Origin: Burkholderia cenocepacia
Lineage (GTDB): Bacteria > Pseudomonadota > Gammaproteobacteria > Burkholderiales > Burkholderiaceae
DNA: 64,000 nucleotides
Direction of reading: 5' to 3'
NCBI RefSeq assembly: GCF_014211915.1
Contig: NZ_CP060041.1
Span: forward strand, 372,001 to 436,000
Below the pieces are notes generated by a model, which saw nothing but the letters and a program-made list of their open reading frames with translations, searched no databases and had not been told where the DNA came from. Position 1 is the stretch's first letter; each line of letters begins with the position of its first letter. The translations under genes and the position numbers were made by a program. Positions 1-64,000 of the stretch are shown here, in pieces.

Positions 1-996
1 CACGAAAAAATCGTGCGTCACATGCTGGTGCCGCAGACGGACGCCGAACATGCCGTGCCCGTGCGCATCGGCGACTACACTGACTTCTATACTTCTCTCG
101 ACCATGCGTTGAACTGCAGTCGCCCGCTCGGGATGGCGATCAGCCCGAATTTCGACTGGCTGCCGATCGCGTATCACGGCCGCGTGTCGTCGATCGACGT
201 GAGCGGCCAGCAAGTCTATCGGCCGGTGGGACAGTATCGGCCCGATCCGTCGTCCGCGCCCGTTCGAGGCGCATGCCGCCAGCTCGACTACGAGCTGGAA
301 GTCGGTGCGGTGATCGGTACCGGCAATTCGCGCGGCACCGCGATCCCGCTGGCCGATGCGCAGCAACACCTGTTCGGACTGTGCCTGCTGAATGACTGGT
401 CCGCTCGCGATATCCAGGCGTGGGAAATGCAGCCGCTCGGGCCGTTCCTGGCGAAGAACTTCGCGACGACCTTGTCGCCGTGGCTCGTCACGGTCGAGGC
501 GTTGTTGCCCTACCGTACGACGTGGTCGCGCGTGGCCGCTCGCCCGCAGCCGCTCGACTATCTGGATGCCGAAACCAACAGGGCGGCCGGCGCGTTCGAT
601 ATCCAGCTGGAGGCGTCGATCCTCAGCGCGCGGCAACTCGCGCAAGGGCAGCAACCGCGTACGTTGACGCACACCAGTTTCCGGCACCAGTACTGGACGC
701 TCGGGCAAATGATCGCGCATCACACGATGGGCGGCTGCAATCTCCAGAGCGGCGACCTGCTCGGAAGCGGCACCGTTTCGGGACCGTCGCCGGGCGAGGC
801 CGGCGCGTTGATCGAACTCACGTCGGGGGGAACACACCCGGTGGACATCGGCAACGGCGAAGCGCGCGCGTTCCTCGAGGATGGCGATACCGTGATCTTT
901 CGCGGCTGGTGCGAGCGTGACGGCTTTGCGCGAATCGGGTTCGGCGCCAACTATGGCACGGTACTGCCCGCGCCGGTCGCGGACAGCGCGCGCTGA
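1..996 (+). CDS. fahA: Fumarylacetoacetase, 3' portion (5' end outside window)
   Basis: Fumarylacetoacetate hydrolase, the last step of tyrosine/homogentisate degradation in the cytosol, splitting fumarylacetoacetate into fumarate and acetoacetate. The reading frame is open from base 1, so the true start lies upstream; about 331 residues are visible of a protein usually near 430. Family hallmarks are present in order: YHGR, the metal-binding ELEVGAVIG segment, then the DWSARDIQ and LGPFLAKNF block that lines the active site. The frame ends at a TGA and is followed by a strong hairpin. The partner homogentisate dioxygenase gene is often just upstream but is not visible. Identity is confident; only the N-terminus is missing. 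Confidence 0.93.
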   Translation, partial: HEKIVRHMLVPQTDAEHAVPVRIGDYTDFYTSLDHALNCSRPLGMAISPNFDWLPIAYHGRVSSIDVSGQQVYRPVGQYRPDPSSAPVRGACRQLDYELEVGAVIGTGNSRGTAIPLADAQQHLFGLCLLNDWSARDIQAWEMQPLGPFLAKNFATTLSPWLVTVEALLPYRTTWSRVAARPQPLDYLDAETNRAAGAFDIQLEASILSARQLAQGQQPRTLTHTSFRHQYWTLGQMIAHHTMGGCNLQSGDLLGSGTVSGPSPGEAGALIELTSGGTHPVDIGNGEARAFLEDGDTVIFRGWCERDGFARIGFGANYGTVLPAPVADSAR

Positions 997-1074
997 TCGG
1001 CACGCGTTTCGGGCCGGTCACCGCGCGGCGCGGGGGCCGGCTTGAACGTCGAGCCGCACGCGCCGATGTGCTCA

Positions 1075-1113
1075 TGAAATCGCCGCGAGCCATGCCTGCT
1101 CGCGGCGATTTCA
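1075..1113. terminator. Bidirectional hairpin between fahA and the porin gene
   Basis: A perfect 16-bp stem (1075-1090 with 1098-1113) closes a 7-nt loop. It lies between two convergent genes, 79 bases after the fahA stop and 23 bases after the porin stop. The outer part of the stem is AT-rich (TGAAAT/ATTTCA), which supplies short U-runs on both strands. A rho-independent terminator serving both genes is the simplest reading. Confidence 0.8.
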
Positions 1114-1135
1114 ATTCACGACGTACGCTCGGCGC

Positions 1136-2227
1136 TCAAAAGAGATGGCGCGCGCCAACGACGAGACTGGTGCTGCCGCCGGTCGGCGCGTAGAGCGCGC
1201 CGTTCACCGTAAATCCCGTATGCATCAACCCGTGGTTGTTCACGAAGGCCGCGGCGCCATACACCGTCGTTCGCTTCGACAGGGAGTAGTACAGCCCGGC
1301 GGACGTCAGCAGCGCATGGCTGGCCGAATCGTTGCTGTCCCGCATGTACCAGACGCCCGCGTCGGTGGACAACGTGGGCGTGATCAAATACTCGCCGCCG
1401 ACCGAGTACACCTTCTCGTTGAAGGAATGGGCGATCTTGTAGCTCGTATACGAGCCTTTCAACGTCGCGGCGCCCCACGTATACGCTGCGCCGATCGTGC
1501 GGCCCGCGAATTCGACCGTCGACGGAAACGGCGTGGACGTACTCGCCGAACCGCCGGGATTGCCGCTGAAGAGTGCCGCGTTGGCCACCAGGTTTCGCCA
1601 CTCGTATCTCAAGCGCGCCGCGTATTGACGGCCGGCCTGAAATTTCCCGGGATCGCCGCCCAGCGCCAGCAGCGCACTCGCCTGAAGACCGGCCACGGTC
1701 GGGCTCGTGTACGACACGGCATTGGCGACGAAGATGCCCGTCGCAAAAAAATTGCCCATGTAGATGCCGGCCTGACTGCCGAAGAACGATGCGTGCCGCG
1801 CGTCCGTGTCGACGATCGCCAGCCCGAACGGCGAGTACTGCATGCCGGCCTTGACGGTTCCGAATCGTCCCGAAAGCCCGACGAACGCCTGACGTCCGAA
1901 CAGGTTGCCGTTCGAATTGCCCAGCGCGCCGTCGTTCATGGTGAAACCGCTTTCCAGCGTAAAGATCGCCTTGGTGCCCGCGCCGAGATCTTCGACGCCG
2001 GTTATCCCGAAATGGGAGCCGGAAATCCCGCCGTCCGTCATCGAGACCCGATGCGCTCCGTTCGTCCCGGTTCCCGCGTCGAAGCTGCGGCTCGTGTACA
2101 TGACGCCGGCATCGACGACACCGTACAGCGTGACCGTACTTTGTGCATGCGCACTCGCGCCGACTGCCAACATGGCGGCTGCCGCCTGCATCCGCTTGAG
2201 CGGACAGCCTCTCCTCTTCCGATTCAT
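1136..2227 (-). CDS. Gram-negative trimeric porin (OmpC-like, Burkholderia type)
   Basis: Outer-membrane general porin, 363 residues. A signal peptide (about residues 1-28, ending in the SAHAQ cleavage motif) is followed by the QSTVTLYGVVDAG first strand typical of beta-proteobacterial porins. The chain ends in a C-terminal aromatic strand (GARHLF), the signal for BAM-mediated insertion. Alternating hydrophobic/polar stretches and many Gly and aromatic residues fit a 16-stranded barrel. The start is chosen from an AAAGGAG ribosome site upstream of the ATG. It is monocistronic and convergent with fahA. Substrate preference cannot be read from sequence; many paralogues occur in Burkholderia. 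Confidence 0.9.
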   Translation of the reverse strand: MNRKRRGCPLKRMQAAAAMLAVGASAHAQSTVTLYGVVDAGVMYTSRSFDAGTGTNGAHRVSMTDGGISGSHFGITGVEDLGAGTKAIFTLESGFTMNDGALGNSNGNLFGRQAFVGLSGRFGTVKAGMQYSPFGLAIVDTDARHASFFGSQAGIYMGNFFATGIFVANAVSYTSPTVAGLQASALLALGGDPGKFQAGRQYAARLRYEWRNLVANAALFSGNPGGSASTSTPFPSTVEFAGRTIGAAYTWGAATLKGSYTSYKIAHSFNEKVYSVGGEYLITPTLSTDAGVWYMRDSNDSASHALLTSAGLYYSLSKRTTVYGAAAFVNNHGLMHTGFTVNGALYAPTGGSTSLVVGARHLF

Positions 2228-2496
2228 GAGTCGATATCTCCTTTTATTTAATAGGCATACTTATTAATTGTCTTGAAAAATGCATGCGCGACACGCCATG
2301 CAAGCCATTCGACCGATATCGATCCGTCTTTTTATCAGTAATCCGTATCGATATTCACCCGCACCGCCCTGTCACTGAAAACATGCGAAACATGACGGCG
2401 ATGCGACGTGTCCTTCGCGCGTTGCGATGCTGCCTGCGCGCCGCTGGGCGGCGCTGCGCTGAACCGCCCGCCCGAAACGGGCGAGCCTGCCGAAGG

Positions 2497-3255
2497 TCAT
2501 GCGTTCACGGAAAAAGCCAACGACATCAAGTCGTCCGGTTGCGTCCGCGTGAGGGCGTAGAGTTCGAACCAGTTGTACCACTCGACCATCAGGTGGTCCG
2601 CGTGACCGCGAATCAAGTCGTCCGGTGCGGTCGACGGCCAGAAAATTTCCAGCCGCGCATCGAACCCCGGCGACGTATCCCTGAATTGATGCAGCAGGTA
2701 CCCGACCGTCTCCCCGTCGATCGACTCGATTCGCCCCATCATGCGATGCGGCATATCGGGCGCCAGTTCGATCGGGACACCGCTCCAGTCGTCCAGATGC
2801 CGGAACTTCAGCAGCGCGGGGAACCGCGTATGGCCCGGCACTTCGAGAATGCCCACGCGCTCGCCGGGAAGCGATAGCGCGCCGAGATGCTCGGGGTGAG
2901 CGCGCAGCATCGCGGCGCTGTTCGGGCCGCTGTAACCGTCCCAGAACCACTTGATGAACGCCGCGCCGTCGCCCGCCACGACGTGCGCCTCGGCAACCGA
3001 AGAACGGAAACGACCATTGGCCCGCCTCGACCAGTCCCGCTCGTTCGCCTCGTGTTCCGCGATCTCCTTCGCGAATACCTTCACCATGCCCTCCGCCCCG
3101 AGCTTGTCCATCAACAGGGCCATCATGTGCCGGGCCCTTTTGACTTCCATCCTGAGGATGTCCTCGCTGGTTACCTCTGCCCCGGCTTTGAAAAACGTCA
3201 CCGATTTCAATTCAACCTCCTGATCGCTATCGAACGAGACGACATGTTTTCGCAT
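2497..3255 (-). CDS. Possible DAPG-hydrolase-like (PhlG-fold) protein
   Basis: A 252-residue soluble protein without signal peptide. Weak motif resemblance to the 2,4-diacetylphloroglucinol hydrolase family is visible: a Trp-rich segment followed by HPEHL near the middle, then an FRDTSPG...IFW segment and a late H-x-D-H...EWYNW stretch that could supply zinc ligands. PhlG cleaves a C-C bond in acylated phloroglucinols, so a detoxifying hydrolase is conceivable, but this is a motif impression only. The ATG at 3255 is preferred over an in-frame ATG at 3339 because the 28-bp palindrome 3262-3289 would otherwise lie inside the gene. It is divergent from a TetR gene that probably represses it. Confidence 0.5.
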   Translation of the reverse strand: MRKHVVSFDSDQEVELKSVTFFKAGAEVTSEDILRMEVKRARHMMALLMDKLGAEGMVKVFAKEIAEHEANERDWSRRANGRFRSSVAEAHVVAGDGAAFIKWFWDGYSGPNSAAMLRAHPEHLGALSLPGERVGILEVPGHTRFPALLKFRHLDDWSGVPIELAPDMPHRMMGRIESIDGETVGYLLHQFRDTSPGFDARLEIFWPSTAPDDLIRGHADHLMVEWYNWFELYALTRTQPDDLMSLAFSVNA

Positions 3256-3261
3256 GTCGCC

Positions 3262-3289
3262 CGTTAATGCAAGTAAACTTGCATTAACG
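3262..3289. promoter_or_regulatory. 28-bp perfect palindrome, probable TetR operator
   Basis: Two 13-base arms (CGTTAATGCAAGT and its exact complement) flank a 2-base AA centre. The palindrome sits in the 130-bp gap between the leftward hydrolase-like gene and the rightward tetR gene, 6 bases from the leftward start codon. Length and symmetry are typical of TetR-family operators, so binding here would block at least the leftward gene. Confidence 0.8.
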
Positions 3290-3385
3290 TTTACCGCAGG
3301 CGCCCCCCCTCCGGGCTCGGTCGTGCGCGGATTCGACATGGGGCGTCCCGCCGTCAGCCCTCGACGCCGCGTGTAAAATCCGCTC

Positions 3386-3988
3386 ATGTCCAATTCCGCC
3401 GAAGCAGAATCGCCATCGCCTCGCCGCCGTCCTGGCGGCCGCAGCGCGCGCGTCCGTGATGCCGTGGTCGCGGCAACCATCGCCCAATTGCAGGAATCCG
3501 GTTTCGAGGGGCTCAGCATCGGCGCGGTCGCCGCGCTTTCCGGCGTGAACGAGAGTTCGATCTATCGCCGCTGGAAGAGCAAGGAAGGGCTGGTGATGGA
3601 AGCCGTGTTCGAGCTTTTTGCCGAGAACATCGTGATCCCCAATCGGGGTTCACTGCACGCGGATCTCGTCGCGCTCATGTCGGCAACCGTGCGCTACTTG
3701 CGCACCGGGGTGGGCCGGTCAGCGATCCAGTTCGTGCTCGCCACCTACAGCGACGCCGGCGTCACCAGCGAGTTGCACCGGCTGTGGACCAACCGGTTTT
3801 CGGCGGTCCAGCAGATTTTCGAACGCGCGACGCAGCGGGGAGAGTGGCACAGGGGCGCGGACCCGATGCCGTTGCTTCACTGCCTCATCGGCGCGGTGTA
3901 TCTGCGAACGTTCATGCTGCGCGAACGCGTCACGGTCAATCAGCTTCGGGAATTGACGCTGTGGCTGCTGCGCGGGCAAAACGCCTGA
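3386..3988 (+). CDS. TetR-family transcriptional regulator
   Basis: A 200-residue repressor. The N-terminal helix-turn-helix (about residues 23-70) includes the family signature GVNESSIYRRWKSKEGL, with the recognition helix SSIYRRW. The remaining ~125 residues are a helical ligand-binding/dimerisation domain resembling the TetR_C_11-like group. An Arg/Pro-rich N-tail precedes the HTH. The ATG is 131 bp from the divergent hydrolase-like gene with a perfect 28-bp palindrome between them, indicating local control of that gene and possibly of itself. The ligand is unknown; an aromatic compound would fit if the neighbour is PhlG-like. Confidence 0.88.
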   Translation: MSNSAEAESPSPRRRPGGRSARVRDAVVAATIAQLQESGFEGLSIGAVAALSGVNESSIYRRWKSKEGLVMEAVFELFAENIVIPNRGSLHADLVALMSATVRYLRTGVGRSAIQFVLATYSDAGVTSELHRLWTNRFSAVQQIFERATQRGEWHRGADPMPLLHCLIGAVYLRTFMLRERVTVNQLRELTLWLLRGQNA

Positions 3989-4021
3989 ACACGCAGATCG
4001 GTCGGACTCAACGGAAGTCGC

Positions 4022-4180
4022 GAACTCGTACATCTGGTTCTTCGTCACGCCCGGCCGGACCTGCGCCAGGTTCGCGAGATTCGGCTACGTGCCTTCCGGC
4101 AGCGCGGCCGTATCGGGCGACGGGAACGGCGGACCGCCTTGCTGCGTGGCGCATCCAGTCAGGCCAGCGACGCCGACCCG
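4022..4180 (-). pseudogene. Remnant of a small SmpA/OmlA (BamE-like) lipoprotein gene
   Basis: Read leftwards, one frame gives a lipobox-like LTGC followed by ATQQGGPPFPSPDTAALPEGT, then an in-frame TAG (4087-4085). The same frame continues as LANLAQVRPGVTKNQMYEF, the hallmark opening of SmpA/OmlA domains (LxxVxxGMTKxQV). No intact signal peptide with a start codon lies upstream in this frame; part of it seems to continue in another frame. The C-terminal half runs into antisense of tetR. It is best read as a decayed lipoprotein gene. The evidence is a short but specific motif match. Confidence 0.42.
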
Positions 4181-4280
4181 CGCCGCTGGCCGCGAACTTC
4201 GCCAGCTCGCGACCCGGCCGTCCGTGTAACGGTTCGCCTGCGACGGCGTGTTCGGGCAACCGGCCGGGCGAGACGCCGTG

Positions 4281-4511
4281 CTACGCGGGTTTGCGTAGCG
4301 GCTCCAGCAGGTGCCGCAAACCGTTATGGTCGATTTCGTGCATGAGCGCGAGCTGTCGGCCGAGTTCGCCGCGCGGGAACCCTTCGCGAGCCAGCCAGTT
4401 GAGGTAGGGGCCGGGCAGGTCGGCAATGAGTCGGCCCTTGTATTTTCCGAAGGGCATGGCGACGGTGACAAGGCATTCAAGATCGGGAGCTCGCATGCGC
4501 GTATTGTGCAT
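4281..4511 (-). CDS. DUF3820 family small protein
   Basis: A 76-residue protein carrying the MPFGKYKGRL...DLP..YLNWLAREGFPRGELG core of the DUF3820 family (putative quorum-sensing-regulated virulence-factor fold). The core fills nearly the whole protein (about residues 19-70). The start at 4511 has a GGAGAG element upstream; a second in-frame ATG at 4496 is possible. Family members are found widely in proteobacteria, sometimes fused to nucleases. No molecular activity is established from what is visible. Confidence 0.72.
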   Translation of the reverse strand: MHNTRMRAPDLECLVTVAMPFGKYKGRLIADLPGPYLNWLAREGFPRGELGRQLALMHEIDHNGLRHLLEPLRKPA

Positions 4512-4706
4512 GGCGTTCCGCTCTCCCGCGCATCGTTGCCCCGCCCGCGCGCTCACCGGTCCACGCCGGCCCACGGCCGCGCATCCGGCCCTTCGCGGAA
4601 GGCCGAATCGGCGAACCGGCCCCGATTGATGACCGGGATTCGCGTCAGCCGCCCCGCTTCCCGCCTGCTAGACTGAAATTTCCCCCTGCAAACCCTGGAG
4701 GGAATC

Positions 4707-4895
4707 ATGATGTCCATCTATGTCGTGAAGACCGGCGAGCAGTTCCTCTGCACCGCCGAGGACGGCGATATCGGCATGGCGCCGGCCATCGAGGATGCCG
4801 CCTCCTTTGGTTCGTATGACGAAGCGGAGCAAGCCGCGAGCGCGAATGCCGACCCCGGGTACGAGATCGTGGCCGTCTGCATGATCCGACACTGA
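4707..4895 (+). CDS. Small conserved-looking hypothetical protein
   Basis: A 62-residue acidic protein with a good GGAGGGA ribosome site 6-7 bases before tandem ATG codons. A beta-rich opening (SIYVVKTGEQFLC) is followed by a helical EAEQAASANA segment and a beta-like close. No signal peptide or membrane segment is seen and I do not recognise a domain. The strong ribosome site and codon bias support a real gene. Confidence 0.6.
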   Translation: MMSIYVVKTGEQFLCTAEDGDIGMAPAIEDAASFGSYDEAEQAASANADPGYEIVAVCMIRH

Positions 4896-5097
4896 GCGCC
4901 ATCCACGGCCCGGTACGGATGGCGATCCGCGTGCCGGACGCCAGTCGTCGCTCGGCGGCGGCGCCGCTGCGACGGACACCGCGTGCGCACGCCGTAACGA
5001 GCCTTGCCCGCTGCCGCTGTCCGCGGCGAGCACGCCTTGCCGCAAGCGAGCCGCCTGGCTTCGACGGTCACGCTTGCGGCAACTTGGCCGCCGCGTC

Positions 5098-5760
5098 CTA
5101 CTTCTGCAGCGAGATTTCCACGCGACGATTGCGCGCGCGCCCTTCGGCGGTATCGTTCGACGCCGCCGGATTGGCTTCCCCGTGACCGGCCGCGGCGAAC
5201 GAATCCGCCTTCAGCCCGTGCTCGCGCAAATACCCGGCGACCGCATCCGCCCGGCGCTTCGACAGCGCCTGGTTGTGCGCATCCGAGCCGGTCGCGTCGG
5301 TATAGCCGTCCACTTCCACGCGCGCGAAATGCCGGTCGGCCTGCCGGTTCAGCAGCGTGTCGAGCGCGGCGGTGGCCGCAGGCGTCAGCGCGGCCGAGTC
5401 CGTCGCGAAATACGCATCGCCGGTCAGGCTCAGCTGCTCGACCGGCGCGGGCGCCGGCGCAACGGCCGCGGCCGTCGGCGCGGGGGCCGCGCCGCACTGG
5501 AACACGATCGAATGCGGATCGGCGCCGTCGCGGTACGGCGTCGTGGTGTCGACCAGGCGCACGGGCTCGTTGCCGCACATGCGCGTCGCGACCTTCATGC
5601 AGGTCTTCGCGGTCGACAGGATGCCGTGGCAATCGACCTGGAACGTCCGGATGCCGTTTCGCGACTGCAGCTCGTACGCGTTGTACGTCGGCCCCGACGC
5701 ACTCGAACAGGCCGCGAGGGAAACGACGGACGCCAGCAGAACAAGATGGATGTTTTTCAC
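5098..5760 (-). CDS. OmpA-family outer-membrane lipoprotein
   Basis: A 220-residue lipoprotein. It starts at a GTG preceded by CGGAG. A short signal peptide ends in the lipobox SLAAC (Cys about residue 17). An N-terminal domain with several Cys and a Pro/Ala linker follows. The C-terminal OmpA-like peptidoglycan-binding domain (about residues 115-220) has the LTPAATAALDTL, VDGYTDATGS...N..LS..RA..V and RNRRVEI motifs, including the Asp and Arg that contact diaminopimelate. It is 124 bp downstream of the large trimeric autotransporter on the same strand, an arrangement that suggests co-expression and a role in anchoring or presenting the adhesin. Confidence 0.87.
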   Translation of the reverse strand: MKNIHLVLLASVVSLAACSSASGPTYNAYELQSRNGIRTFQVDCHGILSTAKTCMKVATRMCGNEPVRLVDTTTPYRDGADPHSIVFQCGAAPAPTAAAVAPAPAPVEQLSLTGDAYFATDSAALTPAATAALDTLLNRQADRHFARVEVDGYTDATGSDAHNQALSKRRADAVAGYLREHGLKADSFAAAGHGEANPAASNDTAEGRARNRRVEISLQK

Positions 5761-5884
5761 TTGATGACTCCGAGAATGCGATGAGCACGGCGCGTGCGGC
5801 GCGATGTCGCGACGCCTCCGCGCACGTTGGCGTTCGGCGCGGTCCGCTCCGGCCACGCGGGCCGGAACGGACCGCTGCGCACGA

Positions 5885-8800
5885 TCACTTCCACTGATAC
5901 AGCATGCCCGCGCCGACGACGCGCTGGCTGCCGGCGAAACCGCCGTTCAGCGTCGCCTTCAGGTTCTCCGTGACGCGCGCCTGCACGCCGACCGCCATGG
6001 CCTTCTGGCCCTGGAACGTCGCCGTGCCGACCCCCATCGCGAAGTTCGAATCGCGGTCCATGTGCGGAATCGACGCCATCGCGGCGGTCGCGGCGATCCC
6101 CTCGCGGGCCATCGAATCGGTCTGCTGGATCTGCTGCTGCATCTGCGTGAGCTGGTTGTTGACCGTGTTCAGCGACTGCGTGAACTGGTTCGATACCGCG
6201 TTCAGCTGGTTCACGTTCACCGCGTCGGTGCCCTGCGTACCGGCCGCGACGTTCACGACCTGCCGCGCCGAATCCGCCGAGCCAACCGCGACCACGTTCG
6301 AGCGGCCGCCGTCGTTGCTGCCCGTGCCGATCGCGGTCGAATTGTTGCCCGCTGCCGTGGCGCCCACGCCGATCGCGGAAGAGCCGTTGCCCGATGCGAG
6401 CGCATTGTTGCCGACCGCCGTGCTGTTCGAGCCCGATGCGACCGCCCCCGAGCCGCCCGCCGACGAATTAGACCCACTCGCGCCCGGCGGCACGTTCGCG
6501 CCGTTCGGGTTCGTCGTGTACTGCCCGCCGAGGTTGGCCGTGCGCTGGTCGATCAACGTCGTCAGCTGGTTCGCGACCGAATCGAGCTGCGACACGTTCA
6601 CCGCATCGGTGCCGTTCTTGCCGGCCGCGAGGCCGGTGATCTGGCGGTTGCCGATGTTGATTTCGCCAGCCGACGACTGCGGGCTGCTCAGGCCGTACGC
6701 GACATAGTTCGTCAGCGCGCCGACCGTGGTCAGCGAACCGGCGCCGAGCGCGACGCTGTTCGCGAACGTCGCCGACGCACCGGCACCGAGCGCGAGCGCA
6801 TCGGTCGCCGTGCTGCGCGCGCCCGAGCCGAGCGCGACGCTGCCGACACTGACCGCCACCGCATTCGCGCCTTGCGCGACCGACTGCGCGCCGGTCGCCG
6901 TCGCGCCGCTACCCAGCGCGATCGCGTCGGACTGCGCGGAGCTCGCCGCCTGGCCGATCGCGATCCCGCCCGGCGCGGTCTGGTCGACGATCGCGCCGTT
7001 GCCGATACCCACGCCGTTGTCGCCGTTGACGACCGTCGTCGGCCCGACCGCGACCGATTCCGCGCCGACCGCGAGCGAATCCGCCGCCGTCGAATTCGCG
7101 TGGAAGTACTTCTGGCCGGTGACCGCGAACGACTGCAGCGCGCCGGTCAACTGGCGCACCGTCACCGCATCCTGCTGGCCGGTGCCGTCCGCGACGTTGG
7201 TGATCTGGCGGTACGTCTTGTTCGTCGCATCGCCGACCGACACCGCGCCGAGCAGCGTTTGATCCGTCGTGTCGAACGGGATCGACGCGCTACCGTTGCG
7301 GAGGATGCCCGACGACGGCACCACGGCGCGATCGGCCACCGAACCGGAGCCGAGCGCGATGCTGCCGTCGACCTTCGAGATCGCGTTCGGTCCGATCGCG
7401 ACGCTGTCCAGGCCGAGCGCCTGGCTGTCCGGCGCGGTCGAATTCGCGTGGAAGTACTTGATGCCGTTCGCGTTGATGTTGTCGATTGCCGAGCCGACGT
7501 TGTGGTTGATCGTCGTCGAGCCGTCGCTGTTGTACGTCACGTACGACGGTGACGAGATCGTGCCGGTGGTCGGATCGTAGGTGGCCCCGCCGCCGATCGC
7601 ACCGGCCGTGCTGTTGCCGAGATTCGTGTTGTTGTTCGCGATCGAGCTGAGGCCCGTCGACAGCGAGCTGATCCCGGTCGACGTGGCGGTCGACAACGAG
7701 GTCAAATTGCTGTTCGTCGAACTCAGGCCGGTGGACAACGAACCGACGACCGTCGACGTCGACGTGGACAGCGACGTGATCGAGCTGTTGGTCGAACTCA
7801 AGCCGGTGGACAGCGAGCCGACGACGGTCGAGGTCGACGTGGACAGCGACGTCAGGTTGCTGTTGGTCGAGCTCAGGCCGGTGGACAGCGAGCCGACGAC
7901 CGTCGACGTCGACGTGGACAGCGACGTGATCGAGCTGTTGGTCGAGCTCAGGCCGGTCGACAGCGAGCTGATGCCCGTCGACGTCGACGTGGACAGCGAC
8001 GTCACCGAGCTGTTGGTCGAGCTCAGGCCGGTCGACAGCGAGCTGATGCCCGTCGACGTCGACGTGGACAGCGACGTCACCGAGCTGTTGGTCGAACTCA
8101 AGCCCGTGGACAACGAGCCGACGACCGTCGACGTGGACGTGGACAGCGACGTCACCGCACTGTTGGTCGAGCTCAGGCCGGTGGACAGCGAACCGATACC
8201 CGTCGACGTCGAGGTGGACAGCGACGTGATCGAACTATTGACCGACGACAGCCCCGTCGATGTGGACGTCGACAGCGACGTCACCGTGCTGTCGGTCGAA
8301 CTCAGCCCGGTGGACAATGAACCGATGCCCGTCGAGGTCGAAGTGGACAACGACGCGATCGAACTATTGGCCGACGACAGCCCCGTCGATGTGGACGTCG
8401 ACAGTGACGTCACCGTACTATCGGTCGAACTCAGGCCGGTCGACAACGAGCTGATGCCGGTCGACGTCGACGTGGATAGCGATGTCACCGCGCTATTGGT
8501 CGAGCTCAGCCCAGTCGACAGCGAACTGATCCCGGTCGACGTCGAAGTCGACAACGACGTCACCGCGCTATTGGTCGAACTCAGCCCGGTCGACAGCGAC
8601 GAAACGCCGGTCGACAACGACGTGATGCTCGACGCCGTCGACGTCGACAGCGAATCGAGCGCCGTGTTCGTCGCCGCGAGTTGCGACCCGTTGATCGCGT
8701 CCGTACTCGACGAACTGATCCGCCCGGCCGCGACATTGGTGATCTGGCGCTCGCTGCCCGCGTTACCGACGCTGACGACGCTCGCCGGATTGATGCCGTT

Positions 8801-10375
8801 GAAGCTGTACGTGACGCCGCCGATGACCGCGCTGGCCGTCGGATTCGGCGCGGCCGTCGTCGATCCCGAGCCGAGCGCGACATCGTTTGCGTTGTTGGCC
8901 ACGGCCGACGCGCCGAACGCGACGGCGCCCGCCGCCGCTGCCGTCGACGTATTGCCGAGCGCCAGGGAACCCGTGCCCTGCGCGTTGTTGGTGTTGCCGA
9001 TCGCGACCGCGCCGTCGCCGTTCGCCGTGTTGTTCGACCCCATCGTGACCGCGCCGGTGCCGATCGCGGTGCTCGGATCGCCGATCGCTACCGCGCCGTT
9101 GCCGCTCACCGTCTGGCCATAGCCCAGCGCGACGGCGCCGATACCGCCCAGCACCTTCGAGCCGTAACCGCCCGCGACCGAACCCGCGCCTGCCGCCGCG
9201 GCAACCGAGTTGGAATCGCCGATCGCCACGGTCGACGTCGCCGCCGCGACGCTGTTGATACCGACCGCCGTCGCATTCGTGGCCGATGCCGTCGCACCGG
9301 GCCCCAGCGCGCTGGCGGACACGCCGGTCGCCAGCGACAGATTGCCGAGCGCGGTCGCGAACTGCTGGGTCGCGGTCGACTGCACGCCCATCGCGATCGA
9401 ACTGACACCCGACGCATTGGCGTTCAGGCCGAAGGCCAGCGCCTGATCGGCGCCGGCATTCGTGTTCGAGCCCATCGCGATCGAACTCGTGCCGAGCGAC
9501 TGCGTGCCCGACCCGGGCACGCCCGCGGTGCCGCCCCAGCCGATCGCAATCGACGAGGTGCCTTTCGCGCCGCTGTTCACGCCCATCGCGAGACCGGAAT
9601 TGCCGGTTACCAATGCGCCGCTGCCCAGTGCGACACCTGCCGTGCCCGTACTCGTCGCCTGATTGCCGATCGCGACGTTGCCGGTATCCGTCGCATGCGT
9701 CGCATAGCCGAGCGCGACGCTTTGCGCCCCGGCCGCGCTCGCCCCGAGACCCAGCGCGGCCGCATACTGGCCGGACGCGAACGCATTGTTGCCGAGCCCG
9801 ATGGCGGAGACGCCGGTAGCGGACGCGCCGCTGCCGATCGACACCGTGCCGCTTTGCGTGGCCTGCGACAAATTCCCGATGGCGACCGCGTAGGGGCCTG
9901 AACCGATGGCCTGCACGCCCATCGCCACGCTGTTGACGCCGTTCGCTTGCGAGTTGATGCCGATGGCCGTCGATCCGTCACCCATCGCGTGCGCGCCTGG
10001 GCCCAGTGCCGTGGCCGATGTGCCTGCCGCCGTGGACAGGTTACCGAACGCGGTTGAATTCACCTGCGTGGCCACCGAACCGTTACCGACCGAGATCGAA
10101 CTGGCGCCGCCGGTCGCGGAGCCGCCGCCCGCCGAATACTGCGCGTGCGCGCCAGCCTGAAACAGCCCGAGATACGCGGCCGCCAGCGTCATCACGATGC
10201 GCCGCGGCGACAACCCTGCATGCGCGCCAGGGCGCACGGCGGCGCCCGCCTGCGCGACGTGCTCGGCCACACTTCTCGACGACGCCACCCGCTTCCCGCG
10301 CGCCCGGTCAAGTTCCGAAGCCGCAACCCAGGCTCCCAGTGCTTCGTTCCAGATCGACTTGAACGACTTGTTCAT
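5885..10375 (-). CDS. Trimeric autotransporter adhesin (YadA-type, type Vc)
   Basis: A 1496-residue surface adhesin. It begins with an extended signal peptide (MNKSFKSIWNEALGAWVAASE), typical of large autotransporters. Long stretches of 14-residue YadA-like head repeats follow (AIG..A.A.G..S.A.G; about residues 90-520 and 1080-1230), separated by neck and stalk segments (QI.NVAAG...TDAVN.SQL). A central stalk is built from about twelve 25-residue Ser/Thr-rich repeats. The end is a YadA anchor (about the last 70 residues) with MAREGIAA and the terminal strand ...GAGMLYQWK. Three chains form a 12-stranded barrel and carry their own passengers. The OmpA-like lipoprotein follows downstream. Substrate (collagen, mucin or cells) is not readable. 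Confidence 0.94.
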   Translation of the reverse strand: MNKSFKSIWNEALGAWVAASELDRARGKRVASSRSVAEHVAQAGAAVRPGAHAGLSPRRIVMTLAAAYLGLFQAGAHAQYSAGGGSATGGASSISVGNGSVATQVNSTAFGNLSTAAGTSATALGPGAHAMGDGSTAIGINSQANGVNSVAMGVQAIGSGPYAVAIGNLSQATQSGTVSIGSGASATGVSAIGLGNNAFASGQYAAALGLGASAAGAQSVALGYATHATDTGNVAIGNQATSTGTAGVALGSGALVTGNSGLAMGVNSGAKGTSSIAIGWGGTAGVPGSGTQSLGTSSIAMGSNTNAGADQALAFGLNANASGVSSIAMGVQSTATQQFATALGNLSLATGVSASALGPGATASATNATAVGINSVAAATSTVAIGDSNSVAAAAGAGSVAGGYGSKVLGGIGAVALGYGQTVSGNGAVAIGDPSTAIGTGAVTMGSNNTANGDGAVAIGNTNNAQGTGSLALGNTSTAAAAGAVAFGASAVANNANDVALGSGSTTAAPNPTASAVIGGVTYSFNGINPASVVSVGNAGSERQITNVAAGRISSSSTDAINGSQLAATNTALDSLSTSTASSITSLSTGVSSLSTGLSSTNSAVTSLSTSTSTGISSLSTGLSSTNSAVTSLSTSTSTGISSLSTGLSSTDSTVTSLSTSTSTGLSSANSSIASLSTSTSTGIGSLSTGLSSTDSTVTSLSTSTSTGLSSVNSSITSLSTSTSTGIGSLSTGLSSTNSAVTSLSTSTSTVVGSLSTGLSSTNSSVTSLSTSTSTGISSLSTGLSSTNSSVTSLSTSTSTGISSLSTGLSSTNSSITSLSTSTSTVVGSLSTGLSSTNSNLTSLSTSTSTVVGSLSTGLSSTNSSITSLSTSTSTVVGSLSTGLSSTNSNLTSLSTATSTGISSLSTGLSSIANNNTNLGNSTAGAIGGGATYDPTTGTISSPSYVTYNSDGSTTINHNVGSAIDNINANGIKYFHANSTAPDSQALGLDSVAIGPNAISKVDGSIALGSGSVADRAVVPSSGILRNGSASIPFDTTDQTLLGAVSVGDATNKTYRQITNVADGTGQQDAVTVRQLTGALQSFAVTGQKYFHANSTAADSLAVGAESVAVGPTTVVNGDNGVGIGNGAIVDQTAPGGIAIGQAASSAQSDAIALGSGATATGAQSVAQGANAVAVSVGSVALGSGARSTATDALALGAGASATFANSVALGAGSLTTVGALTNYVAYGLSSPQSSAGEINIGNRQITGLAAGKNGTDAVNVSQLDSVANQLTTLIDQRTANLGGQYTTNPNGANVPPGASGSNSSAGGSGAVASGSNSTAVGNNALASGNGSSAIGVGATAAGNNSTAIGTGSNDGGRSNVVAVGSADSARQVVNVAAGTQGTDAVNVNQLNAVSNQFTQSLNTVNNQLTQMQQQIQQTDSMAREGIAATAAMASIPHMDRDSNFAMGVGTATFQGQKAMAVGVQARVTENLKATLNGGFAGSQRVVGAGMLYQWK
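7650..8640 (-). repeat. 75-bp tandem repeats encoding the autotransporter stalk
   Basis: About twelve copies of a 75-nt unit encode SLSTGLSSTNSxVTSLSTSTSTGIS-like 25-mers, with two shorter 18-residue variants interspersed. Units differ at a few positions (NSAV, DSTV, NSSI, NSNL; GIS versus VVG), so the array is diverged but still prone to slippage or recombination. Twenty-five equals 7+7+11, a periodicity that coiled coils tolerate. Confidence 0.85.
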
Positions 10376-11026
10376 CTCTGTTCCCTCGGTTCTCATGTGC
10401 TGGATGACGCAACAGCGAACGCGACATCAGGCGCGGCGCAGACCCTCTCCGCTTTCGCCTGCCCCGCGACGCTCCGCTTGCTACTTCGCATAACTAATAA
10501 AAACTACGAACAGCGTTGCTCGACACGCTCGACACCATCGCAACGGCACGGCCGATCGACGCGCGTGCCCGTTCGGCACGACACGCGATCACGATCGCCG
10601 GTTAGCGGCTCATGGAAGTCGACGTCGCCGGCCCGGCGGCGACACGGTGCATGCCGCGCTGCGAGACCGCACACGCGTCCACCGTCGCTCCCGCCGAAGG
10701 GCGACGTCGAATCTCATTGGAAAAGCGTCGCTCGGACGCTGGACGAACGGACGCCGGCCCGCATCGCGGGCGGCCCGTCATGTGTCATTCAGGCGGCGAA
10801 AGGCGCCATGCTGTCCCCGGGTCTGAAGCATGCGCCGCCGGATCGCTGACGCTGACAGCCGGCACCGGATCGATCGACCCGACGCCCTGACCTGCCATGC
10901 TTGTCGTATTCATATTTTTCGTATCCGCCTGATTCGATAGAGCGCCGCGCACGGCCTTCGGATCGATCAAACCGCCCGGCGGCCCACGCGAAACCACTCA
11001 CCCCTTTCCGTCCGGCGGGCGCCCCG

Positions 11027-11048
11027 TTTTTCCGGATTTCCGGAAAAA
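11027..11048. promoter_or_regulatory. Palindrome TTTTTCCGG-N4-CCGGAAAAA
   Basis: Nine-base perfect arms around a 4-base spacer at the border between the GC-rich and AT-rich parts of the gap. Flanking A/T runs would also allow it to act as a terminator hairpin on either strand. Confidence 0.5.
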
Positions 11049-11258
11049 AACCGGCTACTCGACGAACGACCCCGGCATCGAATTAATCGATCGAATTTGC
11101 TTGACGATTTCTTCTCGCTCGATGCCTTGCACCCACACCCACGCCGTCATTTCCCGATTCGTCTTGTATATCAATCATTTCACGAATCATGACGTTTTCA
11201 TTACCCTCGTGCCTGTTATTCTTTTGTCATCGCCCTCTCATCATCTGAGAATGCCATC

Positions 11259-11277
11259 ATTCAATGTGACATTGAAT
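11259..11277. promoter_or_regulatory. 19-bp inverted repeat ATTCAATG-TGA-CATTGAAT
   Basis: Perfect 8-base arms with a 3-base centre in AT-rich DNA, 560 bp upstream of the regulator-kinase gene. The symmetry suggests a dimeric regulator site; the cognate protein is unknown. Confidence 0.45.
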
Positions 11278-11388
11278 ATCGGCTGCCATTGAGGCGACGG
11301 CAACAGCAATTTTTGCGGCAACCGGAGTCGGTGAAAGAACCGATTCCAGCCGCGTCGGGGCTAGTGTGCGGGCATTTGCTCAAACAAA

Positions 11389-11427
11389 CCTTTTCCGCAG
11401 CGGACAAATCCTTTTCCCGAGCGGACA
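11389..11427. promoter_or_regulatory. Tandem 18-bp direct repeats spaced 21 bp
   Basis: CCTTTTCCGCAGCGGACA (11389-11406) is repeated as CCTTTTCCCGAGCGGACA (11410-11427), differing only in the three middle bases. The 21-bp period is two helical turns, as expected for two regulator protomers on one DNA face. AraC-type and response-regulator sites are commonly arranged like this, and the gene 410 bp downstream encodes both domain types. Confidence 0.55.
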
Positions 11428-11837
11428 GCATTTACATTCATACACATCCGCAGGAAATCCTATTTTCCGAAAAGCGAAATATCCCCGCGACATCAACGAA
11501 AACTTAATCGCCACGACAATGAATTAGCAGATTCCATTTACGCCGCACCATCTGACACTCGACACCTCGCACATGAATTCATCATCCGGGCCATTCAAAT
11601 TTCAAAAACCCCTCAACCGGAAATAAAGACCGGAATTTTATTAATCGATTCGGCACAATTTTCCGAAGCACCGACACTCCCGCCGCGCATCCGCCATGCC
11701 CCTGCGACAAGCCCACACGCGCCGCACGGAATCCTCACAATCGGCGCTGTTGTCGACATATAATTTTTCGCAACAATCGTCCAGATTGCGATGCCGCCGA
11801 CCTGACAGGCCCACTCCCTTCCAACGCGTTCGCAACC

Positions 11838-14800
11838 ATGTCATCCCGCTTGCCCAGTTCGGCGTCGCCACGCACCACGCCGGATCTCGCTGGCGCCCAT
11901 ATCCTGATCGTCGACGACCGCCCGAACGACCTGCGGCTCCTGACCGAAATCCTGCGCACCGCGCGGTGCCGGATCAGCGTCGCGTTCGACGGGCTGCAGG
12001 CCTATCACCGCGCGCAGGCCATCGCGCCCGACCTGATCCTGATGGACGTCCGCATGCCGCGCATGGACGGTTTCGCCGCGAGCCGGCTGCTGGCGTCCAC
12101 ACCGTCGACGCAATCCATTCCGGTGATCATCCTGACGGCCGCCGGCGATCTCGAGGATCGCATCGCGGGGCTCGAAACCGGGGCGATCGACTACATCGTC
12201 AAGCCGTTCGAACCGGCGGAAGTCATCGCGCGAATCCGCAATCATCTGAAGCGCACGCGGCGCAGCCAGCCGTTCGCACACCTGCCCGATTTGCCCGACA
12301 ACCCCGACGCCGCCCTCGTGCGCGCGGCGAGCGAGGTACTGCTGCGCGACCTGCGCCATCCGCCGGCGCTCGAGGATCTCGCGAAGCAGGTCGGCACGCA
12401 CGAAAAGCGGCTGTCGCGCGTGTTCCGCGATCATCTCGGCCAGACCGTATTCGAATACCTGCGCGATACGCGGCTGCGCGCCGCGATGCACTTCCTGTCG
12501 GAAACGTCGATGGGCATCGGCGACATCGCCGAGGAAATCGGCTTTTCCACGCCCGGCAATTTCGCGACGGCATTCCGCGAACGCTTCGGCATCACGCCGT
12601 CCGACTGGCGGCGCCAGCGCCACGCCGTCGACGCGCCGGCCGCGCCGGGGGGCACCACGGCGATGCGTAGGCGCGACGCGGCATGGACGGCGGGATGTCG
12701 CGTGTTGCTCCTGCTGCTGGCGGCGCTGGCCGTCACGTGCGCGACGGCCCGTGCCGCAACGGCGCCGAATCCCGCGCAACTCGAAGCGGTATCGGTTTTG
12801 GAGGACGCCGGCACGACGCTATCGGCCGACGAGGTCGCCGCGCGGTTCGCCGATCCGTCGCGTCACGCAGCCACCCCGGCCCGCACCGCGTTCAACGTGA
12901 CGTTCTCGCGCTCGGCGTGGTGGGTCCGCGCGACGCTGATCAACCGCGACAGCGGGACGCGCCCGCTGGTGCTCGCGATTCGCGATGCGCGCGTCGACCG
13001 GGCCGATTTCTATGTCGGCCGGCACGGCCAGTGGGTGCTCGAGCGCAGCTTCCCGACCGATCGCGGCGACGCGCTCGATGCGCCGTCGCGCTACCCGACC
13101 CTCGACGTCACGCTGCGCGCGGGCGAACCGCTGCCCGTGCTGATCCGCATCACGTCGCGCAAGGAAATGCGGCTCGCGCCGGTCGCGTTCACCCGCGACG
13201 GGTGGATCGCGCAGGAATTGCACGCGTCGATGTGGAACTTCGGGTTCTTCGGCGGGCTGCTCGCCCTCGTCTGGTGCGCGCTGCTGATCGGCTTTTTCTC
13301 GCGCAGCGGCGTATTCCACGTGCTGGCCGCGCTGACCCTGAACACCGCGCTGTTCGAAGCGGCGTATCGCGGCTATCTCGCGATGGCGCTGTCGCCCGGC
13401 GCGCGCGAGTGGTCGACGCGCGGCGAAACGATCTTCGCGTACCTGTCGGTCGCGTGCTTCATCGTCTTCATCCTGATGGTCGCGCATCGCGAGAAGGCCA
13501 GGATGCCGATGCGCGCGGTGTACGTGGTGTTTCTCGTGCTCGAATGCGTGGGGATCGCCGGCGCGGCGTTCGGCGATCTGGCGACCTTCGCGTGGTTCTG
13601 CCTGTGGCTGAACACCGTGCTCGCGATCGTCAACATCAGCCTCGCGCTGATGCTCGTGATCCGGCGCACGCCGACGGGCCGCGTGATGCTGATCGCGGTC
13701 GCGTTCGCGACGTTCAACATGCTGATCCGCATGCTCGACGGCCGCGATGCGCTGCCGCCCGTGCTGTCATGGATCCGGTCCGACGTCTTTCCGAACCCGG
13801 TCATCGCGATCATCGGGCTCGCGACGCACCTGCTGGTGCTGGCCGCGTGGATTCACCACGTGGGCCGGCAGCGCACCGAGGCACGCAAGCGGCTCGAACA
13901 CTGGCAGCTCACCGAACAGGACCGGCTGCGCGACGAGGTCGCGCGGCGCACGGTGGCGCTCAACGACGCGTTGCAGCAGTCGAAGACGCACATGCAGCAG
14001 AAGATCGAAACGCTCGGCTATGTCAGCCACGACCTGCGCGCGCCGCTGTCGACGATCAACGGCTATGCGAAGCTGCTGCTGGAAGGCGCGACACGCGGCC
14101 AGGCGCGGCTGATCCGGTCGATCGACCGCAGCATCCGCTATCAGCTCGCGCTGATCGACGAATTGCTCGCGTTCACGAAGGCCGAACTCCAGCCGCTCGG
14201 CGTCGCGCCCGACCGCACCGACCTGCCCGGGCTGCTGGACGACATCGGCCACTACGCGGTCGCGCTGTGTGCGCAGCAGGACAACCGGTTCGTCTACCGG
14301 CCGGTCACGGCGCTGCCGCGCACGGTGCTGATCGACGGCATCCGGCTGCAACAGGTATTGCTGAACCTGCTGTCCAACGCATCGAAATTCACGCGCAACG
14401 GCACGGTCACGCTGTCGATCCACGCGTCGCGCGAAGGCGATGCATGGCGCCTGCTGTTCGAGGTAGCCGATACGGGCATCGGCATCGACATCACCACGAC
14501 CACCGACATCTTCCGCGCGTACCAGCAGGTGCAGGCGGTGAACGGCGGCACCGGGCTCGGCCTGTTCATCGCGCAGCGCATCGTCACCGCGATGGGCGGC
14601 GAGCTGGCCGTCGCGAGCCAGCCGGGCGTCGGCACGACGTTCTCGTTCGCGGTCGTCGCGCCGGCCCTCGGCCATGCGCTCGCACCGGCGTCGGGGCTCG
14701 TCCGGCAGTTTCATCCCGCCGACGAAGCGGAGCCGGCACACGCGGCGCCGGCGATGCGCAGCCCGCCCGCCGACGCGCTCGCCGAGCTGATCGCGCTCGC

Positions 14801-15005
14801 CGGCGAAGGTCGGCTGACCGATATCGAGGAATGGCTCGGCCAGTACGTGGACGAGCCGGGCCATGCGCCGTTCGTGCAGGAAATGCGCGAGCACCTCGAT
14901 GCGCTGGACCTGCACGCGATCGAAAAACTGGCCGGCTCGCTGAAACGCATGCGCGTCGCGGATACGCCCTTCGACATCGAGACGGACGCGACCGGGCCGG
15001 CCTGA
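11838..15005 (+). CDS. Response regulator-AraC-membrane histidine kinase fusion
   Basis: One uninterrupted 1055-residue frame. Residues 20-140 are a receiver domain (acid pair D26/D27, phospho-acceptor D70, K122). Residues ~155-262 are an AraC/XylS double helix-turn-helix ending GFSTPGNFATAFRERFGITPSDWR. From M276 a signal-peptide-like segment leads into a periplasmic 7TMR-DISM sensor domain, seven membrane spans (~470-690) and a kinase core with H731 (YVSHDLRAPLS), an N box (LLNLLSNASKFT), and G boxes DTGIGI and GTGLGLF. Normally the regulator and kinase are separate proteins. An internal start at M276 (12663) could yield a free kinase. The ATG at 11838 is the only good start for the receiver. 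Confidence 0.85.
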   Translation: MSSRLPSSASPRTTPDLAGAHILIVDDRPNDLRLLTEILRTARCRISVAFDGLQAYHRAQAIAPDLILMDVRMPRMDGFAASRLLASTPSTQSIPVIILTAAGDLEDRIAGLETGAIDYIVKPFEPAEVIARIRNHLKRTRRSQPFAHLPDLPDNPDAALVRAASEVLLRDLRHPPALEDLAKQVGTHEKRLSRVFRDHLGQTVFEYLRDTRLRAAMHFLSETSMGIGDIAEEIGFSTPGNFATAFRERFGITPSDWRRQRHAVDAPAAPGGTTAMRRRDAAWTAGCRVLLLLLAALAVTCATARAATAPNPAQLEAVSVLEDAGTTLSADEVAARFADPSRHAATPARTAFNVTFSRSAWWVRATLINRDSGTRPLVLAIRDARVDRADFYVGRHGQWVLERSFPTDRGDALDAPSRYPTLDVTLRAGEPLPVLIRITSRKEMRLAPVAFTRDGWIAQELHASMWNFGFFGGLLALVWCALLIGFFSRSGVFHVLAALTLNTALFEAAYRGYLAMALSPGAREWSTRGETIFAYLSVACFIVFILMVAHREKARMPMRAVYVVFLVLECVGIAGAAFGDLATFAWFCLWLNTVLAIVNISLALMLVIRRTPTGRVMLIAVAFATFNMLIRMLDGRDALPPVLSWIRSDVFPNPVIAIIGLATHLLVLAAWIHHVGRQRTEARKRLEHWQLTEQDRLRDEVARRTVALNDALQQSKTHMQQKIETLGYVSHDLRAPLSTINGYAKLLLEGATRGQARLIRSIDRSIRYQLALIDELLAFTKAELQPLGVAPDRTDLPGLLDDIGHYAVALCAQQDNRFVYRPVTALPRTVLIDGIRLQQVLLNLLSNASKFTRNGTVTLSIHASREGDAWRLLFEVADTGIGIDITTTTDIFRAYQQVQAVNGGTGLGLFIAQRIVTAMGGELAVASQPGVGTTFSFAVVAPALGHALAPASGLVRQFHPADEAEPAHAAPAMRSPPADALAELIALAGEGRLTDIEEWLGQYVDEPGHAPFVQEMREHLDALDLHAIEKLAGSLKRMRVADTPFDIETDATGPA

Positions 15006-15045
15006 CGGCACGGCCCCACGCGCGGCCGGCAGGCGGCCGCGCGCA

Positions 15046-15333
15046 TCACTCCATCGCGGTTCGCTCGCGCTGCCGATCGGCCCGCTCGACCACGCGGGCC
15101 AGTCGAATGATGTCGGTCAGTCCGAATTCGCCGGCATCCGGGCGTGGGCGGCCGTGTTCGTCAGCCACGCGCATCGCGAACGCCAGCGCTTCCGAGCGCT
15201 CGCGCAGCAGCCCCCGCAGCGCATCGGCCACGATCCGGCAGTCGCGCGCGTCGCCGAGATCGAGCAGCGGCCGACGGCCATGCTCGACGGCCAGCGCATC
15301 GGCCACGTCCGCTGTCATGTCATCGCGCTTCAT
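15046..15333 (-). CDS. Small helical hypothetical protein
   Basis: A 95-residue charged protein with an AGGAG-type ribosome site (AGGAGAACGAG before the ATG). Long amphipathic helices are predicted by eye (DCRIVADALRGLLRERSEALAFAMRVADEHG), with no membrane segment or signal. It is convergent with the regulator-kinase gene, 40 bases away. I do not recognise the family. Confidence 0.55.
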   Translation of the reverse strand: MKRDDMTADVADALAVEHGRRPLLDLGDARDCRIVADALRGLLRERSEALAFAMRVADEHGRPRPDAGEFGLTDIIRLARVVERADRQRERTAME

Positions 15334-15366
15334 CTCGTTCTCCTCGCGCCAGGGTAGTCGGTCGCA

Positions 15367-16455
15367 CTACGACCGCCGCATCGTCGATACCAGCCCGATG
15401 TCCTCCTTGGGCGGCGCCGGCCGCGCGGGCGCGGCAGCCTGAGTCGGCCGCCGCGCGCCGAGCCCGGTGCCGCCGGTACGCCGCCGCGTCGCATGCCGCT
15501 CGATGACCCGCTGCAGCACGCAGAACACGCACAGCAGCGCGCCGATCACGATCCGCGTCCACCACGAACTCAGCGTGCCGTCGAACGTGATCAGCACCTG
15601 GATCGTGCCGAGGATGCCGACCCCGAACACCGAACCGATCACGTACCCCACGCCGCCCGTCAGCAGCGTGCCGCCGATCACGGTCGCGGCGATCGCGTCG
15701 AGTTCCATCCCCTGCGCCTGCAGCCCATAGCCCGACAGCACGTACAACGTGAACACCACGCCGCCGAGCGCCGAGCAGAAGCCGCTCAGCGCGTAGACGC
15801 CGATCTTCGTGCGCGCGACCGGCAAGCCCATCAGCAGCGCCGAGCGTTCGTTGCCGCCGACCGCATAGACGTTGCGGCCGAAGCGCGTGAAGTGCGCGAC
15901 GTAGATCGCGACGGCCAGCGTCGCGAGCGCGATCAGCGCACCGGCACTCAGCATGCCGCCGCCGAGCGGCACGCTGATACCCGCAATCGCATGGAACGCC
16001 GGCGCGTTGATCGTGATCGACTGCGTCGTGATCAGGAAGCACGCGCCGCGCGCGAGAAACATCCCGGCGAGCGTGACGATGAACGGCTGCAACCGGAAAT
16101 AGTGGATCAGCGCGCCCATCGCCGCGCCGTACAGCGCGCCGAACGCGAGCACCAGCGGCACGATCACCCACACGGGCCAGTGCAGCCGTTCGGCGCCGAC
16201 CGCGCAGAAGATCGTTGTCAGCGCAACGACCGAGCCGACCGACAGGTCGATGCCGCCCGACACGATCACGAACGTCATCCCGATCGCGACGATGAGCAGG
16301 AACGCGTTGTCGACGAGCAGCCCTGTGAGCACCTGCATCGAGAAAAAGCCCGTGTACATCACGGACCCGAAGCCGAACAGCGCGGCGAACAGCACGATCG
16401 TCACGACGATCGGCAGCGTGCGCGGGTCGGCGAGGCGGCCAAGGAAACGGTTCAT
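15367..16455 (-). CDS. yjfF: Sugar ABC transporter permease (YjfF-like)
   Basis: A 362-residue inner-membrane permease of the ribose/galactofuranose BPD_transp_2 family, last gene of a four-gene importer. Eight to ten hydrophobic spans are visible, with the family core GMTFVIVSGGIDLSVGS (about residues 58-74) and the EAA-like loop GRNVYAVGGNERSALLMGL. The last ~40 residues are a Pro/Ala-rich cytoplasmic tail not usual in the family. Its ATG overlaps the stop of the preceding permease gene (ATGA), so the two permeases are translationally coupled and probably form a heterodimer. Closest in organisation to E. coli ytfQRT-yjfF (galactofuranose); the real sugar may differ. Confidence 0.85.
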   Translation of the reverse strand: MNRFLGRLADPRTLPIVVTIVLFAALFGFGSVMYTGFFSMQVLTGLLVDNAFLLIVAIGMTFVIVSGGIDLSVGSVVALTTIFCAVGAERLHWPVWVIVPLVLAFGALYGAAMGALIHYFRLQPFIVTLAGMFLARGACFLITTQSITINAPAFHAIAGISVPLGGGMLSAGALIALATLAVAIYVAHFTRFGRNVYAVGGNERSALLMGLPVARTKIGVYALSGFCSALGGVVFTLYVLSGYGLQAQGMELDAIAATVIGGTLLTGGVGYVIGSVFGVGILGTIQVLITFDGTLSSWWTRIVIGALLCVFCVLQRVIERHATRRRTGGTGLGARRPTQAAAPARPAPPKEDIGLVSTMRRS

Positions 16456-17495
16456 CGCGGCGTCGCTCCGGTGGTGGTGGCGCGCGATCGCGCGGAAGGC
16501 AGCAGCCGCGACGCGTGCCGCACCAGCAGCGCGCGCGCCGCGTCCGACTGGATCAGCGTCACGACGATCACGACGACCGCCTTGACGACGAGCGTCGCCT
16601 CCGGCGGCACGCCGATCGAATAGGTCGTGTAGGTGAGCGTCTGGATGATCAGCGCGCCAAGCACCGAGCCCGCGAGGCTGAAGCGGCCGCCGAGCAGCGA
16701 CGTGCCGCCGAGCGTCACCGCGAGGATCGCGTCGAGTTCGAGCAGCAGCCCCGCGTTGTTGCCGTCGGCACTGCGCACGTTCGAGCTCGCGAGGATGCCC
16801 GCGAGCGCCGACATCACGCCCGAGCACAGATACACGCCGAACACGACCGCGCCCGAGCGCAGCCCGACGAGCCGCGTCGCGACCGGGTTCACGCCGATCG
16901 CGCGAATGAACAGCCCGAGTGCCGTACGGTTCACCAGCAGCGCGGTCGCGCCGATCGTCGCGAGCGCGATCCATACCGCGCACGGCACGGTCGCGAGATA
17001 GCCGCCGCCGAGCGCAAGGTAGCCGGGCGCACCGATCGGGATGATCTGGCCGCCCGTCAGCAATTGCGCGACGCCGCGGCCGGCCACCATCAGGATCAGC
17101 GTCGCGATGATCGGCTGCATCCCGACGAACGCGACCAGCAGCCCGTTCCACGCACCGGCCAGCAGCCCGACGCCGAGCGCGGCGGCCAGCGCCGCGCCGA
17201 CTTGCGACGGGTCCGCCTCGAGCACGGTCGCGGCCGCCGCGCCGGCGATCGCGACGATCGCGCCGACCGAGATGTCGATCCCGCGGGTCGCGATCACGAG
17301 CGTCATCCCGAGCGACACGATCACGAGCGGCGCCGCGCGGTTCAGGATGTCGATCGGCGCGCCGAACAGGTGGCCGTCGAGCAGCGCGATCGACAGGAAG
17401 CCGGGACGATACGCGACATCCAGCGCGAACAGCAGCGCGAGCGTCAGCACCGGCCACGCGAGCGAATGACGGAACAGCGTGCGTAGCCACGTCAT
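16452..17495 (-). CDS. ytfT: Sugar ABC transporter permease (YtfT-like)
   Basis: A 347-residue membrane permease of the BPD_transp_2 family. The opening span is around residues 13-33. The signature GMTLVIATRGIDISVGAIVA is followed by further spans and the GVNPVATRLVGLRSG coupling loop. Overlaps of 4 bases with the upstream ATPase gene and with the downstream yjfF-like gene show strict operon organisation. With YjfF it would form the translocation pore for the sugar delivered by the periplasmic binding protein. Confidence 0.86.
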   Translation of the reverse strand: MTWLRTLFRHSLAWPVLTLALLFALDVAYRPGFLSIALLDGHLFGAPIDILNRAAPLVIVSLGMTLVIATRGIDISVGAIVAIAGAAAATVLEADPSQVGAALAAALGVGLLAGAWNGLLVAFVGMQPIIATLILMVAGRGVAQLLTGGQIIPIGAPGYLALGGGYLATVPCAVWIALATIGATALLVNRTALGLFIRAIGVNPVATRLVGLRSGAVVFGVYLCSGVMSALAGILASSNVRSADGNNAGLLLELDAILAVTLGGTSLLGGRFSLAGSVLGALIIQTLTYTTYSIGVPPEATLVVKAVVVIVVTLIQSDAARALLVRHASRLLPSARSRATTTGATPR

Positions 17496-19006
17496 GACTG
17501 GCCTCCCGCAATCAACCGGTAAACCTGCTCCTCGGACGCATCGGCGCCGCTCAGCTCCGCGACCTTGCGGCGGTCGCGCAGCACCGCGATCCGATGGCTC
17601 ACGCGCACGACCTCGCCGATCTCCGACGAGATGAACAGGATCGCGAGCCCCTGCGCGCACAGCGCGAGCACCCGCTCCATGATGTCGAACTTCGCGGCGA
17701 CGTCGATGCCGCGCGTCGGCTCGTCGAGAATCAGCAGCTTCGGGTCCGTCGCGAGCCAGCGCGCGAGCAGCACCTTCTGCTGGTTGCCGCCCGACAGCAG
17801 CCCGATCGGCTGCTCCGCGTCGCGCGCCTTGATGCCGAGCCGGGCGATGTACGTGTCGGCGATCTCGCGCTGGCGCGCCCGCCCGATCAGCCGCCACCAG
17901 CCGCGCCGCGCCTGCAGCGCGAGCACGATGTTCTCGCGGATCGACAGCGCGGCGACGATGCCCTCCTTCTTGCGGTCTTCCGGGCAGTACGCGATGCCGC
18001 TGCGCACCGCGTCGTGCGGCGACGCGAGCCGCTTGCGCGCGCCGTCGATCTCGATCGCGCCGGTATCCGGGCGCGCGGCGGCGAACGCCAGTTGCGCGGT
18101 CTCGGTGCGGCCCGAGCCGAGCAGCCCGGCCAGCCCGACGATCTCGCCGGGGCGCACGTCGAGATCGAGCGCGCTCATCATCCCGCGCCGGCCAACCTGC
18201 TGCATCGACAGGAACGGCGCGGTGGTCGCGGTGTCACGCTCGACCGCCGCGGCGCCCGCCTGCAGCGTCTCGGACATGCGCTCGCGGCCGGTCATCTTCG
18301 CGACCAGCACGTCGACCGGCAGGTCCCGCGCGAGGTACTCGCCTTCGCGCTCGCCGTTGCGCATCACGGTGATGCGGTCGGACACCGCATAGGTCTGCTC
18401 GAGAAAATGCGTGACGAACAGGATCGCGATGCCCGACGCCTTCAGCCGGCGCAGCACGTCGAACAGGCGCGCGACCTCGCCGTCGTCGAGGCTGGAGGTC
18501 GGTTCGTCGAGAATCAGTACGCGCGCGTCGACCGACACCGCACGCGCGATCGCGACCATCTGCTGCACCGCGATCGGATACGAATCGAGCGAACGCGTGA
18601 CGTCGAGCGCCAGGTCGAGTTCGGCGAGCGCGTCGCGCGAGCGCGCATGGATCGTCTTCCAGTCGATCGCGCCGCGCCGCATCGGCTGCCGGCCCGCGAA
18701 GATGTTCTCCGCGACCGACAGGTTCGCGCACAGGTTCACTTCCTGGTAGAGCGTCTGGATGCCGGCCACCTCGGCCTCGCGCGGCGCGGCGAAATTCACC
18801 GGCGCGCCGCCGACGCGAATCTCGCCCGCATCGTGCGCATGCACGCCGGTGAGCACGTTGATCAGCGTCGACTTGCCCGCGCCGTTCTGGCCCATCAGCG
18901 CGTGGATTTCACCCGGAAACAGCCGGAAGTCCACGCGCTGCAGCGCGCTGACGCCCGGAAACGACTTGTCGATGCCGATCATCTCGACCACCGGCGGACT
19001 CTGCAT
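17492..19006 (-). CDS. ytfR: Sugar ABC transporter ATPase, two-domain (YtfR-like)
   Basis: A 504-residue ATPase with two ABC domains, as usual for ribose/galactose-type importers. Domain 1 has Walker A GQNGAGKS (residues 39-46), Walker B LILDEPTSS and a degenerate signature (AVQQM instead of LSGGQ). Domain 2 has a changed P-loop (GLLGSGRTE), a canonical LSGGNQQK signature and LILDEPTRGID. The pattern of one catalytically degenerate nucleotide site is normal in this family. It sits between the binding-protein and permease genes and overlaps the latter by 4 bases. Confidence 0.9.
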   Translation of the reverse strand: MQSPPVVEMIGIDKSFPGVSALQRVDFRLFPGEIHALMGQNGAGKSTLINVLTGVHAHDAGEIRVGGAPVNFAAPREAEVAGIQTLYQEVNLCANLSVAENIFAGRQPMRRGAIDWKTIHARSRDALAELDLALDVTRSLDSYPIAVQQMVAIARAVSVDARVLILDEPTSSLDDGEVARLFDVLRRLKASGIAILFVTHFLEQTYAVSDRITVMRNGEREGEYLARDLPVDVLVAKMTGRERMSETLQAGAAAVERDTATTAPFLSMQQVGRRGMMSALDLDVRPGEIVGLAGLLGSGRTETAQLAFAAARPDTGAIEIDGARKRLASPHDAVRSGIAYCPEDRKKEGIVAALSIRENIVLALQARRGWWRLIGRARQREIADTYIARLGIKARDAEQPIGLLSGGNQQKVLLARWLATDPKLLILDEPTRGIDVAAKFDIMERVLALCAQGLAILFISSEIGEVVRVSHRIAVLRDRRKVAELSGADASEEQVYRLIAGGQS

Positions 19007-19066
19007 GCAGCCTCCCTCGAAGCGCCGCCGGACGGCGGCCGCGAGGCCGCCGCCCGGGCGGACAGG

Positions 19067-20029
19067 TCAGTACTTGCGGGTCGGCAGCACCTGCGCCGCG
19101 ACGTTCATCGGGAACACCGTCTCGTTGGTCACGATGCGCTTGGGCAACTGCTTGCCGGCGACGACGTCCTTCACCGCGGTCATCAGCTGCGGGCCGAGCA
19201 GCGGGCTGCATTCGACGTCGACGTTGATCTTGCCGGCGATCATCGCCTGGAAGCCGCCCTTCGTCGCGTCGAACGACACGACGCTCACGTCCTTGCCGGG
19301 CTTGATGCCGGCTTCTTCCATCGCCTGGATCGCGCCGAGCGCCATGTCGTCGTTGTGCGCGTAGACGACGTTGATCTGCTTGCCGTAGGTCTTCGCGAAC
19401 GCTTCCATCACCTGCTTGCCGCCGGCGAGCGTGAAGTCGCCGCTCTGCGACGCGATCACCTTGAATTTCGGATTGTTCTTGATCACCTCGAGCAGGCCCG
19501 CGCGGCGATCGTTGGCCGGCGCGGAGCCGACCGTCCCTTGCAGCTCGACGATGTTGATCGGGCCTGCGTCGTTCTTGTAGCGCTCTTCCAGCCAGTGGCC
19601 GGCGCGCCGCCCTTCCTCGAGGAAGTCGGAGCCGATCATCGTCACGTACAGCGACGGGTCCTTCACGTCGACCCCGCGGTCGGTCAGGATCACCGGGATA
19701 TGCGCGGCCTTCGCTTCGGTCAGCACCGGCTCCCAGCCCGATTCGACGACCGGCGAGAACGCGATCACGTCGACCTTCTGCGCGATGAACGAGCGGATCG
19801 CGCGAATCTGGTTCTCCTGCTTCTGCTGGGCGTCGGAAAACTTCAGGTTGATGCCGGCGTCCTTCGCCGCGCCCTTCACCGATACGGTGTTCGCGGTGCG
19901 CCAGGCGCTTTCCGCGCCGACTTGCGAGAACCCGAGCGTGATCGGCTTTTGCTGCGCGTGCGCGCCGCCTGCCAGCACCGTCGCCGCGGCGACGATCGCG
20001 CCGGCCGCCAGCTTCCTGATGAATGTCAT
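19067..20029 (-). CDS. ytfQ: Sugar ABC transporter periplasmic binding protein (YtfQ-like)
   Basis: A 320-residue periplasmic sugar-binding protein (Peripla_BP_4 fold), first gene of the importer operon. The signal peptide is MTFIRKLAAGAIVAAATVLAGGAHA. The mature protein opens with ITLGFSQVGAESAWRTANT, very like YtfQ, and contains the VYAHNDDMALGAIQAMEEAG hinge segment near residue 220. Order binding protein-ATPase-permease-permease matches ytfQRT-yjfF, supporting a furanose sugar (galactofuranose, arabinofuranose) as ligand, though this is by analogy. Confidence 0.88.
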   Translation of the reverse strand: MTFIRKLAAGAIVAAATVLAGGAHAQQKPITLGFSQVGAESAWRTANTVSVKGAAKDAGINLKFSDAQQKQENQIRAIRSFIAQKVDVIAFSPVVESGWEPVLTEAKAAHIPVILTDRGVDVKDPSLYVTMIGSDFLEEGRRAGHWLEERYKNDAGPINIVELQGTVGSAPANDRRAGLLEVIKNNPKFKVIASQSGDFTLAGGKQVMEAFAKTYGKQINVVYAHNDDMALGAIQAMEEAGIKPGKDVSVVSFDATKGGFQAMIAGKINVDVECSPLLGPQLMTAVKDVVAGKQLPKRIVTNETVFPMNVAAQVLPTRKY

Positions 20030-20175
20030 GGTCCGTCTCCGATGATGTCGTTGTGTGCCGCGGCGCTGTTGTGTTTCTGCGTGGCGCTGGCGCGGATCGG
20101 GCTGCGCCGGCCGGCGTGTGCGGCCGGCGCGGTATACATGCCCCGCATCAGTCTAGAAACAAGTCCGATAACCTT

Positions 20176-20215
20176 CCAATGAAATATTGGATTGGGCCGA
20201 TGCCGAAATCGGCAT
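20176..20215. promoter_or_regulatory. Two palindromes upstream of the sugar importer operon
   Basis: CCAAT-GAAAT-ATTGG (20176-20190) and ATGCCGA-AA-TCGGCAT (20200-20215) lie 150-190 bp upstream of the ytfQ-like start. The second is a perfect 16-bp palindrome of LacI/GntR operator size. No dedicated regulator gene is adjacent. Confidence 0.5.
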
Positions 20216-20310
20216 ACGTATAAACACCTAAGCGCGAGACCCCGCGGGCGCGGCGTCTCGGCGCGCCGGCCGCCTTGAACGGAGGCCGGATATCGACGCA
20301 GACGAAAGCA

Positions 20311-21162
20311 TCAGCGCATCGCGCCCCTGGCGCGCAGTTCACGGCCGACACGTACGATTTCGCGCTCGCCTTCCACCAGCGCGGCGGCGCTCGTATGCAC
20401 CGAGTACGCGCCCAGATGAAGATCGTGCGGATGCGGAATCGCGGTACCGACCACGAAGCGCGCGTCGGTCACGGCCTCGAATTCGATCGGCGCATCGGAC
20501 GCGTCGAACACGACCAGCTCGCCCCGCCCGACCGGGTCCGGCGTGCGCAGGCGGCCGTCCATCACGGCGGCCCAGCCGACCCGGTGGCCCTGCGGCGGCC
20601 GGCAGGTCCAGCGCTCGCCCGCCGCCAACTGCACGACGACGTAGTTGATGCCCGGCGGCGCATCGACCGGGCTCACTGCGTCGCCGTGGCGGCCGAGCAG
20701 CACGCGGGCCGGCCCGTCCGTCGGGATGTCGTCGATCGACAGGTGCTGACTGAACGCCGGCGCCAGCTCGCGCCCCGGCGGCAACGCCACCCACAGCTGG
20801 AACGCCTTGACCGGCGGCACCACGGAACCCGTATGCCAGACGCCGCGCCCCGCGCTCATCCATTCGATGTCGCCGGCCCCCATCGGGCCTTCGTGGCCCG
20901 TCGATTCCACGTAGGTGCCGTGCCCGTCGATCAGGAGCGTCAGCGTGGCGATGCCCGAATGCGGATGCCAGCCGAAGGCCGGTTTGCCGAGCGGCGCCCG
21001 CGTATCGATCAGGTCGAGGAACACGAACGGCTTGATCATCTCGCCGACGTCGGACGGGCTGACCATGCGGACGACCGGCCCGTGCGCGTGGCCGCGCGTG
21101 CGGAACACGACATGACGGCCGGCGGCGATGGTCGAGGGAACGGAATCGAGGGTATTCAACAT
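20311..21162 (-). CDS. Pirin family protein
   Basis: A 283-residue bicupin. The N-terminal cupin holds the metal-binding pattern HPHSGIATLT (His pair), then H and E in YVESTGHEGPMGAGDIEWMSAGRGVWH, the signature of pirins, some of which are quercetin 2,3-dioxygenases. The C-terminal cupin is more divergent. The ATG at 21162 has GGAG 6-7 bases upstream. It lies 34 bp downstream of the azoreductase gene on the same strand, so the two are probably co-transcribed and controlled by the divergent LysR gene. A redox or quinone-related role fits the pair. Confidence 0.87.
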   Translation of the reverse strand: MLNTLDSVPSTIAAGRHVVFRTRGHAHGPVVRMVSPSDVGEMIKPFVFLDLIDTRAPLGKPAFGWHPHSGIATLTLLIDGHGTYVESTGHEGPMGAGDIEWMSAGRGVWHTGSVVPPVKAFQLWVALPPGRELAPAFSQHLSIDDIPTDGPARVLLGRHGDAVSPVDAPPGINYVVVQLAAGERWTCRPPQGHRVGWAAVMDGRLRTPDPVGRGELVVFDASDAPIEFEAVTDARFVVGTAIPHPHDLHLGAYSVHTSAAALVEGEREIVRVGRELRARGAMR

Positions 21163-21196
21163 GGGTTCTCCGGTGGCCGGTATCCGGCGCGTTGCG

Positions 21197-21802
21197 TCAG
21201 GCCGCGAGGGCCGCCGCCGCTTCCTTCGCCGATGCAATGGCGCCCGTGCGCTTGTCCGGCCCCATCGCGACGCCTTCGGCACGAATGAACGTGATGTCGG
21301 TGACGCCGATGAACGCGAATGCGTCTTTCAGATAGGTTTCCTGATGATCGAGCGACGCCACCGGCGACCCTGCGCTGTACACGCCGCCGCGCGACGATGC
21401 GATGACCAGTTTCTTGCCGCCGCACAGGCCTGTCGGCCCGTTCTCGTCGTAGCGGAAGGTCTTGCCGGCCACCAGGATGCGGTCGATCCACGCCTTCAGT
21501 TGCGACGGGATGCCGAAGTTGTACATCGGCGCGCCGACCACCACGATATCCGCGGCGAGGAACGTGTCGAGCGCGTGCTGGCCGGTGTCGACGTCCGCCT
21601 TCAGCGCGTCGTCGACCGGCGCGCCTTGCGCGGCGGCAAGGTGTTCGGCGGCCAGATGGCCGAGCGGCGTGGCGGCGAGGTCGAGGTGCGTGACCGTGAG
21701 GCCGGGATCGCGGGCGCGGAAGCGGGCGACGATTTCCGCCGACAGTTCGCGGCTGACCGAGCCCTGGCCGAGGATGCTCGAATCGATGTGCAGCAGTTTC
21801 AT
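21197..21802 (-). CDS. azoR: FMN-dependent NADH-azoreductase / quinone reductase
   Basis: A 201-residue flavodoxin-like enzyme of the AzoR family. It reduces quinones and azo dyes with NAD(P)H via FMN, protecting from electrophile stress. The phosphate-binding opening [16 protein letters not shown] (residues 3-18), the [19 protein letters not shown] block (~90-108) and the SSRGGVYS loop are canonical, and length is normal. An AAGGAG site precedes the ATG. It is divergent from a LysR regulator with 118 bp between them and followed by pirin, a recurrent azoR-pirin-LysR arrangement in beta-proteobacteria. Confidence 0.92.
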
Positions 21803-21920
21803 GCAGATTCTCCTTGAGACGGATGGATTTGCCGGTAGCGTGAGACCAGTATGGAGATCGATTCAGCTTTACACTAGATGGATAAACAGGATTTGATTAA
21901 TCCATTTCTGGAGCAATCCC
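21803..21920. promoter_or_regulatory. Divergent control region between azoR and its LysR gene
   Basis: A 118-bp gap with AT-rich centre. It contains the imperfect-centre palindrome GGATT-TGATT-AATCC (21889-21903), which includes a T-N11-A type LysR motif close to the lysR start. LysR proteins usually bind in such divergent gaps to activate the neighbour and repress themselves. Confidence 0.55.
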
Positions 21921-22844
21921 ATGCTCGATCTGAATGATCTCGCGCTGTTCGTCCAGGTCGTCCGCGCCGGCAGCTTTTCGGAGGCCGCACGACGCCTGCG
22001 CATGCCGGCCAATACGCTGAGCCGGCGCATCGACCAGTTCGAAGGGCACATCGGCACGCGCCTGCTGCATCGCTCGACCCGCAAGCTTGCGCCGAGCACC
22101 GAGGGCCTGGCGCTGTTCGAGCGCTACGCGCCGGCACTCGACCGGATCTTCGAGATCGAGCGGCAGCATGCGGACGGGCAGGAACCGTCCGGAACCGTGC
22201 GCGTGGCGGCGATGGCCGGCCTGTTCGAAGTGATCAAGCTGGAATGGCTGGCCGAGTTCTACGCGCGCTATCCGCGAATCAGCATCGACTTCCTGCTCGA
22301 CGACACGCCGTCCGACCTGATCGCCGAGCGCATCGACCTCGCACTGCGCATCGGCATCGAGACCGGCGGCAGCTTCCGCGTGCGCCGGATCGCGCCGGAC
22401 ACGATGATCCTCGCCGCCAGCCCCGCTTATCTCGAACGACGCGGCACGCCGCGCACGCCGCGCGAACTGGCCGACCACGATTGCCTGACGGTGTCGAGCC
22501 GCCAGGGACGCAGCATGTGGCGCCTGCAGGGGCCGCGCGGCACGCAGGAGATTTCGATCGACGGCCGTTTCTCGGTCAACGACATGCGCGTGGTCGTGCA
22601 GGCGTGCCTCGCCGGCCTCGGCATCGCGCTGGTGCCGCAGGTGCTCGCCGCGGCGGCGATCGACGAAGGCAAGCTGGCGCGCGTGCTGCCGGCCTACCAG
22701 CGCTCCGGCGCCGGGCTCGGGCTGCAGCTCGTCTATACGAGCCGCCCGCCGCTGCCGCCCGCGGTCACGGCCGTCGCCGAGTTTCTGCTGGAGAAGCTCG
22801 ACCAACGGATGTCGAGGTGTCCCGAGCCCGCGGCCGGCCGATGA
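21921..22844 (+). CDS. LysR-family transcriptional regulator beside azoR
   Basis: A 307-residue LysR regulator. The N-terminal winged HTH (residues 1-60) has the motif GSFSEAARRLRMPANTLSRRIDQFE. The C-terminal effector-binding domain has the two-lobed periplasmic-binding fold (SGTVRVAAMAGLFEVI..., DLALRIG, CLAGLGIALVPQ). It resembles the CrgA/DsdC-like group often paired with quinone- or electrophile-inducible azoR genes. Divergent orientation and the 118-bp gap support local control of azoR-pirin. Confidence 0.9.
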   Translation: MLDLNDLALFVQVVRAGSFSEAARRLRMPANTLSRRIDQFEGHIGTRLLHRSTRKLAPSTEGLALFERYAPALDRIFEIERQHADGQEPSGTVRVAAMAGLFEVIKLEWLAEFYARYPRISIDFLLDDTPSDLIAERIDLALRIGIETGGSFRVRRIAPDTMILAASPAYLERRGTPRTPRELADHDCLTVSSRQGRSMWRLQGPRGTQEISIDGRFSVNDMRVVVQACLAGLGIALVPQVLAAAAIDEGKLARVLPAYQRSGAGLGLQLVYTSRPPLPPAVTAVAEFLLEKLDQRMSRCPEPAAGR

Positions 22845-23069
22845 CGTTTCGTCGTCGCCGCGAACGGCATTTCCTGGCCGCTCCGCCGTCGCGTCGTACG
22901 GCCCGCCGGCGCACGATTCTTGCTCCCGTTCCGCAACGACCGCTCATGCCGTGCTGCAGGTCGCCGTCCGGGCTCATTACGAACAAGGGAGCAAACACAT
23001 GACCGCAGCCTGCGAGCACGGGTCGCCATCCGTCGCTATCGCCATCGCCGTCAACCGGCACACGAGCGC

Positions 23070-24098
23070 ATGAAGCAGCCCGCTTCGAGCACGGCCGCGG
23101 CGCTGCGCCACGTCGACGACCGCCAGCCCGGCTACACGCGCCGCCGCCTGCGCAACGGCTTCGCGTATTACGCGCAGGACGGCACGCGGATTCGCGATGC
23201 CGCGGAAATCGCCCGCATCGACGCGCTGGCAATTCCACCGGCCTACACCGACGTGTGGATCTGCGCCGACCCGCTCGGCCACTTGCAGGCGACGGGCCGC
23301 GACGCGCGCGGCCGCAAGCAGTATCGCTATCACCCGCAATGGCGGGAAACGCGCGATGCGAACAAGTACGCGCGGATGGCCGCGTTCGCGCGGGCGCTGC
23401 CGCGCATCCGCGCACGCGTCACCCGCGATCTGGCGCTGCCGGGCATGCCGCGCGACAAGGTCGTCGCGACGATCGTCCGCTTGCTCGACACGACGCTCGC
23501 ACGGATCGGCAACGCGGAATACGCGCGCGAGAACGGCTCGTACGGGCTGACGACGCTGCGCAAGCGCCATTTGAAGATCCAGCCCGGCCAGGTGCGGCTG
23601 CGCTTCGCCGGCAAGAGCGGGATCGAACACGACGTGACGGTCGACGACGCGCGGGTCGCGCGGATCGTGCGGCGCTGCGCGGAGCTGCCCGGGCACGAGC
23701 TGTTCCAGTATGTGGACGACGACGGCGTGCGCCATCCGGTCGGGTCGTCCGACGTGAACGACTACCTGCGCGAGGCCGGCGGCGCCGATTTCACCGCGAA
23801 GGATTACCGGACCTGGGCCGGCAGCGTGCACGCGCTCGGGTTGCTGCGGCGCATCGAGCATCGCGGCGTCACGCATGCCCGCAAGCAGATCGTCGAGACC
23901 GTGCGCGCGGTGGCCGAGCTGCTGCGCAACACGCCGGCCGTGTGCCGGCGCTGCTACATCCATCCGGCCGTGCTCGACGCGTTCGAGGCGGGCACGCTCG
24001 CCGCGCTGGCGGTCCGGCGTACGCCGCGCGGCCTGCGCGCGGACGAAGCAGCATTCGTCGCGTTGCTGGCATCCGCGCGCCGGCGCACGGCGAGATGA
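23070..24098 (+). CDS. DNA topoisomerase IB (poxvirus type)
   Basis: A 342-residue type IB topoisomerase of the bacterial/poxviral class, relaxing supercoils through a 3'-phosphotyrosine. The N-terminal beta domain (about 1-90) ends in the DARGRKQYRYHPQWRETRDANKY segment. The catalytic domain carries YGLTTLRKRHLKI (catalytic Arg and Lys), KDYRTWAGSVHALG (Arg) and the nucleophile Tyr in CYIHPAVL (~residue 295). Length is standard. The start is an ATG at 23070 after a poor ribosome site. It stands alone, 225 bp after the LysR gene. Confidence 0.92.
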   Translation: MKQPASSTAAALRHVDDRQPGYTRRRLRNGFAYYAQDGTRIRDAAEIARIDALAIPPAYTDVWICADPLGHLQATGRDARGRKQYRYHPQWRETRDANKYARMAAFARALPRIRARVTRDLALPGMPRDKVVATIVRLLDTTLARIGNAEYARENGSYGLTTLRKRHLKIQPGQVRLRFAGKSGIEHDVTVDDARVARIVRRCAELPGHELFQYVDDDGVRHPVGSSDVNDYLREAGGADFTAKDYRTWAGSVHALGLLRRIEHRGVTHARKQIVETVRAVAELLRNTPAVCRRCYIHPAVLDAFEAGTLAALAVRRTPRGLRADEAAFVALLASARRRTAR

Positions 24099-24377
24099 CC
24101 GCCCACGCCGCGCGCTCGCTTCCCGAGGCCACGCGCGACCGACACCGCTCCCCGCGTGTCGTTTACCACCGGGTTCCGGGCGCATGACCGATAGCCGCTC
24201 CCGCCCGTTTCTCTAAACTGGTTCGCACAACACACCTGCCCGGTGTCGTCCGCCGCGCGCGTCACGCCACCGGCATCGAGGCATCCCCGAGACATCCGCC
24301 TTCGCTGTCCGCCGGCCCGCGTGCCCCCGGCCGCATTCCCGCCGGCGGCGCCGCCAAGGCAACTCCAGGAGAGAACA

Positions 24378-25847
24378 TTGAGCCCGTCGCAAGCGCGCCC
24401 CGCGAAAACCCGGTCTTCGCGCCAGTCCATCAAGCTGGATGACATCACGATCGTCGACCCGGCCGTCCTCAAGCGCGCGGTCGGCGCGATGGCGTTCGGC
24501 AACGCGATGGAATGGTTCGACTTCGGCGTCTACAGCTATATCGCCGTCACGCTCGGCAAGGTGTTCTTCCCGTCCAGCAGCCCGTCCGCGCAGTTGCTGG
24601 CCACCTTCGGCACGTTCGCGGCCGCGTTCCTCGTGCGTCCGCTCGGCGGCATGGTGTTCGGCCCGCTCGGCGATCGCATCGGCCGCCAGCGCGTGCTCGC
24701 CGCCACGATGATCATGATGGCCGTCGGCACCTTCGCGATCGGCCTGATCCCGAGCTATGCGTCGATCGGCATCATGGCCCCGATCCTGCTGCTCGTCGCC
24801 CGCCTCGTGCAGGGCTTCTCGACCGGCGGCGAGTACGGCGGCGCCGCCACCTTCATCGCCGAGTTCGCGACCGACAGGCGTCGCGGCTTCATGGGCAGCT
24901 TCCTCGAGTTCGGCACGCTGATCGGCTATACGCTCGGCGCGGCTACGGTCGCGCTGCTGACGGCCACGCTGTCGCAGGAAACGCTGCTGTCGTGGGGCTG
25001 GCGCGTGCCGTTCTTCATCGCCGGGCCGCTCGGCCTCGTCGGCCTCTACGTACGGCTCAAGCTCGAGGAAACGCCGGCCTTCAAGAAGGAAGCCGAAGCG
25101 CGCGAAGCGGACGAACGCGCGCGGCCGAAACAGCGCTTCGCGACGCTGCTCGTCGAACAGTGGAAGCCGCTGCTGCAATGCGTCGGCCTCGTGCTGATCT
25201 TCAACGTGACCGACTACATGGCGCTGTCGTACCTGCCGAGCTACCTGTCGGCGACGCTGCACGTGCGCGAATCGCACGGGCTCTTCATGGTGCTGCTCGT
25301 GATGGTGCTGATGATGCCGATGACGCTGTACGCCGGGCACCTGTCGGACAAGGTCGGCCGCAAGCCGGTGATGATGGCCGGCTGCGTGGGCCTGCTCGCG
25401 CTCTCGGTGCCGGCGCTGATGCTGATCCGCACCGGCGGCACGCTGCCGATCTTCGGCGGGATGCTGATTTACGGCGTCCTGCTGTCGACGTTCACGGGCG
25501 TGATGCCGTCGGCGCTGCCCGCGCTGTTCCCGACGCGGATTCGCTACGGTGCGCTCGCGATCGGCTTCAACGTGTCGGTGTCGCTGTTCGGCGGCACGAC
25601 GCCGCTCGTCACCGCGTGGCTGGTCGATCGCACCGGCGACCTGATGATGCCCGCCTACTACCTGATGGGTGCGTCGTTCATCGGCATCGTGTCGGTGCTC
25701 GCGCTGCGCGAGACCGCGCGTCAGCCGCTGCCCGGCTCCGGGCCGTGCGTGGCGAGCCGCGCGGAAGCATTGAACCTCGTACGCGGCGATGCCGACGAAG
25801 CGCGCGTGCGCGACCGGAAGTTCACGCCGGTCAGCGAGCGTGCGTGA
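24378..25847 (+). CDS. MFS transporter, metabolite:H+ symporter family (ProP-like)
   Basis: A 489-residue 12-span permease of the MHS family (ProP, KgtP, ShiA). The motif GNAMEWFDFGVYSYIAVTLGKVFFP opens TM1, GPLGDRIGRQRVL is the conserved loop 2-3, FSTGGEYGGAATFIAEF is the TM5 signature, and a second GHLSDKVGRKPVM loop follows at mid-protein. The N-terminus DDITIVDPAVLKRAVGAMAFGN matches ProP. The C-terminus lacks ProP's coiled coil, so osmosensing may differ. The start is taken as TTG at 24378 because AGGAG lies 6 bases before it. Likely substrates are proline/betaine-type zwitterions or an organic acid. Confidence 0.86.
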   Translation: MSPSQARPAKTRSSRQSIKLDDITIVDPAVLKRAVGAMAFGNAMEWFDFGVYSYIAVTLGKVFFPSSSPSAQLLATFGTFAAAFLVRPLGGMVFGPLGDRIGRQRVLAATMIMMAVGTFAIGLIPSYASIGIMAPILLLVARLVQGFSTGGEYGGAATFIAEFATDRRRGFMGSFLEFGTLIGYTLGAATVALLTATLSQETLLSWGWRVPFFIAGPLGLVGLYVRLKLEETPAFKKEAEAREADERARPKQRFATLLVEQWKPLLQCVGLVLIFNVTDYMALSYLPSYLSATLHVRESHGLFMVLLVMVLMMPMTLYAGHLSDKVGRKPVMMAGCVGLLALSVPALMLIRTGGTLPIFGGMLIYGVLLSTFTGVMPSALPALFPTRIRYGALAIGFNVSVSLFGGTTPLVTAWLVDRTGDLMMPAYYLMGASFIGIVSVLALRETARQPLPGSGPCVASRAEALNLVRGDADEARVRDRKFTPVSERA

Positions 25848-25858
25848 CGCAGGTCGAT

Positions 25859-25879
25859 GCGACGCCGCGCGGGCGTCGC
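25859..25879. terminator. GC hairpin between convergent genes
   Basis: An 8-bp perfect stem (GCGACGCC/GGCGTCGC) with a 5-nt loop in the 46-bp gap between the convergent transporter and hydrolase genes. No U-tract is visible, so terminator function is only likely from position. Confidence 0.4.
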
Positions 25880-25893
25880 CGTTCGCGTGACCG

Positions 25894-26718
25894 TCAGTTC
25901 GACGGCAGTTGCTGCGCGTCGAACCAGTCGAGCAGCGTGCGCGTGACGAACGCGGGATTCTCCAGGTTCGAGATATGGCCGGCGTCGGGCACCAGCGCAT
26001 GCGCGCAGCCGATCACGCTCGCCATCTTCACGGTTTCCGACGGCGGCCGCGCCATGTCGCCCGCACCGCACATCAGCAGCGTGTGCGCGGCATCGAGTTC
26101 GGCGAGGGTCGCGAGCGTGTCGGGCCGGCCGAAAATCAGCCGACCGAGCGGCGCGATCGATTGCCGCAACCGGTCGGCGGGCAGGTTCGCGAGCGCATCG
26201 CGAAACGCGGTCGGCACCGGGTCGTCGAGATCGGCGTCCGGCCGGAAGAACAACGGCACGATCGCGTCGAGCAGCGGCGGCGCGATGCGGCCTGCGGCCT
26301 CGATCGCGTCGAGCATCCCGAAGTAGCGGGCGCGCGTCGCATCGGGTTCCGCTTCGAGCGATGCGTCCATGATCACGAGCGAGCGCACGCGCCGCGGCTC
26401 GCGCAACGCGAGCCGGGCGCCCCACATGCCGCCCACGCTGAGCCCGACGATCGCGCACTGGTCGATCTCCAGCGCATCGAGCAGCGCGCCCGCCTGCGTG
26501 GCGAGATCGTCGAGCGTATGCGTGCCGTCCGGCAGCGCGCCCGATTCGCCATGCCCCCACAGGTCCGGCACGATCACGCGATACCGGCGCGACAACGCGT
26601 CGATCTGCGGCGCCCACATCGTCGCGTCCCACAGATAGCTGTGCCCGAGCAGCACCGGAAACCCGGCGCCGCGATCGAGGTAATGCAGGGTACTGCCTTG
26701 AATGCCGTGTACGGGCAT
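25894..26718 (-). CDS. Alpha/beta hydrolase
   Basis: A 274-residue soluble alpha/beta-hydrolase fold enzyme. An oxyanion-hole HSYLWD segment follows strand 3 and the nucleophile elbow is GLSVGG (Ser ~93). A late Asp lies in the DxA/GDMA region and the catalytic His in DAGHISNLENP (~250). The domain resembles 3-oxoadipate enol-lactonase and dienelactone-type esterases, and length is typical. It lies 148 bp downstream of the LysR (ShvR-like) gene on the same strand. Substrate is not predictable; an ester or lactone is expected. Confidence 0.86.
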   Translation of the reverse strand: MPVHGIQGSTLHYLDRGAGFPVLLGHSYLWDATMWAPQIDALSRRYRVIVPDLWGHGESGALPDGTHTLDDLATQAGALLDALEIDQCAIVGLSVGGMWGARLALREPRRVRSLVIMDASLEAEPDATRARYFGMLDAIEAAGRIAPPLLDAIVPLFFRPDADLDDPVPTAFRDALANLPADRLRQSIAPLGRLIFGRPDTLATLAELDAAHTLLMCGAGDMARPPSETVKMASVIGCAHALVPDAGHISNLENPAFVTRTLLDWFDAQQLPSN

Positions 26719-26866
26719 GCTGTCTCCGGGATGTCAGGACTCGGCGGTGGCCCGGAGGCGCGCGCCGCGGTCGGCGGCGTTCTGCAACGAACGCGAAGCG
26801 GCGCATCATCGCACAGGTTGCAGGTGCCGCGCATGACGCCGCGCACGACACATTCGCCGCGCCGCG

Positions 26867-27859
26867 CTATCCGACGCGATACATCGGCAGCACGTTGCTG
26901 CCGGCCGTATCCTGCTCCGACGCGAGCGGCTGGCACGCTTGTTCGAGCAGCCAGTTGGTCAGCACCGCGATATCGAATTCGTTGCACGCATCGGGGTTCT
27001 GCACGAGCACGTAGCTGCCCGATGCAACGGTGCAATGCGGGAACAGCTCGACGAGCCGCCCCTGCTTCAGCAGCCCGTCGACCAGCGGCCGCCTGCCGAT
27101 CGCGATGCCGTGCCCGTCGACGGCGGCCTGGACCAGTTGATCGTACTGGCTGAAGTGCAGCGCCCCGGCCGGCCGCAGCCGCGGCACGCCGAGCGCCTTC
27201 AGCAGATGGCTCCAGCCGTGCCACGGCCATTCGCCGCGCGGGTCGTCGAGATGCAGCAGCACGTGCTTGTCGAGGTCGGCCGGCTGCATCGACGCGGCGT
27301 CGCCCGCCGCCGTCATCAGGCTCGGGCTGCACACCGCCACGACACGCTCGCGAAACAGCACGTCGGTATCGTCGGTCGACGTATACGGGCCGGCGTAGCG
27401 CACGGCCAGGTGCAAACGTTTGCGTTTAAGATCTTCAATTTCGCTCGTGGCCGACACGCGCACGTCGATGTCCGGATAGCTGGCGCGGAACGAACCGAGG
27501 CGCGGAATCAGCCACAGCGCCGCGAACGAGACGGTGGTCGACAACGAGATGGAACGCTGGCCGACACTCGATGACAGCTTGCCGACCACCGATTCCAGAT
27601 CGGACAACGCGAACGAGATCGCGTCGTACAACTCCCGCCCCTTGTCGGTCAGCGTCAGGGAACGAATATGCCGGTGAAAGAGCTCGATCCGGAGCTGCTC
27701 TTCGAGCGCCTTGACCTGGCGACTCACGGCCGATTGCGTGACGTTGAGCTCCTGCCCCGCACGCGTGAAACTCAAATGGCGCGCCGCGCATTCGAAGCCT
27801 CTCAGGAAATCCAGCGAAGGCAAACTTCTCAATCGCTTTGCCAATCTCACATTAGCCAT
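26867..27859 (-). CDS. shvR: LysR-family regulator, probable ShvR
   Basis: A 330-residue LysR protein of the GcvA-like group. The HTH (about residues 13-75) contains FECAARHLSFTRAGQELNVTQSAVSRQVKALEEQL. The effector domain shows the TVSFAALWLIPRLGSF opening and the DGHGIAIGRRPLV loop. From established knowledge, ShvR is a LysR regulator on B. cenocepacia chromosome 3 that controls colony morphology, biofilm, virulence and the adjacent ~24-kb afc region. Here the gene lies directly next to a region of that size and composition, which is why I assign the name; sequence identity was not checked. It has a long AT-rich upstream region. Confidence 0.8.
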   Translation of the reverse strand: MANVRLAKRLRSLPSLDFLRGFECAARHLSFTRAGQELNVTQSAVSRQVKALEEQLRIELFHRHIRSLTLTDKGRELYDAISFALSDLESVVGKLSSSVGQRSISLSTTVSFAALWLIPRLGSFRASYPDIDVRVSATSEIEDLKRKRLHLAVRYAGPYTSTDDTDVLFRERVVAVCSPSLMTAAGDAASMQPADLDKHVLLHLDDPRGEWPWHGWSHLLKALGVPRLRPAGALHFSQYDQLVQAAVDGHGIAIGRRPLVDGLLKQGRLVELFPHCTVASGSYVLVQNPDACNEFDIAVLTNWLLEQACQPLASEQDTAGSNVLPMYRVG

Positions 27860-28478
27860 ACCGCCGCCTCAAAGTTGCACCCATCGACAGGCAAGTTGCC
27901 GCTCGTCTCCCTGTATCGCTTCTCCTATTTGGATTCGGAAACGATTTTATATTGAAGCATGGATGCATATCATTCTTATTTTCAATCGTGACACTCGTAT
28001 TTATCTATCGATTTTCATCGCATCAATATGCTTACACCAACATTATCGAGTAGTGATTTTGTAAATTAATATGCGAACGAATCGAGCATACCAAATTGGT
28101 TGATAAATTCTCGTAAAAACAGGCGATCGCCGGCAAATTTCGACGCCATTACGCCGATTTCGCCGTCATGGCAGAGGCAGCGTCAGATGCCTACAATTCC
28201 ATTTCAATCAGCCGACTTTTCATCCGATTTCCCGGATTACGAAAAACAAACAGTCAGCAACAGACATGCAAAATGCCACTTGAATCCGGGAACGAGTGTT
28301 TATTAAAATATACTAAACGGATGAAATTTGATCTCGTCATGCGTTTCAAGAAATGGATCAGCCGATTATTTCCGGAAATGAATAATCCGCCGGCCGGCAA
28401 CGCCGGTCGGCATGCATCGGGTTCGCCCGTCGGCCGGAATTCGGCCCGCGCCGCGCGACAACGGAACGTGTCGATCCG
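27860..28478. other. AT-rich gap upstream of the ShvR-like gene
   Basis: A 619-bp gap, visibly poorer in G+C than anything within 20 kb, between the 3' end of the di-iron gene and the LysR start. No gene with a credible ribosome site or domain is seen. It holds the shvR promoter and probably sites for nucleoid proteins such as H-NS, which favour such tracts. Runs rich in TTTAT and AAATTAAT lie around 27,940-28,080. Confidence 0.55.
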
Positions 28479-29330
28479 CTACGCGTGGTCCACCGCGCCA
28501 TTCGCCCGCGCGGTCACTTCGCGGCGATAGCGGTTCAGCTCCTGCGCGGTCGCGAACGTGCGCTCGAACAGGATCGACAGGTTGTGCAGGATCCGCTCGA
28601 CGACCTTCTTCTCCCACTCGCCGTCGAAACGGATCTGCTCGTCGAGCCAGCGCTCGAGCCATGCCGGATCGGGCAGGCGCGACTGCACGGTGTCGCGCGG
28701 GAACAGCGCCTGGTTCACGTGCAGGTTGGTCGGGTGCAGCGGCTTCTCGGTGCGGCGCGCCGACGCCATCAGCACGCCGATCTTCGCGAAGGCGGCCCGT
28801 GCGACGTCGCCGCAGTCGTTCAGCGCTTTCTTCATATAGCGCAGGTACGCGCCGCCATGACGCGCTTCATCGCGCGAAATCGTTTCGTAGATCTGCTTGA
28901 TGACGGGCTCGGTGTGCCAGTCGGCCGCGCAGCGGTACCAGTGGTTCAAACGGATCTCGCCGCAGAAGTGCAGCATCAGCGTCTCGAGCGGCGGCGCCGG
29001 GTCGAACTCGAAGCGCACCGCGTGCAGCTCCGCTTCGGTCGGCACCCTCTCCGGCCTGAAGCGGCGCAGGTATTCCATCAGCACGAGCGCGTGTTTCTGC
29101 TCCTCGAAGAACCACACGCTCATGAACGCGGAAAAGTCGCTGTCGTGCCGGTTGTCGCGCAGGAACATTTCCGTCGCGGGCAGCGCCGACCATTCGGTGA
29201 TCGCGTTCATCCTGATCGTCTCGGCCTGCTCGTCGGTGAGCAGCGCGGGATCGAACCGGTTCCACGGGATGTCCTTCTCCATGTCCCAGCGGACAGCTTC
29301 GAGCGACCTGAAAAGTTCCGGATAGAGCAT
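28479..29330 (-). CDS. Ferritin-like di-iron protein, acyl-ACP-desaturase-like
   Basis: A 283-residue helical protein with the four-helix di-iron pattern E54, E77xxH80 (EEQKH), E125 (GEIRLNHW) and E155xxH158 (DEARH), the same arrangement as soluble stearoyl-ACP desaturases. It probably acts on an ACP-bound acyl chain (desaturation or hydroxylation). It is the second gene of the leftward operon behind the membrane desaturase. An alternative GTG at 29372 would overlap the desaturase stop (GTGA) and add 14 residues; the ATG at 29330 is reported. It may correspond to afcD by position, from memory of the afc nomenclature, so no symbol is given. Confidence 0.83.
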   Translation of the reverse strand: MLYPELFRSLEAVRWDMEKDIPWNRFDPALLTDEQAETIRMNAITEWSALPATEMFLRDNRHDSDFSAFMSVWFFEEQKHALVLMEYLRRFRPERVPTEAELHAVRFEFDPAPPLETLMLHFCGEIRLNHWYRCAADWHTEPVIKQIYETISRDEARHGGAYLRYMKKALNDCGDVARAAFAKIGVLMASARRTEKPLHPTNLHVNQALFPRDTVQSRLPDPAWLERWLDEQIRFDGEWEKKVVERILHNLSILFERTFATAQELNRYRREVTARANGAVDHA

Positions 29331-29368
29331 CGTCGTCACCGTCGTGGCAAGGCGTTCGGCACCGGCGC

Positions 29369-30364
29369 TCACGCCGATTGCGTGGACGCCGGCGCGGCCG
29401 CTTCGGCATCGGGCTCTCGATCGTCCCGATCGTCGTCCACCGAGCGCGGCGACAGCCGGCCGCGCAGCAACGCGTAGTAGAACTGCCGATACGTGCGGTG
29501 GTAATAGCGGATGCGCGGCGCGATCGCGCCATGCAGATCGTGCAACCGCTCGATCGGCAGGCTCGGCATCATGTGATGCTCGACGTGATAGTTGTTGCCG
29601 TTCGTGAACCACGTCATGAACGCGTTGCTCTCGATCGTCCGCGTGTTGCGGAACGGGTCGGTACTCGTCAGGTCGCAGCGATAGTGCTCCGGCATTTCGA
29701 CCAGCGCATGCACGGGCGCCGCGACGAACACGAGCGGCACGACCCACACCCAGACGACGCACCACGTGTGCAAGACAAACGACAGCGCGGCCAGCAGCGC
29801 GATCGCCGCGGCCATCAGCAGATAGTCGCGGCGGATCGCGCGCGACACGAGCGCGTTGTCGCCGAAGCGCGCGCCCGGCACGACGAGCTTCGCGACGTTC
29901 TTCGCGAACTGGATATAGTGCGCGGCCATCGACAGCCGCCAGACCCATAGCCCGACATTGACGACGGGGCTCGCGCCGTACTGGTCGCCGTAGTCGAAGA
30001 ACTCCTTGTTCTCCGGCGTGCCGAGCAGCCGGTGATGACGCAGGTGGCTGTCCTGGTACGCATGGAACGACACGAGCATCGGCATGCCGAGCAGCACGCC
30101 GAACACCATGTTCAGGCGCTTGCTGCGGAACCCCTGGTAATGCAGCGCCTGGTGCTGCAGCTCGACGCCGTGCGCATACATCGCACCGATCAGCAGGATG
30201 CCGACGATCTTCAGGATCACGAGCGCCGACAGCGCGAACATCATCCCGTGCGCGATGAGCGCGACGTAGACCACCAGCTTCAGCGAGAAGACCACGCCGC
30301 TCGGGCGGCTCTTCATGTCTGCAACCGGTTTCGATCGGGCGACAAGCGATGAGGTGACGGACAA
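29369..30364 (-). CDS. afcC: Membrane fatty acid desaturase
   Basis: A 331-residue integral-membrane desaturase. Three histidine clusters typical of the family are present: HGVELQHQALH (about 65-75), HLRHH (107-111) and the late NNYHVEHHMMP box. Hydrophobic spans lie at about 24-62, 87-101 and in the middle of the chain, in the order expected for a di-iron membrane enzyme. The start is taken as TTG 30364 because AAGGAG lies 6-7 bases upstream; the first ATG (30316) has no such site. It heads the leftward operon, facing the acyl-AMP ligase gene across a 372-bp control region. The afcC name is from memory (a desaturase in the AFC cluster) and position. Confidence 0.85.
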   Translation of the reverse strand: MSVTSSLVARSKPVADMKSRPSGVVFSLKLVVYVALIAHGMMFALSALVILKIVGILLIGAMYAHGVELQHQALHYQGFRSKRLNMVFGVLLGMPMLVSFHAYQDSHLRHHRLLGTPENKEFFDYGDQYGASPVVNVGLWVWRLSMAAHYIQFAKNVAKLVVPGARFGDNALVSRAIRRDYLLMAAAIALLAALSFVLHTWCVVWVWVVPLVFVAAPVHALVEMPEHYRCDLTSTDPFRNTRTIESNAFMTWFTNGNNYHVEHHMMPSLPIERLHDLHGAIAPRIRYYHRTYRQFYYALLRGRLSPRSVDDDRDDREPDAEAAAPASTQSA

Positions 30365-30736
30365 GACGCTCTCCTTGAGCCGGGCCCTGCCCGGCACGAT
30401 GACGCGGCGACGCTGGCGCGCTGCCGGGATGCAATTCTTCTGTGAGTCGATGTTTCGGACAAACGAATTTTCCGAACGCATTGCATGACGCACGCGCATG
30501 AGCGCACCACATCGTGAACTAGACGACCGGTCGAATGAGACCGACCAGTCACCTAGGACTGGCTCACAGAGATAACGAACATGTGCTGCCCCGAGTGGAT
30601 GCGCTGCGCTCATGCATAGCGTGCATAGATTCCGTTTGTCGCGGCGAATCGATCCGGCAAGAATCCACCTCACTCGACGAACGGCGCCGCCGGCACCGTG
30701 GCGCGAGCGGCCGTGTTCCTCAAGGGGAGAACCCTC
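30365..30736. promoter_or_regulatory. Divergent promoter region of the biosynthetic cluster
   Basis: A 372-bp gap between the leftward desaturase and the rightward acyl-AMP ligase. It contains a perfect 10-bp palindrome CGACCGGTCG (30524-30533) and an inverted repeat CCAGTC-N6-GACTGG (30545-30562) whose centre holds CCTAGG. Both lie near the middle, where a regulator could control both operons. I found no clear CTG-N10-CAG lux box. Confidence 0.6.
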
Positions 30737-32500
30737 GTGACGAAGTACGCATCCACCATTCATCGCCTGATCGAATCGCTCGAGGACGTGGCGGGCGCCA
30801 TGCATCGCATGACGTTCGTCGACGACGCGGGCCACGAAGCGGGCATCACGTACCGGCACTTCGCGGAAGAGGTGTTTCGCCAGGCCGGCGCGCTGCGCGA
30901 ACTCGGGGTACGCGAGAACGATCTGGTGATGCTCGCGCTGCCGGCGTCGGTCGAGCATGCGGCCGCGATGATGGCCTGCGTGATGACGGGCGCGCTGCCC
31001 TGCACCGTGCCCGTTCCCGTGCGGCGTGCGGCGGCCGGGCGACAGGTCGCGGACGTCGCGTGCGAGCTGTACCGTCCGCGCCTCGTGGTTGCCGCGGACG
31101 CGCAAGCCGCGGCCTGGCGCGACGATGCGTTTCCCGCGGCCGCCACGCGCGTGGTCGATCTCGCGACGCTGTCGAGCGCGGCGGACGCCGGCGCGCGCGC
31201 ACTGATCAGTTCGAAGAGCGGCCGCGATCCGCATCATGTGCAGCTCACGTCCGGTTCGACATCGCATCCGAAGGCCGCGGTGCTCAGCCACGAGAACGTG
31301 ATCGCGAACGTGCTCGGCATCGGCGGATCGGTGCGCTTCGACATCGCGGCCGGCGACGGCACCGCGTCGTGGCTGCCGCTCTATCACGACATGGGGTTGC
31401 TCACGCTGCTGTCGAACCTGCATTACCGCGCGCCGCTGTTGATGATGCAGCCGAACAGCTTCATCCGGAACCCGCTCGGCTGGCTGAAGCGCATCGCGTC
31501 GGCGCGTGCAACGACGACGTCGGTGCCGACCTTCGCGCTGCGATACTGCGTGCGCCGCTTCAACGCCGCCGCGATGGACGGCGTCGATCTGTCCGCGTGC
31601 CGCAACATCTTCATCGGCGGCGAACGCGTGGACGACGCGACGCTGCGCGATTTCGCCGCGACGTTCGCGCCGTACGGGCTGGCAGCGTCGGCGCTGCAAC
31701 CGTGCTACGGGATGGCCGAATCGACGCTCGCGGTATCGATGCATCGTGCATGGCACGAAGGCGCGGTCGACGGCGCGCCGTACGTGATCGCCGATACGCT
31801 CGACCGGCGCGCGCTGATCGAGCGCCGCGACGCGCAGCCGGCCGCCGCGAACGACGGCCAGGACACGGAGACCGAAACGGTGCTCGCGATGGGCACGCCG
31901 ATCGACGGGATGGCGTTCCGCATCCTCGACGACGGCGGCCATGCGCTCGCCAACCGCGCGGTCGGCGAAGTCGCGATCCGCGGCACGTCGGTGATGCTCG
32001 GCTACCTGAACCCCGACGACGGCACGATCGCCGCGCCGCTGACGGCCGACGGCTGGTTCCGCACCGGCGATATCGGCTACGTCGCGGACGGCCAGCTGCA
32101 TATCCTCGGCCGCAAGAAGGAAGTCATCATCATCCGCGGCAGCAACTATTTCCCGCACGAAATCGAGGAAGCGCTGGCATCGCACAGCGCGCTGCGCAAG
32201 AGCACCTGCATCGCATTCGGCCTGCCCGACCCCGAAACCGGCACCGAGCGGCTGGTCGTCGCGATCGAGGCGCGGCCCGTCGACGCGACGCCGCAAACGC
32301 GCACCGAGTGCCAGCAGCTGCTCGCGTCGCGCATCGGCTTCGCCGCGCAGGATCTGTGTTTCGTCGAGCCCGGCTCGCTGCCGCGCACGACGAGCGGCAA
32401 GCTGCAACGCCTGAAGTGTCGCGATCTCTATGCAAACGGCGCGCTGCCCGTGATTCCCGCGTCGGCCGCCGTCGAAGCAGTCCAGGGAGCGTTCGCATGA
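30737..32500 (+). CDS. afcA: Fatty acyl-AMP ligase (FAAL)
   Basis: A 587-residue adenylate-forming enzyme that activates a free fatty acid as acyl-AMP and loads it on an ACP. Core motifs: LTSGSTSHPKAAVLSHEN (P-loop), CYGMAESTLAVS (A5), GWFRTGDIGYV (A7), GRKKEVIIIRGSNYFPHEIEEA (A8) and a C-terminal catalytic Lys region (TTSGKLQRLK). The A5 and NYFPHEIE forms are characteristic of FAALs rather than acyl-CoA ligases. The start is GTG 30737, 7 bases after AAGGGGAG. It is the first gene of the ~23-kb rightward operon and overlaps the ABC ATPase by 4 bases. Its carrier is probably the ACP at 37.6 kb. The afcA name is by position and memory. Confidence 0.86.
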   Translation: MTKYASTIHRLIESLEDVAGAMHRMTFVDDAGHEAGITYRHFAEEVFRQAGALRELGVRENDLVMLALPASVEHAAAMMACVMTGALPCTVPVPVRRAAAGRQVADVACELYRPRLVVAADAQAAAWRDDAFPAAATRVVDLATLSSAADAGARALISSKSGRDPHHVQLTSGSTSHPKAAVLSHENVIANVLGIGGSVRFDIAAGDGTASWLPLYHDMGLLTLLSNLHYRAPLLMMQPNSFIRNPLGWLKRIASARATTTSVPTFALRYCVRRFNAAAMDGVDLSACRNIFIGGERVDDATLRDFAATFAPYGLAASALQPCYGMAESTLAVSMHRAWHEGAVDGAPYVIADTLDRRALIERRDAQPAAANDGQDTETETVLAMGTPIDGMAFRILDDGGHALANRAVGEVAIRGTSVMLGYLNPDDGTIAAPLTADGWFRTGDIGYVADGQLHILGRKKEVIIIRGSNYFPHEIEEALASHSALRKSTCIAFGLPDPETGTERLVVAIEARPVDATPQTRTECQQLLASRIGFAAQDLCFVEPGSLPRTTSGKLQRLKCRDLYANGALPVIPASAAVEAVQGAFA

Positions 32501-33207
32501 CGGTCTCGTCCCTCGCCCCGGTGCTCGAACTGCGCGACGTCACGCGCACATACGAAGGCGCGGGCCGCGTCGTCGCGGTGCGCGGCGCGACGATCTCGAT
32601 CGGGCAGCGCGACGTCGTCGCGCTCGTCGGGCCGTCGGGCAGCGGCAAAAGCACGCTGCTCAACCTCGCCGGCTTTCTCGACGTGCCGACGAGCGGCGAA
32701 CGCTGGCTCGAAGGCCGCCGCATCGACGACGCGCCGGACACGCTCGAACGGATTCGCCGCGAACGCATCGGCTTCGTATTCCAGCAATTCAACCTGATTC
32801 CGGTGATGTCGGCGCTCGAGAACGTCGAGCTCGGCTGCTTCGCATGGGGCACGCCGCGCACGCGGCGCGAACGCGCCCGCGCGATGCTCGACGCGGTGGG
32901 GCTCGCCGCGCGCGAGCGGCACCGCCCCGGCGAGCTGTCCGGCGGCGAACAGCAGCGCGTCGCGCTGGCCCGCGCGCTCGCCAAGGAGCCGGCGATCGTG
33001 ATCGCGGACGAGCCGACCGCGAGCCTCGACAGCACCAACGCGCGGGCGGTCGCCGAGCTGATCCTCGACACCAACCGCACGCTGGGCACCGCCTTTCTGA
33101 TTGCGTCGCACGACGATCGTCTGTGCGCGCACCTGCCGCGCCGCATCGAGATGCGCGACGGCGTACCGGGAGTGAATCGTGAACTGGTCGACGTTTGCGT
33201 GGCGTAA
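32497..33207 (+). CDS. ABC transporter ATPase, LolD/MacB type
   Basis: A 236-residue nucleotide-binding subunit with Walker A GPSGSGKS (~47-54), Q-loop FVFQQFNLIPVMSALENV, signature LSGGEQQR and Walker B IVIADEPTASLD. The FQQFNLIPVMSALENVELP-like segment places it in the LolD/MacB/FtsE group, which drives mechanotransmission rather than classic transport. Overlap with the FAAL gene (ATGA) and with the FtsX-type permease (29 bases) shows tight coupling. It would power movement of lipid or lipoprotein cargo from the inner membrane together with the next three genes. Confidence 0.9.
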   Translation: MTVSSLAPVLELRDVTRTYEGAGRVVAVRGATISIGQRDVVALVGPSGSGKSTLLNLAGFLDVPTSGERWLEGRRIDDAPDTLERIRRERIGFVFQQFNLIPVMSALENVELGCFAWGTPRTRRERARAMLDAVGLAARERHRPGELSGGEQQRVALARALAKEPAIVIADEPTASLDSTNARAVAELILDTNRTLGTAFLIASHDDRLCAHLPRRIEMRDGVPGVNRELVDVCVA

Positions 33208-34396
33208 CCTCTGGCGCAACCGGCGCCGCACCGTGCTGACGATGGCGATGATCGGCGTCGCCGCGTTCGCGTCGAGCCTCGCGCTCGGCTACGTGATCGC
33301 GACCTTCGACGCGGTGCGCGAAGGGTCGATCGACAGCGGCGTCGGCCATGTGCAGGTGCTGCACCACGGCTATCTCGACCTGATCGGCGAACGGCCGCTG
33401 CAATACGGGCTGACCGCGGACGAGCAGACCGCCGCCACACAGGCGATTGCAAAACTCCCCGGCGTCGCGACGACCGCGCGCGGCATCGACTTCGACGGGC
33501 TCGTGTCGAACGGCGATCTCAGCTACGGCTTCGTCGGCGAAGGGATCGAGCCGAATCGCGAGCCGCCCGGCTTCTTCGACTATCACACGGTGCTGTCGGG
33601 CCGCTATCTGTCGCCGACGAACGCGGGCACCGAAGTCGTCGTCGGCGCCGAACTCGCGCGCAAGCTCGGCGTGCACGTCGGCTCGGTCGTGCAGCTGATG
33701 GCGTCGACCGCGCACGGCGGCATCAACGCGACCGACGCGCAGATCGTCGGCGTGATGAGCACCGGCAACAAGGACGTCGACGAACGGATCGTCAACGTGA
33801 CGTTCACGGCCGCGCAGGCGCTGCTGCGCACCGACCGCGCGTCGCGCATCGCGGTGTTCCTCGAGGACACCGCCGGCACGCCGGCCGCCGCCGCGACGCT
33901 GCGCGCCGCGCTGCCCACGCTCGACGTGCGGACCTGGGACCAGCTCGTGTCGCTCTATCACCAGGTCGTCGCGCTGTACAAGAACCAGTTCTCGGTGTTC
34001 GGCGCGATTCTCTGCGTGACGATCCTGCTGTCGATGAGCAACTGGATCCTGATGAGCATCGTCGAGCGCCGCCGCGAGATCTCGACGCTGCGCGCGCTCG
34101 GCGTACCGGCCGCCACGGTGCGCGGTGTGCTGATCCAGGAAACCGCGCTGCTCGGCCTGCTCGGCGCGGCCGCCGGCATCGCGCTCGCGCTGCTGACGAT
34201 GGTCGCGCTCAATCACGCGCAGATCCACCTGCCCGCGCCGCCCGGCCGCGTGAAGCCGATCCTGCTCGAATTCACCGTATCGCCCGTCGCCGTGGCCGCC
34301 GTCGAAGCCGCGTTCGTCGTGCTCGGCGTGGCCGCGGCGCTGCTCGCGACGCTCGGGCTCGCGAAACGCAACATCCTCGAAGGACTCGCCCCATGA
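33179..34396 (+). CDS. FtsX-domain ABC permease (LolC/E- or MacB-like)
   Basis: A 405-residue protein with one N-terminal span (about 17-42), a ~220-residue periplasmic domain (MacB-PCD-like) and three C-terminal spans within an FtsX domain. The latter has RREISTLRALGVPAATVRGVLIQE, the cytoplasmic coupling motif. The start is a GTG 29 bases inside the ATPase gene. The architecture is that of type VII (mechanotransmission) ABC systems that extract lipoproteins or lipids or push periplasmic cargo. With the LolA-like and barrel proteins that follow, it may form a dedicated envelope path for the cluster's lipid product. Confidence 0.88.
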   Translation: MNWSTFAWRNLWRNRRRTVLTMAMIGVAAFASSLALGYVIATFDAVREGSIDSGVGHVQVLHHGYLDLIGERPLQYGLTADEQTAATQAIAKLPGVATTARGIDFDGLVSNGDLSYGFVGEGIEPNREPPGFFDYHTVLSGRYLSPTNAGTEVVVGAELARKLGVHVGSVVQLMASTAHGGINATDAQIVGVMSTGNKDVDERIVNVTFTAAQALLRTDRASRIAVFLEDTAGTPAAAATLRAALPTLDVRTWDQLVSLYHQVVALYKNQFSVFGAILCVTILLSMSNWILMSIVERRREISTLRALGVPAATVRGVLIQETALLGLLGAAAGIALALLTMVALNHAQIHLPAPPGRVKPILLEFTVSPVAVAAVEAAFVVLGVAAALLATLGLAKRNILEGLAP

Positions 34397-35145
34397 ATCG
34401 CATTCGCCTCACGTTCGCCACATTCGCCGCGCTCGTCGCGTGCGCGTCGCTCGCCGCGCAGGCGGCCGACGCGCCGACGGCCCAGACCATGCTCGCCCGC
34501 GCCGACGCGTATCGCAGCACGGCCGCCGATACGCAGACGAACATCCAGATCACCAACGAAGTCGGCGGACAGTCCGGCGACGCGACGCGCTATCTCGTCT
34601 ACACGCGCGGCAACGGCGACACGCTCGCGCTGACGCGCAGCGGCGAGAACGACGGCCAGAAGTACCTCGCGACGACGCGCGGGCACTGGTTCTACGTGCC
34701 GAACACGCGCAGCGCGGTACGCATCAACGGAATGCAGCGGCTGCAAGGAGAAGTCGTGATCAGCGACATCACGCGCACGCACTGGGCCGACAGCTATCGC
34801 GCGACGGCCGCGCCCGGCACGACGCCGATCGCCGGCAAGCCGGCCACCGAGCTCGACCTGACCGCGACCGATCCCGACAACGTCTACCCGACGATCAAGC
34901 TGTGGGTCACGCCCGATACCGACGTGCCGGTGCGCGCGCAGTTCTTCCTGGCGAGCGGCCTGCTGTTTCGCAGCGCCGATTTCTCCGCGCCGGTCGACGC
35001 GAACGGCCGCAAGGTGATCCGCAAGATCACGTATCGCAACGAGGTCGAGAAACAGCGCGCGAGCGTCGTCGACATCCTCGACGGCCAGCCGCGCAAGATT
35101 CCGTCGGGCTGGTTCAATCCCGACACGCTCGCCGATGGCCAGTGA
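34393..35145 (+). CDS. LolA-like outer-membrane lipoprotein-sorting protein
   Basis: A 250-residue secreted protein. The signal peptide (about 1-24, ending SLAAQAADA) is followed by a beta-rich LolA/LppX-type fold of the COG2834 group, with GRNGDTLAL-like strands, WFYVPNTRSAVRI, MQRLQGEVVISDI and the late IRKITYRNEVEKQRASVV pair of strands. Such proteins form a half-barrel that shields an acyl chain in the periplasm. Its start overlaps the permease stop by 4 bases and its end overlaps the next gene by 11, so it is an obligate part of the operon. A lipid shuttle role is inferred. Confidence 0.82.
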   Translation: MNRIRLTFATFAALVACASLAAQAADAPTAQTMLARADAYRSTAADTQTNIQITNEVGGQSGDATRYLVYTRGNGDTLALTRSGENDGQKYLATTRGHWFYVPNTRSAVRINGMQRLQGEVVISDITRTHWADSYRATAAPGTTPIAGKPATELDLTATDPDNVYPTIKLWVTPDTDVPVRAQFFLASGLLFRSADFSAPVDANGRKVIRKITYRNEVEKQRASVVDILDGQPRKIPSGWFNPDTLADGQ

Positions 35146-36463
35146 GTACGACGCCGATGCCGACGCTCATCGTGACCGCCTCCACTCATCGCCCGAACGC
35201 GCCCGGCGCGGCTGGCCCGGTGTCGCGCTTGCCATCCCGCTCGCGCTCGGCTGCACGCTCGCGCACGGAGAATCGCTGATGGACCAGCTCGGCACGCTCA
35301 ACGGCATCGGCTACGCGCGCACCGTCGACAGCATGGACGGCCGCGCGCTGCTCGGCCGCCTGATCGGCGCTTCGCCGCGCAACCAGCAGGAAGCCGGCCT
35401 GCTCGCGCGCATCGACGGCGAGAACCTGTTCGTGAATGCGCGCGTGGTCGCGAGCAACCACTCGCTCGGCGCGCAGGCGAGCCGCTTCAACGAAGCCGGC
35501 GTGCGCTACGCGTTCGACAACGGCATCACGCTCGCGGCCGGCAAGCGGATCGATACGCTCGACACGTCGCAGGCGTTCTTCCCGCTCGGCTTCTTCCAGA
35601 AGCGGGCCGCGACTGCCGACATCTACGATCGCTACGGCGACGTCGAAGGCACGCCGCTCGTCGAGGCGAAATGGGCCGGCGAGCAGACCACGCTGCAATT
35701 CATCGCCGGCGAGAACCGCACGCTGCGCAACGACGTCGACAACCGCGACGTCGAAGGTGCGACGCAGCTCGTACGCGGCGCCTACAACTGGTCGGGCGGC
35801 TCGGCCGCGCTGCTCGCCGGCCGTCACGCGGGCCGCGGCGGCACCGGCGCGACGCTGTCGTTCGACGTCGCGCGCTCGAACACCGTCTATGCGAGCGCGT
35901 GGGTCGAGCGCGGCACGACGCGGCCGCTGCCCGCTTTCATCGCGAACGGCACGCCGCTCGATACGGCGGCCGCGTACGACGCCGTCGATCGCCGCAACGA
36001 TCGCCAGTACATGTGGCGCAGCGCGCTCGGCATGCAGAGCGCGCTGCCGGGCAACCTGTCGCTGATCGTCGAGTGGTCGCACGACGAAGCGCGTTACGAC
36101 GCGAGCCAGTGGCGCCGGATGGTCGGCGCGGTGCAGGCGAACAACGCGCTGCTGCCCGTCGCGCCCGGCGCGGCGCTGGCCGGCCTCGGCGGCACGGCCA
36201 ATTTCGTGAGCGTCGACGGCAGCCTGCGCGACTACCTGTTCGCGCGGCTCGGCAAGAAAGTCGGCCGCGTCGAGTATTCGCTGCGCGGCGTCTATTCGCC
36301 GCAGGACAAGGGCCTGCTCGCGATCGCGCAGGTCGTCGCCGACTTGAACCAACGCGTGAGCGTCGATGTCGCGCTCACCCACGCCTTCTCCGACAGCCAG
36401 TCCGAGTACCGGATGGTCGGTCTCGGCACCCGCATCGACGCCGCCGTGCGCGTGCGCTTCTGA
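35135..36463 (+). CDS. Putative outer-membrane beta-barrel protein
   Basis: A 442-residue protein with a long charged N-region, a signal-like hydrophobic stretch (about 28-45, ending LAHGES) and a mature part made of alternating strands rich in Gly, Arg and aromatics. It ends in the C-terminal strand GTRIDAAVRVRF with terminal Phe, the BAM recognition signal. A porin-like or alginate-export-type barrel is expected; no specific family is recognised. It overlaps the LolA-like gene. By position it is the outer-membrane element of the ABC-LolA route and could release or display the product at the surface. Confidence 0.72.
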   Translation: MASEYDADADAHRDRLHSSPERARRGWPGVALAIPLALGCTLAHGESLMDQLGTLNGIGYARTVDSMDGRALLGRLIGASPRNQQEAGLLARIDGENLFVNARVVASNHSLGAQASRFNEAGVRYAFDNGITLAAGKRIDTLDTSQAFFPLGFFQKRAATADIYDRYGDVEGTPLVEAKWAGEQTTLQFIAGENRTLRNDVDNRDVEGATQLVRGAYNWSGGSAALLAGRHAGRGGTGATLSFDVARSNTVYASAWVERGTTRPLPAFIANGTPLDTAAAYDAVDRRNDRQYMWRSALGMQSALPGNLSLIVEWSHDEARYDASQWRRMVGAVQANNALLPVAPGAALAGLGGTANFVSVDGSLRDYLFARLGKKVGRVEYSLRGVYSPQDKGLLAIAQVVADLNQRVSVDVALTHAFSDSQSEYRMVGLGTRIDAAVRVRF

Positions 36464-36476
36464 CAGGAACCCTGCC

Positions 36477-37562
36477 ATGTCCACGCTTTCCGCTCCCGCC
36501 CCGATCGCACCGCCTCTGCTTTTGCGCGTGGCCGACCAGGCCGCGTATCCGGTGCTGCGCCACCTCGACGCGATCGGCACGCCGCCGCGCGCGGCCGCCC
36601 GGCTCGTCGAGGCCGCCGCCGTGCGGCTGCTCGACAGCGAGATGGTGATCGCGCTGCGCTCCACGGCACCGGACGTACTGCCCGACGCGTCCGCGTCGAC
36701 CCCGCTGCGGCACGACGAAGCGCCGCTCACCGAAGCGCTGCTCGAGCAGATCGGCCGCGAAGGGTTTCATCATCTGTTCAAGCCGTTCATGCGCGCGTTC
36801 ATCCGCATCATGTTCGGGCTGTTCTTCTCGGACGACCAGAATCGCCGCGCCTGCGAGTGCATCGACGCCGGCCACAACTTCGCGTTCCTGATGAGCGACG
36901 GCGGCGGCCCGACGCTCGCTGCCTGGCGCACGGTCGTGCGCAGCGACGACAACGGGCTCGCGCTGACCGTCGACAAGGTGTGGGGCATCGAGGCGCATCG
37001 CGACTGCATGGCCGTGGTCGCCGCGCGCTTGCCGGGCGTGATGTTCCCGGCCGCCTACCTCGTGTGGCCCGACGAATACCGGAAGCTGAAACGCTCGACC
37101 TGCGGCGCGCCGTTCCTCGCGGGCAACCTGCAGCTCGCAAACGTCGGCGGCCAGGTGCGCGTCGCCGCCGAGGACCGCCTGCGGATCGGCGGCCCGACCG
37201 TATTCAACAAATACCTGACCGTCGTGCGGCCGTACTTCGTCCGCGCGCTGATGGCGCACGTCGGCTGGCTCGAGCGGACCGGCCGCGTCGAACTCGACGC
37301 CGACGCGCGCGCCGTGCACCGCTTCATCGCGGACGCCGCGCGCAGCCAGACCGACGATGCGCACTACAGCTTCGGCAAGGTGCAGCGCGTGCTCGCGATC
37401 AAGCTGCTGTCGAACGAGTTCCTGAGCGCGCTCGTGCGCGACGGCAGGGTACCGCTGTTCGACGACCAGCGCGACCTGCTGGCGTTTTCGAAAATGGAAG
37501 GCAGTTCGTACCGTTGTTATCACGAGCTTCGCAAGAGCCTGCGTTGCGAAGCCGGCAGTTGA
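36477..37562 (+). CDS. Divergent acyl-CoA-dehydrogenase-fold protein
   Basis: A 361-residue protein whose middle part (LMSDGGGPTLAAWRTVVR...LTVDKVWGIEAHRDCMAVVAAR, about 137-185) resembles the FAD-binding middle domain of acyl-CoA dehydrogenases. The canonical TEPxxGSD motif is changed to SDGGGPT. The C-terminal helical part lacks the IYEGT catalytic-base motif. It may be a non-catalytic partner or an enzyme with altered chemistry on the ACP-bound chain. CAGGAA precedes the ATG. It lies immediately upstream of the ACP gene (58 bp), suggesting ACP-linked work. Family assignment is tentative. Confidence 0.62.
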   Translation: MSTLSAPAPIAPPLLLRVADQAAYPVLRHLDAIGTPPRAAARLVEAAAVRLLDSEMVIALRSTAPDVLPDASASTPLRHDEAPLTEALLEQIGREGFHHLFKPFMRAFIRIMFGLFFSDDQNRRACECIDAGHNFAFLMSDGGGPTLAAWRTVVRSDDNGLALTVDKVWGIEAHRDCMAVVAARLPGVMFPAAYLVWPDEYRKLKRSTCGAPFLAGNLQLANVGGQVRVAAEDRLRIGGPTVFNKYLTVVRPYFVRALMAHVGWLERTGRVELDADARAVHRFIADAARSQTDDAHYSFGKVQRVLAIKLLSNEFLSALVRDGRVPLFDDQRDLLAFSKMEGSSYRCYHELRKSLRCEAGS

Positions 37563-37620
37563 CCCACGCGACAGGCCGATCGATCCCGATCAAATCCACT
37601 CAACTTCAGGAGCTCCCCTC

Positions 37621-37875
37621 ATGACGACCCAGAACGTTCCGGCCGACGCGCTCGACATCCTGTCCCGCGAAGTCGCGAAGATCCTCAACGTCGAAACCGT
37701 CGACACGGACGCCGGCATCGGCGAACTCGGCATCGATTCGCTGAACATCGTCGAGCTGATCGTGTTCTGCGAACAGCTTTACGGTTCGATCGATCCGGAA
37801 GCGCTGAACATCACGCAGTACACGACGCTGCAGCAGCTCGACGCGCAACTGCGCAGCCAGCAGCACGCGGCCTGA
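37621..37875 (+). CDS. Acyl carrier protein
   Basis: An 84-residue acidic four-helix carrier. The phosphopantetheine attachment Ser is residue 40 in GELGIDSLNIVELI. An AGGAGCTCC site lies upstream of the ATG. It is the only carrier protein in the cluster, so the acyl-AMP from the FAAL, the di-iron enzymes and at least one ketosynthase probably all act on chains tethered here. A phosphopantetheinyl transferase is not encoded nearby and must be supplied elsewhere. Confidence 0.93.
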   Translation: MTTQNVPADALDILSREVAKILNVETVDTDAGIGELGIDSLNIVELIVFCEQLYGSIDPEALNITQYTTLQQLDAQLRSQQHAA

Positions 37876-37882
37876 TACGGCG

Positions 37883-38758
37883 ATGCTCGCGCCCCTTGCC
37901 CCCGTGGCGGCCGCCACCGTCCAGCCGGCCCCGGCGACCGCGCTGACCGTGCAGGCGCTCGCGTACCGGCGCGTCGCGCCGTCGCGCGACGGCGCGGCCG
38001 TGCCGCTCGACGATACGGCCCGCGCGATCGGCACGCTCGCGTGCGCCGAACGCGAGCGGCTGTGCGGTGCGATCGGCGCGGACGACTACGTGGTCAGCTC
38101 GACGATCCTGTCGATGCTGCTGATGAACGATTCGCCGCAGCATCGCGTGTTCGCGCAGGCCCTTGCCGGCGCGAACGACTACACGCCCGACTGGATGACC
38201 TGCTCGTACGAATGCGCGGGCTGGGGCTACGTGCTGCGCCGCGCGCTCGCGACCGCGGCGGAAACCGGGCCGCGCACGCTGCTGCTGCAGATCGTCGACG
38301 TCGACGTGCACGGCTACACGTACTGGCACGGCAATCCCGCCTGGGGGCGCTCGGGCTTCGGCGTCTGCACGCTGCTCGTCGACGTCGGCCGCGAACCGGC
38401 GCAGTCGGTCATCGCGGACGCCGCGCCGCCGGCCAGCGCGGTCGTGCGGCTCGGCCGCGACATCCGCACGTTCTGCGCGGCGCGCCCCGGCCTGCACGCG
38501 GCGCTGCCGTTCTTTCCGGCCACGTCGCGCCGTGCGCTGCTCGCGTCGGTCGGCAAGACGCCGCTGCTGCCGGACGGCCACGGCGTGTTCGGTCATGCGT
38601 TCGGCAGCGACCCGTGGCTGTCGGTGCTGCTCGCGCACCGCGACGGCGACACGCCGCGCCGCGCGGCCGTCTGCTCGCTCGCGCTGAACGGCTATTACGC
38701 GATCGCCGACGTCGCGTTCGCGCCGGACGCGACGTTTTCTCTCGACGGCGAGGCGTGA
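37883..38758 (+). CDS. Thiolase-fold (ketosynthase-like) protein with conserved Cys
   Basis: A 291-residue protein without clear relatives by eye. The segment SYECAGWGYVLRRALATA (about 108-125) closely mimics the KAS III nucleophile elbow (xxCxGxxYALxxA). The following TLLLQIVDVD and GFGVCTLLVDV stretches match strands after the elbow. A late FGHAFGSDPW could supply a His. It is shorter than KAS III (~330), so it may be a reduced acyltransferase-like member. It begins 7 bases after the ACP stop and ends 1 base before the next gene. Fold call is a motif inference; the function may be acyl transfer from the ACP. Confidence 0.55.
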   Translation: MLAPLAPVAAATVQPAPATALTVQALAYRRVAPSRDGAAVPLDDTARAIGTLACAERERLCGAIGADDYVVSSTILSMLLMNDSPQHRVFAQALAGANDYTPDWMTCSYECAGWGYVLRRALATAAETGPRTLLLQIVDVDVHGYTYWHGNPAWGRSGFGVCTLLVDVGREPAQSVIADAAPPASAVVRLGRDIRTFCAARPGLHAALPFFPATSRRALLASVGKTPLLPDGHGVFGHAFGSDPWLSVLLAHRDGDTPRRAAVCSLALNGYYAIADVAFAPDATFSLDGEA

Positions 38759-38759
38759 C

Positions 38760-39389
38760 ATGGTGCGACCCGTTCACTTCACCTACCGGATCGAGCGCGA
38801 CGCGCGACAGCCCGTGGCGGTCGCGGCCAGCGCGTACCGGATGCCGCTCGACACGCCAGCCGACTATGCGCGCGCCGCGCTCGCGGAAGCGGCCGGCGAT
38901 GCGTACGACGCGGGCAATACGTACGACGTGGCCGGCGGCGAGCGCCGCGTGCTGCTCGACCACGTGCAGTATTTCGCATTCCTCGCGGAAGTCACCGCGC
39001 GGATTCGCGACGCCGTGCATGCGGACGCCCGCCTGTTCATCGAAGTCTGCGCACCGTATTTCGGCGCGCTGCCGGCCGAACTGCTCGCGCCGCACGTGCT
39101 GCTCGGCGTGCACCTGTACGACGAAGCATTGCGCGACGCATCGCGCGGTGCGCCGGTCGTGTGGATCGGCGATCGCATCCTGCGCGACGCGGAGTTCGCC
39201 GGCGACAACCGCGTGTGCTGTGCGATCTGGCCCGCGCGGCTCGCCGATACATTCGACGCGCAACTGCGCGGCACGTGGCCGTCGTTCGCGATCCGCCTTG
39301 AACCGCACCCGGGCGCGTCGCGCGCCGCCGCCCCGTTCACCGATTCCGCCCATCATTCCGGCGCCGCCGCGCGGCCGGGGAGAACCTGA
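38760..39389 (+). CDS. Cluster protein of unknown function
   Basis: A 209-residue soluble protein. No family recognised. It is mixed alpha/beta with a segment DHVQYFAFLAEVTARIRDAVHADARLFIEVCAPYFGALPAELLAPHVLLGVHLYDEAL in the middle that could be a Rossmann-like or SGNH-like core, and a low-complexity Ala/His tail. The ATG follows the previous stop by 1 base and its stop touches the next start region, so it is co-translated with the thiolase-fold and di-iron genes, likely as a partner. Confidence 0.6.
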   Translation: MVRPVHFTYRIERDARQPVAVAASAYRMPLDTPADYARAALAEAAGDAYDAGNTYDVAGGERRVLLDHVQYFAFLAEVTARIRDAVHADARLFIEVCAPYFGALPAELLAPHVLLGVHLYDEALRDASRGAPVVWIGDRILRDAEFAGDNRVCCAIWPARLADTFDAQLRGTWPSFAIRLEPHPGASRAAAPFTDSAHHSGAAARPGRT

Positions 39390-39390
39390 G

Positions 39391-40374
39391 ATGAATGACA
39401 CGCTTACCGTGATGCAGGACACGGCCGACATCCGCTGGTCGATGCCCGTCGACGCGCTGATGTCGAACGACTACGCGCTGCGCGAAGAGGCGCTGAACCG
39501 GCTGTACGAGAAGGCGAAGGCCGCGCAGTGGGACGTCGCGACCGACGTCGACTGGAGCCACGACCTCGACCCGGCGAACCCGCTCGGCATGCCCGACCCG
39601 ACGCTGCTGATCTACGGCACCGAGCTGTGGGGCAAGCTCGCGGACGCCGACAGGCGCGAGGTGCGCCATCACGCGCAGGGCTGGCTGCTGTCGCAGATCC
39701 TGCACGGCGAGCAGGCCGCGCTGATCTGCGCGTCGAAGCTCGCGTCGGCCGAGGACGGCCTGAGCGCGCGGCTGTGCGCGGCCGCGCAGATGATGGACGA
39801 AGCGCGCCACGTCGAGGCCTACGCGAAGCTCGTGAACGAAAAGCTCGACGTCAGCTACCCGATGAGCCGCTCGCTGAAGGGGCTGCTGCACGACACGATC
39901 ACGAGCAGCGCGCTCGACATGACGAACCTCGGGATGCAGGTGCTGGTCGAGGGTATCGCGCTGTCGATCTTCCAGAGCGTCGTCGCGTACAGCACCGATC
40001 CGTTCATCAAGGACCTGTTCCTGCGAATCCAGCGCGACGAAGCACGCCACTTCGCGGTCGGCCGGATCACGCTGTGCCGCGTGTACGCGGAGATGAGTTC
40101 GCACGAACTGCGCGAGCGCGAGGAGTTCATCTGCGAAGGCGCGGCCGTGCTGTACGAGCACCTGTGCGCGGACGACATCTGGGAACCGATGGGGCTGTCC
40201 AAGCGCGAATGCAGCGCGATGGTGCGCGAATCGCCTGTGTCGAGCTCGATCCGCCGCTCGATCTTCCGGCGCCTGGTGCCGACGATCCGCGAGATGGGGC
40301 TGCTCACGCCGACCGTGCAGGCGACCTTCGAAAAGCTCGACGTCCTCGACTACGCGGCGATGCCGCTCAACTGA
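39391..40374 (+). CDS. Ferritin-like di-iron oxygenase
   Basis: A 327-residue helical enzyme. A complete four-helix di-iron ligand set is visible: E107 (HGEQ), E137xxH140 (MDEARH), E188 (VEGIA) and E217xxH220 (RDEARH). The overall look is that of ribonucleotide-reductase-like oxygenases such as AurF N-oxygenases or aldehyde-deformylating enzymes. AurF's extra His ligand is not identified, so hydroxylation, desaturation or N-oxidation are all possible. A GGGGAG site precedes the ATG. Neighbours (ACP upstream, ketosynthase 3 bases downstream) suggest a carrier-bound substrate. Confidence 0.8.
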   Translation: MNDTLTVMQDTADIRWSMPVDALMSNDYALREEALNRLYEKAKAAQWDVATDVDWSHDLDPANPLGMPDPTLLIYGTELWGKLADADRREVRHHAQGWLLSQILHGEQAALICASKLASAEDGLSARLCAAAQMMDEARHVEAYAKLVNEKLDVSYPMSRSLKGLLHDTITSSALDMTNLGMQVLVEGIALSIFQSVVAYSTDPFIKDLFLRIQRDEARHFAVGRITLCRVYAEMSSHELREREEFICEGAAVLYEHLCADDIWEPMGLSKRECSAMVRESPVSSSIRRSIFRRLVPTIREMGLLTPTVQATFEKLDVLDYAAMPLN

Positions 40375-40377
40375 ACC

Positions 40378-41361
40378 ATGACGACGACCTCCTCCCAAGC
40401 GTCACGCGATTTCTGGATCGGCATCGACGCGGTGGCCTACGAGCTGCCGGGCCCGCCCGTCGATATCGAGGCCTGGGCCGCCGAGCGCGACTATCCGGCG
40501 CAGCGGGCGGCCGCGATCGCGCAGTCGGGCAGCCGCTATTTCCACATGGCGCTCGACACCAGCGAGACCGATCTCGCGATCGCGGCGGTCGGCCGGCTGC
40601 TCGACACCGCGCGCGTGCAGCCGGCCGACGTCGGTGCGATCGTGCACGTCCACACGCAGCAGTTCAGCGTGCCGCCCGCGCCGCGCAGCCTGCCACACGA
40701 AGTGGCTGCGCAGTTCGGCATCGAGCCGCTGTGGCTCGGCTCCGTCGCTCAACTGAACTGCGTGTCGGTCGCGGCCGGCATCGAGACCGTGCGCGCGCTG
40801 ATGCGCCGTCATCCGCAGCTCGACGCGGCGCTCGTCGTGTCGTCCGACCGCGTGTACGGCGAGGATTACCGGATGCGGCAGATGACCGGCGTGCAGTGCG
40901 ACGGCGCGGCCGCGATGCTGATCGCGCGCAACAGCACGAAGAACCGGCTCGGCGGCATCGCGATCGAGACGCACGCGAAATGGCATCGCGGGTCGGACAC
41001 GGTCGCCGCGAACGAGGCCGACCTGATCATGATGGAATGGCCGTACACGCGCCGCGCGATCGACGCGGCCGTCGCGCTCGAGCCGCATGCGCTCGACGCG
41101 TACGACCTCGTGCTGCCGCACAACGCCGACCTGCCCGGCTGGAACGCGCTGTGCCGCGCGATGCGCGTGCCGGCCGAGCGGCTCTACGCGGACAACATCC
41201 ATGCGCGCGGCCACGCGTGCTGTTCGGATTTCCCGATCAACCTGGCCGACGTCGGGCTCGATGCGCTCGCGCATGGCCGGCGCGTGCTCGGCGTGATGCA
41301 GTCGAACTGCGGCGCGTATGCGGCCGCCACGCTCCATCCGGTGGGCCGCCATGACGCCTGA
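40378..41361 (+). CDS. Beta-ketoacyl-ACP synthase III-like enzyme (catalytic)
   Basis: A 327-residue KAS III-fold condensing enzyme. The nucleophile C128 lies in AQLNCVSVAAGI and the catalytic His is H248 in LPHNAD. The usual Asn of GNTSAAS is replaced by His (H279 in RGHACCSDF), leaving a Cys-His dyad as described for PqsC. It probably condenses or transfers an acyl group from ACP or CoA. It overlaps the PLP decarboxylase gene by 11 bases. The second KAS III homologue at 44.1 kb lacks both Cys and His, so a PqsB-PqsC-like heterodimer is plausible. Confidence 0.85.
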   Translation: MTTTSSQASRDFWIGIDAVAYELPGPPVDIEAWAAERDYPAQRAAAIAQSGSRYFHMALDTSETDLAIAAVGRLLDTARVQPADVGAIVHVHTQQFSVPPAPRSLPHEVAAQFGIEPLWLGSVAQLNCVSVAAGIETVRALMRRHPQLDAALVVSSDRVYGEDYRMRQMTGVQCDGAAAMLIARNSTKNRLGGIAIETHAKWHRGSDTVAANEADLIMMEWPYTRRAIDAAVALEPHALDAYDLVLPHNADLPGWNALCRAMRVPAERLYADNIHARGHACCSDFPINLADVGLDALAHGRRVLGVMQSNCGAYAAATLHPVGRHDA

Positions 41362-42526
41362 GCGCCCGCTTCCCGCCGCCGCCGATCACGCGTGGATCGC
41401 CGATCTGCGCACGCCGTGCTACGTGTACGAGCCCGAGATCGCGATCGCTCGCTACCGGTCGCTGAAGGCGCGGCTCGGCACGCGGCTGATCGTGTCGCTG
41501 AAGGCGAATCCGAATCAGGACATGCTCGCGCGCTGCGCGCATGCGTACGAAGACGGCGTCGAACTCGCGAGCCGCGGCGAACTCGACGCGGTGATCGGCC
41601 GGATCAAGACGCCGCGCTACCTGAACAATCCGTCGATGGACGAGATGTTCATGCGTGCCGGGCTCGCGTCGCGCTGCCATTTCGTGCTCGACAACCCGGA
41701 CGCGGTCGCGCGCTTCGTGCCGCTCGCCCGCGAAGCGGCGGCCGGCGGCAGCACGCCGGGCGCGGTGCTGCTGCGCGTGAATGCCGGCGCGCTGGCGGGT
41801 GAACAGGCGCGCGCACTGTGGCACGACCACTTCGGGATGACGCCGAACGAGGCGCACGACGCGGTGCGCACGCTCGCGGCTGCCGGCCTGCCGGTGGCCG
41901 GGCTGCACGTCTTCTCCGGCCCGCATTCGTTCATCCGCCAGGACCCGACGCAGCCCGACACGCTCGTGTTGCCCGAATTGCTCGCCGCGCTGGCCCGCGA
42001 TCTCGCACCCGCCAACGGCGCGCCGCTCGGTTCGCTGAGCCTCGGCGGCGGCTTTGCCGACGATCACCCGGGCGATGCCGCATTCGACCGCTATGCCGCC
42101 GCGCTCGCGCCGCTGGCCGGCCCCTATTCGCTCGCGCACGAATCGGGCCGCGCGATCTTCGCCGATGCGGGCGTGTTCGCGACGCGCGTCGTCGCGGTGA
42201 AGACATGGCAGGACCGCACGATCGCCGTCTGCGACGGCGGGCTGTCGCATGCGTTCCTGCTCGCGCAGACCGAATCGGTGATGCGCCGCCTCGCCGCGCC
42301 GTCGCTCGTGCGCCGCACGCCCGCGCCGCCGCCGCGCGGCGTGCCGACGCTCTACGTCGGCAGCACCTGCAGCCGCGCGGACGTGATCGGCCGCGACGAC
42401 GCGGGTGCGCCGCCGCAGGTCGGCGACATCGCGGTGTTCGAGCGCTGCGGCGCGTATCACCGCACGTACTCGATGGCGCATTTCCTGTCCCACGAAGCCG
42501 CGCACGTGTACGTGCGGCCGGCCTGA
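41351..42526 (+). CDS. PLP-dependent decarboxylase, alanine-racemase fold (Orn/DAP/Arg class)
   Basis: A 391-residue fold-type III PLP enzyme. The PLP lysine is K51 in SLKANPN. SLGGGFAD is the phosphate-binding glycine loop, AHESGRAIF the pyridine-contact segment, and GSTCSRADVI the CxxxD substrate-carboxylate motif near the C-terminus. It resembles the exosortase-A-associated decarboxylases and diaminopimelate decarboxylase. Paired with the following acyl-CoA ligase-like gene, it matches a two-gene module known from exosortase loci. It would supply an amine or remove a carboxylate from an amino-acid unit, hinting at an N-containing lipid. Confidence 0.87.
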   Translation: MTPERPLPAAADHAWIADLRTPCYVYEPEIAIARYRSLKARLGTRLIVSLKANPNQDMLARCAHAYEDGVELASRGELDAVIGRIKTPRYLNNPSMDEMFMRAGLASRCHFVLDNPDAVARFVPLAREAAAGGSTPGAVLLRVNAGALAGEQARALWHDHFGMTPNEAHDAVRTLAAAGLPVAGLHVFSGPHSFIRQDPTQPDTLVLPELLAALARDLAPANGAPLGSLSLGGGFADDHPGDAAFDRYAAALAPLAGPYSLAHESGRAIFADAGVFATRVVAVKTWQDRTIAVCDGGLSHAFLLAQTESVMRRLAAPSLVRRTPAPPPRGVPTLYVGSTCSRADVIGRDDAGAPPQVGDIAVFERCGAYHRTYSMAHFLSHEAAHVYVRPA

Positions 42527-42542
42527 ACCCGAGGAGCCGATC

Positions 42543-44132
42543 ATGAACGCATTGATCAGCATCGCCGACCTGCTCGAACACGGCGCCGCGCGCTGGCCGC
42601 ATCATCCGGCGTATGCCGACGGCGGCGGCACCCTGACTTACGACCAGCTCGCCCGCGCGGTCCGGCGCGCCGCCGCCGTACTCGCGGCGCGCGGCGCGCA
42701 GCCCGGCGAACGCGTCGCGATCTACGCGCCGAAGCGCATCGAAACCGTGGTCGCGATGCTCGCGGCCAACGCACTCGGCGCGATCTTCGTACCGGTCAAT
42801 CCGCAGTTGAAGGAAGCGCAGATCGAACACATCGTCGCCGACAGCGGCGCCGCGCTGTTCGTGACCGGCGCGCAGCGGCTCAAGCGCCTGCCGGCGCTCG
42901 CCGCACTCGTCGGCGGGCGCACGCTGCTGATCGAGGAGCTGGCCGACGCGATCGATTCGCCGGGCACCGACGCGCCGGCATCGGCATCGGCAGCGGCCCC
43001 CGCCGGCCGCCCGGTCGACGACGATCCGGCCGCGCTGCTCTACACGTCCGGCTCGACCGGCAAGCCGAAGGGCGTCGTCGTGTCGCATCGCAACCTGGTG
43101 TCGGGCGCGTTCAGCGTCGCGGCGTACCAGCGCCTCGCCGACGACGACGTCGTGCTCGGCGTGCTGCCGCTCAGCTTCGACGCGGGCCTGAGCCAGCTCA
43201 CGACCGCGCTGGCATCCGGCGCGTGCTACACGCCGCTCGACTTCCTGCAGCCGGCCGAAGTGCCGCGCCATTGCGATGCGTTCGGCGTCACGTCGATCAC
43301 CGGTGTGCCGCCGCTGTGGATGCAGATCGCGTCCGCCGGCTGGAGCGACGCCGCACGCACGCGGGTCCGCCGCTTCGCGAACACCGGCGGCCATCTCGCG
43401 ACGCCGCTGCTGCACCGCCTGCAGGCGCTGTTCACGCACGCTTCGCCGTACCTGATGTACGGGCTGACCGAGGCGTTCCGCTCGACCTATCTGGCGCCGG
43501 CCGACGCGGCGCTGCGCCCGACGTCGATCGGCAAGGCCGTGCCGAACGCGGAGATCCTCGTGCTGCGCGCGGACGGCAGCGAATGCGCGGCCGACGAACC
43601 CGGCGAGCTCGTGCACCGCGGCGCGTTCGTCACGCTCGGCTACTGGAACCGGCCCGAGCTGACCGCGCAGCGCTTTCGTCCGCTGCCGCGCCGGCACGGC
43701 GAGATTCCGCGCCCGGACGTCGCCGTGTGGTCGGGCGACATCGTGCGGCGCGACGCGGACGGCTACCTGTACTTCGTCGCGCGCGGCGACGACATGATCA
43801 AGACGTCCGGCTATCGCGTGAGCCCGACCGAGGTCGAGGACGTGCTGTTCGCGCTGCCGCACATCCGCGAGGCCGCGGTGTTCAGCGTCCCGCACCCGGC
43901 GCTCGGTGAAGCGATCGCCGCGTGCGTCGTGTCGACGCTCGACGCCGACGCGTGCCGCGCCGACATCGCCCGCGCATGCCGCGACGCGTTGCCCACCTAC
44001 ATGAACCCGCTCGTCGTCGAGCCGCTGCCGACGTTGCCGCGCAACCCGAACGGCAAGATCGACCGACCCGCATTGAAAGCGCAGTATCGCGACGCGTTCG
44101 CGCGCCCGAACCTCGAGGAGACCGCAGCATGA
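42543..44132 (+). CDS. AMP-forming acyl-CoA ligase, exosortase-A-associated type
   Basis: A 529-residue adenylate-forming enzyme. Motifs: LLYTSGSTGKPKGVVVSHRN (P-loop), MYGLTEAFRSTYLAP (A5, with the FRSTYL extension seen in exosortase-associated ligases), GDIVRRDADGYLYFVARGDDMIKTSGYRVSPTEVE (A7-A8) and NPNGKIDR with the catalytic Lys. GAGGAG precedes the ATG. It overlaps the KAS-like gene by 4 bases. It probably activates a carboxylic or amino acid for transfer, distinct from the FAAL that loads the fatty chain. Two different adenylating enzymes in one cluster imply two acid building blocks. Confidence 0.88.
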   Translation: MNALISIADLLEHGAARWPHHPAYADGGGTLTYDQLARAVRRAAAVLAARGAQPGERVAIYAPKRIETVVAMLAANALGAIFVPVNPQLKEAQIEHIVADSGAALFVTGAQRLKRLPALAALVGGRTLLIEELADAIDSPGTDAPASASAAAPAGRPVDDDPAALLYTSGSTGKPKGVVVSHRNLVSGAFSVAAYQRLADDDVVLGVLPLSFDAGLSQLTTALASGACYTPLDFLQPAEVPRHCDAFGVTSITGVPPLWMQIASAGWSDAARTRVRRFANTGGHLATPLLHRLQALFTHASPYLMYGLTEAFRSTYLAPADAALRPTSIGKAVPNAEILVLRADGSECAADEPGELVHRGAFVTLGYWNRPELTAQRFRPLPRRHGEIPRPDVAVWSGDIVRRDADGYLYFVARGDDMIKTSGYRVSPTEVEDVLFALPHIREAAVFSVPHPALGEAIAACVVSTLDADACRADIARACRDALPTYMNPLVVEPLPTLPRNPNGKIDRPALKAQYRDAFARPNLEETAA

Positions 44133-45223
44133 GCCTGTCGACGCTCGATGAAACCTGTGTCGGCGCGCCGCGCGTCGCCGCGCCCGGCACGCTCGCGCTG
44201 TCCGGCGGCGTCGTGGTGCTGCCGCCCGCCGTCGTGTTCAGCGCGATCCAGGCGCAGGAGCGCCACCCCGGCTACCGGCACCTGCTGCTGCCGCAGGCGC
44301 GCTTTGCGCGGCCGCGCGGCATGGGCGCGTTGACGCCCGACGAAGGCACGCGCCTCGCGCCGGGCGGCCGGCCCGCGCTGCGCGTCGCGCCGCCCGGGCG
44401 CAGCCTCGCCGATCTCGCCGCCGACGCGGCGCTGGACCTGCGCGACCAGCTCGGCTCCGGCGCGCTGGCCCGCACGACGCACGTGATCGTCGCCAGTTGC
44501 GCGCTCAACGAAGGGATCGGCGACTCGGTCGTCGGCCGCATGCAGTACGAACTCGGGCTGCAGCGCGTGACGCCGTTCGCGCTCGGCCAGAACGGCACGC
44601 TCGGCTGGTATTCGGCGCTGATGCTGCTCGACGGGCTGCTGCTCGACGAAGGCGACCAGGCGCTCGTGATCCTCAGCGACAAGTGGCTCTACCCGTTCTT
44701 CCGCCAGTTCGGCGACCTGGTCGGCTACGGCGACGCGGCCGCCGCGCTGCTCGTGTCGCGCGCGGGCCCGGCGCCGGAACCTGCGGCGTGGGGCGGCGTA
44801 CGGTCCGTCGCGCTCGAATTCGGGCCATCGATCACGGACCCGTGGGCCGATGCGCCAACCGCGCTGCGCGACACGCTCGCGCCGGTCGCCGCCCGCGCGA
44901 TCCGCCGCGCGCTCGAACAGGCCAACCTGCGCGCGAACCAGATCGACTGGTGCGTGCCGCCCGGCTTCGATCCCGGCTTCGCGGCGCGCGTGGCCGACGC
45001 CGCGTCGATTCCGGTCGCCGCGCGCATCCAGCACGACGGCTCGGGCCATCTGTCGTCGGCCGAATCGGCCGCCGCGCTGATCCGGCTCGCGGGCGCGCTC
45101 GACGAAGGCGAACGCCGCACGGTGCTCGTGTGGGACGCGGCGCTGCATGGCGCGGCAGCGGCCGCCGTGGTCGACCTGGCCGGCGGGCTCGACGCCGCGC
45201 TCGATATCGAAGGAGACGCATGA
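44129..45223 (+). CDS. KAS III-like protein lacking catalytic Cys and His
   Basis: A 364-residue thiolase-fold protein aligning by eye with KAS III. At the nucleophile elbow GQNGTLGWYSAL has Thr157 where Cys is expected. The HQAN equivalent reads PPGFDP (no His), and the GNTSAAS region is GHLSSAES. It is therefore unlikely to condense on its own. In PqsBC the PqsB subunit is likewise inactive and pairs with catalytic PqsC, so this may be the structural partner of the enzyme at 40.4 kb. It is translationally coupled to both neighbours (ATGA overlaps). Confidence 0.8.
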   Translation: MSLSTLDETCVGAPRVAAPGTLALSGGVVVLPPAVVFSAIQAQERHPGYRHLLLPQARFARPRGMGALTPDEGTRLAPGGRPALRVAPPGRSLADLAADAALDLRDQLGSGALARTTHVIVASCALNEGIGDSVVGRMQYELGLQRVTPFALGQNGTLGWYSALMLLDGLLLDEGDQALVILSDKWLYPFFRQFGDLVGYGDAAAALLVSRAGPAPEPAAWGGVRSVALEFGPSITDPWADAPTALRDTLAPVAARAIRRALEQANLRANQIDWCVPPGFDPGFAARVADAASIPVAARIQHDGSGHLSSAESAAALIRLAGALDEGERRTVLVWDAALHGAAAAAVVDLAGGLDAALDIEGDA

Positions 45224-47073
45224 TGAGCGCATACAAGGTGAGCCTGCGCGAACTGCGCTTCTTTCTGTGGGAACTGTTCGAGGCCGACAAGCGGTTCCTG
45301 GCGGAACACGGCCTGTACGGCACGCACGATCGCGCGTCGATCGATGCGCTGCTCGAACGTGCACGCGATTTTGCGCTCGATCTCGGGCGCAGCTACCAGC
45401 AGGCCGACGTCGAGGGCTGCACGCTGCTCGACGACGGCCAGGTACGGATTCCTTCGCATTTCCACGCGCTGTGGGCGCGCTTTCGCGACGAATGGTCGAA
45501 CACGCTGTTCGGCACCGCGCACGGGCTGCCGCCGATCGTCACGCAGATGATCTACGAGATGTTCATGGGCGCGAATCCGTCGTTCATGACCTACGGCGGC
45601 TTCACGCGCCCCGCGGTCAAGCTGCTGCAGATGCACGGCACGCCGCACCAGAAGGCGCTGATCGCACCGCTCGAAGCGTATCGCTGGGACGCGTGCTTCT
45701 GCGCGACCGAGCCGCAGGCCGGCACCGACCTGACCGCCGTGGCGCTGCGCGCGACGCCGCTCGAACGTGATATCTACGCAATCGACGGCGAGAAGGTGTA
45801 CATCTCGGCCGGCATGCACGAACTGACGGAAAACACGTTGTATTTCGTGCTCGGCCGCATCGATACCGCGTCGCCGGATTCGTTTTCGCTGTCGTGCCTC
45901 GTCGTGCCGCGCTTCTGGCCCGACGAGGAAACCGGCGAACTGCGGCCGAACCACGTCGATTGCATCGGCCTGCCGCGCAAGATGGGGCTCAAGGGCTGTG
46001 CGAACACGCATCTGGTATTCGGTTCGAACGGCACGACGAAAGGCTGGCTGCTCGGCGGCCGGCGCAACGTCGGTCTGCTGCAGCTGATGCCGCTGATGAA
46101 CCAGGCGCGCATGAGCACCGGGATGTTCGGCGTCGGCGTCGCGTCGAGCGCGTACCTGCACGCGGTCGAGTATGCGGGCCGCCGGCTGCAGGGCCGGCCG
46201 ATCGAGCGCGCGTCGAACACCCACGCGGCGCGCGTCGCGATCGTCGAGCACGCGGACGTGCAGCGCATGCTGGTCGACATGAAAAGCCGTGTCGACGGCT
46301 GTCGCGGCCTGCTCGGCAAGCTCGCGGCGACCGCGACGCGCGCGGCGATGCTCGAAGCCACGCCCGACGCCGACCCGGCCGAGATCGAGCGCCATCGCAA
46401 GCTGCAACTGTTGCTGACGCCGATCTGCAAGGCGTTCATCTCCGACCAGGCGTGGCGCATCTGCGAAACGGCGATCCAGGTGCACGGCGGGCTCGGCTAT
46501 ACCGATGCGAGCCCGGTCGAGCAGAACGCGCGCGACGTCAAGATCCTGTCGATCTGGGAAGGCACGAACTACATCCAGGCGCAGGATCTCGTGCGCGACA
46601 AGCTCGGCTTCGGCCGCCATTCGCGGCTGATCCAGTACTACCGCGACGAACTCGACGCGTTCCTCGCGCAGCAGCATCACGCCGGCACGCATGCGGAGCT
46701 GCGGCCGCTGTTCGATGCGCTGCGCGCGGGCGCCGACCGGATCGCCGCCGCGCTCGACGACATCGCCCGCGACGTGCAGGACGGCCACACGCATCGCAGC
46801 AGCCAGTTCTATACGCGCTTTCTGGAGATGTTCGGCGTGGTCACGTCGGCGTGGGTGCTGCTCGAATCGGCGACGATCGCCACGCGCCGGCTCGATGCGC
46901 CGGACACCGCCGACGCGCCGGCCGAGCTGGCGTTCTATCGCGGCAAGCTGAAGAGCGCGCGCTACTACTTCGCGAACGTGCTGCCCGTCGTCGACCAGCA
47001 CGCGGCCGTGATCGCCGCGATGGCGCACGCGGCGATCAGCGTCAGCAGCGACGAACTTGCCGCGGTGGAATGA
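45220..47073 (+). CDS. afcE: Acyl-CoA dehydrogenase with extended C-terminus
   Basis: A 617-residue FAD enzyme of the long acyl-CoA dehydrogenase class. The middle domain has CFCATEPQAGTDLTAV (~157-172) and ISAGMHELTEN. The C-terminal helical domain has ICETAIQVHGGLGYTDASPVEQNARD and the catalytic Glu in SIWEGTNYIQAQDLV, followed by a ~120-residue extra domain as in DmdC/FadE5-type enzymes. It would introduce an alpha,beta double bond into an acyl thioester. It has a GAAGGAG site; ATG 45223 is an alternative to 45220. The name afcE (putative acyl-CoA dehydrogenase in the ShvR-regulated cluster affecting lipid phenotypes) is from memory. Confidence 0.88.
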   Translation: MMSAYKVSLRELRFFLWELFEADKRFLAEHGLYGTHDRASIDALLERARDFALDLGRSYQQADVEGCTLLDDGQVRIPSHFHALWARFRDEWSNTLFGTAHGLPPIVTQMIYEMFMGANPSFMTYGGFTRPAVKLLQMHGTPHQKALIAPLEAYRWDACFCATEPQAGTDLTAVALRATPLERDIYAIDGEKVYISAGMHELTENTLYFVLGRIDTASPDSFSLSCLVVPRFWPDEETGELRPNHVDCIGLPRKMGLKGCANTHLVFGSNGTTKGWLLGGRRNVGLLQLMPLMNQARMSTGMFGVGVASSAYLHAVEYAGRRLQGRPIERASNTHAARVAIVEHADVQRMLVDMKSRVDGCRGLLGKLAATATRAAMLEATPDADPAEIERHRKLQLLLTPICKAFISDQAWRICETAIQVHGGLGYTDASPVEQNARDVKILSIWEGTNYIQAQDLVRDKLGFGRHSRLIQYYRDELDAFLAQQHHAGTHAELRPLFDALRAGADRIAAALDDIARDVQDGHTHRSSQFYTRFLEMFGVVTSAWVLLESATIATRRLDAPDTADAPAELAFYRGKLKSARYYFANVLPVVDQHAAVIAAMAHAAISVSSDELAAVE

Positions 47074-47074
47074 C

Positions 47075-48325
47075 ATGGATACGACACTCGACTCCAGCAT
47101 CTCCGCCACCACGACCACGCCCGGCGCTGCGCCGCGCAACCTGCTCGGCCGGCCGACGACGCGCCATCGCGGCACCGACATCGACGGCGCGACGCTCGAC
47201 CCCGAGGCGCTGCGGGTACGCGATCTCGACCTGAACGCGCTGATCGGCGCGACGACGTTCGAAGGCGCGCTCGCGCATCTGTGGTTCGACGTCGCGCCCG
47301 GCCACGCCGACCATCGCACGCACGAGGCGGAGATCGCCGCGCGGCTCGCGGCGTTCGCCGACGCGCTGGCGCCGGGCTCGGTCGCTCAGTCGGTCGCCGC
47401 CGACCTCGGCGCGGCGGGCGTCGCGCCGGTATTCGCGGCGGCGTCCGGCCTGCTGCGCGGCCTCGACGACGTGGCCGGCCGTGTGCACGGCCCGGCGCCC
47501 GACGATGCCGATCTCGACACGATGCTGCTGTGCGCGGCCGCCGCGCCGTTCCTGCTGCATGCGGCGATCGAGGGCCGGCCGTTCGCTGCCGACCCACACG
47601 CCCGCGGCGGCACGGCGCTCGATGCAGCGCAGACGCAAGCGCAACGCATGCTCGTGCTGACCGGCGCGATGCGTGCCGATGCACCGGCGCAAGCGGCGAT
47701 GGACATGCTGCTCGTCGCGTGGCACGCCGGCTTCGGCTACATCACGCCGACCGTGCTCGCGCCGCGCGTCGCGATCGGCACCGGCGTCACGCTGACACAG
47801 GCGATCGCGTCCGGCTTCCTCGCGAGCGGGCCGTCGCACGTCGGCGCGGCACTCGAAGCGATGCAGTGGCTCGCCGCGCTCGCGCGGTCGATACCGGGCG
47901 GCACCGACGCGCCGGCCGCCGCGCTCGACGCGGCAGGCCGCGCGGCGATCGATGCGACGCTCGACGCGAAACGCACGCTGTACGGCTTCGGGCATCCGCT
48001 GTTCGTCGCCGATCCGCGTCCGCCACACATGCGCGGCCGGTTCGCGGAAACCGGCTTCGACGGCGCATACGTCACGCTGTTCGACGCATGCTGCGCGCAG
48101 GCCGACGCGCGCCGCGCGCTGCGGCCGAACATCGATTTCCTGACCGCCGCGACGCTGCTCGAGCTCGGTGTCGCCGCGCCGTCGTGGGGCGTCGGCATCG
48201 GGCTCGGCGCGCGCATCGCGGCGATGGCCGCGCATGCGGTGGAACGCCGCCGCCGCCCGGCGTTCGGTGTCAACAGCGCGACCGCGCGACGGCTGCTGGC
48301 CGCCGTGCCGGTCGGCTGGCTGTGA
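47075..48325 (+). CDS. Citrate synthase-like enzyme
   Basis: A 416-residue protein of the citrate synthase/2-methylcitrate synthase fold. The three catalytic positions are preserved in context: His in SGPSHVGAALEAM, His in YGFGHPLFV and Asp in RPNIDFLTAATL. The N-terminal ~45 residues are Thr/Ala-rich and may be disordered. In secondary pathways, such enzymes condense acyl-CoA with an oxo-acid or act as citryl-CoA-type lyases. It starts 1 base after the acyl-CoA dehydrogenase stop, so it probably uses the enoyl or acyl-CoA pool of this pathway. Substrate unknown. Confidence 0.82.
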   Translation: MDTTLDSSISATTTTPGAAPRNLLGRPTTRHRGTDIDGATLDPEALRVRDLDLNALIGATTFEGALAHLWFDVAPGHADHRTHEAEIAARLAAFADALAPGSVAQSVAADLGAAGVAPVFAAASGLLRGLDDVAGRVHGPAPDDADLDTMLLCAAAAPFLLHAAIEGRPFAADPHARGGTALDAAQTQAQRMLVLTGAMRADAPAQAAMDMLLVAWHAGFGYITPTVLAPRVAIGTGVTLTQAIASGFLASGPSHVGAALEAMQWLAALARSIPGGTDAPAAALDAAGRAAIDATLDAKRTLYGFGHPLFVADPRPPHMRGRFAETGFDGAYVTLFDACCAQADARRALRPNIDFLTAATLLELGVAAPSWGVGIGLGARIAAMAAHAVERRRRPAFGVNSATARRLLAAVPVGWL

Positions 48326-48353
48326 ACCCTCACTCTCTCGCACAAGGAACGTC

Positions 48354-49016
48354 ATGCTGCTCAAGAACCTGCGCCCGGCGAACGACTACGATCGCTTCGC
48401 CACCGAGACGCTCGAACCGTGGGACCTGCTGTTCATCAGCCGCATCCGCCAGCTGGCGCGCGGGATGACGGCCGGCACGATCGCCGACATCGGCACCGCC
48501 ACCGGCGTCGTGCCGGTGCGGCTCGCGACCGATCCGGCGATGCGCGGCTGGCGCTACGTCGGCATCGACCTCGATCCGGCGATGCTCGACGAAGGCCGCC
48601 CGCGCATCCACGAACTCGGGCTCGACGACACGATCGAGATGCGCGTCGGCGACGCGCTCGCGCTGCCGTTCGACGACGGCACGCTGACGATGGCGGTCGG
48701 CCGCGCGACGCTGCACCACCTGCCCGACAAGGCGCTCAGCCTGACCGAGATGTATCGCGTGCTGGAGCCGGGCGGCATCGCGCTCGTGCACGACATGCGA
48801 CGCGACGCGCCGCAGCACCTGCTCGACCGCTTCACCGAGATGCGCGCGGCCGCCGACTATCCGCCGACCCACGTCGAGGAAAAGATCACGCTCGACGAAG
48901 CGCATGCGCTCGTCGCCGAGGCCGGTCTGGCCGAAGTCGCGTCGATCTACAGCCCGAGCATGGGGCTCGGCGCGCTCGGCTTCGAAATCCTGCTGAAGAA
49001 ACCGGCGCTGGCCTGA
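48354..49016 (+). CDS. SAM-dependent methyltransferase (class I)
   Basis: A 220-residue Methyltransf_11/25-type enzyme. Motif I is IADIGTATGVVPVRLA (~43-58), followed by VGIDLDPAMLDEGR, the DAL-LPF motif (MRVGDALALPFDDGTL) and a post-motif YRVLEPGGIALVHD. Length is standard. CAAGGAACGTC precedes the ATG. It would methylate O, N or C of the small-molecule product or an intermediate. It lies between the citrate-synthase-like and dioxygenase genes, suggesting late tailoring. Confidence 0.9.
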   Translation: MLLKNLRPANDYDRFATETLEPWDLLFISRIRQLARGMTAGTIADIGTATGVVPVRLATDPAMRGWRYVGIDLDPAMLDEGRPRIHELGLDDTIEMRVGDALALPFDDGTLTMAVGRATLHHLPDKALSLTEMYRVLEPGGIALVHDMRRDAPQHLLDRFTEMRAAADYPPTHVEEKITLDEAHALVAEAGLAEVASIYSPSMGLGALGFEILLKKPALA

Positions 49017-49019
49017 GCG

Positions 49020-50093
49020 ATGACCGATCTCGCCTTCCTCGCCGCGCATGCGGCCGTGCGGCTCGGCGCCGACGACGTGCACTGCGCGCCGGTCGCGCCC
49101 GGCGCGACGCTGCCGCTGTGCGTGACGCCGCGCAGCGCCGAACTCGCGACGTCGCCGGAGATGTTCGTCGCATGGTACCGGTCGCGGCTCGACACGATCG
49201 ACACGCTGCTCGACGCATGCGGCGCGCTGCTGTGGCGCGGCTTCGCGGTGCCCGACACCGCCGCGTTCGGCCGCCTCGGCGCGCTGTATCCGGCGCACGC
49301 GAACGGCTATACGGCCGGCGCCGCGCCGCGCAAGCAGATCGACGGCCAGGTCTACGAGTCGACCCGCATGCCGCCGCCGTTCAGGATCGGGCTGCATCAG
49401 GAGATGGCCTACATGCCCGCGTTTCCGCGCCTCGTCGCGTTCTACTGCCGGCAGCCGGCCGACGCGGGCGGCGAAACGCCGATCTGCGACATGCGGCGCG
49501 TGACCGCGCGCGTGCCGGCCGCGCTGCGTGAGCGGTTCGCCGAACGCGGCGTGATGTACCTGCGCAATTTCGCGGCGCCGGGCGACCGCGCGGACGGCCT
49601 CGCGGCGAACCCGAACCTGCCGTTCGCCGCGTACCACCGGCCGTGGGACGACGCATTCGGCACGACCGAGCGCGACGAAGTCGAGCGGCTGTGCGCCGAG
49701 CGCGGCGTCGGCTGCCGCTGGCTCGACGACGGCAGCGTGACCGTGTCGCACGTCGGCAGCGCGCTGCGCACGCATCCGCGCACCGGCGAAACGGTGTGGT
49801 TCAACCAGGCGAGCGCGCAGCACCCGAACCCGCGCTCGATGGGCGAGCTCAGCTATCGCTACCTGCAGCGCATGTACGGCGCGCGCGCCGCGTTCCCGTA
49901 CGAGATCCGCTACGGCGACGGCGCACCGATGCCGTTCGACGATCTGGTGGCGATCTACGACGCGCTCGACGACGAGGAATGCGCGTTCCCGTGGCAGGCC
50001 GGCGACGTGCTCGTCGTCGACAACATGCTGGTCGCGCACGGCCGCAACCCGTACCGGGGCGCGCGCGACACGCAGGTCATGCTGTTCGACTGA
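49020..50093 (+). CDS. TauD/SyrP-like Fe(II)/2-oxoglutarate-type dioxygenase
   Basis: A 357-residue TauD/TfdA-family enzyme. The iron motif H126-x-E128 (LHQEMAY) has Glu in place of the usual Asp, as in SyrP-like hydroxylases and in clavaminate synthase. The distal His is in VVDNMLVAHGRNPYRGAR, with Arg residues that would bind 2-oxoglutarate. Substrate binding probably uses the SDG/FNQASAQHPN region. The gene follows the methyltransferase by 3 bases. It is expected to hydroxylate a carbon of the product or of a tethered amino-acyl unit. Confidence 0.88.
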   Translation: MTDLAFLAAHAAVRLGADDVHCAPVAPGATLPLCVTPRSAELATSPEMFVAWYRSRLDTIDTLLDACGALLWRGFAVPDTAAFGRLGALYPAHANGYTAGAAPRKQIDGQVYESTRMPPPFRIGLHQEMAYMPAFPRLVAFYCRQPADAGGETPICDMRRVTARVPAALRERFAERGVMYLRNFAAPGDRADGLAANPNLPFAAYHRPWDDAFGTTERDEVERLCAERGVGCRWLDDGSVTVSHVGSALRTHPRTGETVWFNQASAQHPNPRSMGELSYRYLQRMYGARAAFPYEIRYGDGAPMPFDDLVAIYDALDDEECAFPWQAGDVLVVDNMLVAHGRNPYRGARDTQVMLFD

Positions 50094-50104
50094 GGATGCC
50101 GACG

Positions 50105-51118
50105 ATGAGCGTTTCGTTTCTGGCGTCCGTGCGCGCGATGTTCGCCCCGCGCGCCGCGTTCGACCGGCCGCGGCGCGCGGGCACGCCGCCGCTGCCCGAC
50201 GCACATGCGCCGGGCGCGGCGCTCGGCGCGCGCGCGATCGACGTCGCGGCCGGCGATTTCCGCTTCTCCGCGCGCCACGTGCGGTTCCGGCTCGGCGCGA
50301 TCACCGCGATCGTCGGGCCGAACGGCTCGGGCAAGACCACGCTGCTCGAAACGCTGCTCGGCTTCCGGCGCGGCGGCAGCGACGTGCGCGTGCTCGACGT
50401 GCCGGCCGAACGCTTCATGCGCGATTCGCGCTCGCTGCAGCGAATCGGCGCGCAATTGCAGAAGGTCGAGTATCCCGATCATCTGCGTGTATCCGAGATC
50501 GTCGCGCTGCACCGCGCGATGTACGCACACACCGATGCGGCGATCACCGACGCGCTCGGCATCGCCGAACTGCTCGACAAGCCGTGCCGCGCGCTGTCGA
50601 AGGGGCAGCGCCAGCGCGTGGACCTGTACGTCGCGCTCGCGCACCGGCCCGAACTGGCTGTGCTCGACGAGCCGTTCACGGGCCTCGACCGTCGCTATGC
50701 GGGCGTCGTGATCGACCTGCTGCGCCACCGCGCGAGCGGCACGAGCGTCGCGATGATCTGCCATTCCGAGGAGGAACTGAGCGTGGTCGACGATCTCGTC
50801 TGGGTGCGCGACGGCGGCGTGCGCTACCAGGGCGACCAGGACACGCTGCGCGCCGAGCTCGTCGGCGATGCGCGCGCGGTCCTGCATTGCCGCGACGCAG
50901 CCGATGCACGCGCGCTGCGCAAGCGGCTCGCGGCGCTGCCCGGCGTGACCGGCGTGCGCGTGTCGGCCGCGCACGTGGTCGAGGCGTTCGGCGATGCGAC
51001 GCTGCATCCGAACGTGCACCGGATCGTCGGCGAACAGGGTATCCAGCATCTCGCGCTCGCGCCGAGCACGCCGGGCGACCTGCTGCGCCTGTGCACCGAG
51101 GGCCCGACCCATGACTAA
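50105..51118 (+). CDS. ABC-2 type exporter ATPase
   Basis: A 337-residue ATPase. A ~45-residue N-tail precedes Walker A GPNGSGKT (~74-81). The signature is degenerate, ALSKGQRQRVDLYVAL (SKGQ for SGGQ), with Walker B LAVLDEPFTGLD and H-loop MICHSEEEL. A C-terminal ~100-residue domain (HCRDAADARALRKRLAALPGV) matches the CcmA/NatA extension. ATG 50105 is chosen because GAGG lies 8 bases before it; ATG 50096 is too close. It overlaps the permease gene by 8 bases. With it, it forms a second, ABC-2 type exporter, likely for the finished product or for self-protection. Confidence 0.9.
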   Translation: MSVSFLASVRAMFAPRAAFDRPRRAGTPPLPDAHAPGAALGARAIDVAAGDFRFSARHVRFRLGAITAIVGPNGSGKTTLLETLLGFRRGGSDVRVLDVPAERFMRDSRSLQRIGAQLQKVEYPDHLRVSEIVALHRAMYAHTDAAITDALGIAELLDKPCRALSKGQRQRVDLYVALAHRPELAVLDEPFTGLDRRYAGVVIDLLRHRASGTSVAMICHSEEELSVVDDLVWVRDGGVRYQGDQDTLRAELVGDARAVLHCRDAADARALRKRLAALPGVTGVRVSAAHVVEAFGDATLHPNVHRIVGEQGIQHLALAPSTPGDLLRLCTEGPTHD

Positions 51119-52190
51119 GGTGTTCCTGATCCTCGTGCGCAACGAGCTGCTCGGCTATCTGCGCAGCCGCTCGTCGCTGTTCTGGACGCTCGTGTTTCCA
51201 GTGTTCCTGCTGAGCGTGATGCTGTTCGCGTTCGGCGGCTCGGGCTCGCTCGGCACGGCCGACATCGCGTTCGACGTGCCCGGCGGCGCGACGCCGTACA
51301 ACCAGGCGTGCAAGGCGGAGATCGTCGCCAGCATGTCGCACAGCGACACGGTGAAGGCGACCTTCGGCGGCCGCGGCACGCCGGCCGAGCGCGTGACCGT
51401 CGTGCTCGGCGCCGACGAGCGCACGCCGGCGACGATCCGCTACGACTTCAACGGCTCGCTCGCGGTGAAGGCGGCGTCGCGGGTCGTCGAGATCGCGCTC
51501 GCACGCTGCGCCGCGCAGCGGCTCGGACTGCCGGCCGCGCAGGCACGCTTCGAGAATGCCGCGCCCACGCGCCGCCCGTTCGACTATGGCGCGTTCTTCG
51601 CGACCGGCATCCTCGTGATGGCGTTCATGGCGATCGGCCTCAACTCGACGACCACCGCGATCGCGGCGCTGCGCGAGCGCAATACGTTCAAGCTGTACGT
51701 GTGCTTCCCGGTCTCGCGCGGCGTGTTCCTCGCCGCGCTGATCGTCGCGCGGATGGCGATGATGGCGCTGTCGGCGCTCGTGCTGCTGACGGTCGCGCGC
51801 GTCGCGTTCGGCATCGCGCTGCCGATCGCGACGCCGGACGGGCTGCGCGCGTTGCCGATCGTGCTGCTCGGCGCGGCGATGGTGCTGAGCATCGGCGTGC
51901 TGCTGGCCAGCCGCACCCGCTCGCTCGCGGCCGCCGAACTCGCGTGCAACGTCACCTACTACCCGCTGCTGTTCTTCAGCGACCTGACGATCCCGATGCA
52001 CGATGCGCCCGCGTGGCTGAAGGCCGGGCTCGCGTTCCTGCCGACCAACCAGTTCGCCGTCGCGCTGCGCGGCGCGCTGGTCGACGGCGCGCCGTACGCG
52101 CAGCTCGCGCCGCAACTGCTCGGCATGACCGCGTGCACCGCGCTGTTCCTGTTCGCCGCCGCGCGGCTGTTCCGCTGGCACGACGCCTGA
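51111..52190 (+). CDS. ABC-2 type exporter permease
   Basis: A 359-residue membrane protein. The first span is at about 20-43. A ~130-residue extracytoplasmic loop follows, then five spans from ~160 onwards, the ABC-2 (NodJ/YhgE-like) topology. The cytoplasmic coupling segment ALRERNTFKLYVCFPVSRGVFLAALI and the ALRGALVDG end loop are typical. It overlaps the ATPase gene. Bacterial ABC-2 pairs at the end of biosynthetic clusters usually export the product. Confidence 0.88.
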   Translation: MTKVFLILVRNELLGYLRSRSSLFWTLVFPVFLLSVMLFAFGGSGSLGTADIAFDVPGGATPYNQACKAEIVASMSHSDTVKATFGGRGTPAERVTVVLGADERTPATIRYDFNGSLAVKAASRVVEIALARCAAQRLGLPAAQARFENAAPTRRPFDYGAFFATGILVMAFMAIGLNSTTTAIAALRERNTFKLYVCFPVSRGVFLAALIVARMAMMALSALVLLTVARVAFGIALPIATPDGLRALPIVLLGAAMVLSIGVLLASRTRSLAAAELACNVTYYPLLFFSDLTIPMHDAPAWLKAGLAFLPTNQFAVALRGALVDGAPYAQLAPQLLGMTACTALFLFAAARLFRWHDA

Positions 52191-52226
52191 CGCGTCGCCC
52201 CGCTGTTTCGACGAAGGAGAGACACG

Positions 52227-52769
52227 ATGAAATCGAACCATCCCATAACCGACTACCTGCTGCACGCGAGCAACTTCCTGCCGGCGATCGTGTTCCTGTT
52301 CTACGGCCGGCTCGGCCCCGAGCAGCCGGACCTGCGCTGGACCCACGCGTTCCTGATCGGCGGCGTGCTCGCACTCGTGCACGGCGCGTGGCTGATGCGC
52401 CGCGCGGAGCGCAACAGCATCGCGCTCGGCGTCGACCTGTTCCTCGTGATCGGCGCGGTGCTCGCGCTCGTCTCGCCGACAGGTAGCCGTCTGTGGGGCG
52501 AGGAACTCGGGCCGGCGGCGATGCTCGTCTGCGTGCTGGTGGTCGGCATCGTGCATACCGCGTGGTCGGACGGCGGCTTCGTCGACGGCACGTTCGTCGA
52601 CCACGCGCGTACACGGTCGCTGTCGCTCGTGCTGCTCGCCGTCACCGTCGTCGCGCTCGCGGTGTCGATCGCGATGCGCCACAGCCCGCTGTGGGGCGGC
52701 GTCGTGCCGCTGATCGCGCTGGTCGTCGTGCGCGGCCGGCTGCGCAAGCAGCTCGCGCGGGCCAGCTGA
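52227..52769 (+). CDS. Six-span inner-membrane protein of unknown function
   Basis: A 180-residue hydrophobic protein. Spans are at about 12-27, 40-57, 66-82, 95-110, 131-150 and 155-172, with short polar loops (GPEQPDLRW, DGGFVDGTFVDHARTR). A good GAAGGAGA site precedes the ATG. No family recognised. It could assist the exporter, act as a carotenoid-synthase-like or DUF-type membrane enzyme, or protect the membrane. Ends 2 bases before the FAD oxidase gene. Confidence 0.68.
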   Translation: MKSNHPITDYLLHASNFLPAIVFLFYGRLGPEQPDLRWTHAFLIGGVLALVHGAWLMRRAERNSIALGVDLFLVIGAVLALVSPTGSRLWGEELGPAAMLVCVLVVGIVHTAWSDGGFVDGTFVDHARTRSLSLVLLAVTVVALAVSIAMRHSPLWGGVVPLIALVVVRGRLRKQLARAS

Positions 52770-52771
52770 CG

Positions 52772-54190
52772 ATGAACGCGCTGCCCGCCCCCGCGGCACA
52801 CGCCGCGCAACGGCACGCGCTCGCCGCGGCACTCGGCGACGGCTGGCTCGAAGGCGCGGCCTGCGAGCCGTATGCGACCGACGTCGTGCAGCACGGCGGC
52901 GTGCCGCTCGGCGTCGCGCGACCGGCTTCGACCGCCGACGTGCGTGCGCTGGCACGCGTCGCCGTCGCGCACCGGATCATGCTCGTCGCCCAGGGCGCGC
53001 GCACCGGGCTCGTCGGCGCGGCCGTGCCCGATCGCAGCGGCACGCAATGCGTGGTGTCGTTCGAGCGGATGCGCACCGTGCGCGCGTTCGATCCGGCCAA
53101 TCGCAGCATCACGGTCGAGGCCGGCGTACGGCTGTCCGACATCAACCGTCTGGCGGGCGAAGCGGGGCTCTGCGTGCCGATCGATCTCGGCAGCGATCCG
53201 GCCGCCGGCGGCCTCGTCGGCGCGAACGCGGGCGGCAGCCGCCTGATCAAGTACGGCGACGTGCGCCGTCACGTGCTCGGCGTCGAAGTGGTGCTTGCGG
53301 ATGAAGCCGGCACCGTGATCGACGCGCTCGCGCCGCTGCGCAAGCGCAACGCGGGCTTCGACGTTGCGCAGTGCTTCATCGGCGCGAATGGCGCGAACGG
53401 CCTCGTCACCGCCGTGTCGTTCGCGCTCGCGCCGCTCGAACGGTCGTCGTGCGCGGCGTTCGTCGCGTTCGCGTCGTACGATGCGGCGCTCGCCGGCCTG
53501 CTCGCGTTCGAGCGCGCATTCGGCGAGTTGCTGTCGGCATTCGAGTTCATGTCGGCGGCGGCGGTCGGCTGTGTCGCCGCCGCGTTTCCGACATTGCGCG
53601 TGCCGTTCGAGACCGACGCTGCCGCGTGCTACGCGCTCGTCGAAATCGCGACCGGCATGCCGGGGCTCGATGCGTTGCTCGAGGAACGCACCGTCGCGAC
53701 GCTCGACGCCCTGGCGAACGAACGCGTCGTGCTCGACGCGGCGTGCGCGCCGGCGGAACGGTTCTGGCGGATTCGCGACGCGCTGCCGGCCGCGGTCGCG
53801 CAGGACGGCCTGCCGCTGTCGTTCGACGTGTCGTTTCCGCGCGGCGCGCTGGCCGGATTCGTCGCCGCCGCCGAGCAGTGGCTCGCCGCCGCGCATCCGG
53901 CGCTGCGCTGTCATGCGTTCGGCCATTTCGGCGACGGCGGCTGCCATCTCGTCGTGTCGATTCCGCATGCCGAGGCAGCACGCTACGGCGCGCTGCAGCA
54001 GGTGGCGCTGCGCGGCGCGCTGTACGACCGCGTCGTACAGGCAGGCGGCTGCTTCAGCGCGGAACACGGCGTCGGGCCGGTCAATATCGCGTACTACCGC
54101 AAGCACGTGCCGGCCGCGCAACGGCAACTCGCCGGCGCCGTCCAGCACGCGATCGATCCGCTCGGCTTGATCGGGCGGGTCCGTTACTGA
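52772..54190 (+). CDS. afcF: FAD-linked oxidase (GlcD / D-2-hydroxyacid dehydrogenase type)
   Basis: A 472-residue flavoenzyme. The PCMH-type FAD domain (~residues 45-225) has ARPASTADVRALARVAVAH, QGARTGLVGAAVP and the SDPAAGGLVGANAGGSRLIKYGDVRRHVLGVEVV core. The C-terminal FAD-oxidase domain ends with HAFGHFGDGGCHLVV and FSAEHGVGPVNIAYY, the metal/active-site motifs of the D-lactate/D-2-hydroxyglutarate group. It would oxidise a 2-hydroxy acid or similar. It is the last enzyme gene of the operon. The symbol reflects memory that afcF is a FAD-dependent oxidoreductase of the ShvR-regulated region. Confidence 0.85.
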   Translation: MNALPAPAAHAAQRHALAAALGDGWLEGAACEPYATDVVQHGGVPLGVARPASTADVRALARVAVAHRIMLVAQGARTGLVGAAVPDRSGTQCVVSFERMRTVRAFDPANRSITVEAGVRLSDINRLAGEAGLCVPIDLGSDPAAGGLVGANAGGSRLIKYGDVRRHVLGVEVVLADEAGTVIDALAPLRKRNAGFDVAQCFIGANGANGLVTAVSFALAPLERSSCAAFVAFASYDAALAGLLAFERAFGELLSAFEFMSAAAVGCVAAAFPTLRVPFETDAAACYALVEIATGMPGLDALLEERTVATLDALANERVVLDAACAPAERFWRIRDALPAAVAQDGLPLSFDVSFPRGALAGFVAAAEQWLAAAHPALRCHAFGHFGDGGCHLVVSIPHAEAARYGALQQVALRGALYDRVVQAGGCFSAEHGVGPVNIAYYRKHVPAAQRQLAGAVQHAIDPLGLIGRVRY

Positions 54191-54222
54191 TGCACCGTTT
54201 CGACACCCCAAGGAAAATTCGC

Positions 54223-54474
54223 ATGATGTCGCCACACCCGCCCAGCCCCGCCGTCACCGCCGAGCCGGACGACGATTCATCGTCGGCGGGCATTCCCGCG
54301 CTGCCTGACTCCGGCGCAATGGTCAACGTGCGCGGCGTCGCGCATGTCATTGAATTGCCGCCGCGTGACCACGCGCGGCCGGCGCTGTGGCGCGAGCTTG
54401 CGCACTGGCGCAACGATCGGTCGGCTGATGACGCATCGGGCGGCGACGCCGTACCGGACGCGCCGCGGGGTTAG
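54223..54474 (+). CDS. Small acidic protein closing the cluster
   Basis: An 83-residue protein; AAGGAA lies 7 bases before the first of two tandem ATGs. Pro/Ser-rich start, acidic DDDSSSAG stretch, then VNVRGVAHVIELPPRDHARPALWRELAHWR, which looks folded. An in-frame ATG at 54190 overlaps the upstream TGA but lacks a ribosome site. No family recognised. It ends 25 bases before the convergent lactonase-like gene and could be a regulatory or assembly factor. Confidence 0.55.
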   Translation: MMSPHPPSPAVTAEPDDDSSSAGIPALPDSGAMVNVRGVAHVIELPPRDHARPALWRELAHWRNDRSADDASGGDAVPDAPRG

Positions 54475-54499
54475 GCGAACGTTCGCGCCGCACGCCGAA

Positions 54500-55591
54500 T
54501 CAGTTCGTCCCGTCGTACGTGACGATCTCGATCCAGTTCGCGCCCTTGCCGACCGGATACTTGCCGATCGCGTCGAGATGCCCGGTGTGGCCGTCGATCC
54601 GGTACACGGCCAGCGTCGGCGACAGCTGCCCCGCCGCGAGCAGATACTTGCCCGACGGATCGATCGCAAAACCGCGCGGCTGCTGTTCGGTCGCGAACGT
54701 GCCGATCCGCACGAGCCTGCCCGATGTCGCGTCGACGCGATACCCGGCGAGCGTGCTCGACGTGCGCTCCGATGCGTACAGGAAACGCCCGTCCGGCGTC
54801 AGATGGAGATCGGCGCCCCATGGCTTGTCGCCGTGAAAATCGGGCGGCAGGATCGACACGGTCTGGATCGGGCGCGCATCGGCGCCGCCGTGCGACAGCG
54901 CGAGCACGTGCAGCTTGCCGTCGAGTTCGTCGATCAGGTACGCGAAGCGGCCGTTCGACGAGAACACGAAATGGCGCGGGCCCGACTTGTCGGGCAGCCG
55001 GTACGCGGGCGTCGTGTCGTCGGTCAGCATTCCCGTCGACGCATCGAACGGCAAGCGCAACCACGCATCCGCGCCGAGCACCGACGCGAACGCGTAGCGG
55101 CCGTCCGGCGACTGGCGGATCGCGTGCGCCATCGGGCCGGTCTTCACCGTCTGCCGCACGTCGCCCGCGACGCCGTCCGCGCCGATCCGGTTCACCGCGA
55201 GCAGGTTGCCGCCATACGACGCCGAGAACAGGTAGCGGCCCGACGCATCGGTCGACACGTACGCCATGCTGTCCGCGAGCGGCGCGCGGCCCAGCTCGAT
55301 CAGCCGCCCGTCGAGCGGATTGATCGCGAAGCTGACGACGCGATACGGCGTCGAACGCAATGCCGCGTACAGGCGCCGATGATCGGGCGACAACGCCATC
55401 GGCATCACGGTGCCGTCGACCGGCACGGTTTCGATCGCGGTCAGCGCACCGTTCGCCGTGTCGACGCTGAACACCGAGATATCGCGGCTGTCGCTGTTCG
55501 ACACGTACGCATACGTCGCCGCGTGCGCGAGCGAGGCCGCCATCGTCAACGCAGCCGCCGCCACGGCGCGCCGCAGGAGAGTCGTTTTCAT
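54500..55591 (-). CDS. Secreted 6-phosphogluconolactonase-like (YbhE-type) beta-propeller
   Basis: A 363-residue seven-bladed propeller of the lactonase (PF10282) family. Signal peptide MKTTLLRRAVAAAALTMAASLAHA; repeated blade motifs such as YVSNSDSRDISVFSVD, MALSPDHRRLYAA, VSTDASGRYLFSASY and LTPDGRFLYASERTSSTLAGYRVD. The periplasmic location differs from cytosolic Pgl. It lies 99 bp downstream of the TRAP transporter operon on the same strand, so it may hydrolyse a sugar lactone to the acid that the transporter takes up. Confidence 0.85.
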   Translation of the reverse strand: MKTTLLRRAVAAAALTMAASLAHAATYAYVSNSDSRDISVFSVDTANGALTAIETVPVDGTVMPMALSPDHRRLYAALRSTPYRVVSFAINPLDGRLIELGRAPLADSMAYVSTDASGRYLFSASYGGNLLAVNRIGADGVAGDVRQTVKTGPMAHAIRQSPDGRYAFASVLGADAWLRLPFDASTGMLTDDTTPAYRLPDKSGPRHFVFSSNGRFAYLIDELDGKLHVLALSHGGADARPIQTVSILPPDFHGDKPWGADLHLTPDGRFLYASERTSSTLAGYRVDATSGRLVRIGTFATEQQPRGFAIDPSGKYLLAAGQLSPTLAVYRIDGHTGHLDAIGKYPVGKGANWIEIVTYDGTN

Positions 55592-55690
55592 CGAAGTGCC
55601 GTGAAGTGAAGAAAGGGAACCGCGCATGCAACCGCGGCGCCGGACCACCTCGGTCGTCCGGCGCCGCGACGGGCGAAACGCGCGACGCAA

Positions 55691-57043
55691 TCAGAACACC
55701 GCGTGCCCGCTGATCAGGCTCGGCAGCCACGTCGAGAAGAACGGCATGTACGTGACGATGTTGATCGCACTGAAGATCGCGAGGTAGTACGGCCACGCCA
55801 TCTTCGTCGTCTCGCCGATCGACACGTTGCCGATCGCGCAGCCGACGAACTGCACCGACCCGATCGGCGGGTGCACGAGGCCGAGCGAGCAGTTCAGCAG
55901 CAGCATGATCCCGAACTGCACCGGCCCGACGCCGCACGCCATCGCGATCGGCAGGAACAGCGGCGTCGTGATCAGGATGTGCGCGGCCATGTCGACGAAC
56001 GTGCCGAGGAACACCTGGATGATGTTGATGTACAGCAGCATCAGCCACGGCGCCGCGGTCGACTGCTTCAGCAGCCCTTCGATCGCATCCGGAATCTCCA
56101 GGTACGACATCTGGAAGCGCAGCATGTTGGACACCGCGATCAGCAGCAGCACGACGCCCGTCGTGCGTGCCGCATGCGACAGCGCGCGGCGCAGCTTCTC
56201 GGCCGTCAGCGTCCGGTAGACCACCGCGGTCAGCACCAGCGAGTACACGACGGCGATCGCGGCCGCTTCGGTCGCGGTGGCGATGCCCTTCGCGACGCAC
56301 ACCAGGATGATCGCGATCACCATCAGCCCCGGCACCGCGCCGACGAAGCTGCGCAGCACCGCATACCAGCCGGGAAACCGCGGCAGCGCGGACGAGCCGT
56401 CCTCGCGGCGCGGATAGCCGTGACGCACGGCCTGCCAGTACGCGGCGGCGAGCACGAAGCCCATCACCCACAACACCGGCAGGAGCCCCGAGAACAGCAG
56501 GTCGCCGATCGACACGCCGCTCACCGGCTGGCCGTGCAGCATCCCGGTGATGCCCTGCGCGGCGAACGCGTAGATGATCATGTTGGTCGACGTCGGCATC
56601 AGCGCGCCGGCGAGCGACGCATGCGTCGTCACGTTGACCGCGTACGCGGCGCTGTAGCCTTCGCGCTTCATCAGCGGAATCACCACGCCGCCCATCGCCG
56701 ACGTATCGGCGGTCGGCGAGCCCGACACGCCGCCGAACAGCGTGCACGCGACGACGTTCGCCATCCCGAGGCCGCCGCGGAAGTGGCCGACGGTCGCCTG
56801 CGCGAAGCGCAGGATGCGGTCGGCGATGCCGCCATGCAGCATCAGTTCGCCGGAGAAGATGAAGAACGGCACCGCGAGGAACGAGAACGCGTTCATCCCC
56901 GAGATCATCGCCTGCATCGCGGTCGCGATCGGCAGGCCTTCGACCATGTAGGTCAGCACGCACGCAATGCCGAGCGCGAACGACACGGGCACGCCGAGCA
57001 CGAGAAATATCAGAAAACTGACGGACAGGATCGCGAGTTCCAT
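55691..57043 (-). CDS. dctM: TRAP transporter large permease (DctM)
   Basis: A 450-residue, ~12-span TRAP large subunit (ion transporter superfamily). The signature is LGVPVSFALGIACVLTYMVEGLP at the start and GGVSGSPTADTSAMGGVVIPLMKREGY (~105-130), the paired substrate/sodium clamshell loop. Order dctP-dctQ-dctM on one strand with gaps of -4 and +4 bases marks one operon. It moves the solute from the DctP protein using Na+. Confidence 0.93.
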   Translation of the reverse strand: MELAILSVSFLIFLVLGVPVSFALGIACVLTYMVEGLPIATAMQAMISGMNAFSFLAVPFFIFSGELMLHGGIADRILRFAQATVGHFRGGLGMANVVACTLFGGVSGSPTADTSAMGGVVIPLMKREGYSAAYAVNVTTHASLAGALMPTSTNMIIYAFAAQGITGMLHGQPVSGVSIGDLLFSGLLPVLWVMGFVLAAAYWQAVRHGYPRREDGSSALPRFPGWYAVLRSFVGAVPGLMVIAIILVCVAKGIATATEAAAIAVVYSLVLTAVVYRTLTAEKLRRALSHAARTTGVVLLLIAVSNMLRFQMSYLEIPDAIEGLLKQSTAAPWLMLLYINIIQVFLGTFVDMAAHILITTPLFLPIAMACGVGPVQFGIMLLLNCSLGLVHPPIGSVQFVGCAIGNVSIGETTKMAWPYYLAIFSAINIVTYMPFFSTWLPSLISGHAVF

Positions 57044-57047
57044 GGCG

Positions 57048-58736
<1,689 letters not shown>

Positions 58737-59168
58737 TTTAACTCACTTGGTGCATACCCCTATAACCCATGCCAGAAAGGTTTGTTGGCAGAAATCGAGG
58801 AAGTGCATTCTCCATTTTCGCATTTTTTCGCGAAACGTTTTCCGGAAACGGATCAGCATGCGAACTGGACGCCGGCGCGGCAGCTTCCGGACAGCCAGTG
58901 GCATTTCCGTCGCTTCGCTTGCAGATGTTGTAGGATGACTGACCAGAAAATTGCCACGTCGCCTTGTTGTCCCACGCGCTTGAACCGGCCAGCGTGCTCG
59001 GCTTGCAGCAAGGCGGTCGTCGACTATTTTCCGGATATCGACCAGTGGCAGCCGTTCGGGTCGACGTGGGCGCTGTAGCGCGCGGTCGTTCCGTCGTCAT
59101 CGCGCGTGCCGCCTGGCAGGCACGTCCGATGCGCGCCGCGACATCATGCAACGCACAAGGAGCCCGTG

Positions 59169-59363
59169 ATGTCGACCACGAAGCCATCAGCGCCCCCCGA
59201 CCCGGCTACCCCGCCGAACGCCGGCGACGAAGGCCCCGCAGGCGCGCCGGGTATCGGCGAGGACACGTGCCGCGTCTGCCGCGGCACCGGCAGGGTGGAG
59301 GGCCAGCCCTGCACCGTCTGCGGCGGGACCGGCAAGATACTGCAGGGAATCGGCGGCGGATAG
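59169..59363 (+). CDS. Small CxxCxGxG (DnaJ-type zinc finger) protein
   Basis: A 64-residue protein with a Pro/Ala-rich N-half, then two CxxC knuckles, DTCRVCRGTGRVEGQPCTVCGGTGKILQGIGGG (residues ~33-64). These are the two halves of a DnaJ-like zinc finger and would bind one Zn. AAGGAG lies 8 bases before the ATG at 59169. Similar short proteins are common in Burkholderia, with unknown role; a chaperone-like or redox metal site is possible. Convergent with the LuxR gene. Confidence 0.75.
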   Translation: MSTTKPSAPPDPATPPNAGDEGPAGAPGIGEDTCRVCRGTGRVEGQPCTVCGGTGKILQGIGGG

Positions 59364-59398
59364 GTAAAAAGGCCGCCGCGCCGGCGCGCGTCGCGCGC

Positions 59399-60490
59399 TC
59401 AGGTCTGCATGACCAGCGACGTCAGTTGCGCGGCGCGCGCCACGTCCGTCTTCGTGTAGATCGACTTGATCTGCGCGCGGACCGTGCCGATCGACACGCC
59501 GCGCAGCGCCGCGCACTCCTGCGGCGAGCGTCCGTCGCAGCACAGCAGCACGGCCAGCTCGGCTTCCGCCGACGACAACCCGTAGAACACCCGCAAGCGT
59601 TGCGCACGCGCCGACGGCGCACGCAGGTCCGCGGCGGTCATCAGCGCCGCGACGCCGGGCCGTTCGCGCGCGAGGCGCGACTGTTCGGGAACGGGGATCA
59701 GCGCAAGCGGCAGCGGCTCGCCCGTCGTACGCCGCAGCAATAACCCGCCGCGCGCGAACGCGTACCGCCATTGCGTGTCATCGACGCAGCCTTCCGGCGC
59801 GAAACGGCCGTTGACGATCCGCAGCGCCGGTTCGGCGGCGATCAGCTGATCGGCCGCGCGGTTCGTATAGCGCAGTTCGCGCCGCGGGCCGAGCAGGAAC
59901 ACGGGCACCGGCACCGCATCGAGCGCCGACTCCGCAGCAGCCACGCGCGCTTCGAGTTCGCCGATGCGCGCATGGATGCGCAGCGCGCGACTGATGTGGC
60001 CGCCCATGATTTCGATGGTGCGGCGCTGCGCGTCGGACAACCCGTGCGATTCCGGGCCGCTCTGTACGCTGAGGAAAGCGCCGGCGCCCTCGCCGCGATG
60101 GATGTACAGGCCCGAGATGCCGCCGAGCCCGAACGGATGCATGAATTCCCGATAGAACACGCCATGTGTACGCTGCCGCACCGACAGGTGCTTGACGTCC
60201 TCGAACCAGCGCCCTGCCGGCCAGTCGGCGGCGACCGGCACGACCGGGTCGTACGGGTAGAACTCGGTGTTGTAGCGGTGGTGGCATGCGGCGACCCATG
60301 ACGGATCGTCGCCGGCTGCCCGCTCGATTGCCGGCATCCGCGCCGCGTCGTCGAACGACAGCAGCGTGGCCATGCGCGTGCCGACCGTCAGACGCAGCCC
60401 GTCCAGCACCGCTTCCCATCGTTGATCGCCCAGTGCCGCAGCGTAGACGTCATCGATCCATGCCGAGGGAATCAATCCGTTCATCTGCAT
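59399..60490 (-). CDS. LuxR-family transcriptional regulator
   Basis: A 363-residue regulator. The N-terminal two-thirds look like a PAS/GAF-type sensor (GGISGLYIHRGEGAGAFLSVQSG, then VPVFLLGPRRELRYTNRAADQLI, a PAS core). The C-terminal ~65 residues are the LuxR HTH: LSSAEAELAVLLCCDGRSPQECAALRGVSIGTVRAQIKSIYTKTDVARAAQLTSLV. No acyl-homoserine-lactone domain is recognised, so it is not an obvious quorum-sensing receptor. It is monocistronic; its target could be the divergent or neighbouring genes. Signal unknown. Confidence 0.85.
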   Translation of the reverse strand: MQMNGLIPSAWIDDVYAAALGDQRWEAVLDGLRLTVGTRMATLLSFDDAARMPAIERAAGDDPSWVAACHHRYNTEFYPYDPVVPVAADWPAGRWFEDVKHLSVRQRTHGVFYREFMHPFGLGGISGLYIHRGEGAGAFLSVQSGPESHGLSDAQRRTIEIMGGHISRALRIHARIGELEARVAAAESALDAVPVPVFLLGPRRELRYTNRAADQLIAAEPALRIVNGRFAPEGCVDDTQWRYAFARGGLLLRRTTGEPLPLALIPVPEQSRLARERPGVAALMTAADLRAPSARAQRLRVFYGLSSAEAELAVLLCCDGRSPQECAALRGVSIGTVRAQIKSIYTKTDVARAAQLTSLVMQT

Positions 60491-60784
60491 CTGGCCACCC
60501 CGCGCCGTGCGTTTTTGTCGAACGCCGTTCGGGCATCTTACTCAATCGGTCTGATTGTTCAAATTGCCGATGCGGATTTGGCCGAAATACCACGTTTGTC
60601 ACCGTTTCTCGTCAGACGTAATGGTGGTTTTTGACGCGGCGGGCGTGGAATCGGTGGCGATGCAGACGGCCGATGGCGGCCTGCGGCGCGGGTCGCGCGG
60701 GACGAAATCTTGTCGCGAGTGGAGGCGTGCGAGGCCGGATGCGATGCAATGGAACGCGGTTCGGCACCCGGCCCGACGATGCAC

Positions 60785-61036
60785 TTACTTCATCGCCACG
60801 AACCGCGCTTCCATCTCGTCGATCTTCGCGAGCACGGCTTCGCTCAGCTTTCTGACGTGACGCGGCACGTCGGGCGTGGACAGCAGTTCCTCGATACGCC
60901 CGCGCCAGTAACTCGGATGCCTGACGCGCGCCGCGCCCGACATCGACACGTCGTCGATGTCCGTCTCGCTGTCCAGCAGCGCCACCATGCGCTGGATATG
61001 GGAGAGCTCTCGTTCCACATAGTCTCGTGCGAGCAT
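60785..61036 (-). CDS. Small helical protein
   Basis: An 83-residue protein, almost all helix by eye (ARDYVERELSHIQRMVALLDSETDID and LSEAVLAKIDEMEARFVAMK), Arg/Glu-rich, no membrane segment. An upstream in-frame extension to 61114 has poor codon usage and is not favoured; ATG 61036 is chosen, although its ribosome site is weak. I do not recognise the family. Confidence 0.5.
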   Translation of the reverse strand: MLARDYVERELSHIQRMVALLDSETDIDDVSMSGAARVRHPSYWRGRIEELLSTPDVPRHVRKLSEAVLAKIDEMEARFVAMK

Positions 61037-61268
61037 ATTGATTGAAATTCCCCGAAATACGACATCAGGCCTTCCGTCATCAACGCGTCGTCGACCGCGG
61101 CGCCAACGACGCACCGCGGACGTTGCGCATCAGCGTACGCGACGACCGTGTCAACCGACTGTGCGGACGCTCACGGCGATCGACACGCAACGGCAGGCCT
61201 GTTCGATTGTTCTGGTGATATCCGGTCCCCGGCGCCTTGTAGACCATCGTAGGCGTACCGCTCGGCGA

Positions 61269-61294
61269 CGGCATCCCCAAAAGTGGGGATGCCG
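61269..61294. promoter_or_regulatory. Hairpin/inverted repeat CGGCATCCCCA-AAAG-TGGGGATGCCG
   Basis: Perfect 11-bp arms around a 4-nt spacer. It could be a terminator for leftward or rightward read-through (no U-tract) or a protein site, 250 bp upstream of the reductase start. Confidence 0.5.
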
Positions 61295-61312
61295 GCCGAT
61301 ATGGGCGAGGAA

Positions 61313-61328
61313 TCGTTGCCGGCAACGA
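61313..61328. promoter_or_regulatory. 16-bp palindrome TCGTTGCCGGCAACGA
   Basis: Fully symmetric without spacer, 18 bp after the hairpin and 215 bp before the reductase start. A dimeric repressor operator is likely; neither the AraC nor the LuxR gene here is an obvious cognate. Confidence 0.5.
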
Positions 61329-61543
61329 CGAGGGCGAAAAACGCAAGCGGGCGCGACGGCGCGACGGACCATTGTTGTCCGGCAATACGATGGCGACGAT
61401 TCCGGCGCTCCGCTCACTTTCACCTCCGACGAATCGGCCGTCGTGCCTGTCGCCCCCTGCATGTCGATTGGCGCGCTTTGCGAGTGAAGTGGCGTGCAAA
61501 AGGCGGCATCATGGCGCATCACTTCTGCAACGGAATCCCGCCC

Positions 61544-62602
61544 ATGAATATCGATACCGACCTCCCCGTCATGGTCACCGGCGCGACCGGCTACGTCGCC
61601 GGTTGGCTCGTGCAGCGGCTGCTCGAGGCCGGCGTGACGGTCCATGCGGCCGTCCGCGACCCCGACAGCCCCGACAAGCTCGAGCATCTCCAGCGCATCG
61701 CGGCCGGCAAGCCCGGCACCCTCCGCTATTTCCGCGCGGACCTGCTCGAACCCGGGTCGTACGCCGACGCGATGGCCGGTTGCGGGACCGTGTTCCATAC
61801 CGCGTCGCCCTTCACCGTCACCGTCCGCGATCCGCAGAAGGAGCTGGTCGATCCGGCGCTGCTCGGCACGCGCAACGTACTCGAGACGGCCAACCGCACG
61901 CCGTCGGTGCGGCGCGTCGTGCTGACCAGCAGTTGCGCGGCGATCTACGGCGACAACGCCGACCTCGCCGCGACGCCCGACGGTGTGTTCACCGAAGCAA
62001 TCTGGAACACCAGTTCGTCGCTGACCCACCAGCCCTATTCGTATTCGAAGACGGTCGCCGAGCGCGAAGCGTGGAAGATCGCCCGCCAGCAGCAACGCTG
62101 GGATCTCGTCACCATCAACCCGTCGCTCGTGATCGGGCCGGGCATCAATCCGTACGCGACGTCGGAAAGCTTCGAAATCGTGCGGCAGATGGGCAACGGC
62201 ACGATGAAGGCCGGCGTGCCGGATCTCGGCCTGGGTGCGGTGGATGTCCGCGACGTGGCCGATGCGCATCTGCGTGCGGCGTTCCTGCCGAACGCCAACG
62301 GCCGTTACATCGTGTCGGCGCACGACACGAACCTGCCGGCGATGGCCGCCACGCTGCTGGAACGGTATGGCGCCGACTACCCGATTCCGCGGCGCATCCT
62401 GCCGAAATGGCTGGTGTGGCTGATCGGCCCGCTCGCGAACAAGAGCGTGACGCGCCGCGTGGTCGCCCGCAACATCGGGCTGCCCTGGCGGGCCGACAAC
62501 AGCCGCAGCCGCAACGAGCTCGGGATGCGCTATCGCCCGCTCGCCGAGTCGATGAACGACTTCTTCCAGCAGCTCGTCGAAACCGGGCAATTACAGAGAT
62601 GA
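61544..62602 (+). CDS. NAD(P)-dependent extended SDR reductase (dihydroflavonol-4-reductase-like)
   Basis: A 352-residue Rossmann enzyme. GATGYVAG near residue 11 binds the dinucleotide, and the catalytic motif YSYSKTVAE (Tyr-x-x-x-Lys) lies at ~165. Segments VVLTSSCAAIYG and NPSLVIGPG are typical of DFR/cinnamoyl-CoA-reductase-like SDRs that reduce aldehydes or ketones. ATG 61544 places the Rossmann motif normally; an in-frame ATG at 61511 is an alternative. It overlaps the AraC gene by 4 bases (ATGA). A detoxifying reductase controlled by its operon partner is likely. Confidence 0.88.
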   Translation: MNIDTDLPVMVTGATGYVAGWLVQRLLEAGVTVHAAVRDPDSPDKLEHLQRIAAGKPGTLRYFRADLLEPGSYADAMAGCGTVFHTASPFTVTVRDPQKELVDPALLGTRNVLETANRTPSVRRVVLTSSCAAIYGDNADLAATPDGVFTEAIWNTSSSLTHQPYSYSKTVAEREAWKIARQQQRWDLVTINPSLVIGPGINPYATSESFEIVRQMGNGTMKAGVPDLGLGAVDVRDVADAHLRAAFLPNANGRYIVSAHDTNLPAMAATLLERYGADYPIPRRILPKWLVWLIGPLANKSVTRRVVARNIGLPWRADNSRSRNELGMRYRPLAESMNDFFQQLVETGQLQR

Positions 62603-63588
62603 ACCGCTTCGCGATCTCGCCCGGCTGGCAGGTCATGATGGTCGACCTTGGCCTGCGCGCCGACGAACTGCTGCGGCGCGCGCAGTTGCCCGCCGATCTG
62701 TTCACGCGCCCCGAGAACGGGTTGACGACCCGCGAGTACTTCGGCCTGTGGCGCGCGATGGAAGACATGGCGAATACGCCGGCCGTCGCGCTGCGCATCC
62801 TCGATCTGCTCGCCGTCGAAACCTTCGATCCGCCGCTGTTCGCCGCGTTGTGCAGCCCGAATCTGGAGATCGCGATCCGGCGCATCGGCCAGTTCAAGCC
62901 GCTGATCGGCCCGATGCGGTTGCGTGTGTCGCACGAGGCCGACGCGCTCACCCTCGCCGTCGACTTCCTGGAACGCGACGTACCGCCGCCCGGCATGCTG
63001 GTCGCGGCCGAACTCGGCTTCTTCGTGAAACTCGCGCGGCTGGCGACCCGCACCGAGTTGCCCGCGCGCGCCGTCATGCTGCCGCGCGACGTCAGCCCCC
63101 ATCCCGGCTATGCGCGCTTTTTCGGCGTGACGCCGCAGTACGGCGATGCGCCTTCCGTGAGCGTGGCGCTGCAGGATGCGCGGCGTCCGTTCGTGACCGC
63201 GAACCATGCGATGTGGCAGATTTTCGAACCCGACCTGCGCCGCCGCCTCGACGCACTGTCGGCCGAGGCCGGCATCGTCGAGCGCGTGCGCGCGACGCTG
63301 CTCGAACTGATTCCGGGCGGGCTCGCCACCGCGGACGGCGTCGCGCAAACGCTTGCGATCAGCAAACGGACGCTGCAGCGGCGGCTCGGCGACGAAGGCG
63401 CGAACTTCAAGACCCTGCTTGCGGAAGTCCGCGAGAAGCTCGCGTGGCATTACCTCGATCGCTCGGATCTGCCCTACAGCCAGATCGCTTTCCTGCTCGG
63501 CTACCAGGACCCGAATTCGTTCTTCCGCGCATTCAATGAATGGACCGGAATGACGCCCGAAGCCGCCCGTTCACGCACGGCGCGTTGA
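62599..63588 (+). CDS. AraC-family regulator (OruR/VirS-type)
   Basis: A 329-residue regulator. The N-terminal AraC_binding_2-like (Arabinose_bd, PF12625) domain spans ~5-190 with the FTRPENGLTTREYFGLWRAMEDM opening and ELGFFVKLARLATRTELP. The C-terminal double HTH (~230-325) contains AISKRTLQRRLGDEGANFKTLLAEVREKLAWHYL and SQIAFLLGYQDPNSFFRAFNEWTGMTPEAAR. The ATGA overlap with the reductase gene implies it co-regulates that gene. Similar pairs respond to hydroxy-fatty or aromatic inducers. Confidence 0.88.
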   Translation: MNRFAISPGWQVMMVDLGLRADELLRRAQLPADLFTRPENGLTTREYFGLWRAMEDMANTPAVALRILDLLAVETFDPPLFAALCSPNLEIAIRRIGQFKPLIGPMRLRVSHEADALTLAVDFLERDVPPPGMLVAAELGFFVKLARLATRTELPARAVMLPRDVSPHPGYARFFGVTPQYGDAPSVSVALQDARRPFVTANHAMWQIFEPDLRRRLDALSAEAGIVERVRATLLELIPGGLATADGVAQTLAISKRTLQRRLGDEGANFKTLLAEVREKLAWHYLDRSDLPYSQIAFLLGYQDPNSFFRAFNEWTGMTPEAARSRTAR

Positions 63589-63630
63589 TCAACGCGAAGC
63601 GGCCCGCCCTGTCTACCCGGCCATTCCATA

Positions 63631-64000
63631 TCAGCCGGGCGTGCCGCTGCGCTTCAAGCCGAAAATGAAATCGGCTTCGACCGACGCGCCCTTCGGCAAT
63701 TGCAGCACGCCGACCGACGAACGCGTATGGATGCCGGCGTCGCCGAGCACCGCGACCAACACGTCCGACGCGCCGTCGGCCACTTCGCTCTGCATCGTGA
63801 AGCCGGGCGCGCTTCGCACGTACACGGTCATGCGCGGTACCGTCGCGATCGCATCGAGCGTGCCGCAATGCTTGCGGATCAGCGACAGCGCGCGCAGCGC
63901 CGAGATACCGGCTGCCCGGCGGCCATCGTCCAGCGAAACGGATTCGCCCACGACGCCGACGAAATGCACGACTTCACCGATTCGCGGCACCTGGCCGGCA
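63631..64000 (-). CDS. RidA/YjgF-family protein, N-terminus outside the window
   Basis: The frame is open to the window edge; about 123 residues are seen. The sequence AGISALRALSLIRKHCGTLDAI, MTVYVRSAPGFTMQSEVADGASDVLVAVLGDAGIHTRSSVGVLQLPKGASVEADFIF matches the YjgF_endoribonuclease-like (PF14588) branch of the Rid fold, usually ~155 residues; so roughly 30 N-terminal residues are missing. The Arg of HTRSSVGV aligns with the imine-binding Arg of RidA. It probably hydrolyses reactive enamine/imine species. Convergent with the AraC gene, 42 bases away. Confidence 0.82.
   Translation of the reverse strand, partial: AGQVPRIGEVVHFVGVVGESVSLDDGRRAAGISALRALSLIRKHCGTLDAIATVPRMTVYVRSAPGFTMQSEVADGASDVLVAVLGDAGIHTRSSVGVLQLPKGASVEADFIFGLKRSGTPG

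What the first reader, a model, noticed from the sequence alone, without database searches (positions are those of the whole stretch)
28479..54474. A ~26-kb lipid biosynthesis and export cluster with unknown product chemistry
FAAL, ACP, three thiolase-fold proteins, two ACAD-fold proteins, two ferritin-like di-iron enzymes, a membrane desaturase, PLP decarboxylase plus acyl ligase, citrate-synthase-like enzyme, methyltransferase, TauD and FAD oxidases, and two exporters are packed together next to a ShvR-like regulator. There is no NRPS or modular PKS. The combination does not match any classic pathway I can name, although position and size match the afc (antifungal, membrane-associated) region. 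A modified, possibly N-containing fatty acid derivative is predicted.
Basis: partly seen in the sequence, partly recalled or inferred. Interest (0 to 1): 0.9.

Follow-up and report, generated by a model that had tools for sequence, protein, structure and literature searches.

The report
Known afc antifungal lipopeptide gene cluster
This stretch is the afc gene cluster, which in close relatives makes the already described antifungal lipopeptide AFC-BC11; comparing it with relatives suggests a likely route to the molecule's odd acid tail and shows that its predicted aspartate-loading enzyme belongs to a family often found near exosortase genes in other bacteria, where it would likely make beta-alanine units.

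Summary
The window holds shvR plus 24 intact afc genes (26867-54190), 98% identical over 22 kb to a B. cenocepacia replicon. New here: (1) afc-type clusters also occur in Pseudomonas, Chromobacterium, Trinickia and Robbsia, often without the lysine desaturase AfcC and some exporter genes. (2) The bolagladin cluster shares A, K, N, F, D, O-R, E, S, T and U but has no detectable J, L, M or X. This puts the unassigned TauD enzyme AfcU with AfcF, AfcS and AfcT. I infer a relay (hydroxylate, oxidise, condense, methylate) for the tail step the authors call enigmatic; it fits the published shunt formulas but is untested. (3) AfcQ scores above the cut-off of TIGR03098, the orphan exosortase A-associated ligase; 27 of 27 other members examined keep its aspartate-orienting arginine, against 0 of 11 control ligases. 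Verdict: already known cluster, two testable extensions.

The parts
26867..27859 (-). shvR, LysR-type regulator
   Evidence: Pfam LysR_substrate and HTH_1; ShvR role from PMC6301696
28479..29330 (-). afcD, ferritin-like acyl-ACP desaturase-like (dispensable for product in PMC12186527); a GTG start at 29339 is also possible
   Evidence: 91% to bol counterpart
29369..30316 (-). afcC, membrane di-iron desaturase (acts on the C-terminal Lys in PMC12186527)
   Evidence: PF00487
30713..32500 (+). afcA, fatty acyl-AMP ligase (start uncertain)
   Evidence: PF00501
32497..33207 (+). afcB, ABC ATPase, LolD/MacB-like but below family cut-offs
33179..34396 (+). afcG, MacB/FtsX-type permease, LolC/E-like but below cut-off
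34393..35145 (+). afcH, LolA-like periplasmic carrier
   Evidence: PF17131
35135..36463 (+). afcI, outer-membrane channel per PMC12186527
   Evidence: no family hit here; assignment from the paper
36477..37562 (+). afcJ, acyl-CoA/ACP dehydrogenase fold (predicted)
   Evidence: no Pfam/NCBIfam hit; AF2 model pLDDT 79.5, Foldseek ACADs
37621..37875 (+). afcK, sole carrier protein, Ser40 present
   Evidence: PF00550
37883..38758 (+). afcL, KAS III-like acyltransferase per PMC12186527, Cys111 present
   Evidence: no Pfam hit
38760..39389 (+). afcM, essential per PMC12186527, function unknown
   Evidence: no Pfam hit, no significant fold match
39391..40374 (+). afcN, AurF/acyl-ACP desaturase-like di-iron enzyme
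   Evidence: PF11583
40378..41361 (+). afcO, KAS III-like, active-site Cys128
41351..42526 (+). afcP, PLP decarboxylase (fold type III)
   Evidence: PF00278/PF02784
42543..44132 (+). afcQ, L-Asp adenylating enzyme per PMC12186527; above the TIGR03098 cut-off
   Evidence: Arg313 and Lys505 (Arg311/Lys503 of the paper)
44129..45223 (+). afcR, KAS III-like per PMC12186527, Thr157 in place of the active-site Cys
   Evidence: no Pfam hit
45220..47073 (+). afcE, acyl-CoA dehydrogenase (homologue of BolQ)
   Evidence: PF00441/PF12806
47075..48325 (+). afcS, citrate synthase fold
   Evidence: PF00285; catalytic residues kept
48354..49016 (+). afcT, SAM O-methyltransferase
49020..50093 (+). afcU, TauD-type Fe(II)/2-oxoglutarate oxygenase, HxE...H triad
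   Evidence: PF02668
50105..51118 (+). afcV, ABC ATPase (ABC-2 exporter)
51111..52190 (+). afcW, ABC-2 permease
52227..52769 (+). afcX, small membrane protein, present in afc-type loci where the contig reaches it
   Evidence: no family
52772..54190 (+). afcF, FAD-linked 2-hydroxyacid dehydrogenase family
   Evidence: PF01565/PF02913; best named PDB relative D-2-hydroxyglutarate dehydrogenase

Best explanation
The window holds the complete afc cluster (shvR plus 24 afc genes), whose product in close relatives is the antifungal lipopeptide AFC-BC11, so this strain would likely make it too. Shown by others in vitro or by deletion (PMC12186527): AfcQ adenylates L-Asp and loads it on carrier AfcK, AfcP decarboxylates it to beta-alanine, and the pair repeats; AfcA adds an acyl chain to (beta-Ala)3-AfcK; AfcL passes (beta-Ala)3 to lysyl-CoA; AfcC desaturates the lysine; AfcS and AfcF are needed for the malic-acid end and AfcT methylates it. 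Proposed by those authors: AfcE makes the dehydro-beta-alanines. Inferred here for the unsolved acid tail: the chain's far end starts as a succinyl-type carboxylate (a C18 dioyl chain); AfcU would hydroxylate it next to that carboxylate; AfcF would oxidise the 2-hydroxy acid to a 2-oxo acid; AfcS would condense it with acetyl-CoA to the branched malate; AfcT then methylates the hydroxyl. Whether this happens on a C4 starter thioester or on the finished chain is open. Also inferred: AfcB-G-H-I would act as a Lol-like route carrying the lipopeptide to the outer membrane. My odds: cluster identity about 0.95, relay about 0.45.
For: Identity: 98.0% over 22 kb to B. cenocepacia CP091014 and 92.9% to B. 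arboris; gene order as published; AfcK Ser40 and AfcL Cys111 at the paper's numbering, AfcQ Arg/Lys at +2. Relay: the bolagladin cluster, whose product carries the same O-methyl citrate-derived end, keeps U at 78%, F 56%, S 72% and T 85%, while in its main text BolT appears only twice, as part of the name bolA-bolT, and 'TauD' not at all. AfcF's best named solved relative is D-2-hydroxyglutarate dehydrogenase (E 1.1e-49; an unnamed 'putative oxidoreductase' ranks first), and GHxxDGGxH and EHG are kept in 11 of 11. AfcU HxE...H is kept in 14 of 14 and the AfcS His/His/Asp in 14 of 14 (window plus 13 of 25 cluster loci). Arithmetic: the two compounds of delta-afcS and delta-afcF (C33H51N5O8, C33H51N5O9) are exactly the chain before and after one hydroxylation; then -2H, +acetate, +CH2 gives C36H55N5O11 = AFC-BC11.
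Against: The relay predicts a 2-oxo compound (m/z 660.36) in delta-afcS; none is mentioned in the main text. AfcS keeps three Arg that align with oxaloacetate-binding Arg of citrate synthases (roles recalled), and BolR turns free oxaloacetate into citrate, which favours an oxaloacetate-like substrate over a long-chain keto acid. The paper lists myristate as one of AfcA's major substrates, and short (C3) to long (C19) and dicarboxylic acids as not activated, which fits a C14 chain loaded first. One Burkholderia genome (G035) has U, S and T but no AfcF orthologue (best 37%). PMC6301696 reports the citrate synthase gene as dispensable and afcF as needed for antifungal activity, although both deletions give the same compounds in PMC12186527. 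Expression in this strain is unknown; H111's cluster is reported as not expressed.
Confidence: 0.9

Rival explanations
1. Published views of the acid tail: free or CoA-bound citrate made by AfcS/BolR is the building block, either priming fatty acid synthesis through a KAS III-like enzyme (bolagladin paper) or being coupled late to the terminal methyl of a myristoyl chain (AFC paper). AfcU does something else, such as a desaturation.
For: BolR makes citrate from oxaloacetate and acetyl-CoA in vitro; AfcA loads myristate and not dicarboxylic acids; the AfcS oxaloacetate-type arginines are kept.
Against: Neither version, in the text read, gives a job to AfcU/BolT, which is in the cluster in 24 of 25 loci, the 25th (L031) ending inside afcS before U, or explains why loss of AfcF mimics loss of AfcS. 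C-C bond formation at an unactivated methyl has no precedent that I recall.
Confidence: 0.4
2. The cluster makes a modified N-containing fatty acid of unknown structure.
For: Gene content alone, without the literature, allows it.
Against: The orthologous cluster's product is a solved lipopeptide and the diagnostic residues are the same.
Confidence: 0.03
3. The cluster is intact but silent or produces only trace product in this strain.
For: H111 is reported not to express its afc cluster (PMC6301696).
Against: All frames are open and shvR is present. Expression cannot be read from sequence.
Confidence: 0.25
4. For the exosortase link: the TIGR03098 ligases activate another amino dicarboxylate (Glu, 3-methyl-Asp, diaminopimelate) rather than L-Asp, so the shared arginine only means 'side-chain carboxylate'.
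For: VinN, which has the same arginine, uses beta-methyl-aspartate; the paired decarboxylases are only 24-31% identical to AfcP, and the two sampled score highest on dCO2ase_PEP1 and next on lysA.
Against: AfcQ itself is above the TIGR03098 cut-off and is reported as L-Asp specific.
Confidence: 0.35

Closest known systems
afc cluster / AFC-BC11 of the Burkholderia cepacia complex (PMC12186527, PMC6301696)
   Same: Gene set, order, regulator and the tested diagnostic residues
   Different: Nothing found; product not measured in this strain
bolagladin (bol) cluster of B. gladioli (PMC7756342)
   Same: shvR-like regulator, A, K, N, F, D, O, P, Q, R, E, S, T, U; same O-methyl citrate-derived acyl end and dehydro-beta-alanine
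   Different: bol has a four-module NRPS; no hit at E <= 1e-3 to J, L, M, X, B/G/H/I or V/W in the 59 kb read, and only a 22% relative of AfcC (the same genome has a 70% AfcC elsewhere). Its AfcO has Ser for Cys. In unrooted trees the O-U block groups with Burkholderia afc (support 0.926), the A/K/N/F block outside it, so bol looks like a mosaic
Exosortase A-associated ligase/decarboxylase/ACP set (TIGR03098, TIGR03099)
   Same: AfcQ above the TIGR03098 cut-off; same Arg in 27 of 27 others; decarboxylase near in 22 of 27, carrier in 11 of 13 examined
   Different: AfcP is below the TIGR03099 cut-off; no exosortase in the window's genome
Glutarate hydroxylase (CsiD/GlaH) plus 2-hydroxyglutarate oxidase (LhgO), recalled
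   Same: Would use the same logic: hydroxylate next to a carboxylate with Fe/2-oxoglutarate, then flavin oxidation to the keto acid
   Different: Recalled analogy only, no homology claimed or tested; AfcF is of the D-2-hydroxyglutarate dehydrogenase family
LolCDE/LolA lipoprotein release route
   Same: ATPase, FtsX-type permease and LolA-like carrier in one operon
   Different: AfcB and AfcG are well below the Lol family cut-offs (193.6 of 307.75; 98.4 of 362.45 bits)

Membership tests
afc / AFC-BC11 cluster | 24 afc genes in two divergent units with adjacent shvR | tested here: met
   letters assigned by order and predicted function
afc / AFC-BC11 cluster | AfcK Ser40, AfcL Cys111, AfcQ Arg311/Lys503, AfcR Thr in the active site | tested here: met
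   (AfcQ numbered +2 here)
afc / AFC-BC11 cluster | makes MMFA-(DBA)3-DHLys | not testable with these tools
   needs mass spectrometry
bolagladin cluster | multimodular NRPS (BolH) | tested here: not met
   no NRPS in 26867-54190
TIGR03098 (exosortase A-associated ligase) | score above curated cut-off 592.35 | tested here: met
   AfcQ 637.9 bits
TIGR03099 (exosortase A-associated decarboxylase) | score above curated cut-off 478.45 | tested here: not met
   AfcP 89 bits, though it is its best NCBIfam match
Exosortase A system | an exosortase (PF09721) in the genome | tested here: not met
   0 matches in G000
LolCDE | LolD and LolC/E family cut-offs | tested here: not met
D-2-hydroxyglutarate dehydrogenase / GlcD superfamily (AfcF) | FAD_binding_4 + FAD-oxidase_C with the GHxxDGxxH and EHG motifs | tested here: met
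   (motif roles recalled)
GlcD glycolate oxidase equivalog (AfcF) | score above cut-off 567.9 | tested here: not met
   155.1 bits

The most novel reading that the evidence does not exclude
The aspartate-to-beta-alanyl carrier machine of afc (AfcQ-AfcP-AfcK) is the characterised branch of a much wider system: the orphan ligase, decarboxylase and carrier protein near exosortase A genes across Pseudomonadota load L-Asp through its side-chain carboxylate, decarboxylate it and so make beta-alanyl units, perhaps oligomers, for the exopolysaccharide/PEP-CTERM surface. (Separate second reading, also about 0.45: in afc itself AfcU-AfcF-AfcS-AfcT form a hydroxylate-oxidise-condense-methylate relay that builds the O-methyl malate tail.)
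Probability: 0.45. Interest if true: 0.65.

Novelty: already known. Interest (0 to 1): 0.45.

Why it matters
The cluster itself is known, so nobody needs to hunt for its product. The comparison makes two open points testable. The authors of the structure paper call the acyl-chain maturation enigmatic; a single afcU deletion with predicted masses would discriminate between the models. The exosortase A-associated ligase and decarboxylase carry only 'hypoth_equivalog' models at NCBI; AfcQ gives them a concrete predicted substrate. The cluster's occurrence in Pseudomonas (P. fragi, P. helleri and others, food-associated species by recall) and in Chromobacterium gives non-Burkholderia sources of related lipopeptides and enzymes.

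Tried and rejected
Rejected: unknown product (literature). Rejected: AfcJ as an orphan fold (one search shows an ACAD fold). No result: AfcM fold (model pLDDT 70.7; best Foldseek E 0.1), so I give it no function; the paper's 'UDP-glycosyltransferase-type' label was neither confirmed nor refuted, and AfcM was not run against NCBIfam. Rejected as sole signal: AfcQ Asp213, because ordinary A domains have it too; only Arg313 discriminates. My first carrier-protein searches in exosortase loci (regex: one doubtful hit; AfcK profile: none) failed; a profile built from two neighbouring ORFs then found carriers in 11 of 13 stretches, two of them the seeds and two weak (E about 1e-5). The phylum sample of 398 genomes gave no true afc cluster beyond the own genome. 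In one search I used the window plus 13 of the 25 cluster loci held; the 12 left out were 9 near-identical Burkholderia, two Pseudomonas and one truncated Chromobacterium. In one search rows not spanning both columns were dropped (the loci L004 and L005 gave none).

'Not in print' here means only that these showed no paper linking TIGR03098-type ligases to VinN/aspartate (searches listed in full; one search listed 20 of 125, none with exosortase A) and none on afc in Pseudomonas or Chromobacterium (one search listed 20 of 25; 0 mentions of either genus in the main text of PMC12186527). Supplements were not readable. Seen of papers: PMC12186527 main text; PMC7756342 two of five parts plus passages; PMC6301696, PMC5964159 and PMC2907700 passages only; all others listings only.


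Full report
WHAT IT IS. The window is G000:C3:372001-436000 of a 7.6-Mb, four-contig genome. Its 28-50 kb part is 98.0% identical over 22 kb to B. cenocepacia CP091014 and 92.9% over 98% of it to B. arboris. Gene models give shvR at 26867-27859 and 24 afc genes: D and C on the minus strand; A, B, G, H, I, J, K, L, M, N, O, P, Q, R, E, S, T, U, V, W, X and F on the plus strand. I assigned the letters by matching order and predicted function to PMC12186527 and PMC6301696. All frames are open.

PRODUCT. Zhong et al. 2025 (PMC12186527; main text read) isolated AFC-BC11, C36H55N5O11: an O-methyl malic-acid fatty chain, three dehydro-beta-alanines and dehydrolysine. In vitro: AfcQ activates L-Asp and loads AfcK repeatedly, AfcP decarboxylates it, AfcA adds myristate to (beta-Ala)3-AfcK, and AfcL moves (beta-Ala)3 to lysyl-CoA. 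By deletion: AfcC desaturates Lys, AfcS and AfcF are needed for the malate end, AfcT methylates, afcD and afcI are dispensable, and afcJ, L, M, N, O, P and shvR are essential. Left open there: the tail chemistry and final release; AfcR, AfcU and most membrane proteins have no tested role in the text read. The window's AfcK Ser40 and AfcL Cys111 match the paper's numbering; AfcQ Arg and Lys are two residues later.

WHERE ELSE IT OCCURS. A scan of one genome per species with an AfcR alignment (A1) gave 23 loci: 11 Burkholderia, Robbsia, Trinickia, 6 Pseudomonas and 4 Chromobacterium. All carry J to R and E as far as the contig reaches. The 6 Pseudomonas loci lack B/G/H/I between A and J, and only distant ABC relatives (28-41% to AfcB, 25-33% to AfcG) lie in the flanks read. 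Three Chromobacterium loci also lack V/W between U and X; the fourth ends earlier. The lysine desaturase AfcC has no orthologue in the whole genomes of the 6 Pseudomonas, 4 Chromobacterium and 1 Trinickia (0 of 11; best weak hits 23-32%), but Robbsia has one (67%). So those 11 products would likely keep saturated lysine. Frequencies: strong AfcR match (E < 1e-50; own, bol and G035 included) in 21 of 65 Burkholderia genomes, 22 of 398 Burkholderiaceae, 5 of 19 Chromobacterium; AfcN orthologue in 5 of 398 Pseudomonas. In 398 Pseudomonadota genomes only the own genome had a true AfcN orthologue; nine others matched at 29-40%.

MODULES. In the B. gladioli-like genome G014 the bol cluster (four A-domain hits upstream) holds shvR 61%, A 52%, K 67%, N 72%, F 56%, D 91%, O 74%, P 72%, Q 75%, R about 73%, E 81%, S 72%, T 85% and U 78%, with no hit at E <= 1e-3 to J, L, M, X or the exporter genes. 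AfcM diverges fast (32-40% outside Burkholderia and Robbsia), so its absence is the weakest of these. Bolagladins have one dehydro-beta-alanine, no lysine and the same O-methyl citrate-derived acyl end. So U, F, S and T go with the acid tail, while J, L, M and X go with the trimer/lysine part or its handling. AfcO keeps its Cys in 13 of 14 and has Ser only in bol. Its putative His partner also varies in G035 and in three of four Pseudomonas shown, so I only suggest that AfcO catalysis belongs to the afc-specific part. AfcR has Thr in 14 of 14.

THE TAIL RELAY (inferred). The two compounds seen in both delta-afcS and delta-afcF are C33H51N5O8 and C33H51N5O9: by formula, the peptide with a C18 dioyl chain and the same plus one oxygen. 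Adding O, removing H2, adding acetate and adding CH2 gives AFC-BC11 exactly. A TauD oxygenase (AfcU), a flavin 2-hydroxyacid dehydrogenase relative (AfcF; D-2-hydroxyglutarate dehydrogenase E 1.1e-49), a citrate synthase fold (AfcS) and a methyltransferase (AfcT) are the four enzymes those four steps need. In the published models AfcU has no role and the two compounds come from surrogate units. Against the relay stand the missing keto compound, the conserved oxaloacetate-type arginines, BolR's activity on oxaloacetate, AfcA's C14 preference, the AfcF-less cluster in G035 and the differing antifungal phenotypes of the citrate synthase and afcF mutants. In 6 of 6 Pseudomonas loci AfcE and AfcS are one 998-1000-residue frame, against 0 of 7 other loci checked. 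That fusion suggests the two act on the same carrier-bound chain, which favours late timing; the arginines favour early timing. I put the relay at about 0.45.

THE EXOSORTASE LINK. AfcQ scores 637.9 bits on TIGR03098 (cut-off 592.35), the exosortase A-associated ligase, and AfcP's best NCBIfam match is TIGR03099, though below cut-off. TIGR03098 at E <= 1e-150 is in 28 of 299 Pseudomonadota genomes, own included, 18 over cut-off. All 27 others, 38-50% identical to AfcQ, keep Asp213 and Arg313 in GLTE(A/S)FRS; Arg313 is absent from 11 of 11 other AMP-binding enzymes compared, while BolO has it. Arg311 (here 313) is the residue proposed to hold the alpha-carboxylate so that the side-chain carboxylate is activated. 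An AfcP-like gene lies in 20 of 27 short loci of about 4 kb and in two more of the 13 longer stretches fetched, so in 22 of 27; three of the five without were examined only over the short locus. Carrier proteins are in 11 of 13 stretches. Exosortase is in 20 of 27 genomes, which by my reading of the coordinates is within 45 kb of the ligase in 15 and within 12.5 kb in 12; so seven of these genomes have the ligase and no exosortase. Of the neighbours sampled, two decarboxylases pass TIGR03099, one hydrolase passes TIGR03100 and one TIGR03101, and two hydrolases match TIGR03101 below cut-off. The window's genome has no exosortase. So the claim is shared chemistry, not membership of an exosortase system.

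EXPORT. AfcB, G and H resemble LolD, LolC/E and LolA by family but AfcB and G miss the Lol cut-offs and AfcH has no NCBIfam hit; together with AfcI this suggests a Lol-like path to the outer membrane. No orthologues lie in the Pseudomonas, Chromobacterium and bol loci, so they are probably not needed for the chemistry.

VERDICT. Observation confirmed, novelty claim refuted by published work, with two testable extensions.

Noticed in passing
L021-L024, L027, L029 (about 11.0-14.0 kb in each): AfcE and AfcS are fused in one 998-1000-residue frame in 6 of 6 Pseudomonas loci.
   Followed up: partly
L025:18070-19449 and L065:7358-8752: A diaminobutyrate aminotransferase (TIGR00709 above cut-off) sits at the end of the cluster in one Chromobacterium and in the divergent Burkholderia G035, hinting at diaminobutyrate in place of lysine.
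   Followed up: partly
G035:C1:3489-3511 kb (L064, L065): A Burkholderia genome carries a distant afc-type cluster (AfcR about 40%, grouping with Trinickia) without an AfcF orthologue; perhaps horizontal transfer.
   Followed up: partly
L080:7545-10346: The B. gladioli-like genome has an isolated shvR (73%) and afcC (68%) pair away from bol, perhaps the remnant of a lost afc cluster.
   Followed up: no
G011:C3:448155-449242 (L051, L060): AfcR lies in two overlapping frames in this genome, and a B. contaminans protein (P0030) covers only part of AfcR; left as found.
   Followed up: no
bol loci L068, L062, L063: The bol O-U block groups with B. singularis-type afc (support 0.926), while its A/K/N/F block falls outside Burkholderia afc, Robbsia, Trinickia and G035 in an unrooted tree: a mosaic cluster.
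   Followed up: partly
window 55691-58666 and 24243-25847: TRAP transporter genes (DctM, DctP) flank the cluster on the right; an MFS transporter lies on the left.
   Followed up: no
P0032: A 221-residue protein named OmpA family covers 38% of AfcR at 96% identity; perhaps a mis-called frame.
   Followed up: no
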